From: a virus
Strand: one strand, 5' to 3'
Length of the DNA stretch: 56,692 nt
Virus record (IMG/VR): IMGVR_UViG_3300030331_004412
Location: 1-56,692 of that record
Below, piece after piece: positions 1 through 56,692 of the stretch (positions within the stretch are counted from its first letter, which is position 1; every line of letters begins with the position of its first letter). The notes beneath the pieces were generated by a model that worked only from the letters and a program-made list of their open reading frames with translations, was not told the origin of the DNA and searched no databases. The position numbers and the translations under genes are program-made.

Positions 1-13
1 GTCCGACCACCCC
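1..13. repeat. Right part of a junction-spanning palindrome
   Basis: Joined to the last six bases of the window (56687-56692), this forms GGGGTGGTCCGACCACCCC: 9-bp arms around a single central C. On the minus strand it lies directly upstream of the ATG at 56682. As DNA it could be an operator; as RNA it would form a GC-rich hairpin ending 4 nt before that ATG. It exists only if the two ends are adjacent in the real molecule. Confidence 0.55.
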
Positions 14-73
14 ACGGCACGCATGTGAAATCAAGGAGGTGAACCAAAGCTACAAGACAACCACCCCACCGCA
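6..73 (+). repeat. Direct repeat pair ACCACCCCAC(G/C)GCA
   Basis: Two 14-nt copies at 6-19 and 60-73 differ at one base and are spaced 54 nt apart. The first copy includes one arm of the junction palindrome; the second does not. They may be binding sites for the same regulator, or origin iterons. Two copies are too few to decide. Confidence 0.5.
45..52 (-). promoter_or_regulatory. Candidate early promoter, -7 box TAGCTTTG
   Basis: Read on the minus strand this matches the Bacteroidota -7 consensus TAnnTTTG exactly. It points toward the junction and, on a circular map, would transcribe the early operon starting at 56682 with a leader of about 50 nt. That leader would contain the junction hairpin next to the start codon. 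No clear -33 TTG was found at the usual distance. Confidence 0.4.
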
Positions 74-163
74 TTCGTAGTCAGTGAGTTAGGCGCAAAA
101 AGCTGAAAGTCTACGCGCAACTGCGCATTATGCAGGGGTACGGGCTTGCGTATGTGCGTTTGG

Positions 164-196
164 GTGTGCGCATGTGTACGTGTATACATACATATA
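164..196. other. 33-nt alternating purine/pyrimidine tract
   Basis: Every base from 164 to 196 alternates between purine and pyrimidine (GTGTGCGCATG, then TACGTG, then TATACATACATATA). A shorter run occurs at 147-159. Such tracts can adopt Z-DNA or melt easily under negative supercoiling. Its place in the only large gap suggests a role in origin opening or in promoter supercoil sensing. This is inference. Confidence 0.6.
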
Positions 197-335
197 ATCC
201 CCACCATATCTATTACTCACGCTTTTTTTTGGACGGAATCCAGATCACCTAAAAAAACACATTTCAAAAGAGAAAACACCTACAGTGCTTGCGGTCAGCA
301 CTTTAGGAAGCTGTTATTCATCTTTCACTTGACGG

Positions 336-366
336 TTGACTTTTGAGATTTTTGTTTATACCTTTG
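336..366 (+). promoter_or_regulatory. Candidate promoter TTG-N20-TACCTTTG
   Basis: The TTG at 336-338, within a doubled TTGAC at 329-340, and TACCTTTG at 359-366 are separated by 20 nt. Element sequence and spacing both fit the Bacteroidota housekeeping promoter (-33 TTG, -7 TAnnTTTG). Predicted transcription starts near 371 and runs through the tandem hairpins into the gene at 523. It is the only plus-strand box found here with a convincing -33. Confidence 0.5.
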
Positions 367-410
367 ATAACTCAATCGTTCTAGAACAGATTGCTGACGT
401 CTTGCAAAAG

Positions 411-460
411 CACACAAGGCATTTGTGTGTTTGAGCACACTGAGGGTGTGCCTTCACACA
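411..460 (+). repeat. Tandem CACA/TGTG hairpins
   Basis: The first hairpin is CACACAA (411-417) with TTGTGTG (423-429), loop GGCAT. The second is GCACAC (435-440) with GTGTGC (446-451), loop TGAGG. CACACA at 455-460 can instead pair with TGTGTG at 424-429, giving an alternative long stem. Mutually exclusive stems in a leader look like an attenuator or regulator-binding RNA, but no U-tract follows, so a simple terminator is unlikely. Confidence 0.5.
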
Positions 461-510
461 CTAGAATCGTTTATATGTTTATCGAGATGGGTTAGCTGTG
501 TCTAGTTGAC

Positions 511-518
511 TATCTTTG
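511..518 (+). promoter_or_regulatory. -7 box TATCTTTG, N4 before ATG
   Basis: TATCTTTG is followed by four bases and then the ATG at 523. Transcription from a TAnnTTTG element would begin at or next to the start codon, giving a leaderless mRNA. No -33 TTG lies 17-23 nt upstream. The same layout recurs at 1097, 17275, 25449 and 35288. Confidence 0.6.
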
Positions 519-522
519 AGCC

Positions 523-1095
523 ATGAGGGCATTAAAGTCAAGGAGGTACTATCAAGTAGGTGGTTCTACAGGGGACCCAAAGAAAGAAAGCACAGGGTAT
601 GCTAGGCTTGATGCTCGATTGGCTAGGCTAGCAAAGCAGGCTCAGTCTGACACCAGCAACTACACCACAGAACAAGCCGATAGACTAGAGCGACAGATTA
701 TGGCAGAAAGTTCTGGAAATCCAAATGCCATCTCTCCTGCTGGTGCACGTGGTTTGTTGCAGATTATGCCCTCCACACAAAGAGATTTAGAGGATAGGGG
801 GTTGATCCCCCGAGGTCTTGACCCATTTAACCCAGACCATAGCCGCAAAATGCGTGACGCAAAGATCAATGCTTTGTCTGAGCTGAGCTGGATCAAGGAC
901 CCCCCAAAGAAAATTCCTGAAGTAAACAGACTTGCACGTATTTATGCGTCTTACAATGCTGGGGAGGGTAGAATCAAAGACGCTTTGGAGAAGGCAAAGG
1001 CCGATGGGGTAGACATCTATGGTGACCCTAGGGCTTGGTTCAACTACATCCCTGAAGAGACCAGAGGGTATCTCAATAAGATACTTTTTGATTGA
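523..1095 (+). CDS. Lytic transglycosylase (SLT fold)
   Basis: A 190-aa peptidoglycan lyase that would cleave the MurNAc-GlcNAc bond. The SLT signature is clear: catalytic Glu62 in AESSGN, then ISPAGARGLLQIMPST (about 70-85) and YNAGEGR (144-150). There is no signal peptide, so export needs a holin or delivery in the virion. It lies 14 nt before the next gene and just upstream of an M15 peptidase, so the two form a wall-degrading pair. The start follows the TATCTTTG-N4-ATG arrangement. The first 45 residues are basic and not part of the catalytic domain. It may act at lysis or, as a virion enzyme, at entry. Confidence 0.88.
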   Translation: MRALKSRRYYQVGGSTGDPKKESTGYARLDARLARLAKQAQSDTSNYTTEQADRLERQIMAESSGNPNAISPAGARGLLQIMPSTQRDLEDRGLIPRGLDPFNPDHSRKMRDAKINALSELSWIKDPPKKIPEVNRLARIYASYNAGEGRIKDALEKAKADGVDIYGDPRAWFNYIPEETRGYLNKILFD

Positions 1096-1096
1096 T

Positions 1097-1104
1097 TATC
1101 TTTG
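1097..1104 (+). promoter_or_regulatory. -7 box TATCTTTG, N4 before ATG
   Basis: TATCTTTG then four bases then the ATG at 1109, the same arrangement and nearly the same flanks (GAtTATCTTTGA) as the box at 511. A leaderless transcript is predicted. No -33 element was identified. Confidence 0.6.
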
Positions 1105-1108
1105 ACGC

Positions 1109-1534
1109 ATGGCAACACTAAAAGTCACTATCACCGAAGAACTCTCCATCGACGGAGTTGAAAGAGGTAGTACGAGGAACCTAGACGTCCTCTCAGTAAC
1201 GCAAGTAGACAACAGAGTCGTTACTGTCACCAACTCAGAAACAGACATTGTCAAGTTTGGCAGCGCTATTGGTAGCGGAACGTTCGTAGCGGCTAACGTA
1301 AAGTACTTGCGCATCTCTCACACAGCTACTGCTAATAATCTGAATTTAAGAATCCTTGGAACCAACGAAGAATACTTCGTAAAACTTTCTGGAGGTCAAA
1401 GTTTCATCTTGAACAATGCGAGCATGGACGCCAATGACACGGGATCTCAGAGCATGACGCTAGCAAACATCTCAGAGATCAAGGCTGTCACTAATTCTGG
1501 CACGGTGGTGACAGAAATTATGGTTGTATCGTAA
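1109..1534 (+). CDS. Small beta-rich structural protein
   Basis: A 141-aa protein, Thr/Val/Asn rich and predicted all-beta. Its middle part (KYLRISHTATANNLNLRI, then YFVKLSGGQSFIL) has the same layout as the proteins at 18575 and 18970: a Tyr-x-Arg/Lys-Asn strand, a strand of hydrophobics, then a G-G/D-x-F-x-x-P/L turn. I infer a small paralogous family of capsid-decoration or fibre-associated beta proteins. There are no catalytic motifs. Exact function is unknown. Confidence 0.7.
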   Translation: MATLKVTITEELSIDGVERGSTRNLDVLSVTQVDNRVVTVTNSETDIVKFGSAIGSGTFVAANVKYLRISHTATANNLNLRILGTNEEYFVKLSGGQSFILNNASMDANDTGSQSMTLANISEIKAVTNSGTVVTEIMVVS

Positions 1535-1544
1535 ACCAGAATCT

Positions 1545-2027
1545 ATGAAGCTTTCAAAGAATCTGTCTCTTGCTGAGGTGACTAAAAGCACAACGGCAAA
1601 AAGACTAGGAATTGACAACACACCAGATGATGAATGGATTATTGAAAATCTCAGAGCGATTGCAGACGTTATTTTTCAACCTCTGCGCGACAGCTTCAAG
1701 TGCCCTATATTCGTTTCGAGCGGGTATCGTTCGCCTGATCTCAATGTTGCTATCGGTGGCTCGAAGCGCAGCCAGCACATGGAGGGAAGAGCACTTGATC
1801 TCGACGCAGATGTATACGGAGGTTGTACAAATAGTCAAATCTTCAACTGGATACGAGAAAATGTGGAGTTTGATCAGATGGTGTGGGAGTTTGGTGACGG
1901 AGATAATCCTGATTGGGTGCACGTCTCTTATGTTCGGGATGGGGTTAATCGTAAAAGGTGTCTCAAGGCTTTACGAGATGATAGAGGCAAAGTTTATTAC
2001 GAAGTAATGTTTGGTAAATCCCTCTAA
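1545..2027 (+). CDS. M15 peptidase endolysin
   Basis: Zinc-dependent D-Ala-D-Ala carboxypeptidase/endopeptidase of the peptidase M15 family, acting on peptidoglycan cross-bridges. Visible motifs are SGYRS (59-63), SQHMEGRALDLD (76-87, with zinc ligands His78 and Asp85) and DWVH (123-126, third ligand His126). The ATG at 1545 is preferred over the upstream TTG because it lies 10 nt after the previous stop and gives the family's normal length of about 160 aa. No signal peptide. Likely the lysis endolysin, working with the holin candidate at 42158. Confidence 0.88.
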   Translation: MKLSKNLSLAEVTKSTTAKRLGIDNTPDDEWIIENLRAIADVIFQPLRDSFKCPIFVSSGYRSPDLNVAIGGSKRSQHMEGRALDLDADVYGGCTNSQIFNWIRENVEFDQMVWEFGDGDNPDWVHVSYVRDGVNRKRCLKALRDDRGKVYYEVMFGKSL

Positions 2028-2030
2028 GAC

Positions 2031-4316
2031 ATGGCTTTATACGACGACGCATCATTCATTTTTTTGGCCTCTGGAGCTGCTGGAGTGGAGAACAAAGACT
2101 TTAGCAAGGCGCTCTGCGTAAAGCCTGTTGAGGTAACGGGACCTGAGCTTTTGAGCAGCTCTGATGGAGATTGGACCCTTGGCACTGGGGGTTCAATTAG
2201 CAATGGTGTAATAACTGTAGACGGAAGTCAAAGCAGTTCTATAAATCTTTTTCAGAATATCACAGACTTAGACAATAAGTCAGCAAAAATTTCTTTTACA
2301 ATAAGTAACCACTCTGCAGGTACAATACAGGGTCAGTTTTTTGGCGGCAATGAAGTAACGCCTTCTGTTGGACAAAATGGTACGTTTGCTTTTACAAAAG
2401 ATATAGGTGGATCTCACAACGGAAATGCTGGGTTTGGTGTTTCTAGTGATTTCGAAGGAACGATTAGTAATATCAGCATCAAAGAGGTTACAACAAAAGC
2501 TGCAGACTTTGACATCAGCAGAGACGCCAACCTCGACGCCACTCGCGTAGGACCTACTGGGTTGATCGAGAAGGGGAGGGAGAATAAATTCTTATACAGC
2601 AATAACTTTTCTAAAAATATTGGAACGTGGGGTCATAATGGTTTGTCTTCCGTGATTGGCATTCACAACTCACTAGGTCAGGAAGGATACGACGGAACGA
2701 ACAACGCCTCATACATCAGGGCTAGTGATGCAACTGGTGTTCATAAAGTTCTATTAAGCGCTCAGGCAGGAGTTTCTGTAAATAGTCAAGCAGTTCAAAC
2801 GATAAGTATTCATGCAAAACCATTAGGATATACTTTTCTTGCAATCACAACCCAAAGCGGAAATCAAGAAGCTTATTTTGATCTTGCAAATGGAACTGTA
2901 GGAACGACAGAAAGCGATGTTATTGAAGCAAAGATAACTCCCGCAGGTAACGGTTATTTTAGATGCTCTATGACTGTAAACGCTGATATAGCCATAACTC
3001 AGATAAACTTTAATATCGCTTTAGAGGACAACAATCATTCGTTTACAGGAGACCCAAATAGAGGCGGGACAGACAACGGGGGTATCTTTATTCAAGATGC
3101 CCAGTGGGAACTTGGACTGGTCCCAACAGAAATTATCTCTAGCAATGGATCTGCAGGCACAGCTGGCATTAAAGAAGATGAACCGCGCTTTGACTACCCT
3201 CTTGCTGGTGGTGCCCCGTCGTTGTTGTTGGAGCCGCAGAGACAAAATGAGTTGTCTTACAGCGAATACTTTGAAGGATGGGCATCCACAAGTAATGCTA
3301 CACTCACGAGCAATGATGTCATTTCTCCTGAGGGCGTTAAAAACGCTACGAAGCTCCTTGCCACTGCAGGAGATACTAATCACCAAGTAAACAGCGAAAG
3401 CCTTACTGTTGCAAGTGGTGCTGTATCAGCATCCATCTTTGCTAAGAAAGGAAACACCAATGTTGTTAGGTTACGACTTAATGGCACAACAAGCCAAGTC
3501 AGAGCGTGGTTTGATTTACAGAACGGAACAACCTCAGTTGACGGCAACGGAACCTCAACAATCACAGAGATGAATAATGGGTGGTTTCTATGCACTGTGA
3601 CTGAGGCAGGAAACACGAATACAGGTGTATCCCTTCAGGTTTTCATTAATGAAAACCTTGATGAAACTACATTTGCTGCTGATGGAGATGAGTTTATCTA
3701 TATCTATGGTGCCCAGCTAGAGGAAGGTAAATTTTGCACCTCTTACATCCCTACTCACGGGACTGCTGCTACGAGGAGCGCTGATACCATCGCTGATCTG
3801 ACATCTATACCTAGCGTCAACACTTCTACCTACACTTTCTTTGCTCATGTGTCTCAAGCTAATACTGGTGGCACGGGCAACAGAGGACCAAGAATGAAAA
3901 ACGCATCCAATGATGCTTTGATGGGTTACTTCATAAATAACTCTGACCAAAAGCAATTTTTCTTAGATCCAGATTCTGCAGGCGGCGGGAGCAATAGAAC
4001 GTTTTCTACAACTGACATTTCCCCAGTTAGCAGTACTCAGCTCGCAGGCGATGAAGTCAAGTACGCCTTTGTCATTAATGGAACATCAGTAAAATGTTTT
4101 GTAGACGGAAACACTTTATTTAATGGAACAGCCTCTGGTGTTGTTACAGCCAACAGAATTGTTTTTAACACTAGTGACGGTACTCCAGATCATATTAAAA
4201 GTGTCATTTACTTTCCATCGGCAATAAGCAATATTGATGCCTTAGTGCTTACCGATACAAACTATGGGTCATACAGCGAGATGGTCAATTCATTAAGTTA
4301 CACTCAACATGGCTAA
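2031..4316 (+). CDS. Receptor-binding / tail fibre protein, first paralog
   Basis: A 761-aa secreted-style beta protein with two jelly-roll carbohydrate-binding-like repeats. Repeat 1 begins at GLIEKGREN and ends at a WELGLVPTEII-type motif. Repeat 2 begins at LLLEPQRQNELSYSEYF and ends with YGAQLEEGKFCTSYIPT. This end signature is common in marine phage tail fibres and lectin-like adhesins. The last 180 residues look like a concanavalin-type sandwich. The N-terminal 180 residues differ from the second paralog and may mediate virion attachment. The next gene overlaps it by 8 nt. Likely binds host surface glycans; the exact ligand cannot be read from sequence. Confidence 0.75.
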   Translation: MALYDDASFIFLASGAAGVENKDFSKALCVKPVEVTGPELLSSSDGDWTLGTGGSISNGVITVDGSQSSSINLFQNITDLDNKSAKISFTISNHSAGTIQGQFFGGNEVTPSVGQNGTFAFTKDIGGSHNGNAGFGVSSDFEGTISNISIKEVTTKAADFDISRDANLDATRVGPTGLIEKGRENKFLYSNNFSKNIGTWGHNGLSSVIGIHNSLGQEGYDGTNNASYIRASDATGVHKVLLSAQAGVSVNSQAVQTISIHAKPLGYTFLAITTQSGNQEAYFDLANGTVGTTESDVIEAKITPAGNGYFRCSMTVNADIAITQINFNIALEDNNHSFTGDPNRGGTDNGGIFIQDAQWELGLVPTEIISSNGSAGTAGIKEDEPRFDYPLAGGAPSLLLEPQRQNELSYSEYFEGWASTSNATLTSNDVISPEGVKNATKLLATAGDTNHQVNSESLTVASGAVSASIFAKKGNTNVVRLRLNGTTSQVRAWFDLQNGTTSVDGNGTSTITEMNNGWFLCTVTEAGNTNTGVSLQVFINENLDETTFAADGDEFIYIYGAQLEEGKFCTSYIPTHGTAATRSADTIADLTSIPSVNTSTYTFFAHVSQANTGGTGNRGPRMKNASNDALMGYFINNSDQKQFFLDPDSAGGGSNRTFSTTDISPVSSTQLAGDEVKYAFVINGTSVKCFVDGNTLFNGTASGVVTANRIVFNTSDGTPDHIKSVIYFPSAISNIDALVLTDTNYGSYSEMVNSLSYTQHG
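2565..2584 (+). repeat. 20-nt identity shared by the two fibre genes (first site)
   Basis: ATCGAGAAGGGGAGGGAGAA occurs here and again at 4474-4493, at equivalent positions in the paralogous fibre genes. It is a possible seed for gene conversion or recombination between them. Confidence 0.8.
3738..3757 (+). repeat. 20-nt identity shared by the two fibre genes (second site)
   Basis: ACCTCTTACATCCCTACTCA occurs here and at 5620-5639, encoding the TSYIPTH end of the second jelly-roll in both paralogs. Third-position identity within otherwise diverged genes suggests recent exchange or a conserved recombination point. Confidence 0.8.
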
Positions 4317-6162
4317 ACCAGCAATTATCATAGGGGACGGAAAGTTCGCAACGAAAGACACCAAGTTTCTTGCTTATGCTCAGGGGGATAGCTCTAGCAG
4401 GTTCGTAGCCCGTGAGCTTACTTATGATAGGGGATCTAACCTCACAGCTACAAGGGTTGCATCTAATGGCCTTATCGAGAAGGGGAGGGAGAACCTGATC
4501 TTACAGTCTAATAGTTTTGATACCACATGGTCGTCAGTGAACGTAACAGTTACTGGCGGCCAAGAAGGTTACGATGGAAGCAGCAATGCTTGGGAGTTGA
4601 AGATGACTGGAGCCCAAGATGGAGATAATGAAGCCCGCATTAGACAAACTGGCATCTCTGTTTCTGGAGTATGCACGTATAGCGTTTTTGCAAAAGCAGG
4701 CAATGTAAATTTTATTCGCCTTATTGGTATAGTAAGTGGCAGCCCAAATCCACTCGCATTCTTTGATCTTAGTGGAAATGGATCAGTAATATCCAGTACC
4801 TCTTCAGTCGCTGCAACAAGTATCGAGTCTTTTGGCAATGGCTGGTTTAGGGTTTCTGTTACTCATCAAGGTGCCGCCAATAATATTACGGACGTTAGGA
4901 TCAATATTTCAGATGGGGATGATGATGTCCACGTTCCAACAGGTTCTTTCATCTACATCCAAGATTCTCAGCTAGAAGCTGGTCTTGTCGCCACTGACGT
5001 TATTACCACTACATCTGCTGCAGTCAAAGCTGGTATCCTTGAAGATCAGGCTAGAGTAGATTACTTAAGCAACTCTAACGGTTATATCTTGCTTGAGCCT
5101 ACGAGACAGAACCTTATTCTTAATTCAGAACACATTGGAGGGTCTACGTGGACAGATCTAAGCTCTGGCGTCACAGCTGTAACTAATGATGCTGTGTCCC
5201 CAGAAGGCGTTAAGAACGCCACGAAGCTTGTTATTGCTGACGGAGATTCCGCAGGTGCAGAATGGAGGCTTGCTTCTAATTTACCTGTAACTAACACAAC
5301 TAAATATGCTTTTAGTGTATTTGCAAAAGCAGCAGAGTTTGATGGTATTCAGCTAGATGTAAGTGACAGTCGATTTGGTAATGCTAATGTAACTGCAGAT
5401 CTTACTAATGGTACAATCACCGCAGGAGGCGGCACAACATCTTCTAGCATTGAAGACCATGGTGATGGTTGGTATAGAATTATTATGGTCGCCACTTGCA
5501 TCTCAACGGGTGATAGTGCTGTAATATTTAGATTGCATGCATCGGGGATAAACGGTACAGGCGATGGCTCTAAAGGTATTCACGTCTATGGAGCTCAATT
5601 TGAAGAGGGTGCTTTTGCTACCTCTTACATCCCTACTCATGGGACCGCCGCAAGTAGATCAGCAGAAGGACTCCCCTCAAGCGCTAGTTCAGTTGACATG
5701 AGTAGCTTCATGGAGGGTGATGATGTTACTCTTGTGGTTCATTTCGCTGACAACCCATCTGTTTCAAGAGACAGCAGTTCAGCTGGAATACAGCTCAGCA
5801 ATGGAGGTGCGGCCACTGGAAAAGTAGCAATTTATAGAAATAACGACGCTGCGAGACAGCTTCACGCAGTGTTCTTTGGCACTGATGGCAACAATGTAGG
5901 TGTTCCGATAACTTCATCTGCACCAAAAATTGCTATTAGGCGGGTAAGGTCATCTAATGCGTTCACTGTTTATATGGATGGGGCCCCTTTAGATGATAGC
6001 GGTAGTGCAACTGATTCAAACGGAGACTTCACAAACAGCAACTTTGATGTTACGTGGGATGACTTAAAACTGTCAGGTATCAACTCTACAGTCAAAATAC
6101 TTTCTTTAAAGCTGTTTGATTCAGCATTGACAAATCCAGAAATGGAAAGCGAAACATCATGA
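4309..6162 (+). CDS. Receptor-binding / tail fibre protein, second paralog
   Basis: A 617-aa paralog of the preceding fibre. It has the same two-repeat plan: GLIEKGRENLILQSNSF starting repeat 1, LLEPTRQNLILNSEH starting repeat 2, and YGAQFEEGAFATSYIPTHGT closing it. A short, different N-terminus (about 50 aa) precedes the repeats, and the C-terminal sandwich is also diverged. ATG at 4309 overlaps the previous stop, and the next gene overlaps by ATGA. The pair could assemble together or give two receptor specificities. Confidence 0.75.
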   Translation: MAKPAIIIGDGKFATKDTKFLAYAQGDSSSRFVARELTYDRGSNLTATRVASNGLIEKGRENLILQSNSFDTTWSSVNVTVTGGQEGYDGSSNAWELKMTGAQDGDNEARIRQTGISVSGVCTYSVFAKAGNVNFIRLIGIVSGSPNPLAFFDLSGNGSVISSTSSVAATSIESFGNGWFRVSVTHQGAANNITDVRINISDGDDDVHVPTGSFIYIQDSQLEAGLVATDVITTTSAAVKAGILEDQARVDYLSNSNGYILLEPTRQNLILNSEHIGGSTWTDLSSGVTAVTNDAVSPEGVKNATKLVIADGDSAGAEWRLASNLPVTNTTKYAFSVFAKAAEFDGIQLDVSDSRFGNANVTADLTNGTITAGGGTTSSSIEDHGDGWYRIIMVATCISTGDSAVIFRLHASGINGTGDGSKGIHVYGAQFEEGAFATSYIPTHGTAASRSAEGLPSSASSVDMSSFMEGDDVTLVVHFADNPSVSRDSSSAGIQLSNGGAATGKVAIYRNNDAARQLHAVFFGTDGNNVGVPITSSAPKIAIRRVRSSNAFTVYMDGAPLDDSGSATDSNGDFTNSNFDVTWDDLKLSGINSTVKILSLKLFDSALTNPEMESETS

Positions 6163-6524
6163 GAATATTTAGAAAATACGAGTTTGGCAGCCAGTCTGCT
6201 GCTACAACAAAGATTAATGCCTTGGGGGTTGACGACGAAGGCAATCCAACCCACGGTCATTCTATTGTCAGGCTGGGTAATATCATAACAACACAAGGTG
6301 AGTATGATGAAGAGGGCAATCAAATTACAGCCCCTGTATACTCAGAGAACTACCACGTCGATGTCTTGTGGAAAGACGAGGCATCTGCAGACTGGGATAA
6401 TCAGATGGTGTGGTGCATGCCTATGGGGGTGCATACGTTTGGATCGTCTAGTGCCAATGCGGAGTATATTGCAAAATGTCAGGAGCTGCACCCAGAGTGG
6501 TTCCCCGAATCTGAAGAAGAATGA
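6159..6524 (+). CDS. Fibre-associated hypothetical protein
   Basis: A 121-aa acidic protein overlapping the fibre stop (ATGA) and the next small gene (ATGA), so probably translated in a coupled manner. It contains Trp-rich segments (DVLWKDEASADWDNQMVW) and ends with PEWFPESEEE. No family was recognised. Its location suggests a fibre chaperone or a cap of the receptor-binding complex. That is inference from context only. Confidence 0.7.
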   Translation: MRIFRKYEFGSQSAATTKINALGVDDEGNPTHGHSIVRLGNIITTQGEYDEEGNQITAPVYSENYHVDVLWKDEASADWDNQMVWCMPMGVHTFGSSSANAEYIAKCQELHPEWFPESEEE

Positions 6525-6676
6525 TTGGATTAGGAGCATCTGTATCGTCAACGTCTTACAACACCAAGATTAGATCTGATGAGCTTGTTGACGCTTTTAG
6601 AGCAAGGGTTGTTGCCGATGGCGGAACCCTTGAAGACGGCAATAGCTTAGAGAAAGACCTCAGAGCTCTTATCTAA
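6521..6676 (+). CDS. 51-aa fibre-module protein
   Basis: ATG at 6521 overlaps the previous stop as ATGA and the frame runs to TAA at 6674. The product starts MIGLGASVSS and contains FRARVVADGGTLE. I recognise the 'RVVADGGT' phrase from small proteins next to lectin-like fibre genes in other phages, without known function. Its last 30 nt overlap the tail of the convergent minus-strand gene. The normal coupling to its neighbour supports it as real. Confidence 0.65.
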   Translation: MIGLGASVSSTSYNTKIRSDELVDAFRARVVADGGTLEDGNSLEKDLRALI

Positions 6677-7087
6677 CTTCCTGTAAAAGGCTTGAACCAA
6701 CAGCCGAGCCTTTTGTGTTAGAGCATATCTAACTGCGTAATTCATTTTTGTTTCTTCTCGAAACAAGTGATCCTCCCTAGTTTGTGATGGAGTAAGCTTG
6801 TCGAAGTGTTTGTAGATATACCCCTCTCTCATCATGGGGTACACAAGCCTTTCGGCAAGCTTCTTTTTGTTGTAGTCATACTTCGATGACGCATATCTCA
6901 GCGTCCAAAACTCTAGGTCGTAGGCCCAAAGCATGAAGTGAAGCTCACTCTCGAAGATGTCTCTGGCTTTGCAAAACTGTAGAGTGGTGTTTCTCAAGTT
7001 TTTAAGGTGGTTCTTTTTTACATACCTTTGATTGAGAGGTGAAAACTCACGGAAGAGTCGCTTTTTTGAAACGGTGCTTTTGGGCAT
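6647..7087 (-). CDS. Winged-helix (MarR-like) regulator candidate
   Basis: A 146-aa basic protein, the only minus-strand gene inside the plus-strand block. The last 90 residues resemble a winged-helix fold: a helix pair (YNKKKLAERLVYPMMREGY), an intervening wing (YIYKHFDKLT), then YALTQKARLLVQAFYRKL, which is typical of the end of MarR-type domains. It is divergent from the gene at 7101, with only 13 nt between start codons, so any promoter lies inside coding sequence or makes leaderless RNA. It probably regulates transcription from this divergent point. Function is inferred from secondary-structure pattern. Confidence 0.65.
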   Translation of the reverse strand: MPKSTVSKKRLFREFSPLNQRYVKKNHLKNLRNTTLQFCKARDIFESELHFMLWAYDLEFWTLRYASSKYDYNKKKLAERLVYPMMREGYIYKHFDKLTPSQTREDHLFREETKMNYAVRYALTQKARLLVQAFYRKLDKSSEVFL

Positions 7088-7100
7088 TTAACTAAAATTC

Positions 7101-7406
7101 ATGGACGACAAATACGAAGATATGATGGACGAAGGCTTTCTGATGGAAGCAAGAGAACTTCATGTGGCCATGGATGAGCTGATAGAAAAGTACGACCTCA
7201 GAAGCAGAGTCATGAACTGCATGGTTACAGGTCTTCTGCACCCTATTGACGAAGAGACGTCTGAAATGAAAGCCATCTTCACGTATAGCATCGAAACCAA
7301 AGATGAGCTTGAGGAAGTAATTTCTTTCATTGTGACTACCTTTGAAGAACAAAAAGGCCCAGACTTAGACGAGTTGTTAGGTGGCCTAGGTATTTCATTG
7401 AATTGA
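7101..7406 (+). CDS. Acidic hypothetical protein
   Basis: A 101-aa Asp/Glu-rich protein, predicted mostly helical, ending with DLDELLGGLGISLN. It starts 13 nt from the divergent winged-helix gene and is followed after 1 nt by the next ATG. No recognisable domain. The acidic helical character would fit a DNA-mimic or a partner of the divergent regulator, but nothing in the sequence proves it. Confidence 0.65.
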   Translation: MDDKYEDMMDEGFLMEARELHVAMDELIEKYDLRSRVMNCMVTGLLHPIDEETSEMKAIFTYSIETKDELEEVISFIVTTFEEQKGPDLDELLGGLGISLN

Positions 7407-7407
7407 C

Positions 7408-7644
7408 ATGACGGGACTTATCAGAAAAATCATTATCGGGAAAGACCCTAAAAACGCCATGGCCTACTATGTGGGCATGAAGGCTGGGTCTGGCAATGTG
7501 TGTGCCATTGTTCCTGATGATAGACAGCAGCATCTCCACGGAAAGACACGATATCTCGTTTACTTAGAAAACGAAGAGGGTCAGGTTTTGTGGAAAGCTG
7601 TAGATGAAATGCCATGTATCATTGAGTTTGACTGCAACTTCTAA
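7408..7644 (+). CDS. Conserved Bacteroidota-phage hypothetical protein
   Basis: A 78-aa protein opening with GLIRKIIIGKDPKNAMAYYV. I recognise this start from short conserved proteins of Bacteroidota phages, whose function is unknown. Predicted small beta fold. It overlaps the next gene by TAATG, indicating translational coupling. Confidence 0.65.
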   Translation: MTGLIRKIIIGKDPKNAMAYYVGMKAGSGNVCAIVPDDRQQHLHGKTRYLVYLENEEGQVLWKAVDEMPCIIEFDCNF

Positions 7645-7922
7645 TGACAATTAACGGACTCATAACTGACGGATCTGAGTTTAACCTGCCTGATGGTTCC
7701 CCATACTCAGGAAGCTATCACGTTCATATCTCACAGGGGGCTATGGTCGGAGCAACTCACAAGCCTACACCTCACCAAAGACTAACCCCCAATAGCCCAG
7801 AGGTAGCTAACCGAATAGCAGCCTTACAGGATCAGCTTCGTGCAAGACAACAAAGAGGAAGAAAAATTCAATCAACAGCTTCTAGTTCTCGTAGATCAAT
7901 GCGCGGCGGGGGCGGATATTAA
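7644..7922 (+). CDS. Small structural-type hypothetical protein
   Basis: A 92-aa protein with an N-terminal beta motif (LPDGSPYSGSYHVH followed by GAMVGATH) and a basic, Ser/Arg/Gly-rich tail (SSRRSMRGGGGY). The front half resembles short proteins seen beside phage tail genes in marine phages. The tail could contact nucleic acid. Starts at TAATG. Function unknown. Confidence 0.65.
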   Translation: MTINGLITDGSEFNLPDGSPYSGSYHVHISQGAMVGATHKPTPHQRLTPNSPEVANRIAALQDQLRARQQRGRKIQSTASSSRRSMRGGGGY

Positions 7923-7929
7923 TTTACTT

Positions 7930-8520
7930 ATGAAAACAATTGATGTGTTTGTTGTTGAACTGAAAACTCAGATCAACGACACAATCACCACAAATTCAGG
8001 TTTGAATCTTTACATAGATACTCGCTTTGAAATGGGTGAGTTTAACAACAGGGTAAACGAAGGCCCTGTCCTTTGTTCTCCCATTAAATATGACACTGGT
8101 GTAAAGGAAGGGGACACCCTGTATTTTCATCACCATGTTGTTATTGGGGGTGGTCAGCCCCTTGAGGGTCAAGACAATTGCTTCATTGTAAAGTATGACC
8201 CAGACTACACTCACGGATGTCAAGCTATTGCATACAAGTGTCAAGACACTGGCGAAGTATTTCCCCTTGGTGGGTGGGCTCTTCTAAAGTCTACTGAAGA
8301 AGCAAAGGAAATTGTTTCAGATATTATTGATCTTATTGAGCTAGATGAAAAGTTGCCTAGAAAGGGGGCTGTTGCTTTTGATGCCCCTTGGCTAGAAGAG
8401 CTCGGGTTGAAAAAAGACGACGTAGTTGGTTTTGTGAAGAACGCTGACTATAGGCTCATGATTGACGGAGAGGAGTATTATAGAACTAGAGTTGAAGATC
8501 TTTTATACGTGGAGTGCTAA
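7930..8520 (+). CDS. GroES-like co-chaperonin candidate
   Basis: A 196-aa protein from the ATG at 7930. An upstream in-frame GTG at 7840 would overlap the previous gene by 80 nt and is less likely. The layout resembles a GroES barrel: an N-terminal strand (TIDVFVVELK), a mobile-loop-like segment, VKEGDTLYFHHHVVIG (compare the VKVGDxVxF region of GroES), and a C-terminal YRLMIDGEEYYRTRVEDLLYV (compare the xxExxLIMxExDILAxV end of GroES). It is longer than GroES because of an inserted segment in the middle. If correct it would help the host GroEL fold capsid proteins, as T4 gp31 does. Similarity is remote. Confidence 0.55.
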   Translation: MKTIDVFVVELKTQINDTITTNSGLNLYIDTRFEMGEFNNRVNEGPVLCSPIKYDTGVKEGDTLYFHHHVVIGGGQPLEGQDNCFIVKYDPDYTHGCQAIAYKCQDTGEVFPLGGWALLKSTEEAKEIVSDIIDLIELDEKLPRKGAVAFDAPWLEELGLKKDDVVGFVKNADYRLMIDGEEYYRTRVEDLLYVEC

Positions 8521-8523
8521 GCG

Positions 8524-8823
8524 ATGCAGTTTTTGTGCTCTCAGTGTGGCGCTTGTTGTAGAGCAGCAGGTAAAATAAATGCAGAACAGTATGGGCTACC
8601 TGTAAAAGCTGATGGAAGTTGCGGCCACCTTGTCGGGAACCTATGCTCCATATATGATGACAGACCCGATGTGTGTCGAACAGAAAAAATGATACACAAA
8701 CTTCCAGATCAAAGCGAAAAAGATTATTACATTTTGGCCACGAAGGCATGTCACATCCTTATAGACTTAGAGGGATTGGATGACAGCTATAAAGTAGATA
8801 TCACTCAATACGATTCAATGTAA
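8524..8823 (+). CDS. YkgJ-type CxxCxxCC metal-binding protein
   Basis: A 99-aa protein opening with FLCSQCGACCRAAG, the CxxCxxCC signature of the YkgJ family, followed by GSCGHLVGNLCSIYDDRPDVC. The eight cysteines would bind zinc or an iron-sulfur cluster. The family is widespread, including in phages, but its role is unresolved. The next gene starts at TAATG. Spacing and length are normal for the family. Confidence 0.8.
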   Translation: MQFLCSQCGACCRAAGKINAEQYGLPVKADGSCGHLVGNLCSIYDDRPDVCRTEKMIHKLPDQSEKDYYILATKACHILIDLEGLDDSYKVDITQYDSM

Positions 8824-9089
8824 TGGACAAAGAAAGCTTAATGGAAGTATTAGCAGAAGAGGAAGCTCTTACAGCTGACGGGTTTGACAATGCCTTGGTT
8901 GGTTGCACATATGGTGCAAACGTTGTGGCTGTTTATGATTTGGAAAAAATGATAGACATTCTTGTGACAGAAGGCATGGAGCACGACGAAGCGGTAGAGT
9001 TTTTAGACTACAATGTTGTCGGTTCTTACGTAGGAGATAAAACACCTAAATACATCAGGTTTGTCACGGAAGAAGTTCACAACGATTGA
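8823..9089 (+). CDS. Conserved small phage protein
   Basis: An 88-aa acidic protein. The stretch ADGFDNALVGCTYGANVVAV followed by EFLDYNVVGSYVG matches a small family I recognise in many phage genomes (DGFxxAxVG ... AVYD ... EYLDFNVxGAxVG), of unknown function. Residues 30-40 vary between members. Starts at TAATG with the YkgJ-type gene. Confidence 0.7.
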   Translation: MDKESLMEVLAEEEALTADGFDNALVGCTYGANVVAVYDLEKMIDILVTEGMEHDEAVEFLDYNVVGSYVGDKTPKYIRFVTEEVHND

Positions 9090-9351
9090 AGCAGCTCAAC
9101 GCTTGATGACAAGCATGGAGACAGCGATCGACAACATGATTGATGAAATCAAGAAGCCTGTTGATCCTGAAATCAACGGGAGTGCACGAAAAGCAGAGTT
9201 GCAGTCTATCAAACAAACAGCAACTGATTGCAAAGAATTAATTGTAGAACGCCAGCGCTTAGAACAGATGATCAAAGACCTTACGAACAATGGATCTATC
9301 GAACAAGCAAAGGATTACAGCGGAGGATTCGCAGAAAGATTTTCTAAGTAA
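9061..9351 (+). CDS. Helical hypothetical protein
   Basis: A strongly helical, charged protein of 96 aa from TTG 9061, or 81 aa from ATG 9106. The TTG start overlaps the previous gene by 29 nt; the ATG lies 16 nt after its stop and is equally plausible. A coiled coil is likely across ELQSIKQTATDCKELIVERQ and onward. No family recognised. It could be a small structural or chaperone-like protein. Confidence 0.6.
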   Translation: MSRKKFTTIEAAQRLMTSMETAIDNMIDEIKKPVDPEINGSARKAELQSIKQTATDCKELIVERQRLEQMIKDLTNNGSIEQAKDYSGGFAERFSK

Positions 9352-9363
9352 CTCCTTTTAGAA

Positions 9364-9720
9364 ATGCCTTTCAAAGACCCTCGGGCTCGTAAGGCATACA
9401 ATAAAGCTTATCAAAAAAAGCATTACAAAGAGAACAAAGACTATTACAAAGCCAAAGCTTTGTTGTCTAAATCAGAACAACGAAAATGGAATAGAGAGTT
9501 TGTCAATAGGGTAAAGAAAATGTTTGGATGCATAGACTGTGGTGAATCCAATGTTGTTGTCCTAGAGTTTGATCACGTCAAAGGTGAAAAGATTGCGAAC
9601 ATAGCAAACATGGTTCACCGCCCTCACAGCATAAGCGCGATCAAAAAAGAAATGAGAAAGTGTGAGATTAGATGTGCAAACTGCCATCGAATCAAAACAC
9701 ACGAAAGAAGAAAAAATTAA
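9364..9720 (+). CDS. HNH homing-type endonuclease
   Basis: A 118-aa endonuclease of the HNH superfamily. A very basic N-terminus (1-50) precedes the nuclease: C56-x2-C59 zinc knuckle, LEFDH (67-71) as the first HNH element, and CEIRCANCHRIKTH (100-113), giving the second zinc pair C104/C107 and the last His. It ends exactly one base before the tRNA-Arg. That placement is typical of mobile HNH genes inserted near tRNAs. It might also assist packaging, as HNH proteins next to TerL do, since terminase is only about 220 nt away. Confidence 0.85.
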   Translation: MPFKDPRARKAYNKAYQKKHYKENKDYYKAKALLSKSEQRKWNREFVNRVKKMFGCIDCGESNVVVLEFDHVKGEKIANIANMVHRPHSISAIKKEMRKCEIRCANCHRIKTHERRKN

Positions 9721-9797
9721 GCGCGAGTAGCATAACTGGATAATGCACAAACCTTCTAAGTTTGTTATTGGGGGTTCGAGTCCCTCCTCGCGTACCA
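9721..9797 (+). tRNA. tRNA-Arg(UCU)
   Basis: A full cloverleaf can be folded. Acceptor GCGCGAG/CTCGCGT is 7 bp with one G-U. D stem GCAT/ATGC. Anticodon stem CAAAC/GTTTG with loop CTTCTAA (anticodon TCT). T stem GGGGG/CCCTC with loop TTCGAGT, then discriminator A and an encoded CCA (9795-9797). It would read AGA, a common Arg codon in the phage's large genes. It begins immediately after the HNH stop codon, so it must be processed from the late transcript. Confidence 0.95.
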
Positions 9798-9809
9798 ATT
9801 TATTGAAGC

Positions 9810-9941
9810 ATGGCTAAGATTCAAATCAGCACTTACAAGAAGAAGACTGTGCGCCGTAAGGGCGTTCACGCTAAGACTAAGCAGTCAAAAAACAAGAACT
9901 CCAAGAACTACAAAAAGCCGTATGCTTCTCAGGGTCGATGA
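9810..9941 (+). CDS. 43-aa highly basic protein
   Basis: ATG at 9810 to TGA at 9939-9941, overlapping the terminase start (ATGA). The product begins MAKIQISTYKKKTVRRKG and ends with NYKKPYASQGR; about 40% of residues are Lys/Arg. Similar tiny proteins (KGVHAKTK ... NSKNYKK ... QGR) occur in Bacteroidota and their phages, with no assigned role. Overlap with TerL suggests coupling; nucleic-acid binding is likely by charge. Confidence 0.75.
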   Translation: MAKIQISTYKKKTVRRKGVHAKTKQSKNKNSKNYKKPYASQGR

Positions 9942-12061
9942 GCGGTCTTGTAAAAATAAAAGGTTATAATGAGCTTGCTATCTCAATTTGCCCCAAGGGT
10001 ACGCAGGGTGAGATTGTTGAGCTTGGTGGGCTGGTCATTGTTCTTCCCGCTGTCCCTCCCAAGAAACAAATACAGGGATATGGAAAACCAAAGGACATGC
10101 AAATGTGGGAGAGGGTTTCTATGCCCGAGGAGCTGTCTAGGATTAAGTCTATGGATGAGTGGGGGGAGATGCCACGGGAGTTTCGAGAAAAGTTTTCTTC
10201 GTATATCGAGGAGGAGTTTCGGCGTCGGCGTGAAGGGTTTTGGTTTTTTCGGAATGGTGAGCCTACATATATTACAGGGAGGCACTACATGATGCTTCAA
10301 TGGACTCGGATGGACATAGGTTATCCGAGCTTTCTTTTGTTCCAAAGGGATATTTTCTTACATTTAGCTGCGTGTGAGGCGGACCCCCGATGTATCGGGC
10401 AGCTATACACTAAGTGCAGACGAAGCGGGTACACGAATATCTGCTCGTCTGTGCTTTTAGATGAAGCGACACAAGTCAAGGACAAGCTTCTTGGCATCCA
10501 GTCTAAGACTGGTAAGGACGCTCAAGAAAATATATTCATGAAGAAGGTGGTCTACATGTTTAGACACTACCCCTTCTTCTTTAAACCTATTCAGGATGGA
10601 ACAACCAATCCGCGCATGGAGCTGGCTTTTCGCGAGCCGTCTAAGAGAATCACGAAGAACAATAAGACTACGCAGACGGGCGAGGCTCTTAATACGGTCA
10701 TAAACTGGAAGAACACCACCAACAATGCATACGACGGAGAGAAGCTCCACTTAATGTATCTCGATGAAGCTGGTAAGTGGGAGAGGCCAACAGACATTCG
10801 AGATGCTTGGCGTATTCAACGAACCTGTTTGATTGTTGGTAGAAAGATTGTAGGGAAGGCTTTGGTTGGCAGCACGGTCAACCCCATGGACAAGGGTGGA
10901 AAGGAGTACAAGGATCTCTGGCGTGACTCTGATCCAAATGAAAGGAATGCAAACGGAAGAACTCGCAGCGGCCTCTATCGCTTGTTTATCCCATCCTTCC
11001 ATTCTCTAGAAGGATTTTTTGATGTGTTCGGAAGCCCCGTTGTTGACGACCCAGAATCTATCATTGACGGAATTGACGGGGAGCAAATCTATATGGGAGC
11101 TAGATCCTATCTCAAGAACGAGAGAGATAGCTTGAAGCACGATGCCAGCGAGCTTAATGAGGTTACTCGTCAGTTTCCTTTTACTGAGGATGAAGCCTTT
11201 CGAGACAGTGTTGATGGCAGTTTGTTCAATGTCGGCCAGATATATGAGCAAGTTCAATACAACGACGAGCTTTTCCCAAACCCTATTGTGGTTGGCAATC
11301 TTGTTTGGAAAGGTGGCGAACAAGATACCGAGGTGGTTTTTAAACCAGACCCGAATGGTAGGTTTCGTGTAGCTTGGATGCCGCCCCCAGAATTAAGAAA
11401 CCAAAACAAAACAGAAAGGGGTAAACGCATTGCACCAAATGCAGAGCTGGGGGTAGGCGGGGTTGACTCCTACGACCTTGATGCCACCGTCGATGGACGG
11501 GGGTCGAAGGGAGCGCTACACCTGTACAACAAGTTTCATATGGAGCATCCTTCCAGCATGTTTGTTTTGGAGTATGCGTCCCGTCCGCCTCTGGCCAAAA
11601 TCTTTTATGAAGACTGTCTGATGGCCGCTGTTTTCTACGGTTACCCACTGTTAATCGAAAACAACAAGTACGGTATCGCAAGATACTTTGAGACAAGGGG
11701 TTACGATGGTTACCTAATGAACAGACCCTCTCATTTGTCTGCACCTAACGCCAAGGTAAACGTTAAAACAAAGGGTATCCCGTCAAACTCTCAAGAGGTT
11801 ATACAGGCTCACGCTCATGCCATTGAAGCTTACATCCACGATCATGTAGGCATCAATAGAGATACGGGAGAGTATGGGAAGATGTACTTTAACAGAACTC
11901 TAGAGGATTGGATTGGATTTAAAATTGACAACAGAACCAAGTTTGACCTTTCAATAAGTTCTGGTTTGTGCCTGCTTGCAGCGCAAAAAGCAAAGGTTAA
12001 AAAGAGGGAGTCTAACTTCCATGAAGCCAAGTTTTTTCGCCGCTATAAGCCCATAGGCTAA
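9938..12061 (+). CDS. terL: Terminase large subunit
   Basis: A 707-aa DNA-packaging motor: ATPase plus nuclease. The N-terminal region has the FFRNGEPTYITGRHYMMLQW motif seen in crAss-like and related TerL proteins. A Walker-A-like loop is at KCRRSGYT (159-166) and Walker B with catalytic Glu at LMYLDEA (about 271-277). The RNase-H-like nuclease starts at GVGGVDSYDLDA, where Asp510 would bind metal. Family lengths of 650-800 aa match. No small subunit was recognised nearby; the 43-aa basic protein or HNH protein are the only upstream candidates. Followed by a promoter and the portal. Confidence 0.92.
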   Translation: MSGLVKIKGYNELAISICPKGTQGEIVELGGLVIVLPAVPPKKQIQGYGKPKDMQMWERVSMPEELSRIKSMDEWGEMPREFREKFSSYIEEEFRRRREGFWFFRNGEPTYITGRHYMMLQWTRMDIGYPSFLLFQRDIFLHLAACEADPRCIGQLYTKCRRSGYTNICSSVLLDEATQVKDKLLGIQSKTGKDAQENIFMKKVVYMFRHYPFFFKPIQDGTTNPRMELAFREPSKRITKNNKTTQTGEALNTVINWKNTTNNAYDGEKLHLMYLDEAGKWERPTDIRDAWRIQRTCLIVGRKIVGKALVGSTVNPMDKGGKEYKDLWRDSDPNERNANGRTRSGLYRLFIPSFHSLEGFFDVFGSPVVDDPESIIDGIDGEQIYMGARSYLKNERDSLKHDASELNEVTRQFPFTEDEAFRDSVDGSLFNVGQIYEQVQYNDELFPNPIVVGNLVWKGGEQDTEVVFKPDPNGRFRVAWMPPPELRNQNKTERGKRIAPNAELGVGGVDSYDLDATVDGRGSKGALHLYNKFHMEHPSSMFVLEYASRPPLAKIFYEDCLMAAVFYGYPLLIENNKYGIARYFETRGYDGYLMNRPSHLSAPNAKVNVKTKGIPSNSQEVIQAHAHAIEAYIHDHVGINRDTGEYGKMYFNRTLEDWIGFKIDNRTKFDLSISSGLCLLAAQKAKVKKRESNFHEAKFFRRYKPIG

Positions 12062-12066
12062 TTTCT

Positions 12067-12074
12067 TATATTTG
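12067..12074 (+). promoter_or_regulatory. -7 box TATATTTG before portal
   Basis: TATATTTGCACAAA is followed directly by an ATG at 12081. The identical 14-mer recurs at 18543-18556. Predicted transcription starts at or near the ATG of a 4-codon frame, so the portal mRNA would be leaderless or nearly so. Confidence 0.6.
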
Positions 12075-12080
12075 CACAAA

Positions 12081-12095
12081 ATGCGTCTCTTGTAA
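12081..12095 (+). CDS. MRLL leader minicistron
   Basis: ATG CGT CTC TTG TAA encodes four residues, and its stop overlaps the portal start as TAATG. It begins where transcription from the upstream TATATTTG box should begin. If leaderless initiation occurs, ribosomes would load here and re-initiate on the portal ATG. It is very short and could be chance; the exact junction overlap is the reason to list it. Confidence 0.35.
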   Translation: MRLL

Positions 12096-14533
12096 TGCAC
12101 TCATCATACTCAAAAGGATCAAGCAACTTTCCAGACCCCTTGGTTTCGCAGCAAGAGAAAAGCTCTTATGCGTACGGCAAGCAATATGCGAAAGCCATTG
12201 AAAAGCAATGGGGGAGCCTTGACAACACCTCTTCTATTTTAAAAGAGAGAAACAAAACATTTGACCGCAACCGTGAGTACGCAAACGGAACTCAGGACAC
12301 TACTATTTACAAACAGATCCTGACAAACCTAGATCCAAACAACGCCGATGGCAGTTTGGTAAATATTGACTACACCCCAGTTCCCATCCTTCCGAAGTTT
12401 GCCAAGATTGTTGCAAACAAAATTCTTTCTAGAGACCCGTATCCAAACCTAGAGGCGATTGACCCCCTGTCTATTTCTGAAAAGCAGAAAAAGAAAAACA
12501 GGATTAAAAATCAAGTTGCCCTCAGAGATAAGCTTCTTAAGCTGAAAGAGGTTACTGGGGGTGCCGTTATTGCTGACGATCCAGAAACATTGCCCGAGAC
12601 TCCAGAGGAGGCGGAAATTCTCATGGACACAAATGTTAAGACTGACGCAGAGATTGCTGCTCAGATTGGCACGAACCTTACTCTGTCTTGGAACAACTTC
12701 AACGACAACATCTTTCGTCGTGTAGTTAACGATTTGGTTTCTTGCGGGATGGGGGTTGTGAAAAGAAGTAACGATCCAAACTACGGAATCAAAGAGGAGT
12801 ATGTAGACCCCATGAAGTTTGTCCACAGTTACACTGAGGACCCCTCCATGGATGACCTTTCTTATGCTGGGAACATTCGTAGCGTTACCATTGCCGAGCT
12901 GAAAAGAATAGCTGGGGATGAGCTTTCTGAAGAGGACTTTGAAAAGATTGCCAAGAGAAGCAAAGACTCTGCTTCAAGAATGCACCAGCAAAGATATCAG
13001 TACACTTCGGGCAAGGGTCCTAATGACTACGACCACTACATGGTTGACATTTTGGACTTTGAGTTCTTGTCTGTTGACTGCATGTTTTTTGAGGACAAAG
13101 AAAACAAGTACGGAAACAGAAATTTCTTTTACCAAGGCTTTCAGTACAAGGAAAAGAAAAATTCAGTGTATGAAAGATCTCCGTCTAAGATGGAGATTGC
13201 TACAGTGTATGGTGGCATTTACATCATGGGGTGTGACATGCTCATCGACTATGGCCTGAAAACAAACATCCCTAGAAACGTTCACGACCTGTCTCGTGCT
13301 AGACTCTCCTATTCTGCGATTGCAACAAACATTCGTAGAATGATGCCGAAGTCTCTCATTGACAGCTGCATTGGTTTTGCAGATATGCTTCAGATTACTC
13401 ATCTCAAGCTTCAGCAAGCTATTGCAAAGGCAAAGCCTGACGGCTTGATCATTGACATCGAGGGATTAGAAAACGTACAGCTTGGAAAGGGTGGGGACCT
13501 CCAGCCTCTTGAGCTTCACGATATCTACGAGCAAACGGGTGTCTTCTATTACAGAAGCAAAAACCCAGAGGGTGGTTTTCAGAACCCCCCTGTTCGTACG
13601 ATTGACAATCATATCAGAAACATTAATGAACTTGTTTCTCTGTACAACCACTACCTCAGAATGATCCGTGACGCCACGGGCATCAACGAGATGATGGACG
13701 GTACAACCCCGAAGGGTGAGACACTTGTCGGTGTTCAGCAGAATGCCATCGCGGCTGGCAATAACGCCATCTACGATATCACACACTCTGCTATGGTTCT
13801 GTATAAGAAGGTTTGCGAAGACGTAGTAAAATGTCTTCAGATCCTTCCACCAGAATCTGTTATTTATTCTGCGTACAAGAACGCAATCGGTGAAGCAAAC
13901 ATGGGGGTCCTCAGTTCTTTTTCAGACTTGCCCATGTTCAACTTTGGCGTCAGGGTGGTGAAAGAGATGGAGGACAAAGACCGCATGTACTTGGAGCAAA
14001 ACATTCAGATGTCCATCTCACAAAAAGAACTGGACATTGAAGATGCGATTGCGATCAGAAACATGAAAGACGTAAATCAGGCTGAAAGACTTCTTGTAGT
14101 GCGCAGAGCAAAGCGCATGAAAAAAATGCAAGAGATGGCCATGATGAACTCTCAGCAACAAGCTCAGATTCAACAACAGTCCGCCATTGCATCTGCTCAG
14201 ATGAAACAGCAGGAGTCTCAGCTTCAGGCTCAGATTGACATGCAGATGTTACAGGCTAAGAATCAATTTGAGATTCAACGAATGCAGCTTGAGCATGAGA
14301 TGCGTAAAGAAATAGAGCTTATCAGGGCTCAGGCAACTCTTGGTTTTAGAACTGAAGAGCAGGAGTTTAAAGAAAAGCTTGAGGTTCTCAAAGAGGACAG
14401 AAAAGACAAGCGAGTTAAAAAGCAGGCAGTAGAGCAGTCTAAGCTTATCTCTCAAAGACAAGAGCGCGGACCTGTTTTGGTTGAAGAAGAGTCCCCCGTT
14501 CAAATTGTAAACAGCTTCGGCGATGGCCAGTAA
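12095..14533 (+). CDS. Portal protein
   Basis: An 812-aa protein directly after TerL, the expected position and size for the dodecameric portal of crAss-like and related podoviruses. The first 600 residues show the alternating helical and beta layout of portals (for example TPVPILPKFAKIVANKILSR early, DATGINEMMDGTTPKGETL near the end of the core). The last 200 residues are a long Gln/Met/Glu-rich coiled coil, the barrel-like extension. Starts at TAATG from the MRLL frame. The next gene overlaps its end by 11 nt. Confidence 0.82.
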   Translation: MHSSYSKGSSNFPDPLVSQQEKSSYAYGKQYAKAIEKQWGSLDNTSSILKERNKTFDRNREYANGTQDTTIYKQILTNLDPNNADGSLVNIDYTPVPILPKFAKIVANKILSRDPYPNLEAIDPLSISEKQKKKNRIKNQVALRDKLLKLKEVTGGAVIADDPETLPETPEEAEILMDTNVKTDAEIAAQIGTNLTLSWNNFNDNIFRRVVNDLVSCGMGVVKRSNDPNYGIKEEYVDPMKFVHSYTEDPSMDDLSYAGNIRSVTIAELKRIAGDELSEEDFEKIAKRSKDSASRMHQQRYQYTSGKGPNDYDHYMVDILDFEFLSVDCMFFEDKENKYGNRNFFYQGFQYKEKKNSVYERSPSKMEIATVYGGIYIMGCDMLIDYGLKTNIPRNVHDLSRARLSYSAIATNIRRMMPKSLIDSCIGFADMLQITHLKLQQAIAKAKPDGLIIDIEGLENVQLGKGGDLQPLELHDIYEQTGVFYYRSKNPEGGFQNPPVRTIDNHIRNINELVSLYNHYLRMIRDATGINEMMDGTTPKGETLVGVQQNAIAAGNNAIYDITHSAMVLYKKVCEDVVKCLQILPPESVIYSAYKNAIGEANMGVLSSFSDLPMFNFGVRVVKEMEDKDRMYLEQNIQMSISQKELDIEDAIAIRNMKDVNQAERLLVVRRAKRMKKMQEMAMMNSQQQAQIQQQSAIASAQMKQQESQLQAQIDMQMLQAKNQFEIQRMQLEHEMRKEIELIRAQATLGFRTEEQEFKEKLEVLKEDRKDKRVKKQAVEQSKLISQRQERGPVLVEEESPVQIVNSFGDGQ

Positions 14534-14960
14534 AGTAAATCTAGATCAGTCTACGCGACTTGATATTACATGCAAAAGAGGAGACACCTTCTCTCTGACG
14601 GTTACACTCAAGGACTCTGCAGGCACAGCCTTGCCGTTGTCTACAGATAATTACAGATTTCTTGTTCAGGTAAGAGAAGACCTTGACGAGTTTCAAACTG
14701 GCAAAGGCTCTTTGATTTTGGGGACTAGCGACATTGGCATCAAGGCCACCAACAACTTTGAACCAGTCTCTGTCGATGACAGTGGAAACGCAACCATCGA
14801 AGCATCTGCCCTCACTATGCGCTCAATCGCATCGGGTAAATATTCTTATGACATCCAGTACATTAAGCCAGCTACCGCTGGAGGACTGGACACACACAGA
14901 ACGATTCTGTTTGGCTCGTTTGTTGTGAACGAAGACATCTCTGAAGCTGTCGAAGGATAA
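14523..14960 (+). CDS. Fibre-base / BppU-like beta protein
   Basis: A 145-aa beta-sandwich. ITCKRGDTFSLTVTLKDSAG followed by YRFLVQVRED and GKYSYDIQY matches the immunoglobulin-like N-terminal layout of BppU-type baseplate/fibre adaptor proteins. It overlaps the portal end and the next gene starts at TAATG, so it probably anchors the collagen-like fibre encoded next. In crAss-like phages the gene after the portal is a head fibre, which supports a capsid-surface location. Confidence 0.65.
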   Translation: MASKVNLDQSTRLDITCKRGDTFSLTVTLKDSAGTALPLSTDNYRFLVQVREDLDEFQTGKGSLILGTSDIGIKATNNFEPVSVDDSGNATIEASALTMRSIASGKYSYDIQYIKPATAGGLDTHRTILFGSFVVNEDISEAVEG

Positions 14961-16828
14961 TGAGCGAGATCACTGTATCGGTTCAAGACTCTACGTCTGT
15001 AGATGTCAACGTTGAAGCCTCTACTTCTGTCACTGTAAACAGTGTTCCTGTTGGCTCTGTTGCTGTAACGGAAAAAGGTCCGAAAGGAGACACTGGTGCC
15101 ACGGGGGCTACAGGCGCAACGGGTGCAACGGGTGCAACGGGTGCAGCTGGTGCCGATGGAAAATCCTATGGCATATCATGTGTTGACGGAGACAACTCTG
15201 ACGAAGAGAAAATTAGGCTCACAGACAATGAAGGCACGACAGATGACGTAGTGCTAGAGGCTGGTACTGGCCTGTCTATTGCTAGGTCTGGTGACAAGAT
15301 TACATTCACCAACACCGTAACTGATACTGACACTGTATTGACCTCAGAGCAGGTTCAAGACATCGTCGGGGCTATGTTTAGCGGCAATACGGAGACGAGA
15401 ATATCTGTTACCTACGAAGATTCCGATGGCACCATTGACCTTGTGGTCGATGATATGACAGCTGACACACAGCTTACCACAGAGCAAGTTCAAGATATTG
15501 TGGGTGCGATGTTTAGTGGGAATACAGAAACAAGAATTTCTGCCACTTATGAGGACGGCGACGGCACGATTGATCTTGTTGTTGACGCCATTCCTGTAGA
15601 CCTTACGTCTGACGGGGCTGGTACAATTCACGCAAACAATGTTCCCACCCTTAACCAAAACACTACTGGTAATGCTGCAACAGCTACAGCACTCGAAACT
15701 TCGAGAACTATTAATGGAGTAGCTTTTGATGGCACAGCAAACATTACTGTAACTGCGGCTGGGTCTACGCTATCTGATACAGTTCCTGTTTCAAAGGGGG
15801 GAACGGGGGCTACTACTTTTACATCAAACGCTATTCTTACTGGCAATGGCACTTCTGCCGTTCAGGCTGAGTCTGGATTGACGTTTAATAACAACACGTT
15901 AATCATAGACTCCTTTACTTCGGCTAAGCCAATTTTGATATTGAACAACACCAACAGTGATGCTGAAGCCCCTGAGTTGCAGTTCACAAAGGGGACTGTT
16001 GGAGCGGACGAAGATGACCTTGGCAAGATAAGCTTTCAAGGATTTGACGGTGGCGGCGATGAGCACACCTTTGCTCAGGTTCTTGGTGAGATTGCGGAGT
16101 CTGACGCTGGTAGCGAGGAGGGAAGGATGACATTGAAGGTGGCTAGCCATGACGGCGAGCTGCAGGCTGGCTTAATTATTGCCAGTGGCAACGTTGAAGA
16201 TGAGGTAGATGTTACGATTGCCAATGGGACAGGATCTGTAACTACTGTAAGCGGTGGTCTTTCTGTAACAGGAGACATTGTTGGTAGCGGTTCTTATAGA
16301 ATTGGAGGTCACGATATTAATGACATAGATCTAGCTGGTGAATTTGTAGACTCTGATGAACACCTGATGACATCAGCAGCCATCAATGATCGCATCGCAG
16401 CGCTTAGTGGTTCTGATGGCTGGCATGGTTCAACGACAAGAGTTAAGCTGCTGCCAAGGGACTTTATCTCTGATGATGGTGGTAGGCCCCTTATGATAGA
16501 TGATACTGGCAGTGGCTCTAACCAATTTTTTTTAGAATCAAATGCCTCTTTTACTGCATACGCTTCTATAGAAATACCAACAGGCTTTAAGGCAACACAT
16601 GTTAAAGTAAATGGTACTGCTCCAATAGGACAACCTTTAGATGCTATTGAAGTCTTTGAGATGCAAATTGACTCTAAGACAGGAGTGAGCAAGGGTACGG
16701 GGAACGTAAATACAGAGATTGATATAACAGATGTCACCAGCAGCACAACAAATTATTTACTTATAAATGTTGACAATACTTCTGGGCACGCGATTCACGG
16801 TGGTTACGTAACAATAGCAGCAGTATAA
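14960..16828 (+). CDS. Collagen-like fibre protein
   Basis: A 622-aa fibre. After an Ig-like N-terminus there is a collagen segment (KGPKGDTGATGATGATG, residues 39-67), then two tandem 45-aa units of the EQVQDIVGAMFSGNTETRIS type, found in many phage short fibres. VPVSKGGTGAT is another common tail-fibre phrase. The rest is beta-rich. The collagen part would give a trimeric rod. Gene order after the portal suggests a head fibre; a tail fibre cannot be excluded. Confidence 0.8.
   Translation: MSEITVSVQDSTSVDVNVEASTSVTVNSVPVGSVAVTEKGPKGDTGATGATGATGATGATGAAGADGKSYGISCVDGDNSDEEKIRLTDNEGTTDDVVLEAGTGLSIARSGDKITFTNTVTDTDTVLTSEQVQDIVGAMFSGNTETRISVTYEDSDGTIDLVVDDMTADTQLTTEQVQDIVGAMFSGNTETRISATYEDGDGTIDLVVDAIPVDLTSDGAGTIHANNVPTLNQNTTGNAATATALETSRTINGVAFDGTANITVTAAGSTLSDTVPVSKGGTGATTFTSNAILTGNGTSAVQAESGLTFNNNTLIIDSFTSAKPILILNNTNSDAEAPELQFTKGTVGADEDDLGKISFQGFDGGGDEHTFAQVLGEIAESDAGSEEGRMTLKVASHDGELQAGLIIASGNVEDEVDVTIANGTGSVTTVSGGLSVTGDIVGSGSYRIGGHDINDIDLAGEFVDSDEHLMTSAAINDRIAALSGSDGWHGSTTRVKLLPRDFISDDGGRPLMIDDTGSGSNQFFLESNASFTAYASIEIPTGFKATHVKVNGTAPIGQPLDAIEVFEMQIDSKTGVSKGTGNVNTEIDITDVTSSTTNYLLINVDNTSGHAIHGGYVTIAAV
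15116..15145 (+). repeat. 9-bp tandem repeat in the collagen segment
   Basis: GCAACGGGT is repeated 3.3 times without mismatch. Each unit encodes Ala-Thr-Gly, so slippage would change collagen length by three residues while keeping the frame. It could vary fibre length between phage particles. Confidence 0.8.
15338..15598 (+). repeat. Tandem 45-aa fibre units
   Basis: Units at 15338-15472 and from 15473 encode nearly identical protein (EQVQDIVGAMFSGNTETRIS in both) but differ at many third codon positions. This points to an old duplication kept by selection on protein sequence, not a recent copy. Confidence 0.85.
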
Positions 16829-16829
16829 C

Positions 16830-17270
16830 ATGGCATTAAACACAAAAAAACACGAGTCAATTCACAACAAAACTGGGGATGACTTAGCACGTATCAAGGC
16901 AGACTTTGACAACGGCAAGCACCTTGACGTAATAGAGTTTGGCGCAGAGGCTGCAATTATATATCAAATGCAGAAGATGCAAGAGGAGCTTGATTACCTC
17001 AGAACTGAGATTGCATTAAACAAGGCCAAAACTGGGATTACGTCTAGTCAGGCAAGTGCCATCACAGCTAACACAGCTAAAACAAGCATGACCTTGGGGA
17101 CAACTAATAAAACAGCCTTGGCTGGGAATACCAAACTTGTGGGCATCGGAGCAAATACTACGCTGTCTTTTGGAGACGTACTTCAAGCCAGCAAGGGAGG
17201 CCCCTTTCAGATAACGATGACTGCTACTACAGGTCTCAACACAAAGTCAATAACTTTTACTCTTACGTAA
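16830..17270 (+). CDS. Fibre-associated coiled-coil protein
   Basis: A 146-aa protein: basic N-terminus, a heptad-like helix (YQMQKMQEELDYLRTEIALN), then a Thr/Ala/Asn-rich beta region (TSSQASAITANTAKTSM). This helix-then-beta plan suits a trimeric fibre component. It follows the collagen-like fibre by 1 nt and precedes a promoter box. No enzyme motifs. Confidence 0.65.
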   Translation: MALNTKKHESIHNKTGDDLARIKADFDNGKHLDVIEFGAEAAIIYQMQKMQEELDYLRTEIALNKAKTGITSSQASAITANTAKTSMTLGTTNKTALAGNTKLVGIGANTTLSFGDVLQASKGGPFQITMTATTGLNTKSITFTLT

Positions 17271-17274
17271 TGAT

Positions 17275-17282
17275 TATATTTG
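17275..17282 (+). promoter_or_regulatory. -7 box TATATTTG, N4 before GTG
   Basis: TATATTTG, four bases, then the GTG start at 17287. The spacing equals that of the ATG genes and supports the GTG as the true start of the first basic protein. Confidence 0.6.
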
Positions 17283-17286
17283 TGCT

Positions 17287-17592
17287 GTGAGCAAAGAAGG
17301 ATTGAGAAACAGAATCAAGCGCATGCTAAAAAAGCATGGGCTTTCTGGTGTAAACAAACCAAAGCGCACACCTAGCCATCCCAAGAAATCACACATCGTC
17401 CTTGCCAAGCAGGGAGATAGAGTAAAGCTGATTCGTTATGGACAGCAGGGAGCCAAGACAGCGGGTAAGCCAAAGGCAGGCGAAAGCGACCGCATGAAAA
17501 AAAAGAGAGCTAGCTTCAAGGCTAGACACAGAAAAAACATAGCCAAAGGCAAGATGAGTGCTGCTTTCTGGGCCAACAAATCAAAATGGTAA
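17287..17592 (+). CDS. Basic 'KARH' phage protein
   Basis: A 101-aa, strongly basic protein. KSHIVLAKQGDRVKLIRYGQQG followed by FKARHRKNIAKGKMSAAFWA and the C-terminal NKSKW is a pattern I recognise from small proteins of many marine phages (cyanophages included); the function is not established. It starts with GTG, placed by the promoter box. First of five consecutive Lys/Arg-rich genes that may condense or bind packaged DNA. Confidence 0.75.
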   Translation: MSKEGLRNRIKRMLKKHGLSGVNKPKRTPSHPKKSHIVLAKQGDRVKLIRYGQQGAKTAGKPKAGESDRMKKKRASFKARHRKNIAKGKMSAAFWANKSKW

Positions 17593-17596
17593 AATT

Positions 17597-17851
17597 ATGC
17601 CACAAGGAAAAGGTACATACGGAGATCAAGTAGGAAGACCACCCAAAGCACATAAGGGTATGAAGGTTGTTAAAAAGGGCGGCTCTGTCAAGCTTGAGTT
17701 TTTAAAAGGTAAAAAGTCGGTTGATGCACCAGATGGTTTTCACTGGATGCTTGACAAGGGGAGGTATTATCTTATGAAGGGTGAATACCAGCCACACTCA
17801 GGCGCTGTAAAGAAAGCTGAGTTCAGGCTTGTAAACCACCCAAAAGGATAA
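17597..17851 (+). CDS. Basic hypothetical protein
   Basis: An 84-aa Lys/Gly-rich protein. The ATG at 17597 is chosen because it lies 4 nt after the previous stop; an upstream frame start overlaps the previous gene. HKGMKVVKKGGSVKLEFLKG and FHWMLDKGRYYLMKG suggest a small beta barrel with a basic face. The next gene overlaps by TAATG. Confidence 0.65.
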   Translation: MPQGKGTYGDQVGRPPKAHKGMKVVKKGGSVKLEFLKGKKSVDAPDGFHWMLDKGRYYLMKGEYQPHSGAVKKAEFRLVNHPKG

Positions 17852-18120
17852 TGGCTAAGACACCAGCACAACAAGCGGCTATTGCTATCGCCATGAAAAA
17901 AGCTGGCAAGAAACCAAAGTCAGCGAAGAAAGGGATGAAGTTCAACCCAAAGTACACACGCGGTAGCTCTGACGTAAGCAAAAGAAAACAGCTTATGTCT
18001 GAGATTGCTTCTATCTATAAAAAGCACAGGGGCACCAAAGACAAAAGAAAAAAGAAGGGCTTCCCTCCTGCAGTAGCTGCAAGACTAAAGAAGCTTATGA
18101 AACAACGTGATAAAATATAA
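17851..18120 (+). CDS. Lys-rich hypothetical protein
   Basis: An 89-aa, about 30% Lys/Arg protein (KKAGKKPKSAKKGMKF). The C-terminal half, from YKKHRGTKDKRKKKGF to LKKLMKQRDKI, is a basic helix. Protamine- or histone-tail-like in composition. No family recognised; DNA binding in the capsid is an inference from charge and the late location. Confidence 0.65.
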   Translation: MAKTPAQQAAIAIAMKKAGKKPKSAKKGMKFNPKYTRGSSDVSKRKQLMSEIASIYKKHRGTKDKRKKKGFPPAVAARLKKLMKQRDKI

Positions 18121-18123
18121 AAT

Positions 18124-18339
18124 ATGCCTTATCATTCAAACAAAAAAAAGCCCAAGGTCATGATGATGGGCGGTAAACCAGTTATTAAAGCTATGGCTGG
18201 AGCTAATATGAAAAAGAAAGACATGCCCATGTTTATGTACGGGGGTAAGGTCTTTGCTGAAAAGGGGGCTATGCTCAAGGCCATCTTGAAAGATCCAGCA
18301 CAAGCAGCTATGGCCAGAAAAGAACTGGGAATGAAATGA
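18124..18339 (+). CDS. Basic Met/Gly-rich protein
   Basis: A 71-aa protein with repeated MMMGGKPV / MFMYGGKVF segments and a basic C-terminal helix (LKDPAQAAMARKELGMK). Ends with ATGA overlap to the next gene. No known family. Same class and likely same role as its basic neighbours. Confidence 0.6.
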   Translation: MPYHSNKKKPKVMMMGGKPVIKAMAGANMKKKDMPMFMYGGKVFAEKGAMLKAILKDPAQAAMARKELGMK

Positions 18340-18542
18340 AAATTTTAAAAAAGGGGGGTGGCATGTCGGGCCTCGACGCCGCTCAAAAGCAAGTCTACAA
18401 AAGAGGACTTGCTGCCTACATGAGCTCTGGCAACAGGCCAAAAGTATCTCAACATGCTTGGGCTATGGCTAGAGTAAAATCTGCTTTCGGGAAGCGCGAA
18501 GCGGCTAAGATTCGAGCAGGCAAAGGCAAAAAGAAAAAGTAA
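18336..18542 (+). CDS. Basic helical protein
   Basis: A 68-aa protein beginning KILKKGGGMSGLDAAQ and ending RAGKGKKKK. The middle (RPKVSQHAWAMARVKSAFGK) resembles small phage proteins with an SQHAWAxAR motif, of unknown function. Last of the basic cluster; the next promoter box starts one base after its stop. Confidence 0.65.
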   Translation: MKILKKGGGMSGLDAAQKQVYKRGLAAYMSSGNRPKVSQHAWAMARVKSAFGKREAAKIRAGKGKKKK

Positions 18543-18550
18543 TATATTTG
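18543..18550 (+). promoter_or_regulatory. -7 box TATATTTG with short leader
   Basis: TATATTTGCACAAA, identical over 14 nt to the portal promoter. Here the ATG is 24 nt downstream (18575), so the mRNA has a leader of about 20 nt with an A-rich, SD-less stretch (CGGAAAAACT). An A-rich leader is typical of Bacteroidota translation starts. Confidence 0.6.
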
Positions 18551-18574
18551 CACAAATAACTACTCGGAAAAACT

Positions 18575-18970
18575 ATGGCTACTACAACCGCATCCCTCAC
18601 GCTTTCTAGCGGAGATTTGACTGGCGATGCTCTTTCTTTGAGCACAAGCACCCAGCTTACAAAGGCTGGCACCGTGACAGGTCTTGACCAGACAACTGGC
18701 GTTGCTAGAAAAACATTTACAACCACAAGCATTCAGACGCTTATCGCAAAAGGAGACTTCTCTGACGATAAGGCTCACAAGGTGTACGTCAGAAACACAA
18801 GCACCACCGCAACAGAGAACCTCATTGTTACCATTGAGTCTCAGTTGTTGGGTAGACTTTACGCTGGTGACTTTATGTTCATCCCATTCAACGGGGACCA
18901 AGACATTAAAATTACCCCAAGTGTTGCTACAGCTATGACTGTAGAGTTCTTGGTTATTTACGAAGCGTAA
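18575..18970 (+). CDS. Small beta structural protein, paralog B
   Basis: A 131-aa Thr/Ser-rich beta protein. The second half (KVYVRNTSTTATENLIVTIE, then YAGDFMFIPFNGDQDIKI) has the same layout as the proteins at 1109 and 18970. It sits just before scaffold and capsid genes under its own promoter, which suggests an abundant virion component such as a decoration protein. The next gene starts at TAATG. Confidence 0.7.
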   Translation: MATTTASLTLSSGDLTGDALSLSTSTQLTKAGTVTGLDQTTGVARKTFTTTSIQTLIAKGDFSDDKAHKVYVRNTSTTATENLIVTIESQLLGRLYAGDFMFIPFNGDQDIKITPSVATAMTVEFLVIYEA

Positions 18971-19377
18971 TGGGAACGGTAAGAGCCTCACTTAGTCTCT
19001 CTACCTCTACGGTTATGACGTCTCCGATTAGCATCGGAGTCAACATGACCATCAATGCTGACTCTGGTCATGTCCAGCGTGTCAAGGTTCTTGGTACCGC
19101 AGCTGGAAGCGACGCCATCACCGTCTATAAGGCAAGCGACAAACTTGAGAATGCATATCTGTACATCAAGAACATGTCTGCTGAAAAAGAGAAGTACATC
19201 TTTGTGTATGCTGACTCATCCTCTGACGACCCAGTAGTTATGAAAATTGGAGGGGGAGAGTTCGCTTTTGTCCCTGCAAAGAATGATCAGACGATGAAGG
19301 CGTACGGGACAGATGTTGATCAGATGGTTGAATACGCTGTGTTTGGTTTGGATAGTTCAGCAGTAACACTCGCATAA
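18970..19377 (+). CDS. Small beta structural protein, paralog C
   Basis: A 135-aa beta protein with NAYLYIKNMSAEKEKYIFVY and GGGEFAFVPAKNDQTMKAYG, aligning by pattern to the preceding protein's YVRNTS and AGDFMFIP segments. Probably arose by tandem duplication and then diverged. Expected to be a minor or decorating virion protein. Confidence 0.7.
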   Translation: MGTVRASLSLSTSTVMTSPISIGVNMTINADSGHVQRVKVLGTAAGSDAITVYKASDKLENAYLYIKNMSAEKEKYIFVYADSSSDDPVVMKIGGGEFAFVPAKNDQTMKAYGTDVDQMVEYAVFGLDSSAVTLA

Positions 19378-19387
19378 AAACAAGCCC

Positions 19388-19744
19388 ATGGCAAATCTTT
19401 CAAATCCATCTACAGCAAACCAAGCCTTGTTTGGCCAGCTTGGGTGTTCGTTTACAAACACCAACACTCAGATCACACCTCCTACAGGTATGGTTATCGT
19501 TGCTATTCAGTTTTTGGCTGACACCACGTTTGATGAACTTTCTCCTGAGAACGGAACATCAGGCAAGTCTTTTGGTGATGCTACTAACGAAAAGGGTAAT
19601 GCAGCTTCAGGTGGTCAGATCATTAATGCTGCTGCAGATTCTAACCTCACAGTTTTCCCAAAGGGTCTTACGATTTACGGCAGATGGGAATCAGCAACCA
19701 TTGACGCTGACGCTGACGGCGGCATCATTTGCTACTTCGCGTAA
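19388..19744 (+). CDS. Small beta structural protein
   Basis: A 118-aa beta-rich protein (QITPPTGMVIVAIQFLADTT; YGRWESATIDADADGGIICY). The GIICYF end and the IxGRWxS segment are typical of small phage capsid-associated proteins placed before the scaffold. It may be a fourth, more distant member of the beta family. Function inferred from position. Confidence 0.65.
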   Translation: MANLSNPSTANQALFGQLGCSFTNTNTQITPPTGMVIVAIQFLADTTFDELSPENGTSGKSFGDATNEKGNAASGGQIINAAADSNLTVFPKGLTIYGRWESATIDADADGGIICYFA

Positions 19745-19767
19745 TATGAAATCAAAAATTAATTTAA

Positions 19768-20886
19768 ATGGAGGATAACAACCCAACAGAAGGCGGTACG
19801 TTCGAGATCTTTGATTCTGCAGCAGAGTTTCAGGCTAGCATGGCTCAGTCAGAAGCTGCACCAGCAGAGGCACCCCCCGAACCACAAGCTCCTGTAGAGG
19901 AGCCAGCAGCAGTAGAAACACAAGAGGCTCCTATTCAGGAGTCTCCTGTCGTTGAAGCTGATTCTGCGCCCGCCGAACCACAACAAGAAACTTATACAGA
20001 GCCTGTCCTTGAACAAGAGCAGGCTGTCGCAGGTGAGGACTACAGCGACCAAGAAATTGAAGGAGCCGTCATGCAGTTCCTGAGCGAGAAGCTCGGACGT
20101 GACATCAATTCTTTCGATGACTTGGCCCCCGTGTTGGAGCCTGCATCACCGCTCGATGAAAGAATCGAAGCTATTTCTAAGTTCGTCCAAGAGACAGGAC
20201 GTTCTCCGCAAGACTGGTTTACCTACCAATCATTGAACCCGTCCGAGATGGACGACATGATGGCTGTACGTGTAAGCATGGCTACGGATTACAAGGATCT
20301 GGACTCTCAAGAAATAGAGCTTCTTTTGAAGAGCAAATACAAGCTTGACACGTCCCTGTACACAGATGACGAGGTTAAGCTTTCACAGCTTCAGCTTAAG
20401 ATGGATGCTGCAAAATCAAGGGAGAAAATCTCTGGTCTGAGAGAGACTTACAGAGCACCCGAGGTAGATAAGCAAAGTCAAGAGATTGAACCTATTGTTG
20501 ACGACGAGTGGATTGCCAACATGCGCGAATCTGTTAGCGGCATCGACGGTCTAGAGTTTTCTCTGGGTCAAGATACATCGTTCACGTTTGGCCTTGATGA
20601 CAACTACAAGTCTCAACTCATGGATAAGAATGCTCGTCTTGATGAGTACTTCGATCCATACATTCGGGATGATGGTAGCTGGGACGTTGACACCCTTTCA
20701 TCTCACAGAGCGCTGATTGACAACATCGACAGCATTGCCCAATCTATCTATAGAAAGGGGCTGAGCGATGGTCAGAGAAGCTTGGTGGATAAGGCTGCGA
20801 ATGTTCAGGCTAACACCCCACAAGAACAAAAGACCGATAATCAAGACCCTGTTATGGCCCAGATCAGACAATATATGATGGGTTAA
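19768..20886 (+). CDS. Scaffolding protein
   Basis: A 372-aa very acidic protein. The N-terminal 95 residues are Glu/Pro/Ala-rich and disordered, followed by helical segments (EIEGAVMQFLSEKLGRDINS) and a C-terminal helix (VMAQIRQYMMG). Composition, size and position immediately before the capsid gene fit a podovirus scaffolding protein, which guides procapsid assembly and is then lost. No protease gene is present, so it probably exits intact. Confidence 0.75.
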   Translation: MEDNNPTEGGTFEIFDSAAEFQASMAQSEAAPAEAPPEPQAPVEEPAAVETQEAPIQESPVVEADSAPAEPQQETYTEPVLEQEQAVAGEDYSDQEIEGAVMQFLSEKLGRDINSFDDLAPVLEPASPLDERIEAISKFVQETGRSPQDWFTYQSLNPSEMDDMMAVRVSMATDYKDLDSQEIELLLKSKYKLDTSLYTDDEVKLSQLQLKMDAAKSREKISGLRETYRAPEVDKQSQEIEPIVDDEWIANMRESVSGIDGLEFSLGQDTSFTFGLDDNYKSQLMDKNARLDEYFDPYIRDDGSWDVDTLSSHRALIDNIDSIAQSIYRKGLSDGQRSLVDKAANVQANTPQEQKTDNQDPVMAQIRQYMMG

Positions 20887-20907
20887 GGGTAAAGACTTAA
20901 AAGTAAA

Positions 20908-22299
20908 ATGGCAACTATTGCTTCAACAACTCTGGAACACAACTCAGTGCCAAATACACTGGCGCTGGATCCCAGAAACTATAAGGCTCTTGGCGACTTT
21001 CTTACTGACTCTTTCAATAAGCCTGACGTCAGAGACCTTCTGATTAAAACATACGGTGATCAAGGTATCACTGGATTCTTGACGCTCACTGGTGCTGTCA
21101 ACAGCGGCGGCTCTGCCGACCAAGTTGAATGGTTCGAGGAGGCGCGTCGTCACAGACTGTACAAGGCTACCACTGGTGGTACGCTTGCCGCTGGTGTCAA
21201 AACAGGCACCTTTGTGTTTGACATTAACCCACAGAAGTACGATGTCTTGATGAGCACCGCAACTGGTGACAAACTCATTATCACTTCTGACCAGACTGCA
21301 ACTACTGGCGGAACTGTTGACGTCGCTCACTTGACTGATGCTACTTCTACTTTGGTCGTTGGTAACAATACAGAGTTTGTTTACCTCGGTAACATGTACC
21401 CACAGGGTAGCGACCAGCCAGACTTCTTCTTCGAGACCTCTCCCGAGCGTCGTAAGAACCCATACATGATCGTAAAGGATCGTTATGAAGTCAACGGCTC
21501 ACAGGCCACCAACATCGGATATGTGAATATCGGTAACGGTGACTACCGCTGGTTTATGCACGGAGAGATGGAAGCTCGCAAGCGCTTCATGGACCGTCGT
21601 GAACTTATGATGCTGTTCGGCGATCAGTTGAGCAGCGCAGCAAAGGGAGCTTACAGCACTGATGCAGAGAAGCTCGCTGGATCTACAGGTTACTTCTCAG
21701 CTATTGACGCTCGCGGTATCGAGGTTACTGGCGTGGGTTCTGACCCTCTCGATTCTTTTGGAGAGTTTGATTTGATCCTTACCGAGCTCGACCGTCAGGG
21801 CGCTCCTTCTGAGTACGCTATGTACTTGAACAGAAAGCAGTCTTTGGCTATCGACGATATGCTCGCTGCAGGTATCGCTACTTCTGTTACTGGAGGTTTG
21901 CCTGCTCAGTTTGGTGCATTCCAAAACAATGCAGACATGGCCGTACAGTTGGGCTTCAAGAGCTTTACTCGTGGTGGATACAGCTTCCACAAGCACGACT
22001 TCAAGCTGTTGAATGATCCTACTCTCCTCGGCGCTGTCACTACTGGCGGTGTTGCTGGTGCTATGGTTCCTTTGACGAATGTCGCTGACGCTCGTACAGG
22101 CATCAAGGCTCCTGCTTTGGAGATGTGCTACAAGGAAGCAAACGGATACAGCCGCGAGATGGAGCACTGGGTAACTGGTGGTGGCGTTTTGGGTCACAAC
22201 AATAACGGAGACTCTGGTAAGGACACTGCTGTGTTCCACTACCGCTCTGAGATTGCTTTGGTGACTCGCGCTGCGAACCAACACGTATTGCTCAAGTAA
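20908..22299 (+). CDS. Major capsid protein
   Basis: A 463-aa protein right after the scaffold, the expected size for an HK97-fold major capsid. VEWFEEARRHRLYKATTGG lies where the E-loop would be. The middle (RRKNPYMIVKDRYEVNGS, GEMEARKRFMDRRELMM) looks like the spine helix, and the C-terminus ends in VTRAANQHVLLK. Codons here are more biased than in neighbours (frequent GCT, CGT, ACT), consistent with high expression. Followed by a strong hairpin. Confidence 0.8.
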   Translation: MATIASTTLEHNSVPNTLALDPRNYKALGDFLTDSFNKPDVRDLLIKTYGDQGITGFLTLTGAVNSGGSADQVEWFEEARRHRLYKATTGGTLAAGVKTGTFVFDINPQKYDVLMSTATGDKLIITSDQTATTGGTVDVAHLTDATSTLVVGNNTEFVYLGNMYPQGSDQPDFFFETSPERRKNPYMIVKDRYEVNGSQATNIGYVNIGNGDYRWFMHGEMEARKRFMDRRELMMLFGDQLSSAAKGAYSTDAEKLAGSTGYFSAIDARGIEVTGVGSDPLDSFGEFDLILTELDRQGAPSEYAMYLNRKQSLAIDDMLAAGIATSVTGGLPAQFGAFQNNADMAVQLGFKSFTRGGYSFHKHDFKLLNDPTLLGAVTTGGVAGAMVPLTNVADARTGIKAPALEMCYKEANGYSREMEHWVTGGGVLGHNNNGDSGKDTAVFHYRSEIALVTRAANQHVLLK

Positions 22300-22308
22300 T
22301 AACTAACT

Positions 22309-22348
22309 GACGAAGGAGAGGGGGTGCCTAGCGCCCCTTCTCTTAGTC
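22309..22348 (+). terminator. Long hairpin after the capsid gene
   Basis: Stem 22314-22327 with 22331-22344 (14 pairs with a few G-U), 3-nt loop, with a possible GAC/GTC extension at the base. No T-run follows, so it may be an RNase barrier that stabilises capsid mRNA or a partial terminator that lowers downstream expression. Confidence 0.6.
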
Positions 22349-22364
22349 GTAAACACTAAAAGAT

Positions 22365-22832
22365 ATGGCTACAAATATTTTTAATAAGGGGTCAAACAGT
22401 GTTTCTCGGTCAGGTATTATCGTAGATGCTTTTGTTGATAACGATTCAACAACGATTGATATTGAGCAGCCAGCCAACAGCATTTTGACTAAGGCTATTG
22501 CTCATGTCGTCGAAGCGGGTGTCTCTACTGGTAATGCCGACTGGGGGTACAAGGTTGGTACTACTGGTGACGATGATAAGTTTGCTATTGATGCAGATGG
22601 GTTTGATGCTTCTGGCACAGGTCCTGCTGCTGACACTGTTGTCGTTTGCATCCCCGCATCAGGCACCGTCGAAAGCAAGTCATTTACTGCCGCTACTGCT
22701 GGAACAGCTGCTGACGGTTACTCTAGCGTAGCTAGAAAGATTCGTTGCACAGCCACTTGCGGTAACGTGACTTCTGTTGACCAAGCTGGTAAGGTTGCTT
22801 TCACCTTGTTCTTTGATGTTCTCCCTAGATAA
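22365..22832 (+). CDS. Capsid decoration / head protein
   Basis: A 155-aa beta protein following the capsid gene. IDIEQPANSILTKAIAHV and the end KVAFTLFFDVLPR are typical of small capsid-surface proteins found after major capsids in marine phages. It is acidic in the middle (DDDKFAIDADGFDASG), a possible calcium-binding loop. The next gene starts at TAATG. Confidence 0.65.
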   Translation: MATNIFNKGSNSVSRSGIIVDAFVDNDSTTIDIEQPANSILTKAIAHVVEAGVSTGNADWGYKVGTTGDDDKFAIDADGFDASGTGPAADTVVVCIPASGTVESKSFTAATAGTAADGYSSVARKIRCTATCGNVTSVDQAGKVAFTLFFDVLPR

Positions 22833-23263
22833 TGGCAAAGTTTACAAACGTTAAGTGCTCTGAAGAGGCACTTGTAGGTGGGGCCCTTGAAGCTAGAGGA
22901 GCTGCTAAATTGCGTGGAGGCTTGATTGAATCAATCGAAGCTGTTGATCTTGACGCTCAAGACGGAAGTCTTTTGGCGGCAACTATCAATAAGGGGCTTT
23001 TGGTTTACACCTCAGTGACTGGAGGTGGAACTCTAACGTTAGACACAGCGGCTAACATTATTTCCACTTGTGGGCTTGAAAAAGACAATGACACAATTAA
23101 GTGCTATGTAGTTAACGATGGTAACCAAACAGTTACTGTCGCCGTGGCTGCGGGCACCACTATTGCCGATACAGGACAAACTATTGGCAACAACGAAGCT
23201 GCAATTATCTTGTTCCGAAGAACTGCTTCTGACGCGGTAGTAGCTTACATCATTGGAGCGTAA
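22832..23263 (+). CDS. Small head protein
   Basis: A 143-aa beta protein with GGTLTLDTAANIISTCGLEK and QTVTVAVAAGTTIADTGQTI, then AAIILFRRTASDAVVAYI. This end pattern is known from small structural proteins beside capsids in marine phages. It is followed by a rho-independent terminator, so it closes the capsid transcription unit. Confidence 0.65.
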   Translation: MAKFTNVKCSEEALVGGALEARGAAKLRGGLIESIEAVDLDAQDGSLLAATINKGLLVYTSVTGGGTLTLDTAANIISTCGLEKDNDTIKCYVVNDGNQTVTVAVAAGTTIADTGQTIGNNEAAIILFRRTASDAVVAYIIGA

Positions 23264-23283
23264 TAGATACTGATATCTGAAAT

Positions 23284-23308
23284 AGGCCCTGCGGGGCCTT
23301 TTTCTTTT
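23284..23308 (+). terminator. Rho-independent terminator
   Basis: AGGCCC (23284-23289), loop TGCG, GGGCCT (23294-23299), followed by TTTTTCTTTTG. It ends the capsid block; a new promoter box follows only 4 nt later. Confidence 0.85.
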
Positions 23309-23311
23309 GTC

Positions 23312-23319
23312 TATATTTG
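23312..23319 (+). promoter_or_regulatory. -7 box TATATTTG, N5 before ATG
   Basis: TATATTTG then five bases to the ATG at 23325. It directly follows the terminator, giving a terminator-promoter relay. It fixes the start of the next gene, whose frame otherwise extends upstream to a TTG inside the promoter. Confidence 0.65.
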
Positions 23320-23324
23320 TGGCA

Positions 23325-24560
23325 ATGGACAAGTTCATCATATTTAAATTGAAAGACGTTACCCCAGCAGGGGCCAGCCTCTCTGATGACGGGACTGGCA
23401 TTGAGATCATTTCTTTGCCAGTAAAGTCCATTTCGTATATGACTGCTTCCACGGGCAAGGTCAACATCTTTTACAATGATGTTTCTGCCTACGACGAAAG
23501 CAATTTGAGCACGGGGGAGTCAACTCAAAAATCATTCGTCACGATAAGTTGTGAGGCGGGGGAAGAGTTTACAACCATTGAAAGCATATCGAACTTTTCT
23601 GGTTTGACCACAACTAGCGATGCCCTCATCTTTGACGCTGACGAAATAGGCACCATCAATGCTGTTGTGCATGCCCACCCCGTCAACAGGGTTACTGGCA
23701 AGGCGAGTGTTATCACAGACAATTCGTTCACTGCTGTGTCTTCCAACACAATCAATGACATCAACTTTGGGTCAGTTGAAAACAAACCAATCCTAGATCT
23801 AGACTTTAGAAATGCTGTTTTTAACGGCACCCTATCTAGTGGTGCTAGCGGAAACATCTCTGCTTTGGTTAATTCTGGTACGGGTGGTTCGTCTTTTAAC
23901 TTTGCAAGCGTTACTGGTGACGTGACTCAGCTAGCTGGCAGTATTAGTAGCAATATAAAAGACTCAATAAACACGGGTAGTTTTCTTACGAGCTCTTACA
24001 TCTCGCTAGCTAATGAGCTTACTGTTCATAATGACTACACGATGTATATGGTGTATGCGAATGGCGTTTCTGCTACAACAAAACAAGCTCCGCTTATCTA
24101 TGGGGTTGATGCAGGTGACTCCAGTGGAGGTATTGGTGTTTTCCCTAACTCGCGTGAGATCATAAAAACAAACATTGACAACAAAATCGGCATTCAGCAT
24201 AACGAAAGGGTTGGTGATGCAGCTCTTCAAGACACGTTAGTGAGCTTAGATGAGGTTACCCCTTGTGTTGTTGTAATTAGAAGAGATGATGATTTTAACA
24301 TCTCTGGATACAACGCAAATGGAAACTTGTTATTTTCTATTCCTGCCGTCATAGGTAAAGCTTCAGACACAGGCGTTCCAATCGTTACAAGCGGGGCTAC
24401 TGACGGAGATTTATCCATCCGCCACATTGGAACTGTTAGCGAAAACACCACGCTTTCTTTTGAAGGAAAGCTTGCGCGTTTTGGTGTTATCGAAAGAGAC
24501 ATCGGATCTTTTGAGTCTCAACGCCTTGCTAAAGACCTTTTTGACTTCTATTCATTCTAA
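23325..24560 (+). CDS. Lectin-like virion protein
   Basis: A 411-aa protein from the ATG at 23325. The N-terminal 150 residues are a beta domain. From NKPILDLDFRNAVFNGTLSS onward it resembles a LamG/concanavalin-like sandwich (YTMYMVYANGVS; LSFEGKLARFGVIERDIG near the end), common in phage adhesion proteins. Its place between capsid and connector genes suggests a capsid-surface fibre or adhesin rather than a tail fibre. Ligand unknown. Confidence 0.65.
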   Translation: MDKFIIFKLKDVTPAGASLSDDGTGIEIISLPVKSISYMTASTGKVNIFYNDVSAYDESNLSTGESTQKSFVTISCEAGEEFTTIESISNFSGLTTTSDALIFDADEIGTINAVVHAHPVNRVTGKASVITDNSFTAVSSNTINDINFGSVENKPILDLDFRNAVFNGTLSSGASGNISALVNSGTGGSSFNFASVTGDVTQLAGSISSNIKDSINTGSFLTSSYISLANELTVHNDYTMYMVYANGVSATTKQAPLIYGVDAGDSSGGIGVFPNSREIIKTNIDNKIGIQHNERVGDAALQDTLVSLDEVTPCVVVIRRDDDFNISGYNANGNLLFSIPAVIGKASDTGVPIVTSGATDGDLSIRHIGTVSENTTLSFEGKLARFGVIERDIGSFESQRLAKDLFDFYSF

Positions 24561-24575
24561 TTAAATACATTCATC

Positions 24576-25415
24576 ATGTCTGAACAGACTACAAAGCGTC
24601 GTGCTGGACGACCCAAAAAACCAGCCTCTAATCAAGTGGTTGAGGTAGTTGAACCTAAGGTGACTACTAAAAAGCCAGTGATCCGTCAAAATCAAAAAGC
24701 CCCACAACATAGGCTTTACGAGTTGATTCGTGGTGGCGGTGTGGTTACAATCTTACGCCAGAAAGAAATTCAGATATACGACGAAGATCTTGGTAAGATT
24801 AGAAATCTTAGATACTGCCCTCGCGAAAACTCTGTATATGCAGACGAACAAAGCGATGTGGCTGTGCGTGAGGCTGTTATTTTTCGCGAAGGAAAGCTTC
24901 TAGTCCCCAAAGAAAAGCCAAACCTCATGGCCTTCTTGGATCTGCACCCTGAGAATCAAGCCAATGGAGGCAACATGTTTCGATTGGTTGACGACAAAAA
25001 GGATGCAGAAAAAGAGCTTGCCAAAGAGTTTTCTCAATCCGAAGCCATTATGATGGTTCGGGAAAAGGACATTCAAGAATTACTCCCCATAGCTTTGTAC
25101 TACGGCATTAGTATCAACAGAGCAACGTCTGAAATTAGGTACGATCTTCTGCAAACGGCAAAGAAAAATCCTACTGGTTTCATCGAGGCGTTTGACTCTC
25201 CCGAAGTATCGACAAGAGCTATTGTGACACAGGCGTGTGACTATCAAATCATCAGCGCCAAGAGCAGCGGGGTGCACTGGTTCGATAGCAATCAGCTAAT
25301 TGTTTCTGTTCCAGCAGGCATGGACCCCATAGATGTTATGACTAGATTTTGCCTTACGGACAAGGGCGCTCCTGTCCTAGACAATCTAGAGTCGCAGCTA
25401 CAGAGGCTAGCGTAA
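24576..25415 (+). CDS. Conserved virion protein with AT-hook-like start
   Basis: A 279-aa protein. The first 20 residues contain RRAGRPKKPA, an AT-hook-like GRP core that could bind DNA minor groove. The body (IRNLRYCPRENSVYADEQ; LLVPKEKPNLMAFLDLHPEN) matches a conserved protein I recognise before the connector genes in Bacteroidota podoviruses. It probably lies inside the head or at the portal vertex. A clear terminator follows its stop. Confidence 0.65.
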   Translation: MSEQTTKRRAGRPKKPASNQVVEVVEPKVTTKKPVIRQNQKAPQHRLYELIRGGGVVTILRQKEIQIYDEDLGKIRNLRYCPRENSVYADEQSDVAVREAVIFREGKLLVPKEKPNLMAFLDLHPENQANGGNMFRLVDDKKDAEKELAKEFSQSEAIMMVREKDIQELLPIALYYGISINRATSEIRYDLLQTAKKNPTGFIEAFDSPEVSTRAIVTQACDYQIISAKSSGVHWFDSNQLIVSVPAGMDPIDVMTRFCLTDKGAPVLDNLESQLQRLA

Positions 25416-25447
25416 GAGAGAGGCCCTTCGGGGCCTCTTTTGTTTTT
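25416..25447 (+). terminator. Rho-independent terminator with TTCG loop
   Basis: AGAGGCCC (25419-25426), loop TTCG, GGGCCTCT (25431-25438), then TTTTGTTTTTG. A canonical stable tetraloop terminator. It is followed at once by a -7 box, as at 23284. Confidence 0.92.
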
Positions 25448-25448
25448 G

Positions 25449-25456
25449 TATATTTG
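25449..25456 (+). promoter_or_regulatory. -7 box TATATTTG, N4 before ATG
   Basis: TATATTTG, four bases, ATG at 25461. It restarts transcription after the terminator for the connector/tail block. It also shows that the longer upstream reading frame (from 25440) is not the start. Confidence 0.65.
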
Positions 25457-25460
25457 CTTC

Positions 25461-26222
25461 ATGATTAGTGTCATTGAAGTATACAATGCCGTACGTGATT
25501 TAGCCAACAAGGATCAGAAGGGTTTTGTAAGTCCAGAGATGTTTAACTCTCTGCTCCCTTCGGCTCAATCTGCCATCTTCAGAAAGATTTACGAGTCAGC
25601 ACTTCAGGGTAAGGCACTAAGAAGAGCTGGAGGAGATCTCGGTGGGGAGGACTCGCTTTACCTGAAGGCTAAAAACTTTCTTTCAGAGTACATCGATACT
25701 CAAACACTACAGCCTATTCGTAGAGGTGCGTCTTCATTTTATGAGGATTCGACTGTATTTAGAAAGCCTGAAAACATTCATAGAATTATTTCAGTATTTG
25801 CAGACACGAGTGAGTTTGGGGTTACCAACGTAGACCTAATCTACAACTCAGAAAAAATCAGTCGCATCCTAAACAGCAATCTATCTGCTCCTACTGGCGC
25901 TTTTCCAGTGGCTCTTATTTCTAACGAAATTGAAGTGTTCCCGTCTGCTATCGGCAGTGTGAACATCAACTTCTACAGAAACCCCACATCTAGATTTGAG
26001 ACGAGCTCAAGAGTAATCAGGGTTGGAGACATTGACACTAAAAGGCAGCCATCATATTCTGCTGAAACAACAGCAGGCATTGTTATTCCAAACCCACCAA
26101 ACTGCAGGGGGTTTGATCTCCCCGCAGAGTTCAGAGATGAAGTCATTAAAGAGATTTGCAAAATGATTGGAGTGTCCCTTAGAGATGGCGTTCTCATTGG
26201 GTATGGCAGCGATGCACAATAA
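25461..26222 (+). CDS. Head-tail connector protein 1
   Basis: A 253-aa protein. Start ATG set by the promoter box. The pattern IEVYNAVRDLANKDQKGFVS, then LLPSAQSAIFRKIYES and a C-terminal LPAEFRDEVIKEICKMIGVS, resembles a ring/connector protein that precedes the adaptor in crAss-like podoviruses. No enzyme motifs. It leads a block of connector, nozzle and ejection genes and likely binds under the portal. Confidence 0.65.
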   Translation: MISVIEVYNAVRDLANKDQKGFVSPEMFNSLLPSAQSAIFRKIYESALQGKALRRAGGDLGGEDSLYLKAKNFLSEYIDTQTLQPIRRGASSFYEDSTVFRKPENIHRIISVFADTSEFGVTNVDLIYNSEKISRILNSNLSAPTGAFPVALISNEIEVFPSAIGSVNINFYRNPTSRFETSSRVIRVGDIDTKRQPSYSAETTAGIVIPNPPNCRGFDLPAEFRDEVIKEICKMIGVSLRDGVLIGYGSDAQ

Positions 26223-26229
26223 CTGAAAC

Positions 26230-27087
26230 ATGGCGTACAAGGATATCTCTACAGAAGGAATGAACTACGTCACCTTAAGGCAGGTGATGGATGACTTTAT
26301 GCTTGGCGTTGACGTAGACGACTACATCTCTAGTGTAAATGACGCGATGCTTAGAAACATCGCTCTTCGTGGCATCAGGGAGTTTGGGTTTGATATCAGC
26401 AAGCGCATCAAATCTTTGAAGACGTCGATTGCATCCAACAGCACGGTGCCCCTGCCCAGCGATTACGTAGACCTTTTGAAGGTTGGGATTGTCGATGGTG
26501 ACGGAATCGTATATGTCTTGAATCAAAACAAGAACATCAACTATTCGCGAAAGAAGGACAGCACAATTACGCCTGTGCAAGACAAAGACGGGCCAATGTA
26601 TTTATCTCAAAATGAGGTAGAAAACAGATTGGACGACAAGACTTCAACGGCTGGTGCGGAAACCATCTCAAATGATGACCCATTTGAATCTTATGTTTTT
26701 CGGAATTACATCTACGAAAACACTGTAGGCGGGCTGTATGGTGTTGGTGGTGGCCACGGTGTAGGTGAGTACAGAATTAACCTCGATCAAAACAGACTTG
26801 AGATCGACACCACTGGCGATATTTCAGAGGTTGTAATAGAGTACATTGCTGACGAGGCTCGCAGCTCAAACCCTTTGGTTCACGTCTATCTTGAGGAAGC
26901 GTTGAGGTCATACATCTATTACAAGCTTTGCGAAAGAAAGTCTACGGTACCTGCTAATGAAAAGGCTAGGGCTCGACAGGAGTATTACAACGAGCGTCGC
27001 AAAGCGAATGCACGGATGGGCAACTTCAACAGAGATGAAGCCCTGAGGACGATCAGAAAGAATTACAAGCAGGCACCTAAGTACTAA
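26230..27087 (+). CDS. Head-tail adaptor protein 2
   Basis: A 285-aa protein with the adaptor pattern NIALRGIREFGFDISKRIKS, VPLPSDYVDLLKVGIVDGDG and DGPMYLSQNEVENRL, recalling T7 gp11-type and crAss ring adaptors. The C-terminus is a charged helix (EALRSYIYYKLCERKSTV onward) that would form the ring core. It overlaps the nozzle gene by TAATG, as expected for stoichiometric tail parts. Confidence 0.75.
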   Translation: MAYKDISTEGMNYVTLRQVMDDFMLGVDVDDYISSVNDAMLRNIALRGIREFGFDISKRIKSLKTSIASNSTVPLPSDYVDLLKVGIVDGDGIVYVLNQNKNINYSRKKDSTITPVQDKDGPMYLSQNEVENRLDDKTSTAGAETISNDDPFESYVFRNYIYENTVGGLYGVGGGHGVGEYRINLDQNRLEIDTTGDISEVVIEYIADEARSSNPLVHVYLEEALRSYIYYKLCERKSTVPANEKARARQEYYNERRKANARMGNFNRDEALRTIRKNYKQAPKY

Positions 27088-30000
27088 TGATTGATAAGGT
27101 ATTTCCAAGAAAGCTCAACTCCAGCAAAGACACTAGGCTTCATGCCAAAGATGAGATGTTGGACGCTGTCAACATCACCATTGATGAAAATAGCGGGGAG
27201 ATCGCAGGTGGCGTAGAAACAGCCAGCGGAAACTTCGGTGTTGTGAAGCCCGTCAAAGGAAACACTGCCGTAACTGCAGGGGATAGCCATAGTTTGGCTG
27301 TGGGTTCGAAGGTCATTGGAAGCTGTAATGACAATCGTGCAGGGCGTATTTACTACTTCGTGTACAGCCCAACAGCTTCTGAGAGTGGGGTTTACTACTA
27401 CGAAACATCCACCAACAGCGTCAAAAAACTTATCGCTTCAGACCTCTTTAACTTTAGGGGTAACTCTTTCGTTGATGGCAACATCGTATATGTGGCTAAT
27501 TCAGACACCGCGGTCGGAGCCACTGACCTAAAGCCAGTTTTGTTCTTTACAGACAACAAGACTGAGCCAAAAAAAATTGATATTCAGAGAGTTGCTGAGG
27601 CTGGGACTGGTGTAACGTTCTTAGACTTTGTTTCTGTGTGTCCTCGCACGCCGATCGACCCACCTGTATGGACGTTTCAAAGTGACACAACACGCAAGGT
27701 CAGCAACTTCAGGGGCGAAAGAGGGTTTCAGTTTGCTTATCAAAACATCTACAAGTCTGGAGACGTAAGCGCTTTGAGCACGTACTCTACACTCGCGATC
27801 CCCTCTGCATATCTCAATCAAGGAACAGTAAGTAACCCCAACTTTTTTGCCGAAAACGTAATCTCTATCCAGATTACTCCTGACGCATTTACCAGCGAGG
27901 TAGCTCGTGTGCGTGTTTTGGCTAGGATTGGAAATAGCGGTAGTTGGTTTGTAGTTGACGAGCAGCCACTAACCGACCCGACCGCAACCTTTCAGTCTGA
28001 TTTCTACAACGATCAGATCTACAGCGTTCTGCCTGAAGCAGAAACTCAAAAGCAGTTTGATTCAGTTCCCAAGAAAGCTAGGACGCAAGACGTTACCAAC
28101 AACAGGCTGTTCTATGCCAACTACGTTGAGGGCTTTGATGTCCCTGAGGTTAGTGCAACCATACAGCATAATTTTGATGCTCGTCCACAAGATTTTATTT
28201 CTGTCAACCTTGAGCTAATCCCAGAAATTAGGCAGGTAAACTTCGCCGAAGGCGTAGCTGGTGATGCTGGAGATGTTTTTGATGATTTTGGTGAGCCAGT
28301 ATCGTTCAACTCAGACGAATGTCGCAACAGGGTTACGGTATACAGAGTAGACAGCAGCCAATTGCCGAACACTGTAGAGGCAAACACGCAGGTAATTTTC
28401 AACGTATCTCTATCTCCTGAAAACAATTTTCATTTTTACGAGTCTCGCGACAGTATGCACAGCAGTGCAGAGCTTAGGAGAATGGAGAGTGTGGTAGATG
28501 GAACTGAAAGCCATATTATGGCTAACAATCTGCAAAACTCTTTTATTACCGCAGATTTTGATAATGGTGAAAACGTTGGGATGGACCCTGTGGGGCGGTC
28601 TTTTTTCAATGGGCAAAAGCAAGGTGGCTTTGAGACATCTTTTGCAGCCAGACCAAGAGAGGGTATTACCACAAGTCCCTTTGGCCTTGTGTCAGGTTCA
28701 GACAGTGCTTTTCCTCGGTGGGCAACGCTGTCACCGCAGGATATCACACCCCTTAGAGTGGCGTATGGCACGTCAGCACAAAACCCATTTATCCTTCAAG
28801 GAAGCTCTTGTCAGTTTTCGGCGTCCTTCGTAACGATCGCAGAAATGGGGAAGGAGACTCTCGTCTCGATTATCAAGGACATGCTGTCTAACAACACTGG
28901 GGAAAACTCCTCACTATTTGAAGTGCAGGATGTAAGCGGGTCTAGCGTAAGTGTTCCTTTGGTTGAGATTGTTTCATTAGAAAACAGACACACTTACAAT
29001 ATTGACCTGAACATTCAAAACAAAGACAAAATTGGAGTTTATACTTCAAATGACTACAGGTCTGATCTGGTCGTTGCGGTAGGAGATCACTCTGTTCTCA
29101 GCGGAGGCGATGCCCGACAGCTTCCTCCGTGTGGGTACTTCATTGTCAATAAAGCAACACCCACTGTTGGCTTGCGTGATGTAACCCCGCTTTTTGCTTT
29201 GTCGCAGTATGGTCAGGCCGACGACACCTTTCTTGCTCTTGACCTCATAGATATTGCAGATTTTCAGTATATGACGTGCATCCCTGATGTTGCCATGGGG
29301 GAAAGCCTTGATACAAATCTCATCAATATTTCGGCGGCTCTTGCCTCTTCATTTACTGGCGCTGGTGTCGATAGTGGACTTTACTCTTGGGGAAACATCT
29401 TTGACGGTTGGAGGTGTTTTGATGTAACATACATGACCAGTCCCAATGGATTTAGCACTTTGACTGCTTCTGAGTTAGGTGCGCTTGAAGGGGTCAGTGG
29501 TTTATTTAAGCACAACGCAAGAGAAATTTTTGACATCCTAAGTAGCGGAACTTTTTCGTTTGACACCAATCCTCAGGCAAACAATCAGCCAAACCTTCTC
29601 CATCCAAACCTAGCCGTCAATTATGCTGACGCAGGCATTGGTACGTCAAGCGGCGCCTTGATACCTCTTACAGCATCAAATCTATATGCTGCTCGTGCAC
29701 AGGAGTTAGGTTTTGACATCCAGTCTCGTAACGCGCAACAGATTTCTCGGTGGCTTGGATACTTGATCCCTACGCAGGCTGCCGTCACAACCAGTGGCTT
29801 TGGAGCGTTTACATTTACAAACGTTATAGGCGGGAGGCTCATCTTTACTTTTGAAAACTTTATTGATGAGCTCTTAAATACTGTAGAGGTTCCCTTTGAA
29901 AGTGAAGATGACATAAACGAAGTTAAAAATAACCCATACTCGTATTACAAGTATGCATTCACGATGCTTGATGGCGAGGGTGTTGTTGGTGGCAGCTCTG

Positions 30001-33000
30001 AGTACAATCAAAGCACTCTGAACCAATCATCTCTTACTCACTCTAACATCACCATGGGTTTTGCCTCTTGGCTTGAAAACTCTTCGGTATCAGGTGATTT
30101 TGCAGGCGGTGCTCAAGTAAATTTTGAAAATTTCAACATGAACCTGCCCCTGCTAAAAACAGGGGATATAACTCACCCAGCAGCTTTTAATGACTTTTTG
30201 CAATCCCCAGAGAATCCAATTTTTTCTGAGCAAAAAACAATTGTTGACGTTACGAGTTTTGATGCTGCTGTTATTCCGTCGTATGGTCAGGGAGGTTCAA
30301 ACAAATCTTTCAAAACAAAGGCTACTCACGATTTTGGCATTGTTTTCTATGATCAGAGAGGCAGGTCTAGCGACGTAGTTTCCTTGGGATCTCACTACGT
30401 CACAGGCTATGATGAAGCATCCGATAAAGGGCCTGTGAGAATGCAGATTAATTTGGCTGGGTCTCCACCATCGTGGGCGTGGCACTATCAAATTGTATAC
30501 GGGGGCAACAGCACCTACGAGGACTTTATGCAGTACACATCTGGTGGCGCCTTTGTAGAGCATGAAGCCGAAGGAGATACAGGCAATATCTACGTTTCTC
30601 TGAACTACCTGCAAAACAGCAATATCTCTTATTCAGAGGCATTTGGTGCTGTTAATGAAGATGGTTCAAAAGACTTGTACACCTACAGAGAGGGCGACAA
30701 GCTGCGCATCATATCTTATTACTTGGACAACTCGTCAAGGGTCTACCCTACAGCTTACGAGTTTGATGTTGTAGGTGTCAAAAACTTTGCTGATGATGAA
30801 GACAACATTCTAATCAATCAACAAAACCCCCCAGCTATTCCATCAAAAGTTGGTGAGTTCCTTGTTCTTAGAGATAACCCTCAGGCCACTGGCTTTTCAT
30901 ATTCTTTTGTGAAAGAAGCTCAAACTGGCGGAACCTCTCCGTCATCTACATCAGCTCACTTTTGGAACAACAGGTGTGTTTTTGAAATCTACACTCCGCT
31001 AGATAGTCAGGCTATTGAAAACAGGGTGTACTATGAGATCTCTAAGAAATACAACGTCATTAGAGATACCCTCACCAGCTCTATTGCATATGAAAACAAC
31101 CAGATCGTACTAGATAACGGTGACGTTTACTTCAGGAGAGTTGCTGTGAATATGCCTGATTTTAGTTCTGTCAATAACAAGTTCCTTAACATACTCAGAG
31201 ACTCTGGTTCGAGTCAGTCAAAATTTAGAGACTACTACTTAGAGACTAGAACGTTTACCGACACCATTTCAGGGGCCGATCAGTATGATTTTGGGAAAGT
31301 AAAGATTGTAAACCGCTTTCAAAAAGAAATTAGACGAGACTCGTCGATTACTTTTTCTGACGTTCAAAGGCTGGCGGACCCTGTTCTTAGGTATACTTCG
31401 TTTGACCCAACTCAAGGCAACTTCAAAGATTTTCCGAACAAGCATGGTCAAATCTCTAAGATTGTAGACTATGGGGATGCGCTTTTTGTTTTGAATGAAA
31501 AAAAGATTAGTGCTATCCCTATCGCTAGAAGCGTCATTTCTGATTTAGCAGGTCAAGACTTTGTTGTGGCTTCAGAAAAAGTTATGGGGACACAAAAATT
31601 CTACGCTGGCGATAGCGGGTGTAGCACCAATCCTGAGTCTGTCGTCAAGGTTGGTGAGAGTCTGTACTTCGCAAACAAAGAGAGTCAGGAGGTGTACAAG
31701 TTCAACCCATCAAATGGGGTTACCGTGATTTCTGAAATGGGGATGAAGTCATACTTCAGAGAGCTTTTCAGCTCTGCCATTAGCTCTGCCCTCACCTCAG
31801 GGCAGGTTCGCGTTGTGGGCGGTTATGATCCTATCCTAGACGAGTATGTTCTTAGTGTGTACAATGCCACCACATTGACTTTTACCAGCGACGTTGAGAT
31901 AGATCAGTTTGAAGGTGAAGTTGTGACGGACGACCCCATTGCTCCTTCGGGAACAGATGGCACCGCACCTGTAGACGGTGATGATGGTGTAGACGACACT
32001 TCTATTCAGGACTTTTTGGATCAAATTGAAACCCTTGAAGAGGATAATGAGACGCTCGGAGGTATCGTTGAGACACTAAGCGAAGCTATCGTGGGCGTTG
32101 TTGGGAGTGGCAGTGTTGCAGATCCTGATGGGCTTAGCACATCAATTCAAGACTTTGTTAGTGGTCTCAATAATCAAATTGAGAGCCTTGACGACGCAAT
32201 CTTTACTGCAAATACCGATATTAGTGAACTAACGGAACAGCTCGATAGCGCTGTTACAGCGATTGAGCAGAACGAAAGTGTCATTATAGCGCAGCTTATC
32301 ATAGCTAGCAACGCTCATGCTCAGCTTAAAGCCAACATTGAGCAGGCTATTGATCAGATGCAGGGTTTTCGTGGTCAACTTTTTGAAAGCTTTGATCAAG
32401 ACGAAACCCTCAATGTGCCAGTTGTGGCTAACGAGTTTTCATCTACATATCCTCCAAACACGGAGCTTACAGCATTAGTGTACGCTGACTTTTTGCAGCT
32501 GTATATTGACGCTGCCGAGGATCTTGTTGACCAGTACGTAGATGCAGCTGGCTCATATTTAAAAAGAGACGGATCGTACTTTACAGACTACACCGTTGGA
32601 TATGGTGTGTTTACTGATGGCAGCATCCCCCCTGATTCAGCCATTGGACAAAATCCAAACTTTGTTTCTGAGACCAATGGTTTTGTTGCAGAGATGAATG
32701 GAGTTACAGCAGCTTCTGGAATAGCCTCTATTCAAGATTTTATCGCTCAAGTGGGGCTTGCTGAGGAGGCTCTTGAATCCGAACAAGGGGGAACCGCTGA
32801 GCTTTTGCAAGACAAACTAGATTTGTTGAACCAGATCGGACAGCTTGTTAGCGCCGTAAATCAAACAAGAGGCCCAAGCCAAGGCGGCGACGTAACTGGA
32901 GGCACGGCAGTTGGTGCTGTGACAAGGCTGTTTGGAGACAACTACAATGGTGTTGCAGACAATGTGATTGGAGATCTGTACGATGCCTATCAAACTAGCC

Positions 33001-34319
33001 TCGTTGCGCTTGAATCCAAGCTCGATGAGTATAGCACTGACTTAGAAACCTTAGTTTCTTTGAATCTTGAGGCTGGCATCCAAGTTTACAAAGACGATCA
33101 GTTTGAAACTGTTATTACCTCTCAGCTAGACAACATATCGTCCCTTGAAGCAACGCGAGATGCTCTTGCATTGTATGCTTTTTCGGGTTTAAACGCACTT
33201 TACAATTTAGCTGGACAGCCCAGCACTTACTCTTTTTTGCCGTCAGCAGTTACCGATTTGTTTAACGACAACGTAAATCCATCATTTACTACCCCTCAAC
33301 AAATTCTAGACGCTTTTGACATTGATGGGGATAGTGCAATTTCTCTTGAAGAGATATTCCTTACCCCAACAATTGAAGATGAGTTTTCGTCTGATCTTGA
33401 GGCAGCGTTTTCTACTACTGACGCAATAGACGCCCTAAGGGGTCCAGTAACAACCTTCTTGGGAGATGTAAACGATGTTCTTGAGGAGTTTGATCTACCC
33501 ATTTCTTTAGATGGCGTAGGAAACTTAGATGAAAACGAGTTTATTAATCTTATTGGCAACTTTAGTCAAGCTCTAGGGATGACTACTTACACTGAGGTTG
33601 GCACGGGTAGTGCTAGCCTTATTGACAGAATTAAAAACCTTAAAGGGGCATTGACAGAGATTGCTATACAGTGGGTTTCTAGAAATGGATTGCAGGGCGT
33701 GACTAACAACACCAACATTCAGGCAGCCAATCTTCATAGCCTTAGTAACGAGCAGGTTGAATTTGTAATCGGTAATGCCCTCAGGGCTCCAGAGGTTGGG
33801 GACAACCGTTACAAGATAGAGGTTCTTTGGGCGAGTGTGATTGCAGCTGACGCTTCCATCAGGCAATGGCAACGCTGGTTTGGTCAGATTTACGAAGATT
33901 TACCAGCTCCAGAAGATACGGGCGCCGACCTCGGAAAATACACAAGCGGTTTTACATCTCCTGAGCAAGAAGATGCTGAAGGTTTTAGGGGGCTTGAACC
34001 ATCTGACTTTTTATCAGGGCCATTTGGGGTGTCTCATAACTTTACAGGTCAACCGACCGCCTTTGATGAAGGCGGCTCTTACCTTAAAGGGGTTGTAAGG
34101 GCCATAGAGCAGCTTAATGCAGTGGCCTTTGGAGATACGTATATCCAATTTAGCCATCCAGCTTTTGATCCCGCTAGACTGCCCTTTAATAATTTTACTG
34201 TTACCAACACATTGCAAGACTTTGTTGGTGGCCCATTGTATCAAGAGGCCGTTGGGGACATAGAAGCTGCTTATCAGGCGGCCATAGATGCTCAGGGTGA
34301 GGAAGAAACGCTTAACTAA
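27087..34319 (+). CDS. Giant tail nozzle (muzzle) protein with EF-hand extension
   Basis: A 2410-aa protein. It opens with PRKLNSSKDTRLHAKDEMLD and GSCNDNRAGRIYYFVYSP, the pattern of podovirus nozzle/muzzle proteins (T7 gp12-like in role). The core runs to about residue 1600, ending near GGYDPILDEYVLSVYNATTL. The remaining 800 residues are unusual for this family: Asp/Glu-rich helices (EEDNETLGGIVETL) and an EF-hand-like loop DIDGDSAISLEE (2078-2089) followed by a second weaker one near DGVGNLDENEF. The usual C-terminal part of the family appears in the next gene. Likely forms the tail tube end that contacts the cell. Confidence 0.75.
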   Translation: MIDKVFPRKLNSSKDTRLHAKDEMLDAVNITIDENSGEIAGGVETASGNFGVVKPVKGNTAVTAGDSHSLAVGSKVIGSCNDNRAGRIYYFVYSPTASESGVYYYETSTNSVKKLIASDLFNFRGNSFVDGNIVYVANSDTAVGATDLKPVLFFTDNKTEPKKIDIQRVAEAGTGVTFLDFVSVCPRTPIDPPVWTFQSDTTRKVSNFRGERGFQFAYQNIYKSGDVSALSTYSTLAIPSAYLNQGTVSNPNFFAENVISIQITPDAFTSEVARVRVLARIGNSGSWFVVDEQPLTDPTATFQSDFYNDQIYSVLPEAETQKQFDSVPKKARTQDVTNNRLFYANYVEGFDVPEVSATIQHNFDARPQDFISVNLELIPEIRQVNFAEGVAGDAGDVFDDFGEPVSFNSDECRNRVTVYRVDSSQLPNTVEANTQVIFNVSLSPENNFHFYESRDSMHSSAELRRMESVVDGTESHIMANNLQNSFITADFDNGENVGMDPVGRSFFNGQKQGGFETSFAARPREGITTSPFGLVSGSDSAFPRWATLSPQDITPLRVAYGTSAQNPFILQGSSCQFSASFVTIAEMGKETLVSIIKDMLSNNTGENSSLFEVQDVSGSSVSVPLVEIVSLENRHTYNIDLNIQNKDKIGVYTSNDYRSDLVVAVGDHSVLSGGDARQLPPCGYFIVNKATPTVGLRDVTPLFALSQYGQADDTFLALDLIDIADFQYMTCIPDVAMGESLDTNLINISAALASSFTGAGVDSGLYSWGNIFDGWRCFDVTYMTSPNGFSTLTASELGALEGVSGLFKHNAREIFDILSSGTFSFDTNPQANNQPNLLHPNLAVNYADAGIGTSSGALIPLTASNLYAARAQELGFDIQSRNAQQISRWLGYLIPTQAAVTTSGFGAFTFTNVIGGRLIFTFENFIDELLNTVEVPFESEDDINEVKNNPYSYYKYAFTMLDGEGVVGGSSEYNQSTLNQSSLTHSNITMGFASWLENSSVSGDFAGGAQVNFENFNMNLPLLKTGDITHPAAFNDFLQSPENPIFSEQKTIVDVTSFDAAVIPSYGQGGSNKSFKTKATHDFGIVFYDQRGRSSDVVSLGSHYVTGYDEASDKGPVRMQINLAGSPPSWAWHYQIVYGGNSTYEDFMQYTSGGAFVEHEAEGDTGNIYVSLNYLQNSNISYSEAFGAVNEDGSKDLYTYREGDKLRIISYYLDNSSRVYPTAYEFDVVGVKNFADDEDNILINQQNPPAIPSKVGEFLVLRDNPQATGFSYSFVKEAQTGGTSPSSTSAHFWNNRCVFEIYTPLDSQAIENRVYYEISKKYNVIRDTLTSSIAYENNQIVLDNGDVYFRRVAVNMPDFSSVNNKFLNILRDSGSSQSKFRDYYLETRTFTDTISGADQYDFGKVKIVNRFQKEIRRDSSITFSDVQRLADPVLRYTSFDPTQGNFKDFPNKHGQISKIVDYGDALFVLNEKKISAIPIARSVISDLAGQDFVVASEKVMGTQKFYAGDSGCSTNPESVVKVGESLYFANKESQEVYKFNPSNGVTVISEMGMKSYFRELFSSAISSALTSGQVRVVGGYDPILDEYVLSVYNATTLTFTSDVEIDQFEGEVVTDDPIAPSGTDGTAPVDGDDGVDDTSIQDFLDQIETLEEDNETLGGIVETLSEAIVGVVGSGSVADPDGLSTSIQDFVSGLNNQIESLDDAIFTANTDISELTEQLDSAVTAIEQNESVIIAQLIIASNAHAQLKANIEQAIDQMQGFRGQLFESFDQDETLNVPVVANEFSSTYPPNTELTALVYADFLQLYIDAAEDLVDQYVDAAGSYLKRDGSYFTDYTVGYGVFTDGSIPPDSAIGQNPNFVSETNGFVAEMNGVTAASGIASIQDFIAQVGLAEEALESEQGGTAELLQDKLDLLNQIGQLVSAVNQTRGPSQGGDVTGGTAVGAVTRLFGDNYNGVADNVIGDLYDAYQTSLVALESKLDEYSTDLETLVSLNLEAGIQVYKDDQFETVITSQLDNISSLEATRDALALYAFSGLNALYNLAGQPSTYSFLPSAVTDLFNDNVNPSFTTPQQILDAFDIDGDSAISLEEIFLTPTIEDEFSSDLEAAFSTTDAIDALRGPVTTFLGDVNDVLEEFDLPISLDGVGNLDENEFINLIGNFSQALGMTTYTEVGTGSASLIDRIKNLKGALTEIAIQWVSRNGLQGVTNNTNIQAANLHSLSNEQVEFVIGNALRAPEVGDNRYKIEVLWASVIAADASIRQWQRWFGQIYEDLPAPEDTGADLGKYTSGFTSPEQEDAEGFRGLEPSDFLSGPFGVSHNFTGQPTAFDEGGSYLKGVVRAIEQLNAVAFGDTYIQFSHPAFDPARLPFNNFTVTNTLQDFVGGPLYQEAVGDIEAAYQAAIDAQGEEETLN

Positions 34320-34329
34320 TCTACTTGTC

Positions 34330-35280
34330 ATGAAAAAGACAATTGGTTTTAGCAACAAAAACAACATGTGGACCTCGAAGTACGATTACGTTGCTTCGAA
34401 CTACAGCACCATTGATAAAAAATTCTTCTCCTCCAACAAGCTTACCACGTCTGATAGCACTATCGCTTGGAGGCACAATGAAGGCTTACCCAATACTTTC
34501 TATGACACCGCTTACCCCTCTACAGTTGCTGTGTCTTTTGCCAACAACCCCTCTGAAAATAAAATTTACAAGTCTATGTCCTTGGAGGGCAGCGGCAATT
34601 TTGCAAATGTAGTAAATGCATTCACCACCAGTGAGTTTATTAGCCCCTCAGGATCAAGAGAATACATCAATGCAGGTCTAGTAAAGAATTACGGGGGTAT
34701 CAACTATGCTCACCTTGGCAGAGATCCAAGGATTAGACCCACAGCAGACCTGAAGTACATGGGGTTCTTTGGACCTATAGGGTTTGGGGTTGGCTTTTTG
34801 TTAGATCTCTTAGTGTTGGGAACAGACAATTTGTACATGTTCCCCATACAAGGGCCTGTTGTTGGTGTTGGTCAAAGCGAATCCAACATCACAAAAATAT
34901 TGTTTAAAACTGAGTCGTCAAACGTTTTTTATGTTAGAGAGGGAAGCGTCAACTCCATTGCAGTCGGGGACAAATATTCTGATATTTCAACAAGTATTGC
35001 AATCGCTAACGAACGGGACTTAGAAGGCACAGATTTTGAAACTGCTTACCAGCCCAAGAGTTTGATTGTTAAAATTGACTCGGCATCAGTAGGAACTCTT
35101 GGACAGCTAATTCAAAATTCTGACATCGTCAGTGTTTTCTCCTTGTGCGACCCCAAGCACTGCGGAGATACAATGCGTGGTCAGTATGCAGAGGCGCATT
35201 TTACCTTCCCAGCACAGCCATTTGAGTTGTATTCTTTGAACCTGAACTACGAACCTACTAGCTTAGACCACTCTAAGTAA
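34330..35280 (+). CDS. Nozzle C-terminal-like protein
   Basis: A 316-aa protein from the ATG at 34330 (an upstream in-frame ATG at 34288 overlaps the nozzle gene). TIGFSNKNNMWTSKYDYV, STIDKKFFSSNK and VSFANNPSENKIYKSMSLEG correspond to the region that in other nozzle proteins directly follows the YDPxxDEYVLxxYN segment. The end (LYSLNLNYEPTSLDHS) matches their C-terminus. So the ancestral nozzle appears split in two genes here, with the 800-aa extension in between. It probably assembles with the giant protein. Confidence 0.7.
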   Translation: MKKTIGFSNKNNMWTSKYDYVASNYSTIDKKFFSSNKLTTSDSTIAWRHNEGLPNTFYDTAYPSTVAVSFANNPSENKIYKSMSLEGSGNFANVVNAFTTSEFISPSGSREYINAGLVKNYGGINYAHLGRDPRIRPTADLKYMGFFGPIGFGVGFLLDLLVLGTDNLYMFPIQGPVVGVGQSESNITKILFKTESSNVFYVREGSVNSIAVGDKYSDISTSIAIANERDLEGTDFETAYQPKSLIVKIDSASVGTLGQLIQNSDIVSVFSLCDPKHCGDTMRGQYAEAHFTFPAQPFELYSLNLNYEPTSLDHSK

Positions 35281-35287
35281 CAATAAC

Positions 35288-35295
35288 TATATTTG
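35288..35295 (+). promoter_or_regulatory. -7 box TATATTTG, N4 before ATG
   Basis: TATATTTG, four bases, ATG at 35300. It drives the internal virion protein block. No -33 TTG at the usual distance. Confidence 0.65.
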
Positions 35296-35299
35296 TAGC

Positions 35300-36316
35300 A
35301 TGATCGAGGCTATCTACGATTTTTTACACTACTTTGTTTTTGGGCCCGACCTCCCTTATTTGCAAAAGGCTATTGAGCCAATCACTTTGGCTCTTATTTT
35401 AGGTGGGACAAAGCTGTTGACCGATGTGGGGCAAGGCATTGCGTCAAACAAAAGAGCCAAACAGCAAAGGAAGGAGGGCGAAAAGATTGCTCGCAAGGCA
35501 GAAAAAAGGATTAGAGAAGCCAACTTTACTGTTGGTCAAGAGCAACGCGACCTTGCGGACTTGCAAAAGCAACAGTTTGAAGACTTGCAAAGCCTTGTCA
35601 ATAGGAATCGCATGGCTCAATCACAGCAAGCTATTGCGTCATCTTTGGGAGACCCCACACGGGCAGCATCTGGTGTTTCTCCGCTTCTTGATAAGATGAA
35701 TCAAAGCAACTTAGAGACAAGCTTGCAGCTTGGTCAGCAAAAAACTGCTGTCGATCAGCAGCTGGCAAACTTGACGGATCAGGTTAGAAGAGCCAACCTG
35801 CAAAAGAACTTGAACTTAGACGCTCAGCTTAGAGGTGAGGGCGTTACGGCAGCTGGGCTAGGATTTGCCGCTCAAGGCGACGCTCAAAACATGATGATCG
35901 GGTCTCTAGCAGAGGGTGTTGACACGGGTCTGGCCGCGTACAACTTGGCTAGTGGCCTTAATGCTGACGGATCTCCAAGGGTAAACGAGCAAGGCGGCAC
36001 CTTGAGCAATCAGATTTACAGAACAGGGGGTGAGTTTGACCACGACACCAACAAAAAAGCCTTGGTAGACGAAGAGACAGGAGAAAAAGAAGCTGAGCTT
36101 ACAGGAGAGGAGGTAGTACTAAATCCTGACCAAACAGAAAGCACAATGAAGGCAGCGGACATGCTGTTCGCTTTCTTGAAAGAAAATCCTGACGCTCCAG
36201 AAGAAGTGAAGAAGGCTGTAGAGCTTCTCGCGTTCTTAAACGAACCTCAGTTCCAAGGCCCCGATGAAGTTGACATGCCAAAAGACGCTGTTGAGGAGGG
36301 TGAAATTGTATTGTAA
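35300..36316 (+). CDS. Internal virion protein (ejection protein A)
   Basis: A 338-aa protein. The N-terminal segment (LPYLQKAIEPITLALILGGT) is hydrophobic and amphipathic; then comes a long coiled coil (KRAKQQRKEGEKIARKAEKR) with Gln/Ala-rich helices. This resembles T7 gp14-type ejection proteins, which insert into the host envelope. The C-terminal part (YRTGGEFDHDTNKKALVDEE, then LTGEEVVLNPDQ) is a conserved phrase in Bacteroidota phage internal proteins. First of three head-interior proteins, joined to the next by TAATG. Confidence 0.7.
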   Translation: MIEAIYDFLHYFVFGPDLPYLQKAIEPITLALILGGTKLLTDVGQGIASNKRAKQQRKEGEKIARKAEKRIREANFTVGQEQRDLADLQKQQFEDLQSLVNRNRMAQSQQAIASSLGDPTRAASGVSPLLDKMNQSNLETSLQLGQQKTAVDQQLANLTDQVRRANLQKNLNLDAQLRGEGVTAAGLGFAAQGDAQNMMIGSLAEGVDTGLAAYNLASGLNADGSPRVNEQGGTLSNQIYRTGGEFDHDTNKKALVDEETGEKEAELTGEEVVLNPDQTESTMKAADMLFAFLKENPDAPEEVKKAVELLAFLNEPQFQGPDEVDMPKDAVEEGEIVL

Positions 36317-37881
36317 TGGCTGTAGCTTACACAACACCGCTATCAAGGCCAACGCCAGTTGATTTTGACAAGACCCTTGGGTCTCTTCAGGTTCAGGCAC
36401 AGCTAGCGCAAAGAGAAAGAAGGGCAGCTCTCGCGCAAAAAAGAGCAGCACAAAAAGAAGCAGGGGAGAGGCTGTCGAATGTAGTCGGATACGATATAAC
36501 TACGGTCCCTCTAGGTATGCAGCCCGTAATAACGGAGATGTGGACCGATCTTGTCAATAGCGCCCCAACTCTGCTAGAGTCAGACGACCCTGTTGCTCTT
36601 GAGAAGCGCATTCAGTCGTTTACTGACTCTTATTCAAAGGCTCAGGCTCAGCTCAAAGATGAGACACTAAAGGATGGAATGATGTTGCTTCAAAGCTTGG
36701 CAACAAATGACGCAGAGCTAAACGATTACAACGAAGAATTGTCTGCTTTTGAAAGAGTAGATGACAATCTGCAAGCCGTGTACGACCAAAGGGACAATTC
36801 ATATCAAGGCTTAGACAAGGAGTGGGATTACAGAATGGTTGACGGCAGATATGAGATTGTTTTTAATCAGGGACTAGAGGGCGGGGGAATCCAACAGCTT
36901 CCCCTGAGTGAATGGGAAAACTATCTCAACCCATCTCTCGCTGATGTCCCCACAGTCATTGGATTTAGGCAAGAGCCAAGTTCGGTAGGGGTAAACAATG
37001 TCCGAGCAGGAATGGAGACAAGTGGTTTTGATTGGTCAGAAGCCACGGCCAGAGAGCGCTCTACTGATGTTGTGCTGGGGAACAGCCTAGATGGTAAAGA
37101 TATGCGTGCATATACTGCATTCACCTACTTTACTAATGACATGCAGCAAAACCCTGATGTCATGACCCCTTTTGCTGCAGGCAACATGAGAGACCCCATC
37201 TTTTTTGATGTTAGCACTGGTGAAAAAACGACCATGGGCAAGCAGGTAGATGAGTTTTTAAATAAAACCATCGACATCATGGTTGAATCTTCTAAATACG
37301 CAAAAGAGCAAGAGGAAGAAACTCAAACAGCAGGTCAAAGAAATCAAGAGGTGTACCTCAACTCGATGCGGAGGGAACAGATTCCTCTTGGCGGCTTGGT
37401 TGTAGCTGTTGACGACCCTGCTGCTGGACAGGATGTAGCTGTAGATAGATTTGCTGGCAGGGTTGGAGAACTTAAAGGAAATGGTCAGGCTTACACGCTT
37501 ACCAAGCCTATGACTATCACCAATTTCCTCAATCCAATCTTTGGAATGACAGATCCTGAATACGGCGGCGCCATCGAGGGCTCTGAAGATCAGGTGATTA
37601 AGCTAGAAAACGTCAGAAAAGTCGTAGCCTTTGGGCCTCAAGAGGGGTATCCTCAAGGGGGTATTGTCTTGAGAGACTTCTCATATAAGAACAAAGCGTA
37701 TCCATTCACAGTTCTCGACAACAACATTGAGTCTCAGAAAACGGCGATAGACCAAATCCTTCAGGAGCTTAGAACTGAAACTGGCCTTACAGGTGTAGAG
37801 ATCTCTAACCTCATTCAGGGCTGGGACGCTGTAAAGGTTAGAGAAAGAACTGAATCACCAACAGGAGGAAGCCCTAGATAA
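36316..37881 (+). CDS. Internal virion protein (ejection protein B)
   Basis: A 521-aa protein. The N-terminal 60 residues contain an Arg/Ala-rich helix (LAQRERRAALAQKRAAQKEA); the rest is mixed helix and beta, acidic. It lies between two ejection-protein candidates, with TAATG before and 2 nt after, so it is probably packaged and ejected with them. No enzyme motif. Identification rests on position and composition. Confidence 0.6.
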   Translation: MAVAYTTPLSRPTPVDFDKTLGSLQVQAQLAQRERRAALAQKRAAQKEAGERLSNVVGYDITTVPLGMQPVITEMWTDLVNSAPTLLESDDPVALEKRIQSFTDSYSKAQAQLKDETLKDGMMLLQSLATNDAELNDYNEELSAFERVDDNLQAVYDQRDNSYQGLDKEWDYRMVDGRYEIVFNQGLEGGGIQQLPLSEWENYLNPSLADVPTVIGFRQEPSSVGVNNVRAGMETSGFDWSEATARERSTDVVLGNSLDGKDMRAYTAFTYFTNDMQQNPDVMTPFAAGNMRDPIFFDVSTGEKTTMGKQVDEFLNKTIDIMVESSKYAKEQEEETQTAGQRNQEVYLNSMRREQIPLGGLVVAVDDPAAGQDVAVDRFAGRVGELKGNGQAYTLTKPMTITNFLNPIFGMTDPEYGGAIEGSEDQVIKLENVRKVVAFGPQEGYPQGGIVLRDFSYKNKAYPFTVLDNNIESQKTAIDQILQELRTETGLTGVEISNLIQGWDAVKVRERTESPTGGSPR

Positions 37882-37883
37882 CC

Positions 37884-40800
37884 ATGGAAGATCAGGAACA
37901 ACTGCTTAAGGACTTTGTTGCTAGCGCACAAAAGTATGGGTATGACTACGATGTCATCATGCCTAAGTTCCCTGAGTTTGAGGGATATGATGTAGAAATG
38001 CTCAAGGGATATGTCTCTAAAGTAGAGGAGATGAACCAAGGCTCTGATGTATATGACTACACAGAGGCAAACAGTGCTTTTCCAGACCTTTTCCCTCAAA
38101 AAAAAAAAGATCAAACCGAAGCGCCTTCTCCCTTGGAGCAAACCTCGGAGGCGGCTTTTGCGGAATCTACTGCAGTTTCGGGGATGCCGAGTGGAGGTTC
38201 GGATTCTCCCGCCACCAGAACAAGAGTAACTCCTGAGGGATACTCGTTTGAAGAGCTCTCATCTGAAAAGCCGTTTATCGAGGGCAGTATTGGAGACTTT
38301 GTAAGGGCCATCCCTTGGATTGGAAATGACATTGACGACTGGGCGCGCGCTTGGTCTACAGGGGCTCAGGCTCGCGGCCAAGCCGCTCCCGCTATGGACA
38401 TGCTCATCCCTACTTACGGGGAGATGACGGGCGAGGACTTCAACAAAGAAGATTACAGAGAAGCCGCCGAGGCTTTAGCTGCCGAGGTCAGAAGGTATGA
38501 GAACTTTCGCGAAGAAAATGGAATCTCCGATGAGCTCATGGCTTGGAACAAGTCCATTCAAGAGAACGGTCACGGCATGTACGGGCTATTTAAAACGATC
38601 TGGGAGCACAAAGGAGACCTGAGGAATATAGCGGGCCAGTGGGCTCTTGAAAGCCTTTCTACTCAGCTTAATGAAGAGGGTATTGAAAAGGCTGCTGCCG
38701 TTCAGGCTGGTGGTATGCTTGCTGGTGCTCCATTGGGAGCGGCAGGTGTAGGTGCGGCTGGCGTAGCCACCCTTCCTGTTTCTATGGCTACACTTTCTGG
38801 AGTTACTGCTGCCACTCAGTTCCTTGTTGACGAGCTCAAACAGCGTGTTGGAGAAGATTTCAATGCAGAAGCCATTCTCGATGCGCTTGACGATGACACC
38901 TTTAGAAACACACTGAGAAAAGATGCTGGCAAATATGGGTTGGTCATAGGCTTTGTAGATGGAGTTACATTCAAGGCTGGGGCTGGGGTATCGAGAGAAA
39001 TGGGGAAGGCTCTTCAGGGTGGATGGATGCCAAAAACAAGAGAGTTTCTTGCTGTTGGTTTTACCGAGGCTGAGGGCAGCATGCTCGGTGAGGCTGCTGC
39101 TAGCGAGGCTGTCGGTGAGCCAGCTACGGCAGAGGCGTTGTTCCAAGAGGGTGTGGGGGGTGCATTTGCCACCCCTATAACTATGACGTACAGAGGGGTA
39201 CAAGACCTTCACAATCGCGGGATTGACAATCAGAATGCAAGTGTCATTAACCAGCTCAACTCAAGGGCTGTGTACACTGCAAATGGTCAAAGGGTGCAGA
39301 AGCAAGACCTCCTTGATATCGTCAGCGTGATGACAGCAGAGGAGTTTGAAAACGCAAACATTGAAGTAAAGGACGATCAGGCTACTGCAGATCTTATCCA
39401 GAGGCGCTATGAGCAGATAAAGAAAGGCGAAAAGGTAGTGCCTTTGCCATCTAAGAAACCAAACAAAATACAGCAAGCAAAAGACTTTTTTAGAAGAAAG
39501 GTTATCGACACCCTTGACCCCTTGGTTGCGCTTCAAAGGTCTGCTCAAGAAGCACGCGGAGAGAGAGTTTCCAGAGAGACAGATATGGATGCGGCATTTA
39601 GCATGTTCTCCTCTCGCACAGCGAACAGAATGAAGAACGTTATCAACGTAGCCCAGTCTATGGGGACAGCGTTGAAGGACGCAGGTCTTGACCCAGCCAC
39701 TGCCAGAAAGGGGTTGGACAGGTTCTTGTATGCACGTCACGCACCCGAAAGAAACAGGGTAATGACTCAGCGTTACAAAGACAGAATCAAGCAGATCCAA
39801 GACGAAGCCAAGGACGAGAAAAGAAACATCACCCCAAAAGAAGAGAAAGAAATCAAAACTCTTGAAGGCTACATCGAAGAGAACAGAGGTAGCGGTATGT
39901 CAGATGCTGACGCTCAGGCATATATGGATGGTCTTACCCCAGAGGAGCGTGCTGGATATGAGGCTGCAGCCAAGTTGCACGACGAGGTTGTGGCAGATAC
40001 CAGAAAAACCTTAAGAGAAGCTGGCCTTGAGTCCGAAGAGACTGTTGATTTGTTTGAAAGTCAGTATGAGTTCTACACTCCTCTTCGTGGGTTTGCTGAG
40101 CTAGACCCAGAAAAAGCTCTTAAGCAGGCAGACTTGTCTGCACCCAACGCTTTTGACGTAAGGGGCAGTGGCATTGTCAGGGCGGAGGGTCGTATCACAG
40201 AAGCTTCTGACATGTCAACAGCGGCCCTGAATCAGAACGCAATGACTCATATGCGTGCTGAAAAGAACAAGGTGGGTCGTACCGTTTACGATTTTGCAAA
40301 CGCCAACCCCAACGAAGAGGTCTACTCTACGATGGATCAGGAGCAGTTTGGTAAACTGAAGCCGAGCCAGAAGAAGCGTGCAGTAGGTGTACGCATTGAT
40401 GGAGAGACAAAGTATGTTGTCTTTGGAGAAAAGTATGCACAGCATGCAGCCCTTCTTCAAGACTTCAGCCCTCAAAAGATGGGTGCTTTTATGCAGTTTT
40501 TTTCTGCAGCGAATAGGCTGAGAAGCAAAACATTTACCTCTTTGAACCCTGAGTTCTTTATGCCCAACTTCGTTAGGGATATACAGGCTGGGTTTGCAAA
40601 CCTTGCTGCTGATGCAGACCTAACGACTAAAGAGGGGCGTGAGCTTGTGGCTAAAACCATGAAGGAGAGCACCAAGAACCTTAGGTATATGCTTGGCTCT
40701 ATGGTTCCTTCCGTTAGAGAAAAGATTAAGGCCAATGACCCAGAGTACTTTAAATTCTTACAAGAGTTTGAAGAAGATGGTGGCGTTACTGGATGGGGCT

Positions 40801-42158
40801 ATGCCCCGAACATTGAAGCGTTGGCAAAGGAGTTGGATCAAGCTGCTGATTCAGAGAAAGGCAAAAGGGGTTTGGCTTGGATGGGGAAGAATGGACTAGA
40901 GATGCTGACCACAATGTCTGACGCTTTTGAAAACAGCATTAGACTCTCTACCTATGTGAACGCTAGGAAGATGGGGATCGCTCGTGATAGGGCTGCGTTT
41001 ATGTCGAAGGAGGTGACCGTAAACTTCAATAGGTCAGGTGAGTGGGGGACAGCGCTGAACTCAACATACATGTTCTTTAACGCCTCTATGCAAAGTAGTA
41101 AGAGGCTGGTAAAAACCATGAACTCAAAAAGCGGAAGAGCTGTAGGAACAGGGATGGCTTTGACTGGAGCCATGATTACAGAATACAACAGGTCTGTATC
41201 TGGTGAGGACGAAGATGGAGTGTTGTTCTACGACAAAATTTCTCCATACGAAAGAGCTCGGAACATCATTATTATGAGGTCAAATGGCAAGGACTACGTC
41301 AAGATTCCTCTTGCGTACGGGTATGGGCTGTTTCACAACGTAGGGGAACAAGTCAGCAGTGTGTCTCGCGGTGGCCGCACAGCTGGAGAGGCCACATTTG
41401 AGATGGCTGATGCCACCCTTAGTGCGTTCTCCCCTGTAACGTTCGGTAGTTCAGATAACGCTCTTATCAAAGCTGGTAAAACATTTACACCATCTTTGGC
41501 AATGCCAATCGTAGACCTTATGGTTAATGAAGACTGGCAAAGCAACAGAATATACTTTGACTTTGAGGGAAAGGCTGACTCAGAGCAAGGCTTTGACTCT
41601 CCCGAGTTTGCCAAAGACTTTTTCCAAGGGTTGAACAAGATGACTGGGGGAACAGAGATTGCAGGTGGTGATGAGTTTTATTCTATCGACGTCAACCCAG
41701 ACATTCTTACCTACCTGTTGGAGTCTTACGCTGGGGGTATAGGTCAGGCGGCTGTAAAAACAGGTGAAACCGTGGCGTCTGTTATCGAAGGAGAGGTTCC
41801 TGATATCGGCAGGTTCCCCGTTCTGTCTAAGTTCTACAGTAAAGAAAATTATGCACAGCTTACGGACTATTTTGACTATGCTGACAACCTAGAGATTGCA
41901 GAAAAAAGAGTCAAAGAGTTTAAGAACGATGAGATTAGAGAGCGATTCAAGGGCGAGGGTAGGTTCAGAGGCATCGGAGTATTGGAGACTACAATGAAGA
42001 AATCAAAGAAAGGAATCAAAGACCTAGAGGAGCAGCTCGACAAAGCTTATGCAAGCGAAAACAAAAAGGAAATTGAAAGACTTGAGGGGTTGATCAACAG
42101 AAACATGAAGATGTTCAACAAAGCATTTAGACAATACGTTGCAAAAACAGAACAGTAA
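37884..42158 (+). CDS. Large internal virion protein (LPD38-like)
   Basis: A 1424-aa protein. The middle part FFSAANRLRSKTFTSLNPEF followed by FMPNFVRDIQAGFANL matches the LPD38-type large polyvalent domain (NPxFxxxNxxRD), found in giant internal proteins. Upstream is a long Ala/Gly-rich segment (AAAVQAGGMLAGAPLGAAGV) that could span membranes, and a helical region with basic coiled coils. The C-terminus is a charged helix (KGIKDLEEQLDKAYASENKK). Likely ejected into the cell envelope to form a DNA conduit, as T7 gp16 does. No transglycosylase motif was seen; that activity is encoded at 523. Confidence 0.7.
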   Translation: MEDQEQLLKDFVASAQKYGYDYDVIMPKFPEFEGYDVEMLKGYVSKVEEMNQGSDVYDYTEANSAFPDLFPQKKKDQTEAPSPLEQTSEAAFAESTAVSGMPSGGSDSPATRTRVTPEGYSFEELSSEKPFIEGSIGDFVRAIPWIGNDIDDWARAWSTGAQARGQAAPAMDMLIPTYGEMTGEDFNKEDYREAAEALAAEVRRYENFREENGISDELMAWNKSIQENGHGMYGLFKTIWEHKGDLRNIAGQWALESLSTQLNEEGIEKAAAVQAGGMLAGAPLGAAGVGAAGVATLPVSMATLSGVTAATQFLVDELKQRVGEDFNAEAILDALDDDTFRNTLRKDAGKYGLVIGFVDGVTFKAGAGVSREMGKALQGGWMPKTREFLAVGFTEAEGSMLGEAAASEAVGEPATAEALFQEGVGGAFATPITMTYRGVQDLHNRGIDNQNASVINQLNSRAVYTANGQRVQKQDLLDIVSVMTAEEFENANIEVKDDQATADLIQRRYEQIKKGEKVVPLPSKKPNKIQQAKDFFRRKVIDTLDPLVALQRSAQEARGERVSRETDMDAAFSMFSSRTANRMKNVINVAQSMGTALKDAGLDPATARKGLDRFLYARHAPERNRVMTQRYKDRIKQIQDEAKDEKRNITPKEEKEIKTLEGYIEENRGSGMSDADAQAYMDGLTPEERAGYEAAAKLHDEVVADTRKTLREAGLESEETVDLFESQYEFYTPLRGFAELDPEKALKQADLSAPNAFDVRGSGIVRAEGRITEASDMSTAALNQNAMTHMRAEKNKVGRTVYDFANANPNEEVYSTMDQEQFGKLKPSQKKRAVGVRIDGETKYVVFGEKYAQHAALLQDFSPQKMGAFMQFFSAANRLRSKTFTSLNPEFFMPNFVRDIQAGFANLAADADLTTKEGRELVAKTMKESTKNLRYMLGSMVPSVREKIKANDPEYFKFLQEFEEDGGVTGWGYAPNIEALAKELDQAADSEKGKRGLAWMGKNGLEMLTTMSDAFENSIRLSTYVNARKMGIARDRAAFMSKEVTVNFNRSGEWGTALNSTYMFFNASMQSSKRLVKTMNSKSGRAVGTGMALTGAMITEYNRSVSGEDEDGVLFYDKISPYERARNIIIMRSNGKDYVKIPLAYGYGLFHNVGEQVSSVSRGGRTAGEATFEMADATLSAFSPVTFGSSDNALIKAGKTFTPSLAMPIVDLMVNEDWQSNRIYFDFEGKADSEQGFDSPEFAKDFFQGLNKMTGGTEIAGGDEFYSIDVNPDILTYLLESYAGGIGQAAVKTGETVASVIEGEVPDIGRFPVLSKFYSKENYAQLTDYFDYADNLEIAEKRVKEFKNDEIRERFKGEGRFRGIGVLETTMKKSKKGIKDLEEQLDKAYASENKKEIERLEGLINRNMKMFNKAFRQYVAKTEQ

Positions 42159-42595
42159 TGGAGCAGAAAAAGAAAATCAAAGACACAGGTCTTGGCAAGT
42201 GGCTTAAGTCCAAAGCACCTAACGTACTTAGTGTTGTAGGGGACTTGCTTCCTGATCAGGGTGGGCTAGGCATTGTCAAGAACTTGATTGAAAAAGACCC
42301 TGACGTAGACACCGCCGAAGGCACAGCTGCGGTAGATGCAGAGATTCAGTTTCAGAACAACGTCACCTCCAGATGGCAAGCAGATATGGGTAGCGATGTA
42401 AAGCTTGCTAAGCTGATCAGACCTATCACTTTGATTGCATTGATGAGCATGTTTATGGTGACGATGGTGGCCGACAGCATGGACAACTGGGCATTTAACG
42501 TAAAAGATTCTTACGTAGATTTGTTACAGATCCTTATGCTCACTGCATTTGGTGCGTATTTCGCTGGTAGAACCATCGAGAAAGCAAAGAAATGA
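42158..42595 (+). CDS. Holin candidate
   Basis: A 145-aa membrane protein. After a soluble N-terminus (VLSVVGDLLPDQGG) come two hydrophobic segments: PITLIALMSMFMVTMVADS (about 90-108) and YVDLLQILMLTAFGAYFAG (about 118-136), then a basic tail. The pattern matches putative holins of marine Bacteroidota phages (related in layout to the GTA-type 3TM holin). It starts at TAATG and the next gene begins with ATGA. It would release the two wall enzymes at lysis. The soluble N-terminus is long for a holin, so an ejection-associated membrane role is possible. Confidence 0.6.
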   Translation: MEQKKKIKDTGLGKWLKSKAPNVLSVVGDLLPDQGGLGIVKNLIEKDPDVDTAEGTAAVDAEIQFQNNVTSRWQADMGSDVKLAKLIRPITLIALMSMFMVTMVADSMDNWAFNVKDSYVDLLQILMLTAFGAYFAGRTIEKAKK

Positions 42596-44202
42596 GAGTA
42601 AGGCGCATGCAAAACGGGGGCGATGTAGAGTCATTGCTTAAAATGCTAGAGAGTCGCCGCGTTCCTCAACGCGCTGCTTCTTCAGCCCCCGCTGAATCCA
42701 CAAAAAGAAACATTGCGCCACCTACTAGAGCTCGGCTTCTTGATGCTGACAGCCCCGCAGTTCGACCACGTCCAACAATTAGTCAGCGCAGCGTAGACTA
42801 CGAGGACCCAGCTTCACTTCTTCAGATGGTGTCAGCCCCAACTCAAACCCTCGGGGCTTTGAACAGGATGGCTGTTTCTGGTGACTTCAGGAGGCCAACA
42901 GCTGCTGAGCTAGACGCTTTTGGGGAGAGGCCAATGGACCTCCCCATGATGTTTACGGGGCTGGGTGACGCCGCCGAGGTGGAAAGGGCCTTGGGTGCTG
43001 GAAGATATGGATCTGCTTTAGGAACAGCTGCGCTTTCATTTACGCCAATTCCTGCGCGGTCGATTCGTTTTCTAAGAGAAAATGTTCCTATGGTTTTTAG
43101 GAGCGCTGACTTTTCTGAGATCGCAGATGACGTGTTGATGGATTTATCTGAGGTCCCTGACGCACCTGTTGGTAGCGGCTTAAATGATCCGTTTGACATT
43201 GAGAATCTTTTCTTTTCTCAGAGTCAAGCTGCTGAGCGTGTGGCTCAACTAGACCCGTTACAGAAATCTGATTTTTTTGACGACTTTGAGGAGCTGGCTA
43301 TGGGGCTGGACCTTGATCAACCTAAGCTGGCAGACCAAATTAGAAAAGCATCTCAAGCCCTCGAGGAATCTGCAGGTAAAATAGCAGCTGACATGGAGGG
43401 AGTTAAGTTCCCAGACAAGGTGTTTAGAACTGGAGGGGACAGACCCCTAGAGTTTACTCTTGACGCCGATGTCGGCATGGGCAGGATGGAGTATACAGGC
43501 TACGACTTGAAAGACAAAAGCAGCGGGATTACTTATGACTCTGTTGCTGAATACAAAAGAGCAGTAGGTAGGCAGCCAGATATTGCAGCATCCGCTGATA
43601 TCGTATCAAACAAAAACAGAATGGACCTTGATGGCAAAAGGTCTTATGCGGACTATGCATTTAACATCAAAGTGCCTTCAGACGCGCCAGCAACAACAGC
43701 CTTGAGACTGATGCGTAAGCTGTTGAACTCAGTTCCCAACGGAAAGATTATTGAAGCGGGTGGAAGTTTGAGTGCCGACTCCTATCCGTTTGTGATGTCT
43801 GGCCTCAAGAGAGGGAAGGCAGAGCTGGCCAAAAGTGCTAGGGTGCCCTCGGGTGTATCGTACAAGCCTCTCAACGCTATGGGTGAGAACTACACATCTC
43901 TCCCCAAGATGCTCAATATTCCAAAGAAGGACGCTATGCAGTTGTTTGAAACAACAAAGGTCAATGTGTACGAGGGAATTTCAGTTCGACCCGAGGTATT
44001 GAAGCAGCAGCTGTGGGAGAAACACAAGGGTGCAATCAACGCCGCTCTCAAGGATTACGGATTGCCTCCAGCAAAGTGGGACAATGCAAGCAAGGATGTG
44101 CTTATGCCTCACCCATATCTTAAAAAACTTGAGGACTACAGAAGGGGTGGACGTATGGCAATCAAAAAGAAAAACAACAAATCGTTTGGCATAGCAAGAT
44201 GA
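42592..44202 (+). CDS. Large hypothetical protein
   Basis: A 536-aa protein starting with a basic stretch (VRRMQNGGDVESLLKMLESR). A Gly/Ala segment (AEVERALGAGRYGSALGTAA) is followed by an acidic helical middle; the C-terminal 200 residues form a compact mixed domain (NSVPNGKIIEAGGSLSADSY; SYKPLNAMGENYTSLPKM) ending in a basic tail. No family recognised. ATGA overlaps on both sides couple it to the holin candidate and the secreted protein. It could be a further packaged protein or an envelope effector. Confidence 0.6.
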   Translation: MRVRRMQNGGDVESLLKMLESRRVPQRAASSAPAESTKRNIAPPTRARLLDADSPAVRPRPTISQRSVDYEDPASLLQMVSAPTQTLGALNRMAVSGDFRRPTAAELDAFGERPMDLPMMFTGLGDAAEVERALGAGRYGSALGTAALSFTPIPARSIRFLRENVPMVFRSADFSEIADDVLMDLSEVPDAPVGSGLNDPFDIENLFFSQSQAAERVAQLDPLQKSDFFDDFEELAMGLDLDQPKLADQIRKASQALEESAGKIAADMEGVKFPDKVFRTGGDRPLEFTLDADVGMGRMEYTGYDLKDKSSGITYDSVAEYKRAVGRQPDIAASADIVSNKNRMDLDGKRSYADYAFNIKVPSDAPATTALRLMRKLLNSVPNGKIIEAGGSLSADSYPFVMSGLKRGKAELAKSARVPSGVSYKPLNAMGENYTSLPKMLNIPKKDAMQLFETTKVNVYEGISVRPEVLKQQLWEKHKGAINAALKDYGLPPAKWDNASKDVLMPHPYLKKLEDYRRGGRMAIKKKNNKSFGIAR

Positions 44203-46340
44203 TGTATAGAGCTCTGATTATTTTTTTGATTCCAACGTTTGCTGTAGCTCAGCAGGGATGGGTGTCTATTGCCATACAAGGGGACGCATACGGGAATGAG
44301 ACTACGTGGTTGGTGCGAGACACTAGCAACGCCATAGTTGCAGGCTCTGCTCCACTGCAGGGGGAGTATCCATATGTAGAGGCATTCCTGCCTTTGCCAT
44401 TGGGCGATTACACCTTTACCATCTATGACTCTTTCGGTGATGGAATTTGCTGTGGTTTTGGAGAGGGGTGGTTCTCTATCAACACCTGTGCTCTAGACAC
44501 TACGGTATACGACTTCGGAACATCAGAGCAAACCATTCCGTTTGAGGTGTTGGCATGCCCACCTCCAATCTTTGGATGCATGCAGATGGGTGCCTTGAAC
44601 TATCATCCATGGGCTACTGCCCCAGCCCCGTGTAATTTTCCGCCAGTGCAATGTGAGCTGGGCAACAACAACATCTTAGTTACCGTTACCCCTGATACAT
44701 ACGCTGCCGAAATTAGCTGGGAACTGATGACCCTGCCAGATAGCACCATTGCGGCAGAGGGTTCAGATTATTCGATCGTAGGTGTTCCAGACATAGACGC
44801 TGTGTGCCTACCTGTGGGCTCAGATTTTGTGATCAATGTCTACGACAGCTTTGGGGACGGGATGTGCGGCAGTTGCTATGGCGGGGTTGACGGGAACCTG
44901 TCAGTAACTACGCTGTGTGGAGATACGCTGTATTACGTAGGAGGTCAGACACAATATGAAGCGATATCAAGTGATACTATCACTATTGAACCATGCTTTC
45001 CTCCGATCCCTCAAGGATGCACAGACTCATGGTTTACAGAGTACGACCCCAGCGCTATCATTGATGATGGTAGCTGTCAAACAGAAGTAATCTTAGGGTG
45101 CACAGATCCTGATGCCATTAACTTCAGCGAGTACGCAAACACGCTTGAGACAGAAGACAACTGTGAGTTTACTCTTACGCTCACAGATGGAGCAGGTGAT
45201 GGTTGGTTTGGTAGCTGGATAGGGGTTCAGCAGGGTGACGAAATATTCGGTCCGTTCACTATGCACCCGAACGATGGATTCGAAAAAGAAATTCAGATCC
45301 CACTGTACTCTGAGGAGATGACAAGGGTCATGTTTTTTACTCAAGGCAACGCAGAGACAACCGCCTCTCAGTGCGGGTTCTACTTTGATGGACCCAACGG
45401 TGTGTTCATGGAGGGTGGAACCAACCCATGGTCAGATGCAATTAAAAAGTTTCCATTCAAGTACAAGGGCACGCCTGTGTGTGCAGACTTTTGTGAGGAT
45501 GCTGTTGTAGGGTGTACGCTTAGTTTCGCTTGTAACTACGACGCTGACGCAAATGTAGATGGGGACTGCACCTTCCCTATTGAATACTACGGGTGTGACA
45601 ACGAATGCATCAATGACGCTGACGGAGATGGCGTGTGTGATGAGCTCGAGGTGATTGGGTGCCAAGACCCGACAGCTTACAACTACGATGAATCAGCTAC
45701 CGACGCAGGAGATTGCGAACCTGTGGTGTTTGGTTGCACCGACCCCACCATGTTTAACTACAACGAGGAGGCCAACACAGAAAACAACAGCTGCATCCCG
45801 TACATCTATGGATGCATGGACCCCGAGGCCATCAACTACGACGAAGATGCAAACACAGAGCTCGATGGCTCTTGCATCGCTTCTGTTTCTGGCTGCATGG
45901 ATCTTGACGCTTACAACTACAATGTTGAGGCAAACGTTCCAAACAATGACGATTGCTTGTATGATGCTGGCTGCATAACTGGGGCTGGAGAGCCATACTG
46001 GGCCAACGATTACTGCTACTCATGGGTAATCGAGGTAGACCCCTACTGCTGTGAGACAGCATGGGATGCGGTGTGCGAGGAAATGTATGACTACTGTGGG
46101 GCAGGTGTGACATCAGTGGATGTAGCAGTAAGATCACTACTTCATTTCTTTCCAAACCCAACACGAGGCTTGGTGAATATTCAGGCACCGATCGGGACCG
46201 TAATCACCTTGTTTGATGCAAGGGGAAGAGTTATTCAGACCACGACACGGAACACTGTTGAGCTGCCAGTTTCTGGACCGTATGTAATCATGGCGAACTA
46301 CAAGGGTAGAATCAAGAAAGAAACAATCGTGAGACAATGA
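44199..46340 (+). CDS. T9SS-sorted, Cys-rich repeat surface protein
   Basis: A 713-aa predicted secreted protein. Sec signal peptide at 1-18 (LIIFLIPTFAVAQ). Three beta units carry DSFGDGICCGFGEGW-type loops, then about seven Cys-rich repeats of the GCxDPxAxNYxxxAxxxxxxC type (for example GCMDPEAINYDEDANTELDG), and a thrombospondin-3-like DADGDGVCDELE. The last 66 residues (HFFPNPTRGLVNIQ, then GPYVIMANYKGR and a KETIVRQ end) form a type A T9SS sorting domain. This domain directs host proteins through the outer membrane to the surface. A phage gene with it should place its product on the infected cell's exterior, or on a virion maturing there. Repeats probably bind calcium. Confidence 0.85.
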   Translation: MMYRALIIFLIPTFAVAQQGWVSIAIQGDAYGNETTWLVRDTSNAIVAGSAPLQGEYPYVEAFLPLPLGDYTFTIYDSFGDGICCGFGEGWFSINTCALDTTVYDFGTSEQTIPFEVLACPPPIFGCMQMGALNYHPWATAPAPCNFPPVQCELGNNNILVTVTPDTYAAEISWELMTLPDSTIAAEGSDYSIVGVPDIDAVCLPVGSDFVINVYDSFGDGMCGSCYGGVDGNLSVTTLCGDTLYYVGGQTQYEAISSDTITIEPCFPPIPQGCTDSWFTEYDPSAIIDDGSCQTEVILGCTDPDAINFSEYANTLETEDNCEFTLTLTDGAGDGWFGSWIGVQQGDEIFGPFTMHPNDGFEKEIQIPLYSEEMTRVMFFTQGNAETTASQCGFYFDGPNGVFMEGGTNPWSDAIKKFPFKYKGTPVCADFCEDAVVGCTLSFACNYDADANVDGDCTFPIEYYGCDNECINDADGDGVCDELEVIGCQDPTAYNYDESATDAGDCEPVVFGCTDPTMFNYNEEANTENNSCIPYIYGCMDPEAINYDEDANTELDGSCIASVSGCMDLDAYNYNVEANVPNNDDCLYDAGCITGAGEPYWANDYCYSWVIEVDPYCCETAWDAVCEEMYDYCGAGVTSVDVAVRSLLHFFPNPTRGLVNIQAPIGTVITLFDARGRVIQTTTRNTVELPVSGPYVIMANYKGRIKKETIVRQ

Positions 46341-46546
46341 GACCCATCAAAAGAAAAAAGAAAAAAGACCCTGTAGATTACAGCACTCCATACGAGGGCG
46401 CTATGGGTAAGAGCAAAAGTCGTCAGGCTGCAGAAAAGATGTGGTCGAGCAAAGCCTCCAAAGAAGAAATGCAACTTGGCTCAAAAACAACCATGGATCA
46501 AGACGGAAACTACATAGTTAGAACTAGACTTTCATCGAAGGCATGA
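46337..46546 (+). CDS. Small basic protein
   Basis: A 69-aa protein with a Lys-rich start (RPIKRKKKKDP) and a polar helical body. It joins the secreted protein (ATGA) to the outer-membrane barrel gene (ATGA). No known family. It may bind nucleic acid or simply be a virion protein. Confidence 0.6.
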   Translation: MRPIKRKKKKDPVDYSTPYEGAMGKSKSRQAAEKMWSSKASKEEMQLGSKTTMDQDGNYIVRTRLSSKA

Positions 46547-47589
46547 AGTACTTTATTTCAACCGTTTTGTTTTTTTTGCCCTTGCTTTTGCTTGGGCAAA
46601 GCGACTTCTACAGAAATGTGCTGAGAAGAGCTACCTTCTACGCAGCTGTAAACGGAGGTAACTCTGTGTCAGATCAGGACGTGTTCTCCGTAGCTACAGG
46701 GCCTCTTACAACAGACATTGTCGAAACGCCTTTTGATTACTCCCTGACGCTTGGGGTCAGAAAGATTGCAAGGTTTGGGTACGAGAACAGAGCCAACATC
46801 TTTTACGACGGCACAGAAAAGACATACGGGGATGCTGCTACGGTGGGCAAGTACGATGGGTTTGAGTTCCTTGCTGAGGCTGACTGGCGCAGGCAGCAGG
46901 GAAAAAACTTTCTCGATCAAGATTACTTTGCTAGATATGTGGCTGACGACTGGGTAGCAAAGGTAGAATACCTGCAAGACGGCTTTGCTGATGTTAGATA
47001 CTTCGAGGCTTCAGAGCGGGGAAGATTGAAGATCGGCAAGAAGCTGTCCCTGAATGCAGGGGTTGTGCAAAGAATATCTGAGCCCTACGGCTACGACCCG
47101 CTGCAACAATGGCTTCTGGACAACAACCAGATACACTACACCGCCTTGGCTTTGGAACAGGGGTACAGCGTTGATGTAAACACAGGGGAGTTCTTTTCTC
47201 CTAGTGGGGAGATCGTTGCCAACGATCAGGCAGTATGGGAGCAGGTAGTAATCCCACAGGTCCTTGACGATTACGTTGCTGAGAAAAGATCTGAGCTTGA
47301 AAGCCAGTGGCTGTACTCAGCCGTGGTGGGGTTCGACTTTTACCACTATGAAAAAGATTTTTGGTTGCACTCGTGGGGCAACGTGATGCCCTACCACCTC
47401 GACACAGGTGATGAGTATTCGTATCACAACTTTGTGAACAGCAGCCAGTGGGTGGACCTTGGCTTCGGATTGGTGTTCGGGACTAAGATTACCAAGAGCC
47501 TTGGCGTATTCGCTGAAGGCAAGTACAACAGATATTGGAACAGGGAGTGGCACGACTTCTCTGTGGGACTCAACTACATACTACTGTAA
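46543..47589 (+). CDS. Outer-membrane beta-barrel protein
   Basis: A 348-aa protein with a signal peptide (ISTVLFFLPLLLLGQ, cut near residue 19). The rest has alternating amphipathic strands typical of outer-membrane barrels (FDYSLTLGVRKIARFGYENR; KIGKKLSLNAGVVQRISEPY; WVDLGFGLVFGT; HDFSVGLNYILL at the C-terminus). A similar protein (DFYRNxLRRxTFYxxVNGGN) occurs in other marine Bacteroidota phages, in my recollection. It should insert in the host outer membrane late in infection. It could mask receptors, exclude superinfecting phages, or help release. Confidence 0.75.
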   Translation: MKYFISTVLFFLPLLLLGQSDFYRNVLRRATFYAAVNGGNSVSDQDVFSVATGPLTTDIVETPFDYSLTLGVRKIARFGYENRANIFYDGTEKTYGDAATVGKYDGFEFLAEADWRRQQGKNFLDQDYFARYVADDWVAKVEYLQDGFADVRYFEASERGRLKIGKKLSLNAGVVQRISEPYGYDPLQQWLLDNNQIHYTALALEQGYSVDVNTGEFFSPSGEIVANDQAVWEQVVIPQVLDDYVAEKRSELESQWLYSAVVGFDFYHYEKDFWLHSWGNVMPYHLDTGDEYSYHNFVNSSQWVDLGFGLVFGTKITKSLGVFAEGKYNRYWNREWHDFSVGLNYILL

Positions 47590-47873
47590 TGGCACAACAA
47601 ATCGGAGAAGACACTAAAGTAACGTTAGACCTTAAGACAATAGGTATGGCGGCAGCAGGCATAGGGACAATCGTAGCCATGTGGTTTGCCTTGCAGGCAG
47701 ACATTGCAGAAGCAAAGGAACTTCCTGTCCCTCCTGACCCAGAGATTACGCGCATGGAGTTCGACATGAAGGACCAGCTAGTGCGCCAAACTATTATGAC
47801 CACTCAGGAAGACGTGACTGAAATCAAGCAAGACATTAAACGCATTGAAGAAAAAATAGACCAACTAAAATGA
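47589..47873 (+). CDS. Membrane-anchored coiled-coil protein (inner spanin candidate)
   Basis: A 94-aa protein starting at TAATG 47589; a longer upstream frame overlaps the barrel gene. One transmembrane helix (GMAAAGIGTIVAMWFALQA, about 19-37) is followed by a long charged coiled coil to the end (TQEDVTEIKQDIKRIEEKID). One membrane helix plus periplasmic coiled coil is the layout of an inner spanin. The lipoprotein at 48942 could be its outer partner, though it is on the other strand and larger than typical Rz1. Confidence 0.65.
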   Translation: MAQQIGEDTKVTLDLKTIGMAAAGIGTIVAMWFALQADIAEAKELPVPPDPEITRMEFDMKDQLVRQTIMTTQEDVTEIKQDIKRIEEKIDQLK

Positions 47874-47876
47874 CAA

Positions 47877-48242
47877 ATGAAAATCCTATCAGCCCTATGT
47901 GTATTCTTTGCATTCTTATTGGCGGCGGTTTCTGTAACGCCTGCAGATAATATTGAACTATGTGGATCGGGAATCTGTGTTGTTGAGTTCAACGCTAGCT
48001 TCAACTCACAGAACAGCGTACCATGGATCGAAAAGCTAAACGACTGCGAGACTGCCCGTGTGGACATCGCTACTGCTCCAGACCTTCAGAAGAAGCACAA
48101 GATTGTTGTCGTCCCGACGATTGTTGTTTTCAATGAGGGAGAGGAACAGGAGAGGTTTCAGGCGAACATCATGATGACATTGGAAGCGACTATTGACGAC
48201 GTTCAAGGAGCCGTTGACGACATCATGTTGAACGACTTTTAA
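47877..48242 (+). CDS. Thioredoxin-fold protein lacking CxxC
   Basis: A 121-aa exported protein (signal/anchor LSALCVFFAFLLAAVSV). CVVEFNASFNSQNSVPWIEK aligns with the thioredoxin active-site region, but CGPC is replaced by residues without cysteine. VVVPTIVVFNEGEE keeps the cis-Pro (Pro80) and the strand that follows. So the fold is kept while redox chemistry at the usual site is not. Related forms occur in other Bacteroidota phages to my knowledge. It may act as a periplasmic protein-binding scaffold. Its stop overlaps the stop of the convergent minus-strand gene. Confidence 0.75.
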   Translation: MKILSALCVFFAFLLAAVSVTPADNIELCGSGICVVEFNASFNSQNSVPWIEKLNDCETARVDIATAPDLQKKHKIVVVPTIVVFNEGEEQERFQANIMMTLEATIDDVQGAVDDIMLNDF

Positions 48243-48481
48243 ACCCACGTCACCTTAATTGTGAGGGCCGTGTCTTTGAGGTCGTGAAACTCTTCGCGCA
48301 CCAACTTGTCGATGATTGGGTAGAGGTAGCAGTGCAAGACTTCGTCCTCAGTGGTCTCAGTCATCACACGTTGCAGTCCGTTTTCCCCAATCCCCGCATC
48401 AATGTGCACAAACCGAAAGTCCTTGGACACTACGGCTTTTACAACTTGATGGTACTGCCTATCGGGTTTAAAATTGCTCAT
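48239..48481 (-). CDS. Hypothetical protein at convergent end
   Basis: An 80-aa protein (SNFKPDRQYHQVVKAVVSKD; HIDAGIGENGLQRVMTETTE; LKDTALTIKVTWV). Alternating charged and hydrophobic residues indicate a small folded alpha/beta protein. It starts 2 nt after the dockerin-like ORF's stop and its stop codon overlaps that of the plus-strand gene (TTTAAA). No family recognised. It is the last gene of the minus operon. Confidence 0.65.
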   Translation of the reverse strand: MSNFKPDRQYHQVVKAVVSKDFRFVHIDAGIGENGLQRVMTETTEDEVLHCYLYPIIDKLVREEFHDLKDTALTIKVTWV

Positions 48482-48483
48482 GG

Positions 48484-48645
48484 CTAGACTATTGGTGGCT
48501 GTCGAGACAGCATTTCTAAAAAGTCAACCATGTCAATAACCCCGTTCCCGTTGAAGTCCAGCGCATACGCATCATCCTCGGGATCGGGAGATGAACCATA
48601 AGCCTGAAGCAGCAACAGCAAATCCATTATGTAAGTTGACCACAT
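48484..48645 (-). CDS. Dockerin-like EF-hand mini-protein
   Basis: A 53-aa frame from ATG 48645 (or 47 aa from ATG 48627), below many gene-finder limits. MDLLLLLQAYGSSPDP is followed by LDFNGNGVIDMVDFLEMLSR, a dockerin-type calcium loop (D-x-N-x-N-G-x-I-D-x-x-D) plus helix; the first part is the second half of a preceding dockerin repeat whose loop is missing. The frame is the same as the upstream lipoprotein, separated by one TAA and 17 sense codons, so it could be a readthrough or broken C-terminus of it. Its own TAG lies 2 nt before the next ATG. A GTAAGT/ACTTAC dyad (48631-48654) covers its start region. Confidence 0.6.
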   Translation of the reverse strand: MWSTYIMDLLLLLQAYGSSPDPEDDAYALDFNGNGVIDMVDFLEMLSRQPPIV

Positions 48646-48678
48646 TGGACTTACAATACGTGGAGCTGTTGAAAAAAG

Positions 48679-48942
48679 TTACGGCCTATCAACCCTTACC
48701 CTAATAACAAATACATCTGGGTTGTCGGTGCTTACTAGGGTGTACTTAGTCCCCATGTAGTCATAGTATGACGTGTTGAGCACCATCTCGCGCTCAAAAT
48801 AAGACACAGGGTAAGCCCCATCCCAAACCGTTGGCACGATCAAGTCAAGATTGAATTTTTCAGGGTGTACAAAAACCTTTTTAGGAGTTGCACCACACCC
48901 AGTCAAAAACAAAATAGCCAATACTGTTTTGATAATCTTCAT
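48679..48942 (-). CDS. Lipoprotein
   Basis: An 87-aa protein starting at ATG 48942 (an upstream frame ATG gives a less signal-like start). KIIKTVLAILFLTGCGATPK is a lipoprotein signal peptide with lipobox LTGC; Cys16 would be lipidated. The mature part is a small beta domain (DLIVPTVWDGAYPVSYFERE; YTLVSTDNPDVFVIRVRV). It could block superinfection, or be the outer spanin partner of the coiled-coil protein. The next in-frame ORF is dockerin-like. Confidence 0.75.
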   Translation of the reverse strand: MKIIKTVLAILFLTGCGATPKKVFVHPEKFNLDLIVPTVWDGAYPVSYFEREMVLNTSYYDYMGTKYTLVSTDNPDVFVIRVRVDRP

Positions 48943-48947
48943 CAACA

Positions 48948-48955
48948 CTAAACTA
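48948..48955 (-). promoter_or_regulatory. Weak -7-like box TAGTTTAG
   Basis: On the minus strand TAGTTTAG lies five bases before the lipoprotein ATG, the same place as the leaderless boxes on the plus strand. It has one mismatch to TAnnTTTG. It could allow the lipoprotein to be expressed apart from the operon. Confidence 0.3.
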
Positions 48956-49012
48956 TGCATGCACTTAAGTAGCTGCAAGCCAATGCCGTATAATGATTAT
49001 TATGGGGTAAAG

Positions 49013-49522
49013 TTAGTAGTGATTTAGATCCCTAAAGTACAGCTTCCTGCAGTCTGAGTGCTCTGGCCACTTATCATCCTCTTCAACCTCCCCTTTCTTG
49101 ACCACTCGTGCTGTATCCCAGTATTCTTTCTTGTCCATCCATCCAATGATCCAACCCCTCCACCCTGTGTCGGTGAGGTTTACCTGCGCGAACACGTAGG
49201 TATCACACTGCTGGTGACTTCCGCTTTCATTTATGTGGACGCTGTACTTGTCTCGGGGGTATATCCTCTTGCCTCTTCTCTTGGTCTTGACGTCAATGGT
49301 GTAGCTACCAGTTTGTCCCTTCCACCTAACAAAATCGTAGTCCTTGCAGTTCTCCCTTGTCAACCCACTCAAAAACTTCTCCGCCATCTCCTCCCCTAGG
49401 TACCCAGCAAACCTACTCTCTTCGCTCTCGTCAATTGTCCACCCGTTGTTTCCGTGTGTCTTTGTGTTTGACTCGGCTCTGCGAATCATGTCTTCAGTTA
49501 TCTCGACCTCGTGGTATTTCAT
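49013..49522 (-). CDS. PD-(D/E)XK nuclease-like protein
   Basis: A 169-aa protein with the restriction-nuclease core: GYLGEEMAEKFLSG (Glu44/45), YDFVRW (Asp63) and TIDVKTKRR (Asp77-x-Lys79), then strand DTYVFAQVNLT. This is the G-x-x-G-E ... D ... D-x-K layout of PD-(D/E)XK enzymes related to restriction endonucleases. It may degrade host DNA or process replication intermediates. Overlaps the preceding gene by 29 nt; followed by a 70-nt gap before the lipoprotein. Confidence 0.7.
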   Translation of the reverse strand: MKYHEVEITEDMIRRAESNTKTHGNNGWTIDESEESRFAGYLGEEMAEKFLSGLTRENCKDYDFVRWKGQTGSYTIDVKTKRRGKRIYPRDKYSVHINESGSHQQCDTYVFAQVNLTDTGWRGWIIGWMDKKEYWDTARVVKKGEVEEDDKWPEHSDCRKLYFRDLNHY

Positions 49523-49730
49523 TGAACTCTCTGCATATGCTTTTGATTAGATCTAATTCTTCAAACATTTCTTTTCTCAAGGACATTAGCTTGTCCAAAA
49601 CCTCGTCGTAATTAGAGATGGGTTCTCCATCAGCATTGTGCAGGGACTCATACATTTCGTTTATCAATGCATGCACCCTCAAGCAACCTATGCTGTAGTA
49701 CTCACTAAGACTTTGCTTAGATCTCTCCAT
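49494..49730 (-). CDS. Helical hypothetical protein
   Basis: A 78-aa helical, acidic protein (RVHALINEMYESLHNADGEP; YDEVLDKLMSLRKEMFEELD). Lies between two nuclease genes and overlaps both, so it is probably translated with them. No family recognised; could be an accessory subunit. Confidence 0.6.
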   Translation of the reverse strand: MERSKQSLSEYYSIGCLRVHALINEMYESLHNADGEPISNYDEVLDKLMSLRKEMFEELDLIKSICREFNEIPRGRDN

Positions 49731-50178
49731 TCTTTATTGACGTAAGGATTTCTTGAATGGCTTGATCGACCTGACCACTATTCTTCGCGAGGAATATAAT
49801 GGTTTTTGAATCTGTTCCCATCAGGTGTTGCATGAAAAGTTTCCATCTCATTGGAAAGTCATGGTGTGATGGGAGGTATCCTTTGGTCTCGATAATCCAA
49901 TCGTGATCCCTACCTACAAAGTCTGGCTTGTATGTAATCGGACGAATCAAAGAGTTGGACCTGTCTGCCATCTCTTTGCCCTTAGCGGTCATCTTGAAGT
50001 ACTTGTTTTTGAACCTGAACTTGTCCATCAGCACGTACTGATGTTCCTCATAGTCAAAAGCTAGCCCGTATTGCTTGAGTTGATCCGCACAATACTTTTC
50101 AAGAGAAGAAGCATATCGGCCCAGCTGCTTCTTACGAGCGCTGGACCTCTTTTTTGTTGTCTTCCTCTGTCTCTTCAT
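49717..50178 (-). CDS. Endonuclease I-like resolvase (PD-(D/E)XK)
   Basis: A 153-aa nuclease: strongly basic N-terminus (KRQRKTTKKRSSARKKQL), then helix SSLEKYCADQLK with a Glu, ITYKPDFVGR (Asp86) and WIIETKGYL (Glu97-x-Lys99). The order E ... PDF ... ExK is that of T7 endonuclease I-like Holliday-junction resolvases. It probably trims branched DNA produced by the phage recombination genes before packaging. Confidence 0.75.
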   Translation of the reverse strand: MKRQRKTTKKRSSARKKQLGRYASSLEKYCADQLKQYGLAFDYEEHQYVLMDKFRFKNKYFKMTAKGKEMADRSNSLIRPITYKPDFVGRDHDWIIETKGYLPSHHDFPMRWKLFMQHLMGTDSKTIIFLAKNSGQVDQAIQEILTSIKNGEI

Positions 50179-50209
50179 CTATCGAAGGTATCAAAGGAAG
50201 TTTTAGAAA

Positions 50210-52015
50210 TCAAGGCAGTGTGGAAAGGAAGTCGTCATTGATCGGCATCTGCACAGCCTCCTCAAAAACAAACGTGTTGAAGAACGCGCTCTTTCCAATC
50301 CTTGTGTTGAAGCCTGTGTGTGACAAATTCATGACAAGATAGTACGGGTCTTCCAGCGGTGTTGGCGACCCTCCCGTCTCTACCTCTCGGACTTTTCTTA
50401 TATGCAATTCACTCATCCTGCGTATGTTAGGGTCCATTGCTTGAACCTTTCGATGAATAGTGATGAAGCAATCTGCCCTGTTCACAAACTTTCCCCCACC
50501 CTCTGTGTCCTCCGCGTATGGGGCCACGGGCAATCCATCATCTCCTTTGCGTCGCTGCGCTTCTGTCACGGCGTGCATGTTGAGCCACACTGCCACATCA
50601 TGCGCCTTGCTGAACGTCAAAAGCTCTGACGCTGCCTCATAGTGATACTCATGAGACGAAACTCCTTTGCCCCCCATGTCCAGCTTCAGGCTGTTGTATG
50701 GGTCTATGAACATGGCGTCAACCTCCTGCTGCCTCATGATCTTCTCCATGAACACAATCAAATCGCTGTAGCTGTAGACCTGATTGTTGTTGATGACGGT
50801 GAAGTGATCCTGCACCCAGCTGTATGATTTCTTTCTTTCCCCATATGTCATGCTGGACACAGGCTTGTCCAACAAGAACTGCATGATTGTCATCTTGATT
50901 GTGGCTGTCTTGTTTTCAGACGAGTACAGCACCCACCGCCACCCATGTCTGATCGCAGAGTTCGTGATGAGATACAGCATCGTTGTGGTCTTGCCAACAT
51001 TTGAGTGTCCGTTGACAATCACAAACTCCTTCTTGTACCTGAAGTGCTTATCAAACAAAGGCTCTCCTGTGTCCAAGCCTATCTCAACCTTTCCTTTAGA
51101 GTAATCATCAATCCATCGGAAGTCTTCGTCACCCGAGGATATGAAAGACATGTCTCCGTCGTTGAGCCTGAGTTCCCGTTGAGCCGACTTCTCATTGTCA
51201 ATCAAATCTTTGATGGGCATCCCCTTCCCGTTCTCTACCCCATCCATGATCGTTTTCATGGCATGCTCCTCAGACTCGATATCCCTTTTGCATATCTCCC
51301 TGAACAAAACGCGGACAGCCTCGTCCTGTTCCATCCTACCAGCAGCTATGTACCCGCCGCACAGCCTTGATGCCTTGACCAGCATGCTGTGCTTCTCCCC
51401 ATCCTCCGCGTTGCGGATCATGCGAGCGGCTAGGTTGAGCTTCATGTAGTCGGTGTACTTGTAGCTCTCGTTGGAGGGGACCTGAGCTTCAGCCATCTCT
51501 GTTGTGAAGTGGCCAAACTTTTTGCAATCATCCTTGATGATGATGTCTGGGTCGTGTGACTCAAAGCAAGCTCTCGACTCGTTGATCCCTGACTCGTCTA
51601 GCTCTAGCCCATGGGTCCTGTCAAAGTATTTGACCAGTGCCCTGAAGTGATCCCTGTGCCGTTCTGGATTGGTAATCTTCACCAGCGCCTTGACACCAGT
51701 TCCACTAGGCGAGGTCCAGCATGAGTAAACGTAGTCGTCTGTAGCCAAAGACCTTTTGGTGGAGTCTACATCAACGTGGTCAAAGTCCAACACAATCAAT
51801 CCCGAGTGCTCAAACAGAGCGTCGTCGTTTCTAGACGAAAACTCCCCGCTGAAACAAACAACGGGGAGCTCTTTCTTTTTGTCTTTGTTGCCTGACCTTA
51901 TGCTGTCAATCTTCGTACTCGACTTTCCATTCTGAATGCGTTGTAGTGCGGTTGTCAGGTGGAGGTGGTGTGGATTCTCCTTGTCGAATACGTCTTTGAA
52001 TATCGTTACTTTCAT
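50210..52015 (-). CDS. Primase-helicase (VirE/BT4734-type N-domain)
   Basis: A 601-aa replication protein. The N-terminal 200 residues (KVTIFKDVF; PVVCFSGEFSSRNDDALFEH; SGLIVLDFDHVD; SPSGTGVKALVKI) match the VirE-N/BT4734 domain typical of Bacteroidota mobile elements and thought to be primase-like. From about residue 320 it is a RecA-type helicase: Walker A GHSNVGKTT (336-344) and Walker B MFIDPYNS. The start is kept at 52015 because family members begin with this motif, although that overlaps the previous gene by 110 nt. It is the main replication enzyme in the window. Confidence 0.85.
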   Translation of the reverse strand: MKVTIFKDVFDKENPHHLHLTTALQRIQNGKSSTKIDSIRSGNKDKKKELPVVCFSGEFSSRNDDALFEHSGLIVLDFDHVDVDSTKRSLATDDYVYSCWTSPSGTGVKALVKITNPERHRDHFRALVKYFDRTHGLELDESGINESRACFESHDPDIIIKDDCKKFGHFTTEMAEAQVPSNESYKYTDYMKLNLAARMIRNAEDGEKHSMLVKASRLCGGYIAAGRMEQDEAVRVLFREICKRDIESEEHAMKTIMDGVENGKGMPIKDLIDNEKSAQRELRLNDGDMSFISSGDEDFRWIDDYSKGKVEIGLDTGEPLFDKHFRYKKEFVIVNGHSNVGKTTTMLYLITNSAIRHGWRWVLYSSENKTATIKMTIMQFLLDKPVSSMTYGERKKSYSWVQDHFTVINNNQVYSYSDLIVFMEKIMRQQEVDAMFIDPYNSLKLDMGGKGVSSHEYHYEAASELLTFSKAHDVAVWLNMHAVTEAQRRKGDDGLPVAPYAEDTEGGGKFVNRADCFITIHRKVQAMDPNIRRMSELHIRKVREVETGGSPTPLEDPYYLVMNLSHTGFNTRIGKSAFFNTFVFEEAVQMPINDDFLSTLP

Positions 52016-52268
52016 TGTCTTTTGCGATCATAAGGAGGATCAGGTAGCCAGCCAGATCTTGCAGAGTATCCTCTGTATCGTCGATGTAGCCCGCGTTCAT
52101 GATCCGCTTCAACTTGTCATCAATCCTAGCCTTTATGCTAGTGACAGCATTGCATTTAGAAAATACGTTCAGGGGTTCAAGAGCCGCGTCCCCATAGCGT
52201 GCGTTCTTGTTGAGAAGTAGGTTCTCAATCTTCTTGCACTTACTTTTTATCTTGCTCCTTGTGTTCAT
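51906..52268 (-). CDS. Conserved 'ARYGDAALEPLNVFSK' phage protein
   Basis: A 120-aa protein. NARYGDAALEPLNVFSKC followed by IKARIDDKLKRIMNAG and DTLQDLAGYLILLMI matches a small conserved protein of many phages (ARYGDxAL ... RIDDKLxR ... ExxxxDLxGYLxLL), of unknown function but near nucleotide-metabolism and replication genes. The Pro-rich tail (ESTPPPPDNRTTTH) is encoded in DNA that also encodes the primase N-terminus in another frame. Confidence 0.75.
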   Translation of the reverse strand: MNTRSKIKSKCKKIENLLLNKNARYGDAALEPLNVFSKCNAVTSIKARIDDKLKRIMNAGYIDDTEDTLQDLAGYLILLMIAKDNESNDIQRRIRQGESTPPPPDNRTTTHSEWKVEYED

Positions 52269-52527
52269 TCAACGTGAGATTAGATGTGCCCACAACTTTG
52301 GTGGAAAGTACTTCCCTGATAATGATATGCTTGTCTGACTTTGCATTCTTGCCGTAAAGCTCTTGCTCAAGGCGATGCATTGTTTTGTAATCGTGTCTTG
52401 TGATGTCGCTAGGGTTGCGAAACACAGACACTACCCACACGACTCGCTCGTGCACGACCTTGCGTTTTTTGAAGGCGACACGAGCGGTCATGTAGTAGAT
52501 AGGGGCTCCCTTAGAAAGGGAGGTCAT
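52240..52527 (-). CDS. Hypothetical replication-region protein
   Basis: A 95-aa basic protein from ATG 52527 (overlapping the SSB-like stop); an upstream start would cover most of that gene's C-terminus and is unlikely. IYYMTARVAFKKRKVVHERV, WVVSVFRNPSDITRHDY and a basic tail. Predicted small alpha/beta fold. No family. Overlaps the next gene by 29 nt, so it is a coupled member of the replication operon. Confidence 0.6.
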   Translation of the reverse strand: MTSLSKGAPIYYMTARVAFKKRKVVHERVVWVVSVFRNPSDITRHDYKTMHRLEQELYGKNAKSDKHIIIREVLSTKVVGTSNLTLNEHKEQDKK

Positions 52528-52810
52528 CGGTCGCTGCCGCTGCTTGCTTTGCTGCTCGCTTATCCTTTGCCGCTTGGCTGTTTGGATCGAACACTCGGCA
52601 GCATGCCTTGCCGCTCTTGGACATGAACATGGTGACATACAAGTTGCCACCCTGCCCTTGCTCGTTGCGCTTGGTTGCGTACTTCTGGATCATTTCCTGA
52701 AGCTCTGTGTCTTTAAATCGGACACTCCAAGACATCAACTGCCCGTCATCATTGTGACGAGGCTCTTCGGCGTACCCTACGAGTACTGAATCATATTGCT
52801 TTTCGCTCAT
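52511..52810 (-). CDS. Small SSB-like ssDNA-binding protein
   Basis: A 99-aa protein: strands (DSVLVGYAEEPRH; SWSVRFKDTELQEM; GGNLYVTMFMSKSG) that would suit a small OB-like fold, then an Ala/Lys-rich linker and the acidic tip DDLPF (95-99). That tip closely matches the DDDIPF end of bacterial SSB, which recruits repair and replication proteins. Sits between the exonuclease and primase-helicase. Fold is inferred; the tip is directly visible. Confidence 0.65.
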   Translation of the reverse strand: MSEKQYDSVLVGYAEEPRHNDDGQLMSWSVRFKDTELQEMIQKYATKRNEQGQGGNLYVTMFMSKSGKACCRVFDPNSQAAKDKRAAKQAAAATDDLPF

Positions 52811-52902
52811 TAGTAAAATAGATTAAATAAAAATTGGTCTACGGTATAGATGATTATGCCGATGAGGGCAAACTTACGGAGTTTACACCACAAATTCTGC
52901 AT
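52810..52902 (-). CDS. 30-aa membrane micro-protein
   Basis: ATG at 52902 to TAA overlapping the SSB-like start as TAATG. Sequence MQNLWCKLRKFALIGIII then YTVDQFLFNLFY: a basic stub, then a hydrophobic helix. It fills the only gap in the replication operon and overlaps the exonuclease end by 20 nt. It could be a real membrane peptide or a coupling device for the next gene. Not testable from sequence alone. Confidence 0.45.
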   Translation of the reverse strand: MQNLWCKLRKFALIGIIIYTVDQFLFNLFY

Positions 52903-53647
52903 AATGCTTCTCAGTTTTTTGATTGGTTCTCAGCCAAGTCTGTATGTTTTCTACTGCCTGATGGTATTTCATCTCCCCTGAAAACAGGGTTTCTTCTGAG
53001 CACTTAACGTCCGCAGGATAGAACGGGTATGCCTTCTCCTGAACCAACCACCAGAACTCTTTTATGCCAAAGACCTTTGTGTAGATATACGCTTGAATGT
53101 CATAGCTGAATGACCGCACGTCATACCTGAACTTTTCAATGGATCGGGATGACTTCGAGTCAATGATGCTGTCGTCTTGAAGGCAATCAAGATACCCTTT
53201 CAGTGGCACGCCATCAAGGTCTACGTTGAACTCAACCTGATACTTGCCTCCCGCGAACCTCTTGTCGTACAGCCCGCAGTCCTTGAGTCTCTGAATCATC
53301 TCGTGCGCCTTCTGCCAGTCCTCCATGGACACTAGCTCTTTGGCTTCAGCTTTCTCTGCTTGCTCAGCTTTCCATTCTTTGTACTTCTTCGTGGCTCTAG
53401 GATTTCGTCCACCGATGTCATCGACAACCAAGCTATCGTCAAGAGGAAAATATAAGTCATGGGCTTTTTCAGGTTCAAATAGAAGCATGTCATACAGCGA
53501 CCCAAAGAACAGAGCTTCGGATTCGCGCTTGAGTTCGCCCTTCATGTACATCTCCCAGAGACGCATGTCTCCGAGTGCATACTTGAGTGACGAGTAGGAC
53601 AGGTGAGGCTTCCCCACACGATCCTGTAATTGTTCTCTCATTGTCAT
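52883..53647 (-). CDS. RecE/Cas4-like exonuclease
   Basis: A 254-aa PD-(D/E)XK exonuclease (PDDEXK_1/RecE-like). HLSYSSLKYALGD at the start is typical; then YQVEFNVDLDGVPLKGYLDC (Glu139, Asp154), IIDSKSSRS (Asp163-x-Lys165) and YDIQAYIYT (Gln-x-x-x-Tyr). It would resect dsDNA 5' ends to give 3' ssDNA for the annealing protein encoded two genes earlier. Starts with ATGA overlap. Together they form a phage recombination pair. Confidence 0.85.
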   Translation of the reverse strand: MTMREQLQDRVGKPHLSYSSLKYALGDMRLWEMYMKGELKRESEALFFGSLYDMLLFEPEKAHDLYFPLDDSLVVDDIGGRNPRATKKYKEWKAEQAEKAEAKELVSMEDWQKAHEMIQRLKDCGLYDKRFAGGKYQVEFNVDLDGVPLKGYLDCLQDDSIIDSKSSRSIEKFRYDVRSFSYDIQAYIYTKVFGIKEFWWLVQEKAYPFYPADVKCSEETLFSGEMKYHQAVENIQTWLRTNQKTEKHYAEFVV

Positions 53648-53940
53648 TTTTTCTTCAGGATATACTGGGGCTCCCGCCCGTTTTTAATTAGCAACATATC
53701 GACAGCCTTCAGGGCATCTCGCTCAGTCATGTAGATTCTATCGAGCTTCTCGTGGTTCACCTCCTTGCGGACATGCCAGCACTCGGCGTCATCTGCACTG
53801 CACTTGTAAATGCCTTTATCGACTTTCGTTTTCTGCACCAAGTTCCAAGGGATAAACTTCTTTGTGTTTCCCCCAGTCTTGTTCGGAACAAGCAACCCCC
53901 TGTTGTTGCAGGTGATTACGTCTTTATTTTCTTTCACCAA
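53644..53940 (-). CDS. Hypothetical recombination-region protein
   Basis: A 98-aa basic protein (ITCNNRGLLVPNKTGGNTKK; IPWNLVQKTKVDKGIYKC; IYMTERDALKAVDMLLIKNG). No family. Overlapping stops and starts (ATGA) with the exonuclease and the zinc ribbon gene suggest a coupled partner of them. Confidence 0.6.
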   Translation of the reverse strand: MVKENKDVITCNNRGLLVPNKTGGNTKKFIPWNLVQKTKVDKGIYKCSADDAECWHVRKEVNHEKLDRIYMTERDALKAVDMLLIKNGREPQYILKKK

Positions 53941-54227
53941 AATGTTGTATCTACAAAGTCATCCAAGTATGCTGCATCAGTTTCACCGCAGTGCTTGCAG
54001 GTAATAGCAATGGTTTGAGACACATCAGCATTTTGTATCTTCAAGCATCTGCTACACTGAACAGCTTGAATCTCTGGTTCAATAACTTCCTCCTCAACCT
54101 CTTCAACTTCAACAACTTTTTTTCTTGGTATGGCTATTGTTTTGTAGTTGTCTTTGCCAAAGATTTTCTGTAAGTCTTCGTCACTGAACAGCGACTTGAA
54201 TGGCTTGCCGTCTATCAAATTGCTCAA
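53934..54227 (-). CDS. Zinc-ribbon protein
   Basis: A 97-aa protein with an acidic helical middle (VEVEEVEEEVIEPE) and four cysteines as CSRC (58-61) and CKHC (77-80), a typical zinc ribbon, ending DDFVDTTFW. Zinc ribbons of this type bind nucleic acid or proteins in replication complexes. ATGA overlap with the annealing protein. Function not identifiable beyond this. Confidence 0.65.
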   Translation of the reverse strand: MSNLIDGKPFKSLFSDEDLQKIFGKDNYKTIAIPRKKVVEVEEVEEEVIEPEIQAVQCSRCLKIQNADVSQTIAITCKHCGETDAAYLDDFVDTTFW

Positions 54228-54778
54228 CGAACAAACTTCTTGAGACCCGCCTTTTGCTTGTCTGTGAGTTGATCCCCGTACTTCTTCAAGATGCTGTCGT
54301 ATGCTTTCTGCTTGTCTGTCTGCGTCTTGATGTACCCCACAGCCTTGTCCATGATGTTCTCTACAGGTGCATCAAGAGCTTGAGAAAGCTTTTGCACATG
54401 CGGATTGTCTACCATCTCCTGCTGTTTGGCAATGGCTTCTTCCATCTCATTCGCTGATGCAATTGATGTGTCGATTCCAATCCCGAGCATAGCAAGGGCG
54501 CGTCCGACTGCGGAGGTCTCACAGTTCTCGACATAGCTTGTCTTGTTGATGTTGGATGAACCGCGCACCTCGTGTGCATGGCCTTGAGCGATGACGTCCC
54601 CTTCATCGTTCACAATGGTGCATTTGCACAGGCACTGCTCCGAGTCAATCATAGGAAACTCTGTGCGGATACCCCAAAGGTTGTACTTGTCTTCCTGACG
54701 AAAGAACTTGATGCGCTCGTTGACTTCAACGTACGCTTTGCCACGGATGTTCGTGGTCTTGAACTTGTAATTAGACAT
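54224..54778 (-). CDS. ssDNA-annealing protein candidate (ERF/Sak-like)
   Basis: A 184-aa protein. The core strands (KCTIVNDEGDVIAQGHAHEV) and the signature KTSYVENCETSAVGRALAML followed by GIDTSIASANEMEEA match phage proteins of the ERF/Rad52-like annealing group (NKTSxxENxETSAVGRALxxxG). The C-terminal 60 residues are helical and basic (KKYGDQLTDKQKAGLKKFVR). With the RecE-like exonuclease it would recombine phage DNA ends, for example to form concatemers. Exact subfamily uncertain. Confidence 0.7.
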   Translation of the reverse strand: MSNYKFKTTNIRGKAYVEVNERIKFFRQEDKYNLWGIRTEFPMIDSEQCLCKCTIVNDEGDVIAQGHAHEVRGSSNINKTSYVENCETSAVGRALAMLGIGIDTSIASANEMEEAIAKQQEMVDNPHVQKLSQALDAPVENIMDKAVGYIKTQTDKQKAYDSILKKYGDQLTDKQKAGLKKFVR

Positions 54779-54792
54779 GAATTAAAAATTGA

Positions 54793-55260
54793 TTACTTGA
54801 TCTCTTCTGATCTCGCATGGCGAAGATACAGCTCCTGTTCTCTTGTGTCCAAATCATTGATGAGTTTTTCTTTGATTTCCTCGGCCCATCGGATGATTTC
54901 ATTGAGGTTTTTTAGTTGTGTTCTTGCTGTCATATATGTTTGTGTCATTGGTTCGTGTCCTAGCGCATCAGCAACCTCAACAGCACATTGAAGTGCAGTC
55001 GAGAAGTACATCCTGTACTCTGGTGACCACCTGAAATAGCTCTCGTGCTGCTTTGTGTAGTGCACTATGGAGCTGTGGTCCATCCCCATCACCTTGCCTA
55101 TTACCATGACGGAAGCGAATGGCTTGACTCCGTTTGCTAGTGCCGCCTTGTGCTCAACGTTGTGTCTTTTCCTACTGTTTGTAATCTTGTAGTGCATACG
55201 TTTTTGATACAGCTTCATGGCCTGCGATACGAAGTCAATTCTTTTGTTACCCGTTTCCAT
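54793..55260 (-). CDS. DnaA domain IV-like DNA-binding protein
   Basis: A 155-aa protein. Residues 30-75 (RKRHNVEHKAALANGVKPFA then VIGKVMGMDHSSIVHYTK) resemble the DnaA domain IV helix-turn-helix, whose signature is GRDHSTVxHA, preceded by a helix with conserved basic residues. The remainder is a helical tail. No ATPase domain is present, so it cannot be a full initiator. It could bind the phage origin or DnaA boxes and recruit or hijack host DnaA/DnaB. The overlap with the previous gene is 14 nt. Confidence 0.65.
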   Translation of the reverse strand: METGNKRIDFVSQAMKLYQKRMHYKITNSRKRHNVEHKAALANGVKPFASVMVIGKVMGMDHSSIVHYTKQHESYFRWSPEYRMYFSTALQCAVEVADALGHEPMTQTYMTARTQLKNLNEIIRWAEEIKEKLINDLDTREQELYLRHARSEEIK

Positions 55261-55630
55261 TCACTCTGTCTTTGATGTACTCGAATATGGATAGGTAGTG
55301 CGCGATGATGCGTGCTCCTCGAACATGGTTTTCGTTTACCACCTTGATCACCTTGGAGTACGGGACAGGCTTCTGCTCGTGCTCGATGCCTAGCTGCAGC
55401 ATGTCCTCCTCCATGTCCTTCATGCAGACTATCTCCTCAACCTGTTCTTCCATCGTCTCTGTGATTGCTTCTATCAGGTCCATCACAATGTGAGATGGCC
55501 TGCGGTCAAGGAAAGAGTGCGTGTCCATTATCTCTAGGTCGGACATCACCATGCTTCTAGCCGCGTGTATTACCTCGTCTTGCTCAACGACGTCGTCGTC
55601 GGGTTGCCATTCGAGAATGTGTTGTATCAT
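55247..55630 (-). CDS. Hypothetical acidic early protein
   Basis: A 127-aa, Glu/Met/Ile-rich helical protein (MDLIEAITETMEEQVEEIVC; KVIKVVNENHVRGARIIAHY). No family recognised. ATGA overlap with the preceding gene. Acidic helices suggest a protein partner or inhibitor of a host factor, but this is only a guess from composition. Confidence 0.6.
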   Translation of the reverse strand: MIQHILEWQPDDDVVEQDEVIHAARSMVMSDLEIMDTHSFLDRRPSHIVMDLIEAITETMEEQVEEIVCMKDMEEDMLQLGIEHEQKPVPYSKVIKVVNENHVRGARIIAHYLSIFEYIKDRVNGNG

Positions 55631-55995
55631 GCTTGACGTTTTACATAGATGTTTTGTGGGGCCTTGTCAAAGAATGCCAGCAGTGCAGGGCATAGCCAAA
55701 ACTCAAAGCCATTGCCTTGTGGGTATTGCTTGAAGTACTCTACGTTGTAGAAGTGTCCATCGTACCCATCGCCCCTGTTCAGTGCGACATGCAGGTCATA
55801 CTCAGGGATAGGTGTAGCACCGAACACGATGTTGCAGGTGTCCTTGGATTGGTCCATGGCAAACCCGCTCATGAAGTCAAATACAACGTCAGCTCCTGCC
55901 ACGAAGGGTTCTTCTCTGATGTCTCGACTTTCGTCATCGAACATCCATGTGTTGTTCTTTCGGTATGCGTTTAGGTTGAAGAGTGCGTTAGCCAT
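55627..55995 (-). CDS. DUF6717-like early protein
   Basis: A 122-aa protein. NTWMFDDESRDIREEPFVAG at the start and EFWLCPALLAFFDKAPQNIY at the end match the DUF6717 pattern (WxFDDxxxxxxxEPFVxG ... GWLCPALxxxxxxAPxxIYV). The family is found in bacteria and phages; no activity is known. Overlaps the next gene by 8 nt. Confidence 0.7.
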   Translation of the reverse strand: MANALFNLNAYRKNNTWMFDDESRDIREEPFVAGADVVFDFMSGFAMDQSKDTCNIVFGATPIPEYDLHVALNRGDGYDGHFYNVEYFKQYPQGNGFEFWLCPALLAFFDKAPQNIYVKRQA

Positions 55996-56383
55996 AGATG
56001 GTTTTGTTTTTAGTTGTCATTTTCAAAAATTCTTGGTTGTCTACATTCGTGTCGTCGTCTGTAAACCAGTAGGGATTCTTACGAGGGTTGTACTTGTATT
56101 GCGTCAACCCGTCCGTGTCTGTGAGATTTGACGATGGGGATTTCAAGTAGTTGATGTCTACCATGTCGCAGTCCACCCAAGCACAAACAGTTTTGTTTGA
56201 GCCCTCAAAGATTCTCCGAGCAGTCGATGGTTGATTGCCAAGCTTTGCTTTGTACATGACAATCTCCACTTTCTCGGGATCATAGTACTCTCTGTGTGTT
56301 CCGTTGTGCCTGTCTGTAACCTGCCACTTCTTGTAGTTAACACCTTTCCCAAGGTGAAACCTTACCCTGAATCTCTTTTTCAT
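55988..56383 (-). CDS. Conserved early phage protein
   Basis: A 131-aa protein: FRVRFHLGKGVNYKKWQV, REYYDPEKVEIVMYKAKLGN, RRIFEGSNKTVCAWVDCD. This pattern (RFHLxxGxxxxxWQV ... YYDPxxV ... ARxIxxGxxKTVCAWV) is a conserved hypothetical that I recognise from other phages. It likely acts early. Overlap with neighbours 4-8 nt. Confidence 0.7.
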   Translation of the reverse strand: MKKRFRVRFHLGKGVNYKKWQVTDRHNGTHREYYDPEKVEIVMYKAKLGNQPSTARRIFEGSNKTVCAWVDCDMVDINYLKSPSSNLTDTDGLTQYKYNPRKNPYWFTDDDTNVDNQEFLKMTTKNKTIYG

Positions 56384-56682
56384 TTTGCTTGGTCATCGAC
56401 TCCGTGGATACGGCACTCGAACTTCTCGGCGGCACACAGGTTGCTGAGTGCGTCAGTGACGAACCCTTCGTCGTACCGCCCAAGCTTGCCACGCATCCAG
56501 TCAAGGTCAAGCTCGTCGTCGAGGTCAATTCGACGCTCGAATGTGACGTGAAAGTCACCGACGTATTCGCTTTCTTCGACGCGAACCTCGCTGCCTTCAA
56601 GCTCTGTACATGCGGCCTCTACCCCGTGTTGCACACCCTCACGGAAGATGGCGATAGCCACGGCCTTGGGGATGACGGGCAT
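56380..56682 (-). CDS. First gene of the leftward operon
   Basis: A 100-aa acidic protein (EGVQHGVEAACTELEGSEVR; DLDWMRGKLGRYDEGFVTDA). Its ATG is 10 nt from the window edge, preceded by CACCCCTACT on the minus strand, which is half of the junction palindrome. No family recognised. Being first behind the divergent region, it may be the earliest protein made, perhaps a host-takeover or anti-restriction factor. That role is inference. Confidence 0.65.
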   Translation of the reverse strand: MPVIPKAVAIAIFREGVQHGVEAACTELEGSEVRVEESEYVGDFHVTFERRIDLDDELDLDWMRGKLGRYDEGFVTDALSNLCAAEKFECRIHGVDDQAK

Positions 56683-56692
56683 AGTAGGGGTG
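56683..56692. repeat. Left part of the junction palindrome
   Basis: The last six bases, GGGGTG (56687-56692), plus GTC at 1-3 make the arm that pairs with GACCACCCC at 5-13. Only a circular or permuted molecule would contain the full dyad. Confidence 0.55.

Follow-up and report, generated by a model that had tools for sequence, protein, structure and literature searches.

Host-type -7 promoters predicted to give leaderless virion and lysis mRNAs in an uncultured phage with a probable Bacteroidota host

Several virion and lysis genes of the phage described here very probably lie behind host-type promoters that consist of a -7 element and place the start codon at +1, so that their mRNAs are predicted to be leaderless. 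These promoters would be of the Bacteroidota housekeeping type with the -7 element only, and the virion and lysis block would be transcribed in several short operons by the host's RNA polymerase together with its primary sigma factor. In six of the eight cases the start codon would stand where RNA synthesis begins, 4–5 nt after TAT(A/C)TTTG, and the resulting mRNA would be leaderless or have at most about 1–3 nt before the start codon; the remaining two sites would give short leaders. With leaderless starts, even a short gap (13–20 nt at 1109, 17287 and 35300) would have room for promoter, spacer and start codon, and in two cases the promoter-start module would come straight after a terminator.

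The window, the whole stretch of DNA analysed, is a 56.7-kb virus record. Its genes between 523 and 48242 nearly all point rightward, terminase, portal, tail and other virion genes among them, and the leftward genes from 48.2 kb are those of replication (primase/helicase, exonuclease). Among named phages the closest terminases are those of a Manatee Spring podovirus, Flavobacterium Elemovirus and Cellulophaga phages; Megablast of the window against phages gave no match. The sample of relatives comprises 80 IMG/VR loci whose terminases are 79–90% identical, drawn from a larger number. Judged from these relatives, the host is probably a member of the Bacteroidota, and a marine one is probable; a genome scan for prophage relatives found only two MAG contigs. 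A tRNA-Arg (TCT) gene lies at 9721–9797, between gene 9364–9720 and the terminase gene, and in the relatives several leaderless genes lie directly 3′ of sequences resembling tRNA 3′ ends.

The initial annotation had placed the layout TAT(A/C)TTTG-N4-start at 523, 1109, 17287 (GTG), 25461 and 35300, and each of these coordinates does carry the motif, as TATCTTTG or TATATTTG on the (+) strand, as at all sites below. TATCTTTG, N4 and ATG form predicted leaderless promoters at the transglycosylase (SLT) gene 523–1095 (511–525) and at gene 1109–1534 (1097–1111), where the -7 element and spacer take up nearly all of the 13-nt intergenic gap. TATATTTG and N4 precede the GTG of gene 17287–17592 (phrog_7595; 17275–17289) and the ATG of gene 35300–36316 (35288–35302). 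At 25416–25463 an intrinsic terminator (25416–25441) abuts TATATTTG (25449–25456), followed by N4 and ATG 25461 of a virion structural gene, and at 23284–23327 a terminator (23284–23299) runs into TATATTTG (23312–23319), N5 and ATG 23325, a 5-nt distance that had been listed correctly. In both composites the -7 element and start codon follow directly on the terminator's T-tract. The site listed for 12081 (12067–12097) does have its motif, TATATTTG, at 6 nt, but that ATG opens a four-codon mini-ORF; the promoter has a short leader in the window, since the portal gene starts at ATG 12095, 20 nt from the motif. The list was correct in the sites it named but incomplete, as it missed a leadered promoter at 18543–18577, in which TATATTTG (18543–18550) lies directly 3′ of the previous gene's stop and 24 nt before ATG 18575; the gene run behind it leads into the putative major capsid gene (20908).

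No TTG is present at -33 of these sites, as had been noted, unlike the site at 336–366, where TTG (336–338) stands 20 nt before TACCTTTG (359–366) in a full -33/-7 promoter-like arrangement with no start codon nearby. That site is followed by about 145 nt (to 510) that hold no ORF of 60 or more amino acids and a hairpin at 403–437; 336–510 is possibly a small RNA or a regulated leader, and an Rfam search of the first 1.2 kb gave sub-threshold miRNA matches only. Two strong Shine-Dalgarno-like repeats, AAATCAAGGAGGT (28–40) and AAGTCAAGGAGGT (535–547, within the transglycosylase gene), are odd in a phage whose host phylum makes no use of signals of this kind.

Each of the eight forward TATNTTTG sites between 450 and 48242 falls in intergenic DNA, although such DNA makes up 1.4% of positions there. 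When motif occurrences near starts are counted against randomised sequence, as had been proposed, exactly N4 is found at five of the 64 called starts, where Markov-resampled upstream regions give an expectation of 0.0035. The plain 8-mer count shows no enrichment (12 seen versus 8.4 expected). Chance was nevertheless rejected as the cause: the number of 8-mers is ordinary, but their placement is non-random, and permuted control motifs have no N4 peak in the relatives.

The relatives repeat this spacing. Across the 80 terminase loci the terminase-coding strand has 224 copies of TATATTTG and the opposite strand 17, and the distances to ATG peak at 4 and 5 nt. Once near-duplicates are removed, the motif-to-ATG distance in 82 related loci is bimodal, with 50 sites at N4, 15 at N5 and 80 at N12–45; N0–3 and N6–11 together have five sites, the 6–11 nt range being near-empty. 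GTG starts also peak at N4 (six, versus zero to two at other distances). Distances of 6–11 nt are almost absent in loci L005–L084 and also in the Elemovirus and phi38:1 clades. It is as if leaders of 2–7 nt were counter-selected, and their near-absence points to what may be two distinct modes, one with no leader and one with a leader of 8 nt or more.

The leaderless habit is concentrated in this clade, where 65 of 150 sites (43%) are leaderless versus 1 of 52 (2%) in Elemovirus relatives (Fisher 1e-9, a p value that overstates independence, as the sites are kin by descent). The share is 3/20 around TerL in the phi38:1 clade and 6/48 in two bacterial genomes (1.2 Mb) of the family of G013, a Bacteroidetes MAG that has a related terminase and is not a proven host. 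TATATTTG-N4-ATG reaches 39 per Mb in 12 relatives versus 2.1 per Mb in 38 genomes of the G013-family kind, and its reversed control 0.8 per Mb. Twelve large related records have one to four N4 sites each, and phi38:1, phi46:3, phi14:2, B124-14 and phi10:1 have no TAT(A/C)TTTG N4 sites. In Elemovirus elemoE, a cultured relative that grows on Flavobacterium sp. BAL314, N4 sites are predicted at 19187, 46440 and 4450(-).

Compared junction by junction, with relatives that are statistically non-independent, the promoter layout is conserved in sequence at orthologous positions. Thirty usable homologs of 1109 comprise 12 with N4, two with N5, seven leadered and nine that lack the motif. The 17287 junction has N4 in 11/19 homologs and no motif in 8/19, every motif-bearing homolog being leaderless; at 25461, N4 is found in 8/13 and a leadered site in 5/13. 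Portal homologs are mostly leadered (70/83; leaderless N5 in 10/83), and homologs of 18575 are leadered in 25/30 and leaderless in none. The layout is not obligatory, as the 8/19 of 17287 and 9/30 of 1109 homologs without the motif indicate. Homologs of window genes that have no motif also lack it (TerL, 0/84; 14523, 0/54; putative major capsid, 0/20; 26230, 0/15), with the exception of 24576, where 4/12 have a leadered site. At the 25461 junction the terminator-promoter composite is shared with Elemovirus, the Manatee phage and phi38:1, all of them leadered there, and the comparison suggests that leaderless may be the derived state. Elemovirus and phi38:1 are distant from the window's clade.

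The -7 element TAnnTTTG of Bacteroidota (sigma-ABfr) promoters is present at these sites, and it has been mapped at -12 to -5 in F. psychrophilum (PMC9723704); therefore an N4-ATG arrangement would put +1 on the A of the ATG, a distance found in the window and in relatives alike. In F. johnsoniae 4 or 5 nt separate the -7 element from +1, and -33 is not evident (PMC6847099). The A peak of leadered sites is a check on +1 that is independent of the ATG: in this clade A is found at position 5 after the motif in 77% and at position 6 in 76%, falling to 41% at position 7. Position +1 after the motif is C or T in 99% of leadered sites, and this base profile is absent from 40 motif copies away from gene starts. 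Where the spacing is N4, the base just before ATG is C or T in 98% (n = 44), and such a pyrimidine would steer initiation to the A. Initiation 3 nt before the ATG, giving a 3-nt leader, is also possible, because A is frequent at position 2 after the motif (72% of leadered sites). The earlier suggestion that transcription starts at the start codon is supported by the published +1 maps and, in relatives, by the N4/N5 peak and the pyrimidine before ATG: the sites are promoters, most of them predicted to give leaderless mRNAs, and leaderless mRNA from these sites is a well-supported prediction.

The same annotation had supposed that a phage factor or modified sigma use might be involved, but the need for one is not supported. 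An unlikely but not negligible alternative is that these promoters, leaderless all the same, are served by a polymerase or sigma factor which the phage encodes or modifies and which recognises TATATTTG-Y in the absence of a -33 element. The phage motif, TATATTTG or TATCTTTG then C/T, is indeed much tighter than host TAnnTTTG, TTG falls within the -33 window at only 15% of leaderless and 11% of leadered sites, and many of the phage's genes have no known function on a contig that may be incomplete. However, the TTTG/TTG at -33 of the B. fragilis consensus, not found here, is not evident in F. johnsoniae promoters either and is not treated as defining there; its absence is normal in Flavobacterium, and the AT-rich upstream blocks resemble those described for F. 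johnsoniae (PMC6847099). Leadered and leaderless sites share the pyrimidine after the motif, the AT-rich upstream blocks and the lack of -33, the more distant phi38:1 also uses leadered TAT(A/C)TTTG sites, and scans of 41 predicted proteins against PHROGs and/or Pfam matched no sigma factor or RNA polymerase, although an unrecognised factor, or one encoded beyond the contig, may exist. These promoters do not require a phage factor, because Flavobacterium promoters also have no evident -33 and the leadered and leaderless sites have one upstream profile.

Host-type promoters of this kind would give leaderless messages only where coding begins at the adjacent start codon. It is quite improbable that the motif is a promoter and the true start a later in-frame ATG, with a leadered mRNA, although start calls are based on ORFs and not on proteomics. 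Such later starts would leave the N4/N5 peak and the empty 6–11 nt gap without a cause, and coding conservation extends from codon 2: over codons 2–9, synonymous/nonsynonymous pair differences are 74/77 among 25461 orthologs and 212/209 among 1109 orthologs, and third positions dominate. In a few relatives, as at 17287 in the window, the codon at exactly N4 is GTG instead of ATG, and this GTG/ATG exchange between window and homologs also argues for a start there. GTG is usually a poor start in leaderless mRNAs, and in that respect the GTG at 17287 counts against the leaderless reading. The first 40 nt fold more weakly in leaderless genes than in other ORFs (-3.0 versus -4.5 kcal/mol).

That TATATTTG-N4-ATG instead serves as a signal for translation or protein binding on longer polycistronic RNAs, as its position at the tight junctions between genes of a single long rightward block might suggest, is hardly tenable, since the same 8-mer lies 12–45 nt from the start at other junctions, the spacing toggles between both modes at single orthologous junctions (25461, portal, 1109), the motif follows terminators at 23284 and 25416 and matches a known -7 element, and a Kozak-like signal was rejected because -6 is never A at leaderless sites (T or G only).

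The mini-ORF at 12081 (ATG CGT CTC TTG TAA, MRLL*; 12081–12095) has a stop that overlaps the portal ATG at 12095 (12081–12097). Among distinct leadered portal homologs a mini-ORF stop meets the portal ATG in 12/58, and shuffled leaders give a mean of 0.8; most upstream ATGs in portal leaders lie 5–6 nt after the motif, the leaderless distance, suggesting that the portal mini-ORF may be a leaderless mini-cistron with translational coupling. Of the 25 homologs of the capsid operon promoter (18575) that carry a motif, none is leaderless. We would suggest, tentatively and at somewhat less than even odds, that the clade uses leaderless initiation as a standard, operon-specific mode for its virion operons, with capsid always leadered, others leaderless, and the portal gene in some members led by a leaderless mini-cistron of 4–6 codons that hands ribosomes over by stop-start overlap. 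On this reading the leaderless mode would work on ribosomes that hide their anti-Shine-Dalgarno sequence, and a single phage would contain a switch of translation mode that is both tunable and heritable. The presence of a leader may set translation output, which would then differ between leaderless and leadered operons.

The way in which Bacteroidota ribosomes select start codons in the absence of Shine-Dalgarno pairing is still under study, and close relatives in which one promoter and gene occur both leadered and leaderless form natural pairs that make leaderless initiation in Bacteroidota directly testable. From the layout, transcription start sites and operons can also be predicted in uncultured aquatic phages of a common group, and the layout is a source of very compact promoter-start modules for Bacteroidota. 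No prior report of leaderless promoters in Bacteroidota phages was found in the open-access literature, and one may exist in subscription papers.

Leaderless messages are rare in Bacteroidota: they make up 5.5% in F. psychrophilum (PMC9723704), 5′ UTRs under 10 nt are about 3.7% in B. thetaiotaomicron (PMC7366714), and leaders of 10 nt or less are about 13% in F. johnsoniae (PMC6847099). The sigma-ABfr promoters of these three species have the same -7 TAnnTTTG, and those of Flavobacterium also the 4–5 nt from -7 to the start site that is predicted for the phage, no evident -33 and AT-rich upstream blocks; unlike host promoters, the phage sites are nearly all TAT(A/C)TTTG-Y, with the large leaderless share given above. 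The TA-led genes of Actinobacteria and Deinococcus-Thermus likewise have a promoter element about 10–12 nt before the start codon and no 5′ UTR, but a different sigma element; the survey that described them sought TANNNT-like signals and found leaderless genes in only 1/37 Bacteroidetes/Chlorobi genomes (PMC3160421). Flavobacterium Elemovirus and Cellulophaga phi38:1 have homologous terminase and capsid genes and the terminator-promoter composite at the 25461 junction, but they are leadered there and have few leaderless sites around TerL (1/52 and 3/20). The λ cI message from PRM is the classic leaderless phage mRNA, and it too begins at its start codon; it is the product of a single regulatory gene in a temperate phage, whereas here several virion and lysis operons are concerned, in a layout conserved across a clade.

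Follow-up and report, generated by a model that had tools for sequence, protein, structure and literature searches.

Why would a bacteriophage gene end in a sorting domain for the type IX secretion system (T9SS) of its host? The question is raised by a gene in a viral DNA stretch of 56,692 nucleotides (IMG/VR record IMGVR_UViG_3300030331_004412), which is analysed here over its whole length and referred to as the window. An earlier note, made from the sequence alone, had taken the window to be of phage origin, and terminase, portal, virion and replication genes are indeed present. These genes, in what is a virus record, rule out the candidate explanation that the window is a bacterial fragment. 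The likely hosts are Bacteroidota, judging from relatives of the terminase and from a co-binned contig, and a MAG with one phage copy of the gene module described below encodes SprA and PorP-family proteins. The literature searched contained no previous description of a virus that uses T9SS.

A Phage Protein with a Type A Sorting Domain

The open reading frame placed by the earlier note at 44199-46340 on the forward strand, here called T, is exact in its coordinates and begins with ATG. Its features are as follows.

44199..46340, + strand: gene T, a 713-residue secreted Cys-rich protein with a C-terminal type A T9SS sorting domain
44199..44249, + strand: Sec signal peptide of T, residues 1-17, with predicted cleavage before Q18 (sequence, Q18 invariance, Q-rule statistics)
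45615..45650, + strand: thrombospondin-3 (TSP3)-like loop DADGDGVCDELE, starting at residue 473, a possible Ca site
45960..46097, + strand: conserved Cys module YDAGCITG...DPYCCETAWDAVC...DYC, upstream of the sorting domain (invariant columns in the family alignment)
46140..46337, + strand: type A T9SS C-terminal domain (CTD), residues 648-713 (profiles, relatives, fold, selection)

The signal peptide, MMYRALIIFLIPTFAVA followed by Q, is consistent with the Bacteroidota 'Q rule', and Q18 is invariant across the T family alignment. A crude script recognizes Q-rule signal peptides in 107 of 115 T relatives, and most of the remainder appear by eye to carry one too. T contains 39 Cys in total. Where 'seven or so' GCxDPxAxNY repeats had been noticed, there are six strict matches to GCxDPxAxN[YF] (residues 300, 438, 487, 512, 538 and 565) and two looser ones found by eye (residues 126 and 273). 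The signal peptide and the TSP3-like loop of the earlier description were likewise recovered. The body of T is without a known enzymatic domain.

The last 66 residues had been proposed to be a type A T9SS signal, and relatives, profile comparisons and fold agree with this assignment. The CTD of the window protein has an E value of 2.1e-4 against TIGR04183 (21.2 bits; cut-off 23) and 2.5e-3 against PF18962 (18.5 bits; cut-off 27), the latter improving to 7.4e-6 when the whole window record is searched. Because both scores are under the curated cut-offs, the window protein alone is below threshold. The HMM search suggested in the earlier note thus falls short for the window protein and succeeds for its family: 26 of 27 aligned T relatives match both TIGR04183 (best 2.6e-11) and PF18962 (best 3.4e-12), and the TIGR04183 cut-off is exceeded in 32 of 40 records. 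TIGR04131, the type B model, is absent among the NCBIfam matches of T CTDs, which are to the type A model TIGR04183.

The defining motifs are retained almost without exception. Among 136 non-identical T relatives, 135 have the PNP motif and all have the GxY/GxH and terminal hydrophobic-basic motifs. The T9SS domain is found in 164 of 167 complete T-profile matches, and two of the three exceptions are unrelated repeat proteins. The T family profile matches the CTDs of solved T9SS cargo (7pzj, 1.9e-7; 8glk, 3.1e-6; 8glj, 7.9e-5) and that of RgpB (5hfs, 0.009). The modelled CTD shares the Ig-like fold of solved cargo domains, and Foldseek aligns it with 8glk_D (TM 0.71, 2.6 A) and the RgpB CTD 7pq4 (TM 0.62). 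Values of dN/dS near 0.19 and 0.15 in two comparisons indicate purifying selection on this domain. Given the relatives, the profile search and the fold, a fortuitous resemblance of so short a terminal domain can be dismissed. In F. johnsoniae, type A CTDs are enough to send fused sfGFP out through T9SS (PMC12618676). The analysis supports the view that the phage protein combines a true T9SS cargo signal of the host type with a Sec signal peptide.

Neighbouring Genes

T was described as lying between holin-like and barrel genes, which is right, with 536- and 69-residue ORFs intervening.

42158..42595, + strand: holin (phrog_3427), upstream of T in the same gene chain
42592..44202, + strand: 536-residue ORF of unassigned function that separates holin from T and is not conserved along with the module
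46337..46546, + strand: 69-residue basic ORF between T and B, optional, with a counterpart in few relatives
46543..47589, + strand: B, a 348-residue predicted 12-strand outer-membrane beta-barrel with a Q-rule signal peptide
47589..47873, + strand: c, 94 residues, one TM helix then a conserved coiled coil (predicted inner membrane, periplasmic coil)
47877..48242, + strand: x, a 121-residue secreted thioredoxin-fold protein without CxxC

A crude script finds Q-rule signal peptides in 129 of 130 B proteins. The 12-strand model of B (mean pLDDT 76) matches NanC, FapF and autotransporter barrels in structure, and mature B barrels are mostly Cys-free, with no twin-Cys tail. Identity of B with PorP/SprF is ruled out by profiles: TIGR03519 (PorP/SprF) matches none of 70 B members, and hhalign against five PorP proteins returns a probability of 5.6%. 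Foldseek retrieves only generic barrels, the T9SS-complex chain 8gl6_F having a TM of 0.28. The single strong BFVD match of the barrel is A0A516LKJ4 (E 3e-24), and tblastn of phage records following up this match found nothing. Neither B nor c profiles significantly match solved structures.

The predicted topology of c combines an N-terminal TM helix with a periplasmic coiled coil. It weakly matches families of Rz-like spanins and of holins, with equally many matches to families of unknown function; PHROG spanin families are weakly matched by 5 of 30 members. A small lipobox protein lies near the module at 2 of 83 loci. All 25 x members match PF00085 at E<=0.1 (best 9.2e-7), and PDB thioredoxins are matched down to 1.8e-9. 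A CxxC redox site occurs in none of 167 x matches.

A Linked Module in Two Phage Lineages

Relatives of T are encoded on at least 514 IMG/VR stretches. At all 74 T loci with enough flank, B, c and x lie within 5 kb. Conversely, independently found B barrels have T nearby in 36 of 36 cases and all module genes in 34. Gene order is shuffled between loci and the linkage is retained. Together, T, B, c and x make up an envelope module of four genes whose association is near-obligate. Genes for a holin, an endolysin or a small holin-like protein lie within 3 kb of it at 59 of 83 loci, and at 7 of 7 T4-type loci with enough flank. The earlier note had considered a displayed Ca-binding protein that might block other phages, alter adhesion or bind progeny virions; that T is one part of a four-gene envelope module near lysis genes changes this functional reading. 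Promoter and terminator scans give results near background.

The module is carried by phages of two unrelated lineages, one elemo/Pachyviridae-like and the other T4-like. Among 50 tested, 19 have the window-type terminase and 8 a T4-type portal, with no overlap, and the B barrel tree requires at least two changes of phage lineage. The proposed search for other virus-borne T9SS domains, productive in IMG/VR, came up empty in related isolate and reference phages (0 of 11 records). The B barrel was not found in such phages either, in a search that had no positive control. No cultured phage with the module was found, and there is no counterpart in 50,697 phage records. Set against the viral stretches counted above, this absence points to a substantial gap in what cultured phages reveal.

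In sampled bacterial genomes, the B barrel is absent outside a phage contig, and a GTDB genome scan with T gives two matches, each in a MAG on what appears to be a phage contig. Bacteroidota commonly encode T9SS cargo domains and Cys repeats, as might be expected if T were an artefact or a recent chance capture of a bacterial cargo gene with no phage function. Hundreds of diverged viral copies, purifying selection on the CTD, four-gene linkage despite shuffled order, and a barrel that lacks a homologue in the sampled bacteria outside a phage contig render this explanation extremely unlikely.

Ig-like domains are common in phage tail proteins. Both this and the presence of similar Cys repeats in a long L016 ORF and in a marine-virus gene of the putative tail region would suit a virion-associated adhesin or decoration whose CTD-like domain works in the particle and not in secretion. 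Such a role is very improbable for a protein that retains all type A CTD motifs, is near-obligately paired with an outer-membrane barrel and, like B and x, has a Sec signal peptide; the tail-region relative has neither signal peptide nor CTD.

Recombination and the T-B Pair

The T gene is followed by the B gene, often with a 4-bp overlap. The window shares the N-terminal part of T with L005-type phages (83-84%), but the CTD (90%) and the barrel (96%) with L021, a pattern that marks T as modular and subject to recombination. In general, variation in the barrel follows that of the CTD more closely than that of the N-terminal part of T; at loci with the barrel upstream of T, the fit to the N-terminal part is equally good or better. 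Because linkage explains this co-variation, it is not evidence of contact, and its use as proof that T and B touch is ruled out.

A cargo gene followed directly by a barrel gene is also the arrangement of type B cargo and SprF (PMC12618676). By analogy, B could be a dedicated new T9SS shuttle or anchor for T, equivalent to PorP/SprF, and the module a self-sufficient display device whose assembly is aided by c and x. We judge this unlikely, since the T CTD is of type A, which is normally served by PorV, B is unrelated to PorP/SprF by profile and lacks the twin-Cys tail, and linkage accounts for the co-variation of the two genes.

A Probable T9SS-Dependent Envelope Module

We favor, with a probability of roughly 0.7, the interpretation that T, B, c and x form a T9SS-dependent envelope module that displays a protein on the cell surface. 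Computation establishes the targeting signals, the fold class of the T CTD, B and x, the near-obligate linkage, the spread over two lineages and the proximity to lysis genes. Display of T on the infected cell is predicted from its sequence. T, B and x would leave the cytoplasm across the inner membrane via Sec, and B would be inserted into the host outer membrane. The type A CTD would then take T through the host type IX translocon to the infected-cell surface, where it would probably be held at or near B. The c protein would reside in the inner membrane with its coiled coil reaching into the periplasm, and x, whose thioredoxin fold lacks the redox site, would be located in the periplasm. With these predicted locations, the four products can occupy every envelope layer.

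The module is probably expressed late, and its products may form a complex that targets the outer membrane as infection ends. Such a complex could time or complete lysis and release, with c serving as a spanin-like component in the inner membrane. We tentatively prefer such a role to receptor shielding. Many Bacteroidota phages without the module still lyse, which counts against the favored interpretation, as do the sub-threshold score of the window CTD by itself and the weakness of the spanin and holin matches of c.

Under receptor shielding, surface T and B would mask or alter the phage receptor on the infected cell or its debris, stopping secondary infection and loss of progeny. The module would still be a T9SS display module with another purpose. 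A large exposed Cys-rich protein with an outer-membrane barrel fits a surface mask, a modular and recombining T is as expected of a surface protein under diversifying pressure, and the module moves between phages with common hosts. Shielding is nevertheless somewhat doubtful, because exclusion genes are typically early and the module closes a late gene chain next to genes for holin and endolysin, and because the strict need for c and x is left unexplained.

The proposed T9SS-dependent envelope module might also be a trans-envelope machine that spans inner membrane, periplasm, outer membrane and surface, with an outermost part delivered by T9SS, and that opens or remodels the outer membrane at release. 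The odds are against this extended form. If true, it would be an egress apparatus of a previously undescribed class, reliant on secretion machinery of the host and used by unrelated Bacteroidota phages.

These results suggest that hundreds of uncultured Bacteroidota phages use the host T9SS to place a viral protein on the surface alongside their own barrel. If export is confirmed, T9SS would be an infection dependency for many Bacteroidota phages, and phage biology would gain a direct link to gliding and secretion. The four genes would then provide a defined set in which to look for a new means of dealing with the Gram-negative outer membrane.

Comparison with Known Systems

T shares with type A T9SS cargo (RgpB, NucA, RemA; TIGR04183/PF18962) a Sec signal peptide and, at the C terminus, an Ig-like domain bearing the PNP, GxY and terminal K-x-I-[IV]-[KR] motifs. 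Unlike these proteins, it is encoded by phages within a virus-restricted four-gene module and has no known enzymatic domain. The succession of cargo gene and outer-membrane barrel gene resembles that of type B cargo with PorP/SprF, such as SprB-SprF (PMC12618676, PMC9143113), but the T CTD is of type A, B is unrelated by profile, and the viral module has two extra envelope genes. Porphyromonas gingivalis phages encode proteins with Q-rule signal peptides that, like T, B and x, are adapted to Bacteroidota Sec export; in contrast to the case of T, the text describing them makes no mention of T9SS (PMC10367356).

Like the phage spanins Rz/Rz1, c is predicted to have one N-terminal TM helix and a coiled coil in the periplasm, and its gene lies near holin and endolysin genes. 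However, the spanin matches of c are weak and limited to few members, no constant o-spanin lipoprotein was found, and the constant partners of c are T, B and x. Phage envelope proteins that block receptors at the host outer membrane include T5 Llp and phi80 Cor. These are small and use no dedicated secretion machine, whereas the 713-residue T has a T9SS address and a barrel of its own.

T carries a type IX sorting domain

44199-46340, + strand: T, ORF of 713 residues

The main addition to the earlier note, which singled out T, is that this protein belongs to a near-obligate, mobile four-gene envelope module adjoining lysis genes. T opens with a Sec signal peptide (residues 1-17), and the next residue, Q18, is invariant across the family. 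Its body holds three beta-rich stretches that carry a DxxGDG motif, six strict and two looser GCxDPxAxNY-type Cys repeats and a TSP3-like loop; cysteines total 39. In the structure model (pLDDT 78, pTM 0.33) the domains are reasonable singly and their mutual arrangement is unreliable.

Taken alone, residues 648-713 score 21.2 bits (E = 2.1e-4) against TIGR04183 and 18.5 bits against PF18962, under the curated cut-offs of 23 and 27 bits for these models of the type A sorting domain of the type IX secretion system (T9SS). However, 26 of 27 relatives match both models (best E-values 2.6e-11 and 3.4e-12), and the TIGR04183 cut-off is exceeded in 32/40 records searched, a count that includes one bacterial metagenome-assembled genome (MAG) rich in such domains. 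The C-terminal end of a profile built from 51 relatives matches T9SS cargo domains of solved structure, namely 7pzj (lipase), 8glk (NucA), 8glj and gingipain RgpB. The modelled C-terminal domain (CTD) superposes on 8glk_D (TM 0.71, 2.6 A) and also on that of RgpB, and its dN/dS values against two relatives are 0.04/0.21 and 0.09/0.61. The signal peptide, Cys repeats, TSP3-like loop and T9SS domain read from the sequence in the earlier note are all present. The T9SS address is real and maintained by selection, and T joins the type A cargo as a new member. The open-access papers searched, a set that takes in few subscription journals or preprints, yielded no report of virus-encoded T9SS cargo.

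T is a mosaic. Its N-terminal part in the window is 83% identical to that of one group of phages (L006 type), whereas comparison with another locus (L021) gives 90% identity for the CTD, 96% for the barrel encoded nearby and only 43% for the N-terminal part.

A four-gene module

Relatives of T occur on at least 514 IMG/VR stretches (a first, narrower scan gave 38 loci). Directly 3' of T in most loci is B, a signal-peptide-bearing protein of ~350 residues predicted to form a 12-strand outer-membrane barrel (a moderate model, pLDDT 76). An independent barrel search places B on at least 541 viral stretches. Clustering of neighbours adds two nearly universal genes: c (94 residues), with a single N-terminal transmembrane helix followed by a strongly conserved coiled coil, and x, a secreted thioredoxin-fold protein of roughly 120 residues in which CxxC is matched in 0/167 sequences.

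Among loci with 5 kb of flank on each side, B, c and x are all near T in 74/74 cases. Independently found barrels have T nearby in 36/36 and T, c and x in 34/36, although near-copies make the effective numbers lower than 74 and 36. Gene order differs (T-B-c-x, B-c-x-T or c-x-T-B) while linkage is retained. CTD types and barrel types track each other across loci, which physical linkage explains. In two loci (L031 and L034, 10052-11287) T and B are separated by an inserted gene for a second T9SS-CTD protein, 411 residues long and with its own signal peptide, and one very large viral contig of 245,646 bp (IMGVR_UViG_3300030098_004828; L131, L133) has two barrel copies, each with a T9SS protein.

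In the window, holin, a 536-residue ORF, T, a 69-residue ORF, B and c follow one another with overlaps of 1-4 bases, and x starts 3 bases after c. The chain stops at 48242, where minus-strand ORFs start. Two small ORFs lie on this opposite strand, the first just past the module.

48484-48645, - strand: 53-residue ORF, dockerin/EF-hand-like loop (Dockerin_1 E = 2.7e-4, under cut-off)
48679-48978, - strand: small ORF, possible lipoprotein (lipoprotein-type lipobox LTGC)

Distribution among phages

The window, a virus record, encodes terminase, portal, virion proteins, holin and a primase/helicase that includes a BT4734-like domain. For the terminase, the nearest relative (49%) is that of an uncultured Manatee Spring podovirus; it is followed by those of Flavobacterium elemo phages (41%) and of Cellulophaga and Tenacibaculum phages in the families Pachyviridae and Pervagoviridae, and similarity to crAss-like phages is distant. 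Eleven records of isolate or reference phages, ten of which are related by terminase, have neither a TIGR04183 domain nor the barrel.

Of 50 module-bearing records, 19 carry a terminase of the window's type and 8 a portal of the T4 type, and none carries both; the remainder are fragments or further phage types. The maximum-likelihood barrel tree requires three switches from one of these labels to the other, and well-supported branches force two or more of them, so the module has passed between phages that are unrelated.

The module is apparently virus-restricted. Among bacterial genomes sampled at order level (298) and at phylum level (396; the two sets share a few), the barrel occurs only on one 43-kb contig (L040, NZWA01000061.1) of a Flavobacteriales MAG; this MAG encodes SprA and PorP-family proteins and has dozens of matches to T9SS domains. 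The gene content of the contig looks like that of a T4-like phage: genes for recombinase, helicase, ribonucleotide reductase, queuosine and amidase were named by eye from translations. Its barrel is present in IMG/VR at 100% identity, on a contig of equal length (L055). Another module-bearing phage contig (L041, CALBOT010000064.1), binned into a Nitrosopelagicus MAG, is probably a mis-binned fragment.

Among 50,697 phage records, nothing matches B, c or x, and T has one partial match, to the Cys repeats of Marine virus AG-345-P14 (L042, MH319765.1). There the same GCxDPxAxNY repeats lie in a gene (3598-5142) of an apparent tail region; this gene lacks a T9SS domain and any obvious signal peptide, so the repeat by itself is not evidence of secretion.

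Predicted export and possible function

Among T sequences 107 of 115, and among B sequences 129 of 130, have a Q-rule signal peptide; this Bacteroidota rule has been noted previously in P. gingivalis phage proteins (PMC10367356). The signal peptides of T, B and x imply Sec export of all three. Since the PorV shuttle collects type A CTDs from the SprA translocon and F. johnsoniae secretes type A CTD fusions (PMC12618676), the host T9SS should then export T. The interpretation in the earlier note is supported in part: the sorting address stands firmly, and display on the cell surface is its natural reading.

In 59/83 loci, spread over both lineages, the 3 kb around the module include a gene for a holin, an endolysin or a small holin-like protein; the small 74-residue two-TM and 94-residue proteins in this count are holin-like by eye, and no PHROG match names them as holins. 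This proximity favours a role in lysis or release, with receptor shielding a serious rival. In the proposed arrangement, B would hold or position T at the surface, and c (inner membrane, with a periplasmic coil) and x (periplasm) would provide the inner parts.

As a whole, the module is outside any known family. The T-B pair recalls an arrangement in bacteria, where type B cargo has a cognate SprF-like barrel encoded downstream (PMC12618676; PMC9143113), but here the CTD is type A and B lies outside the SprF-like barrel family.
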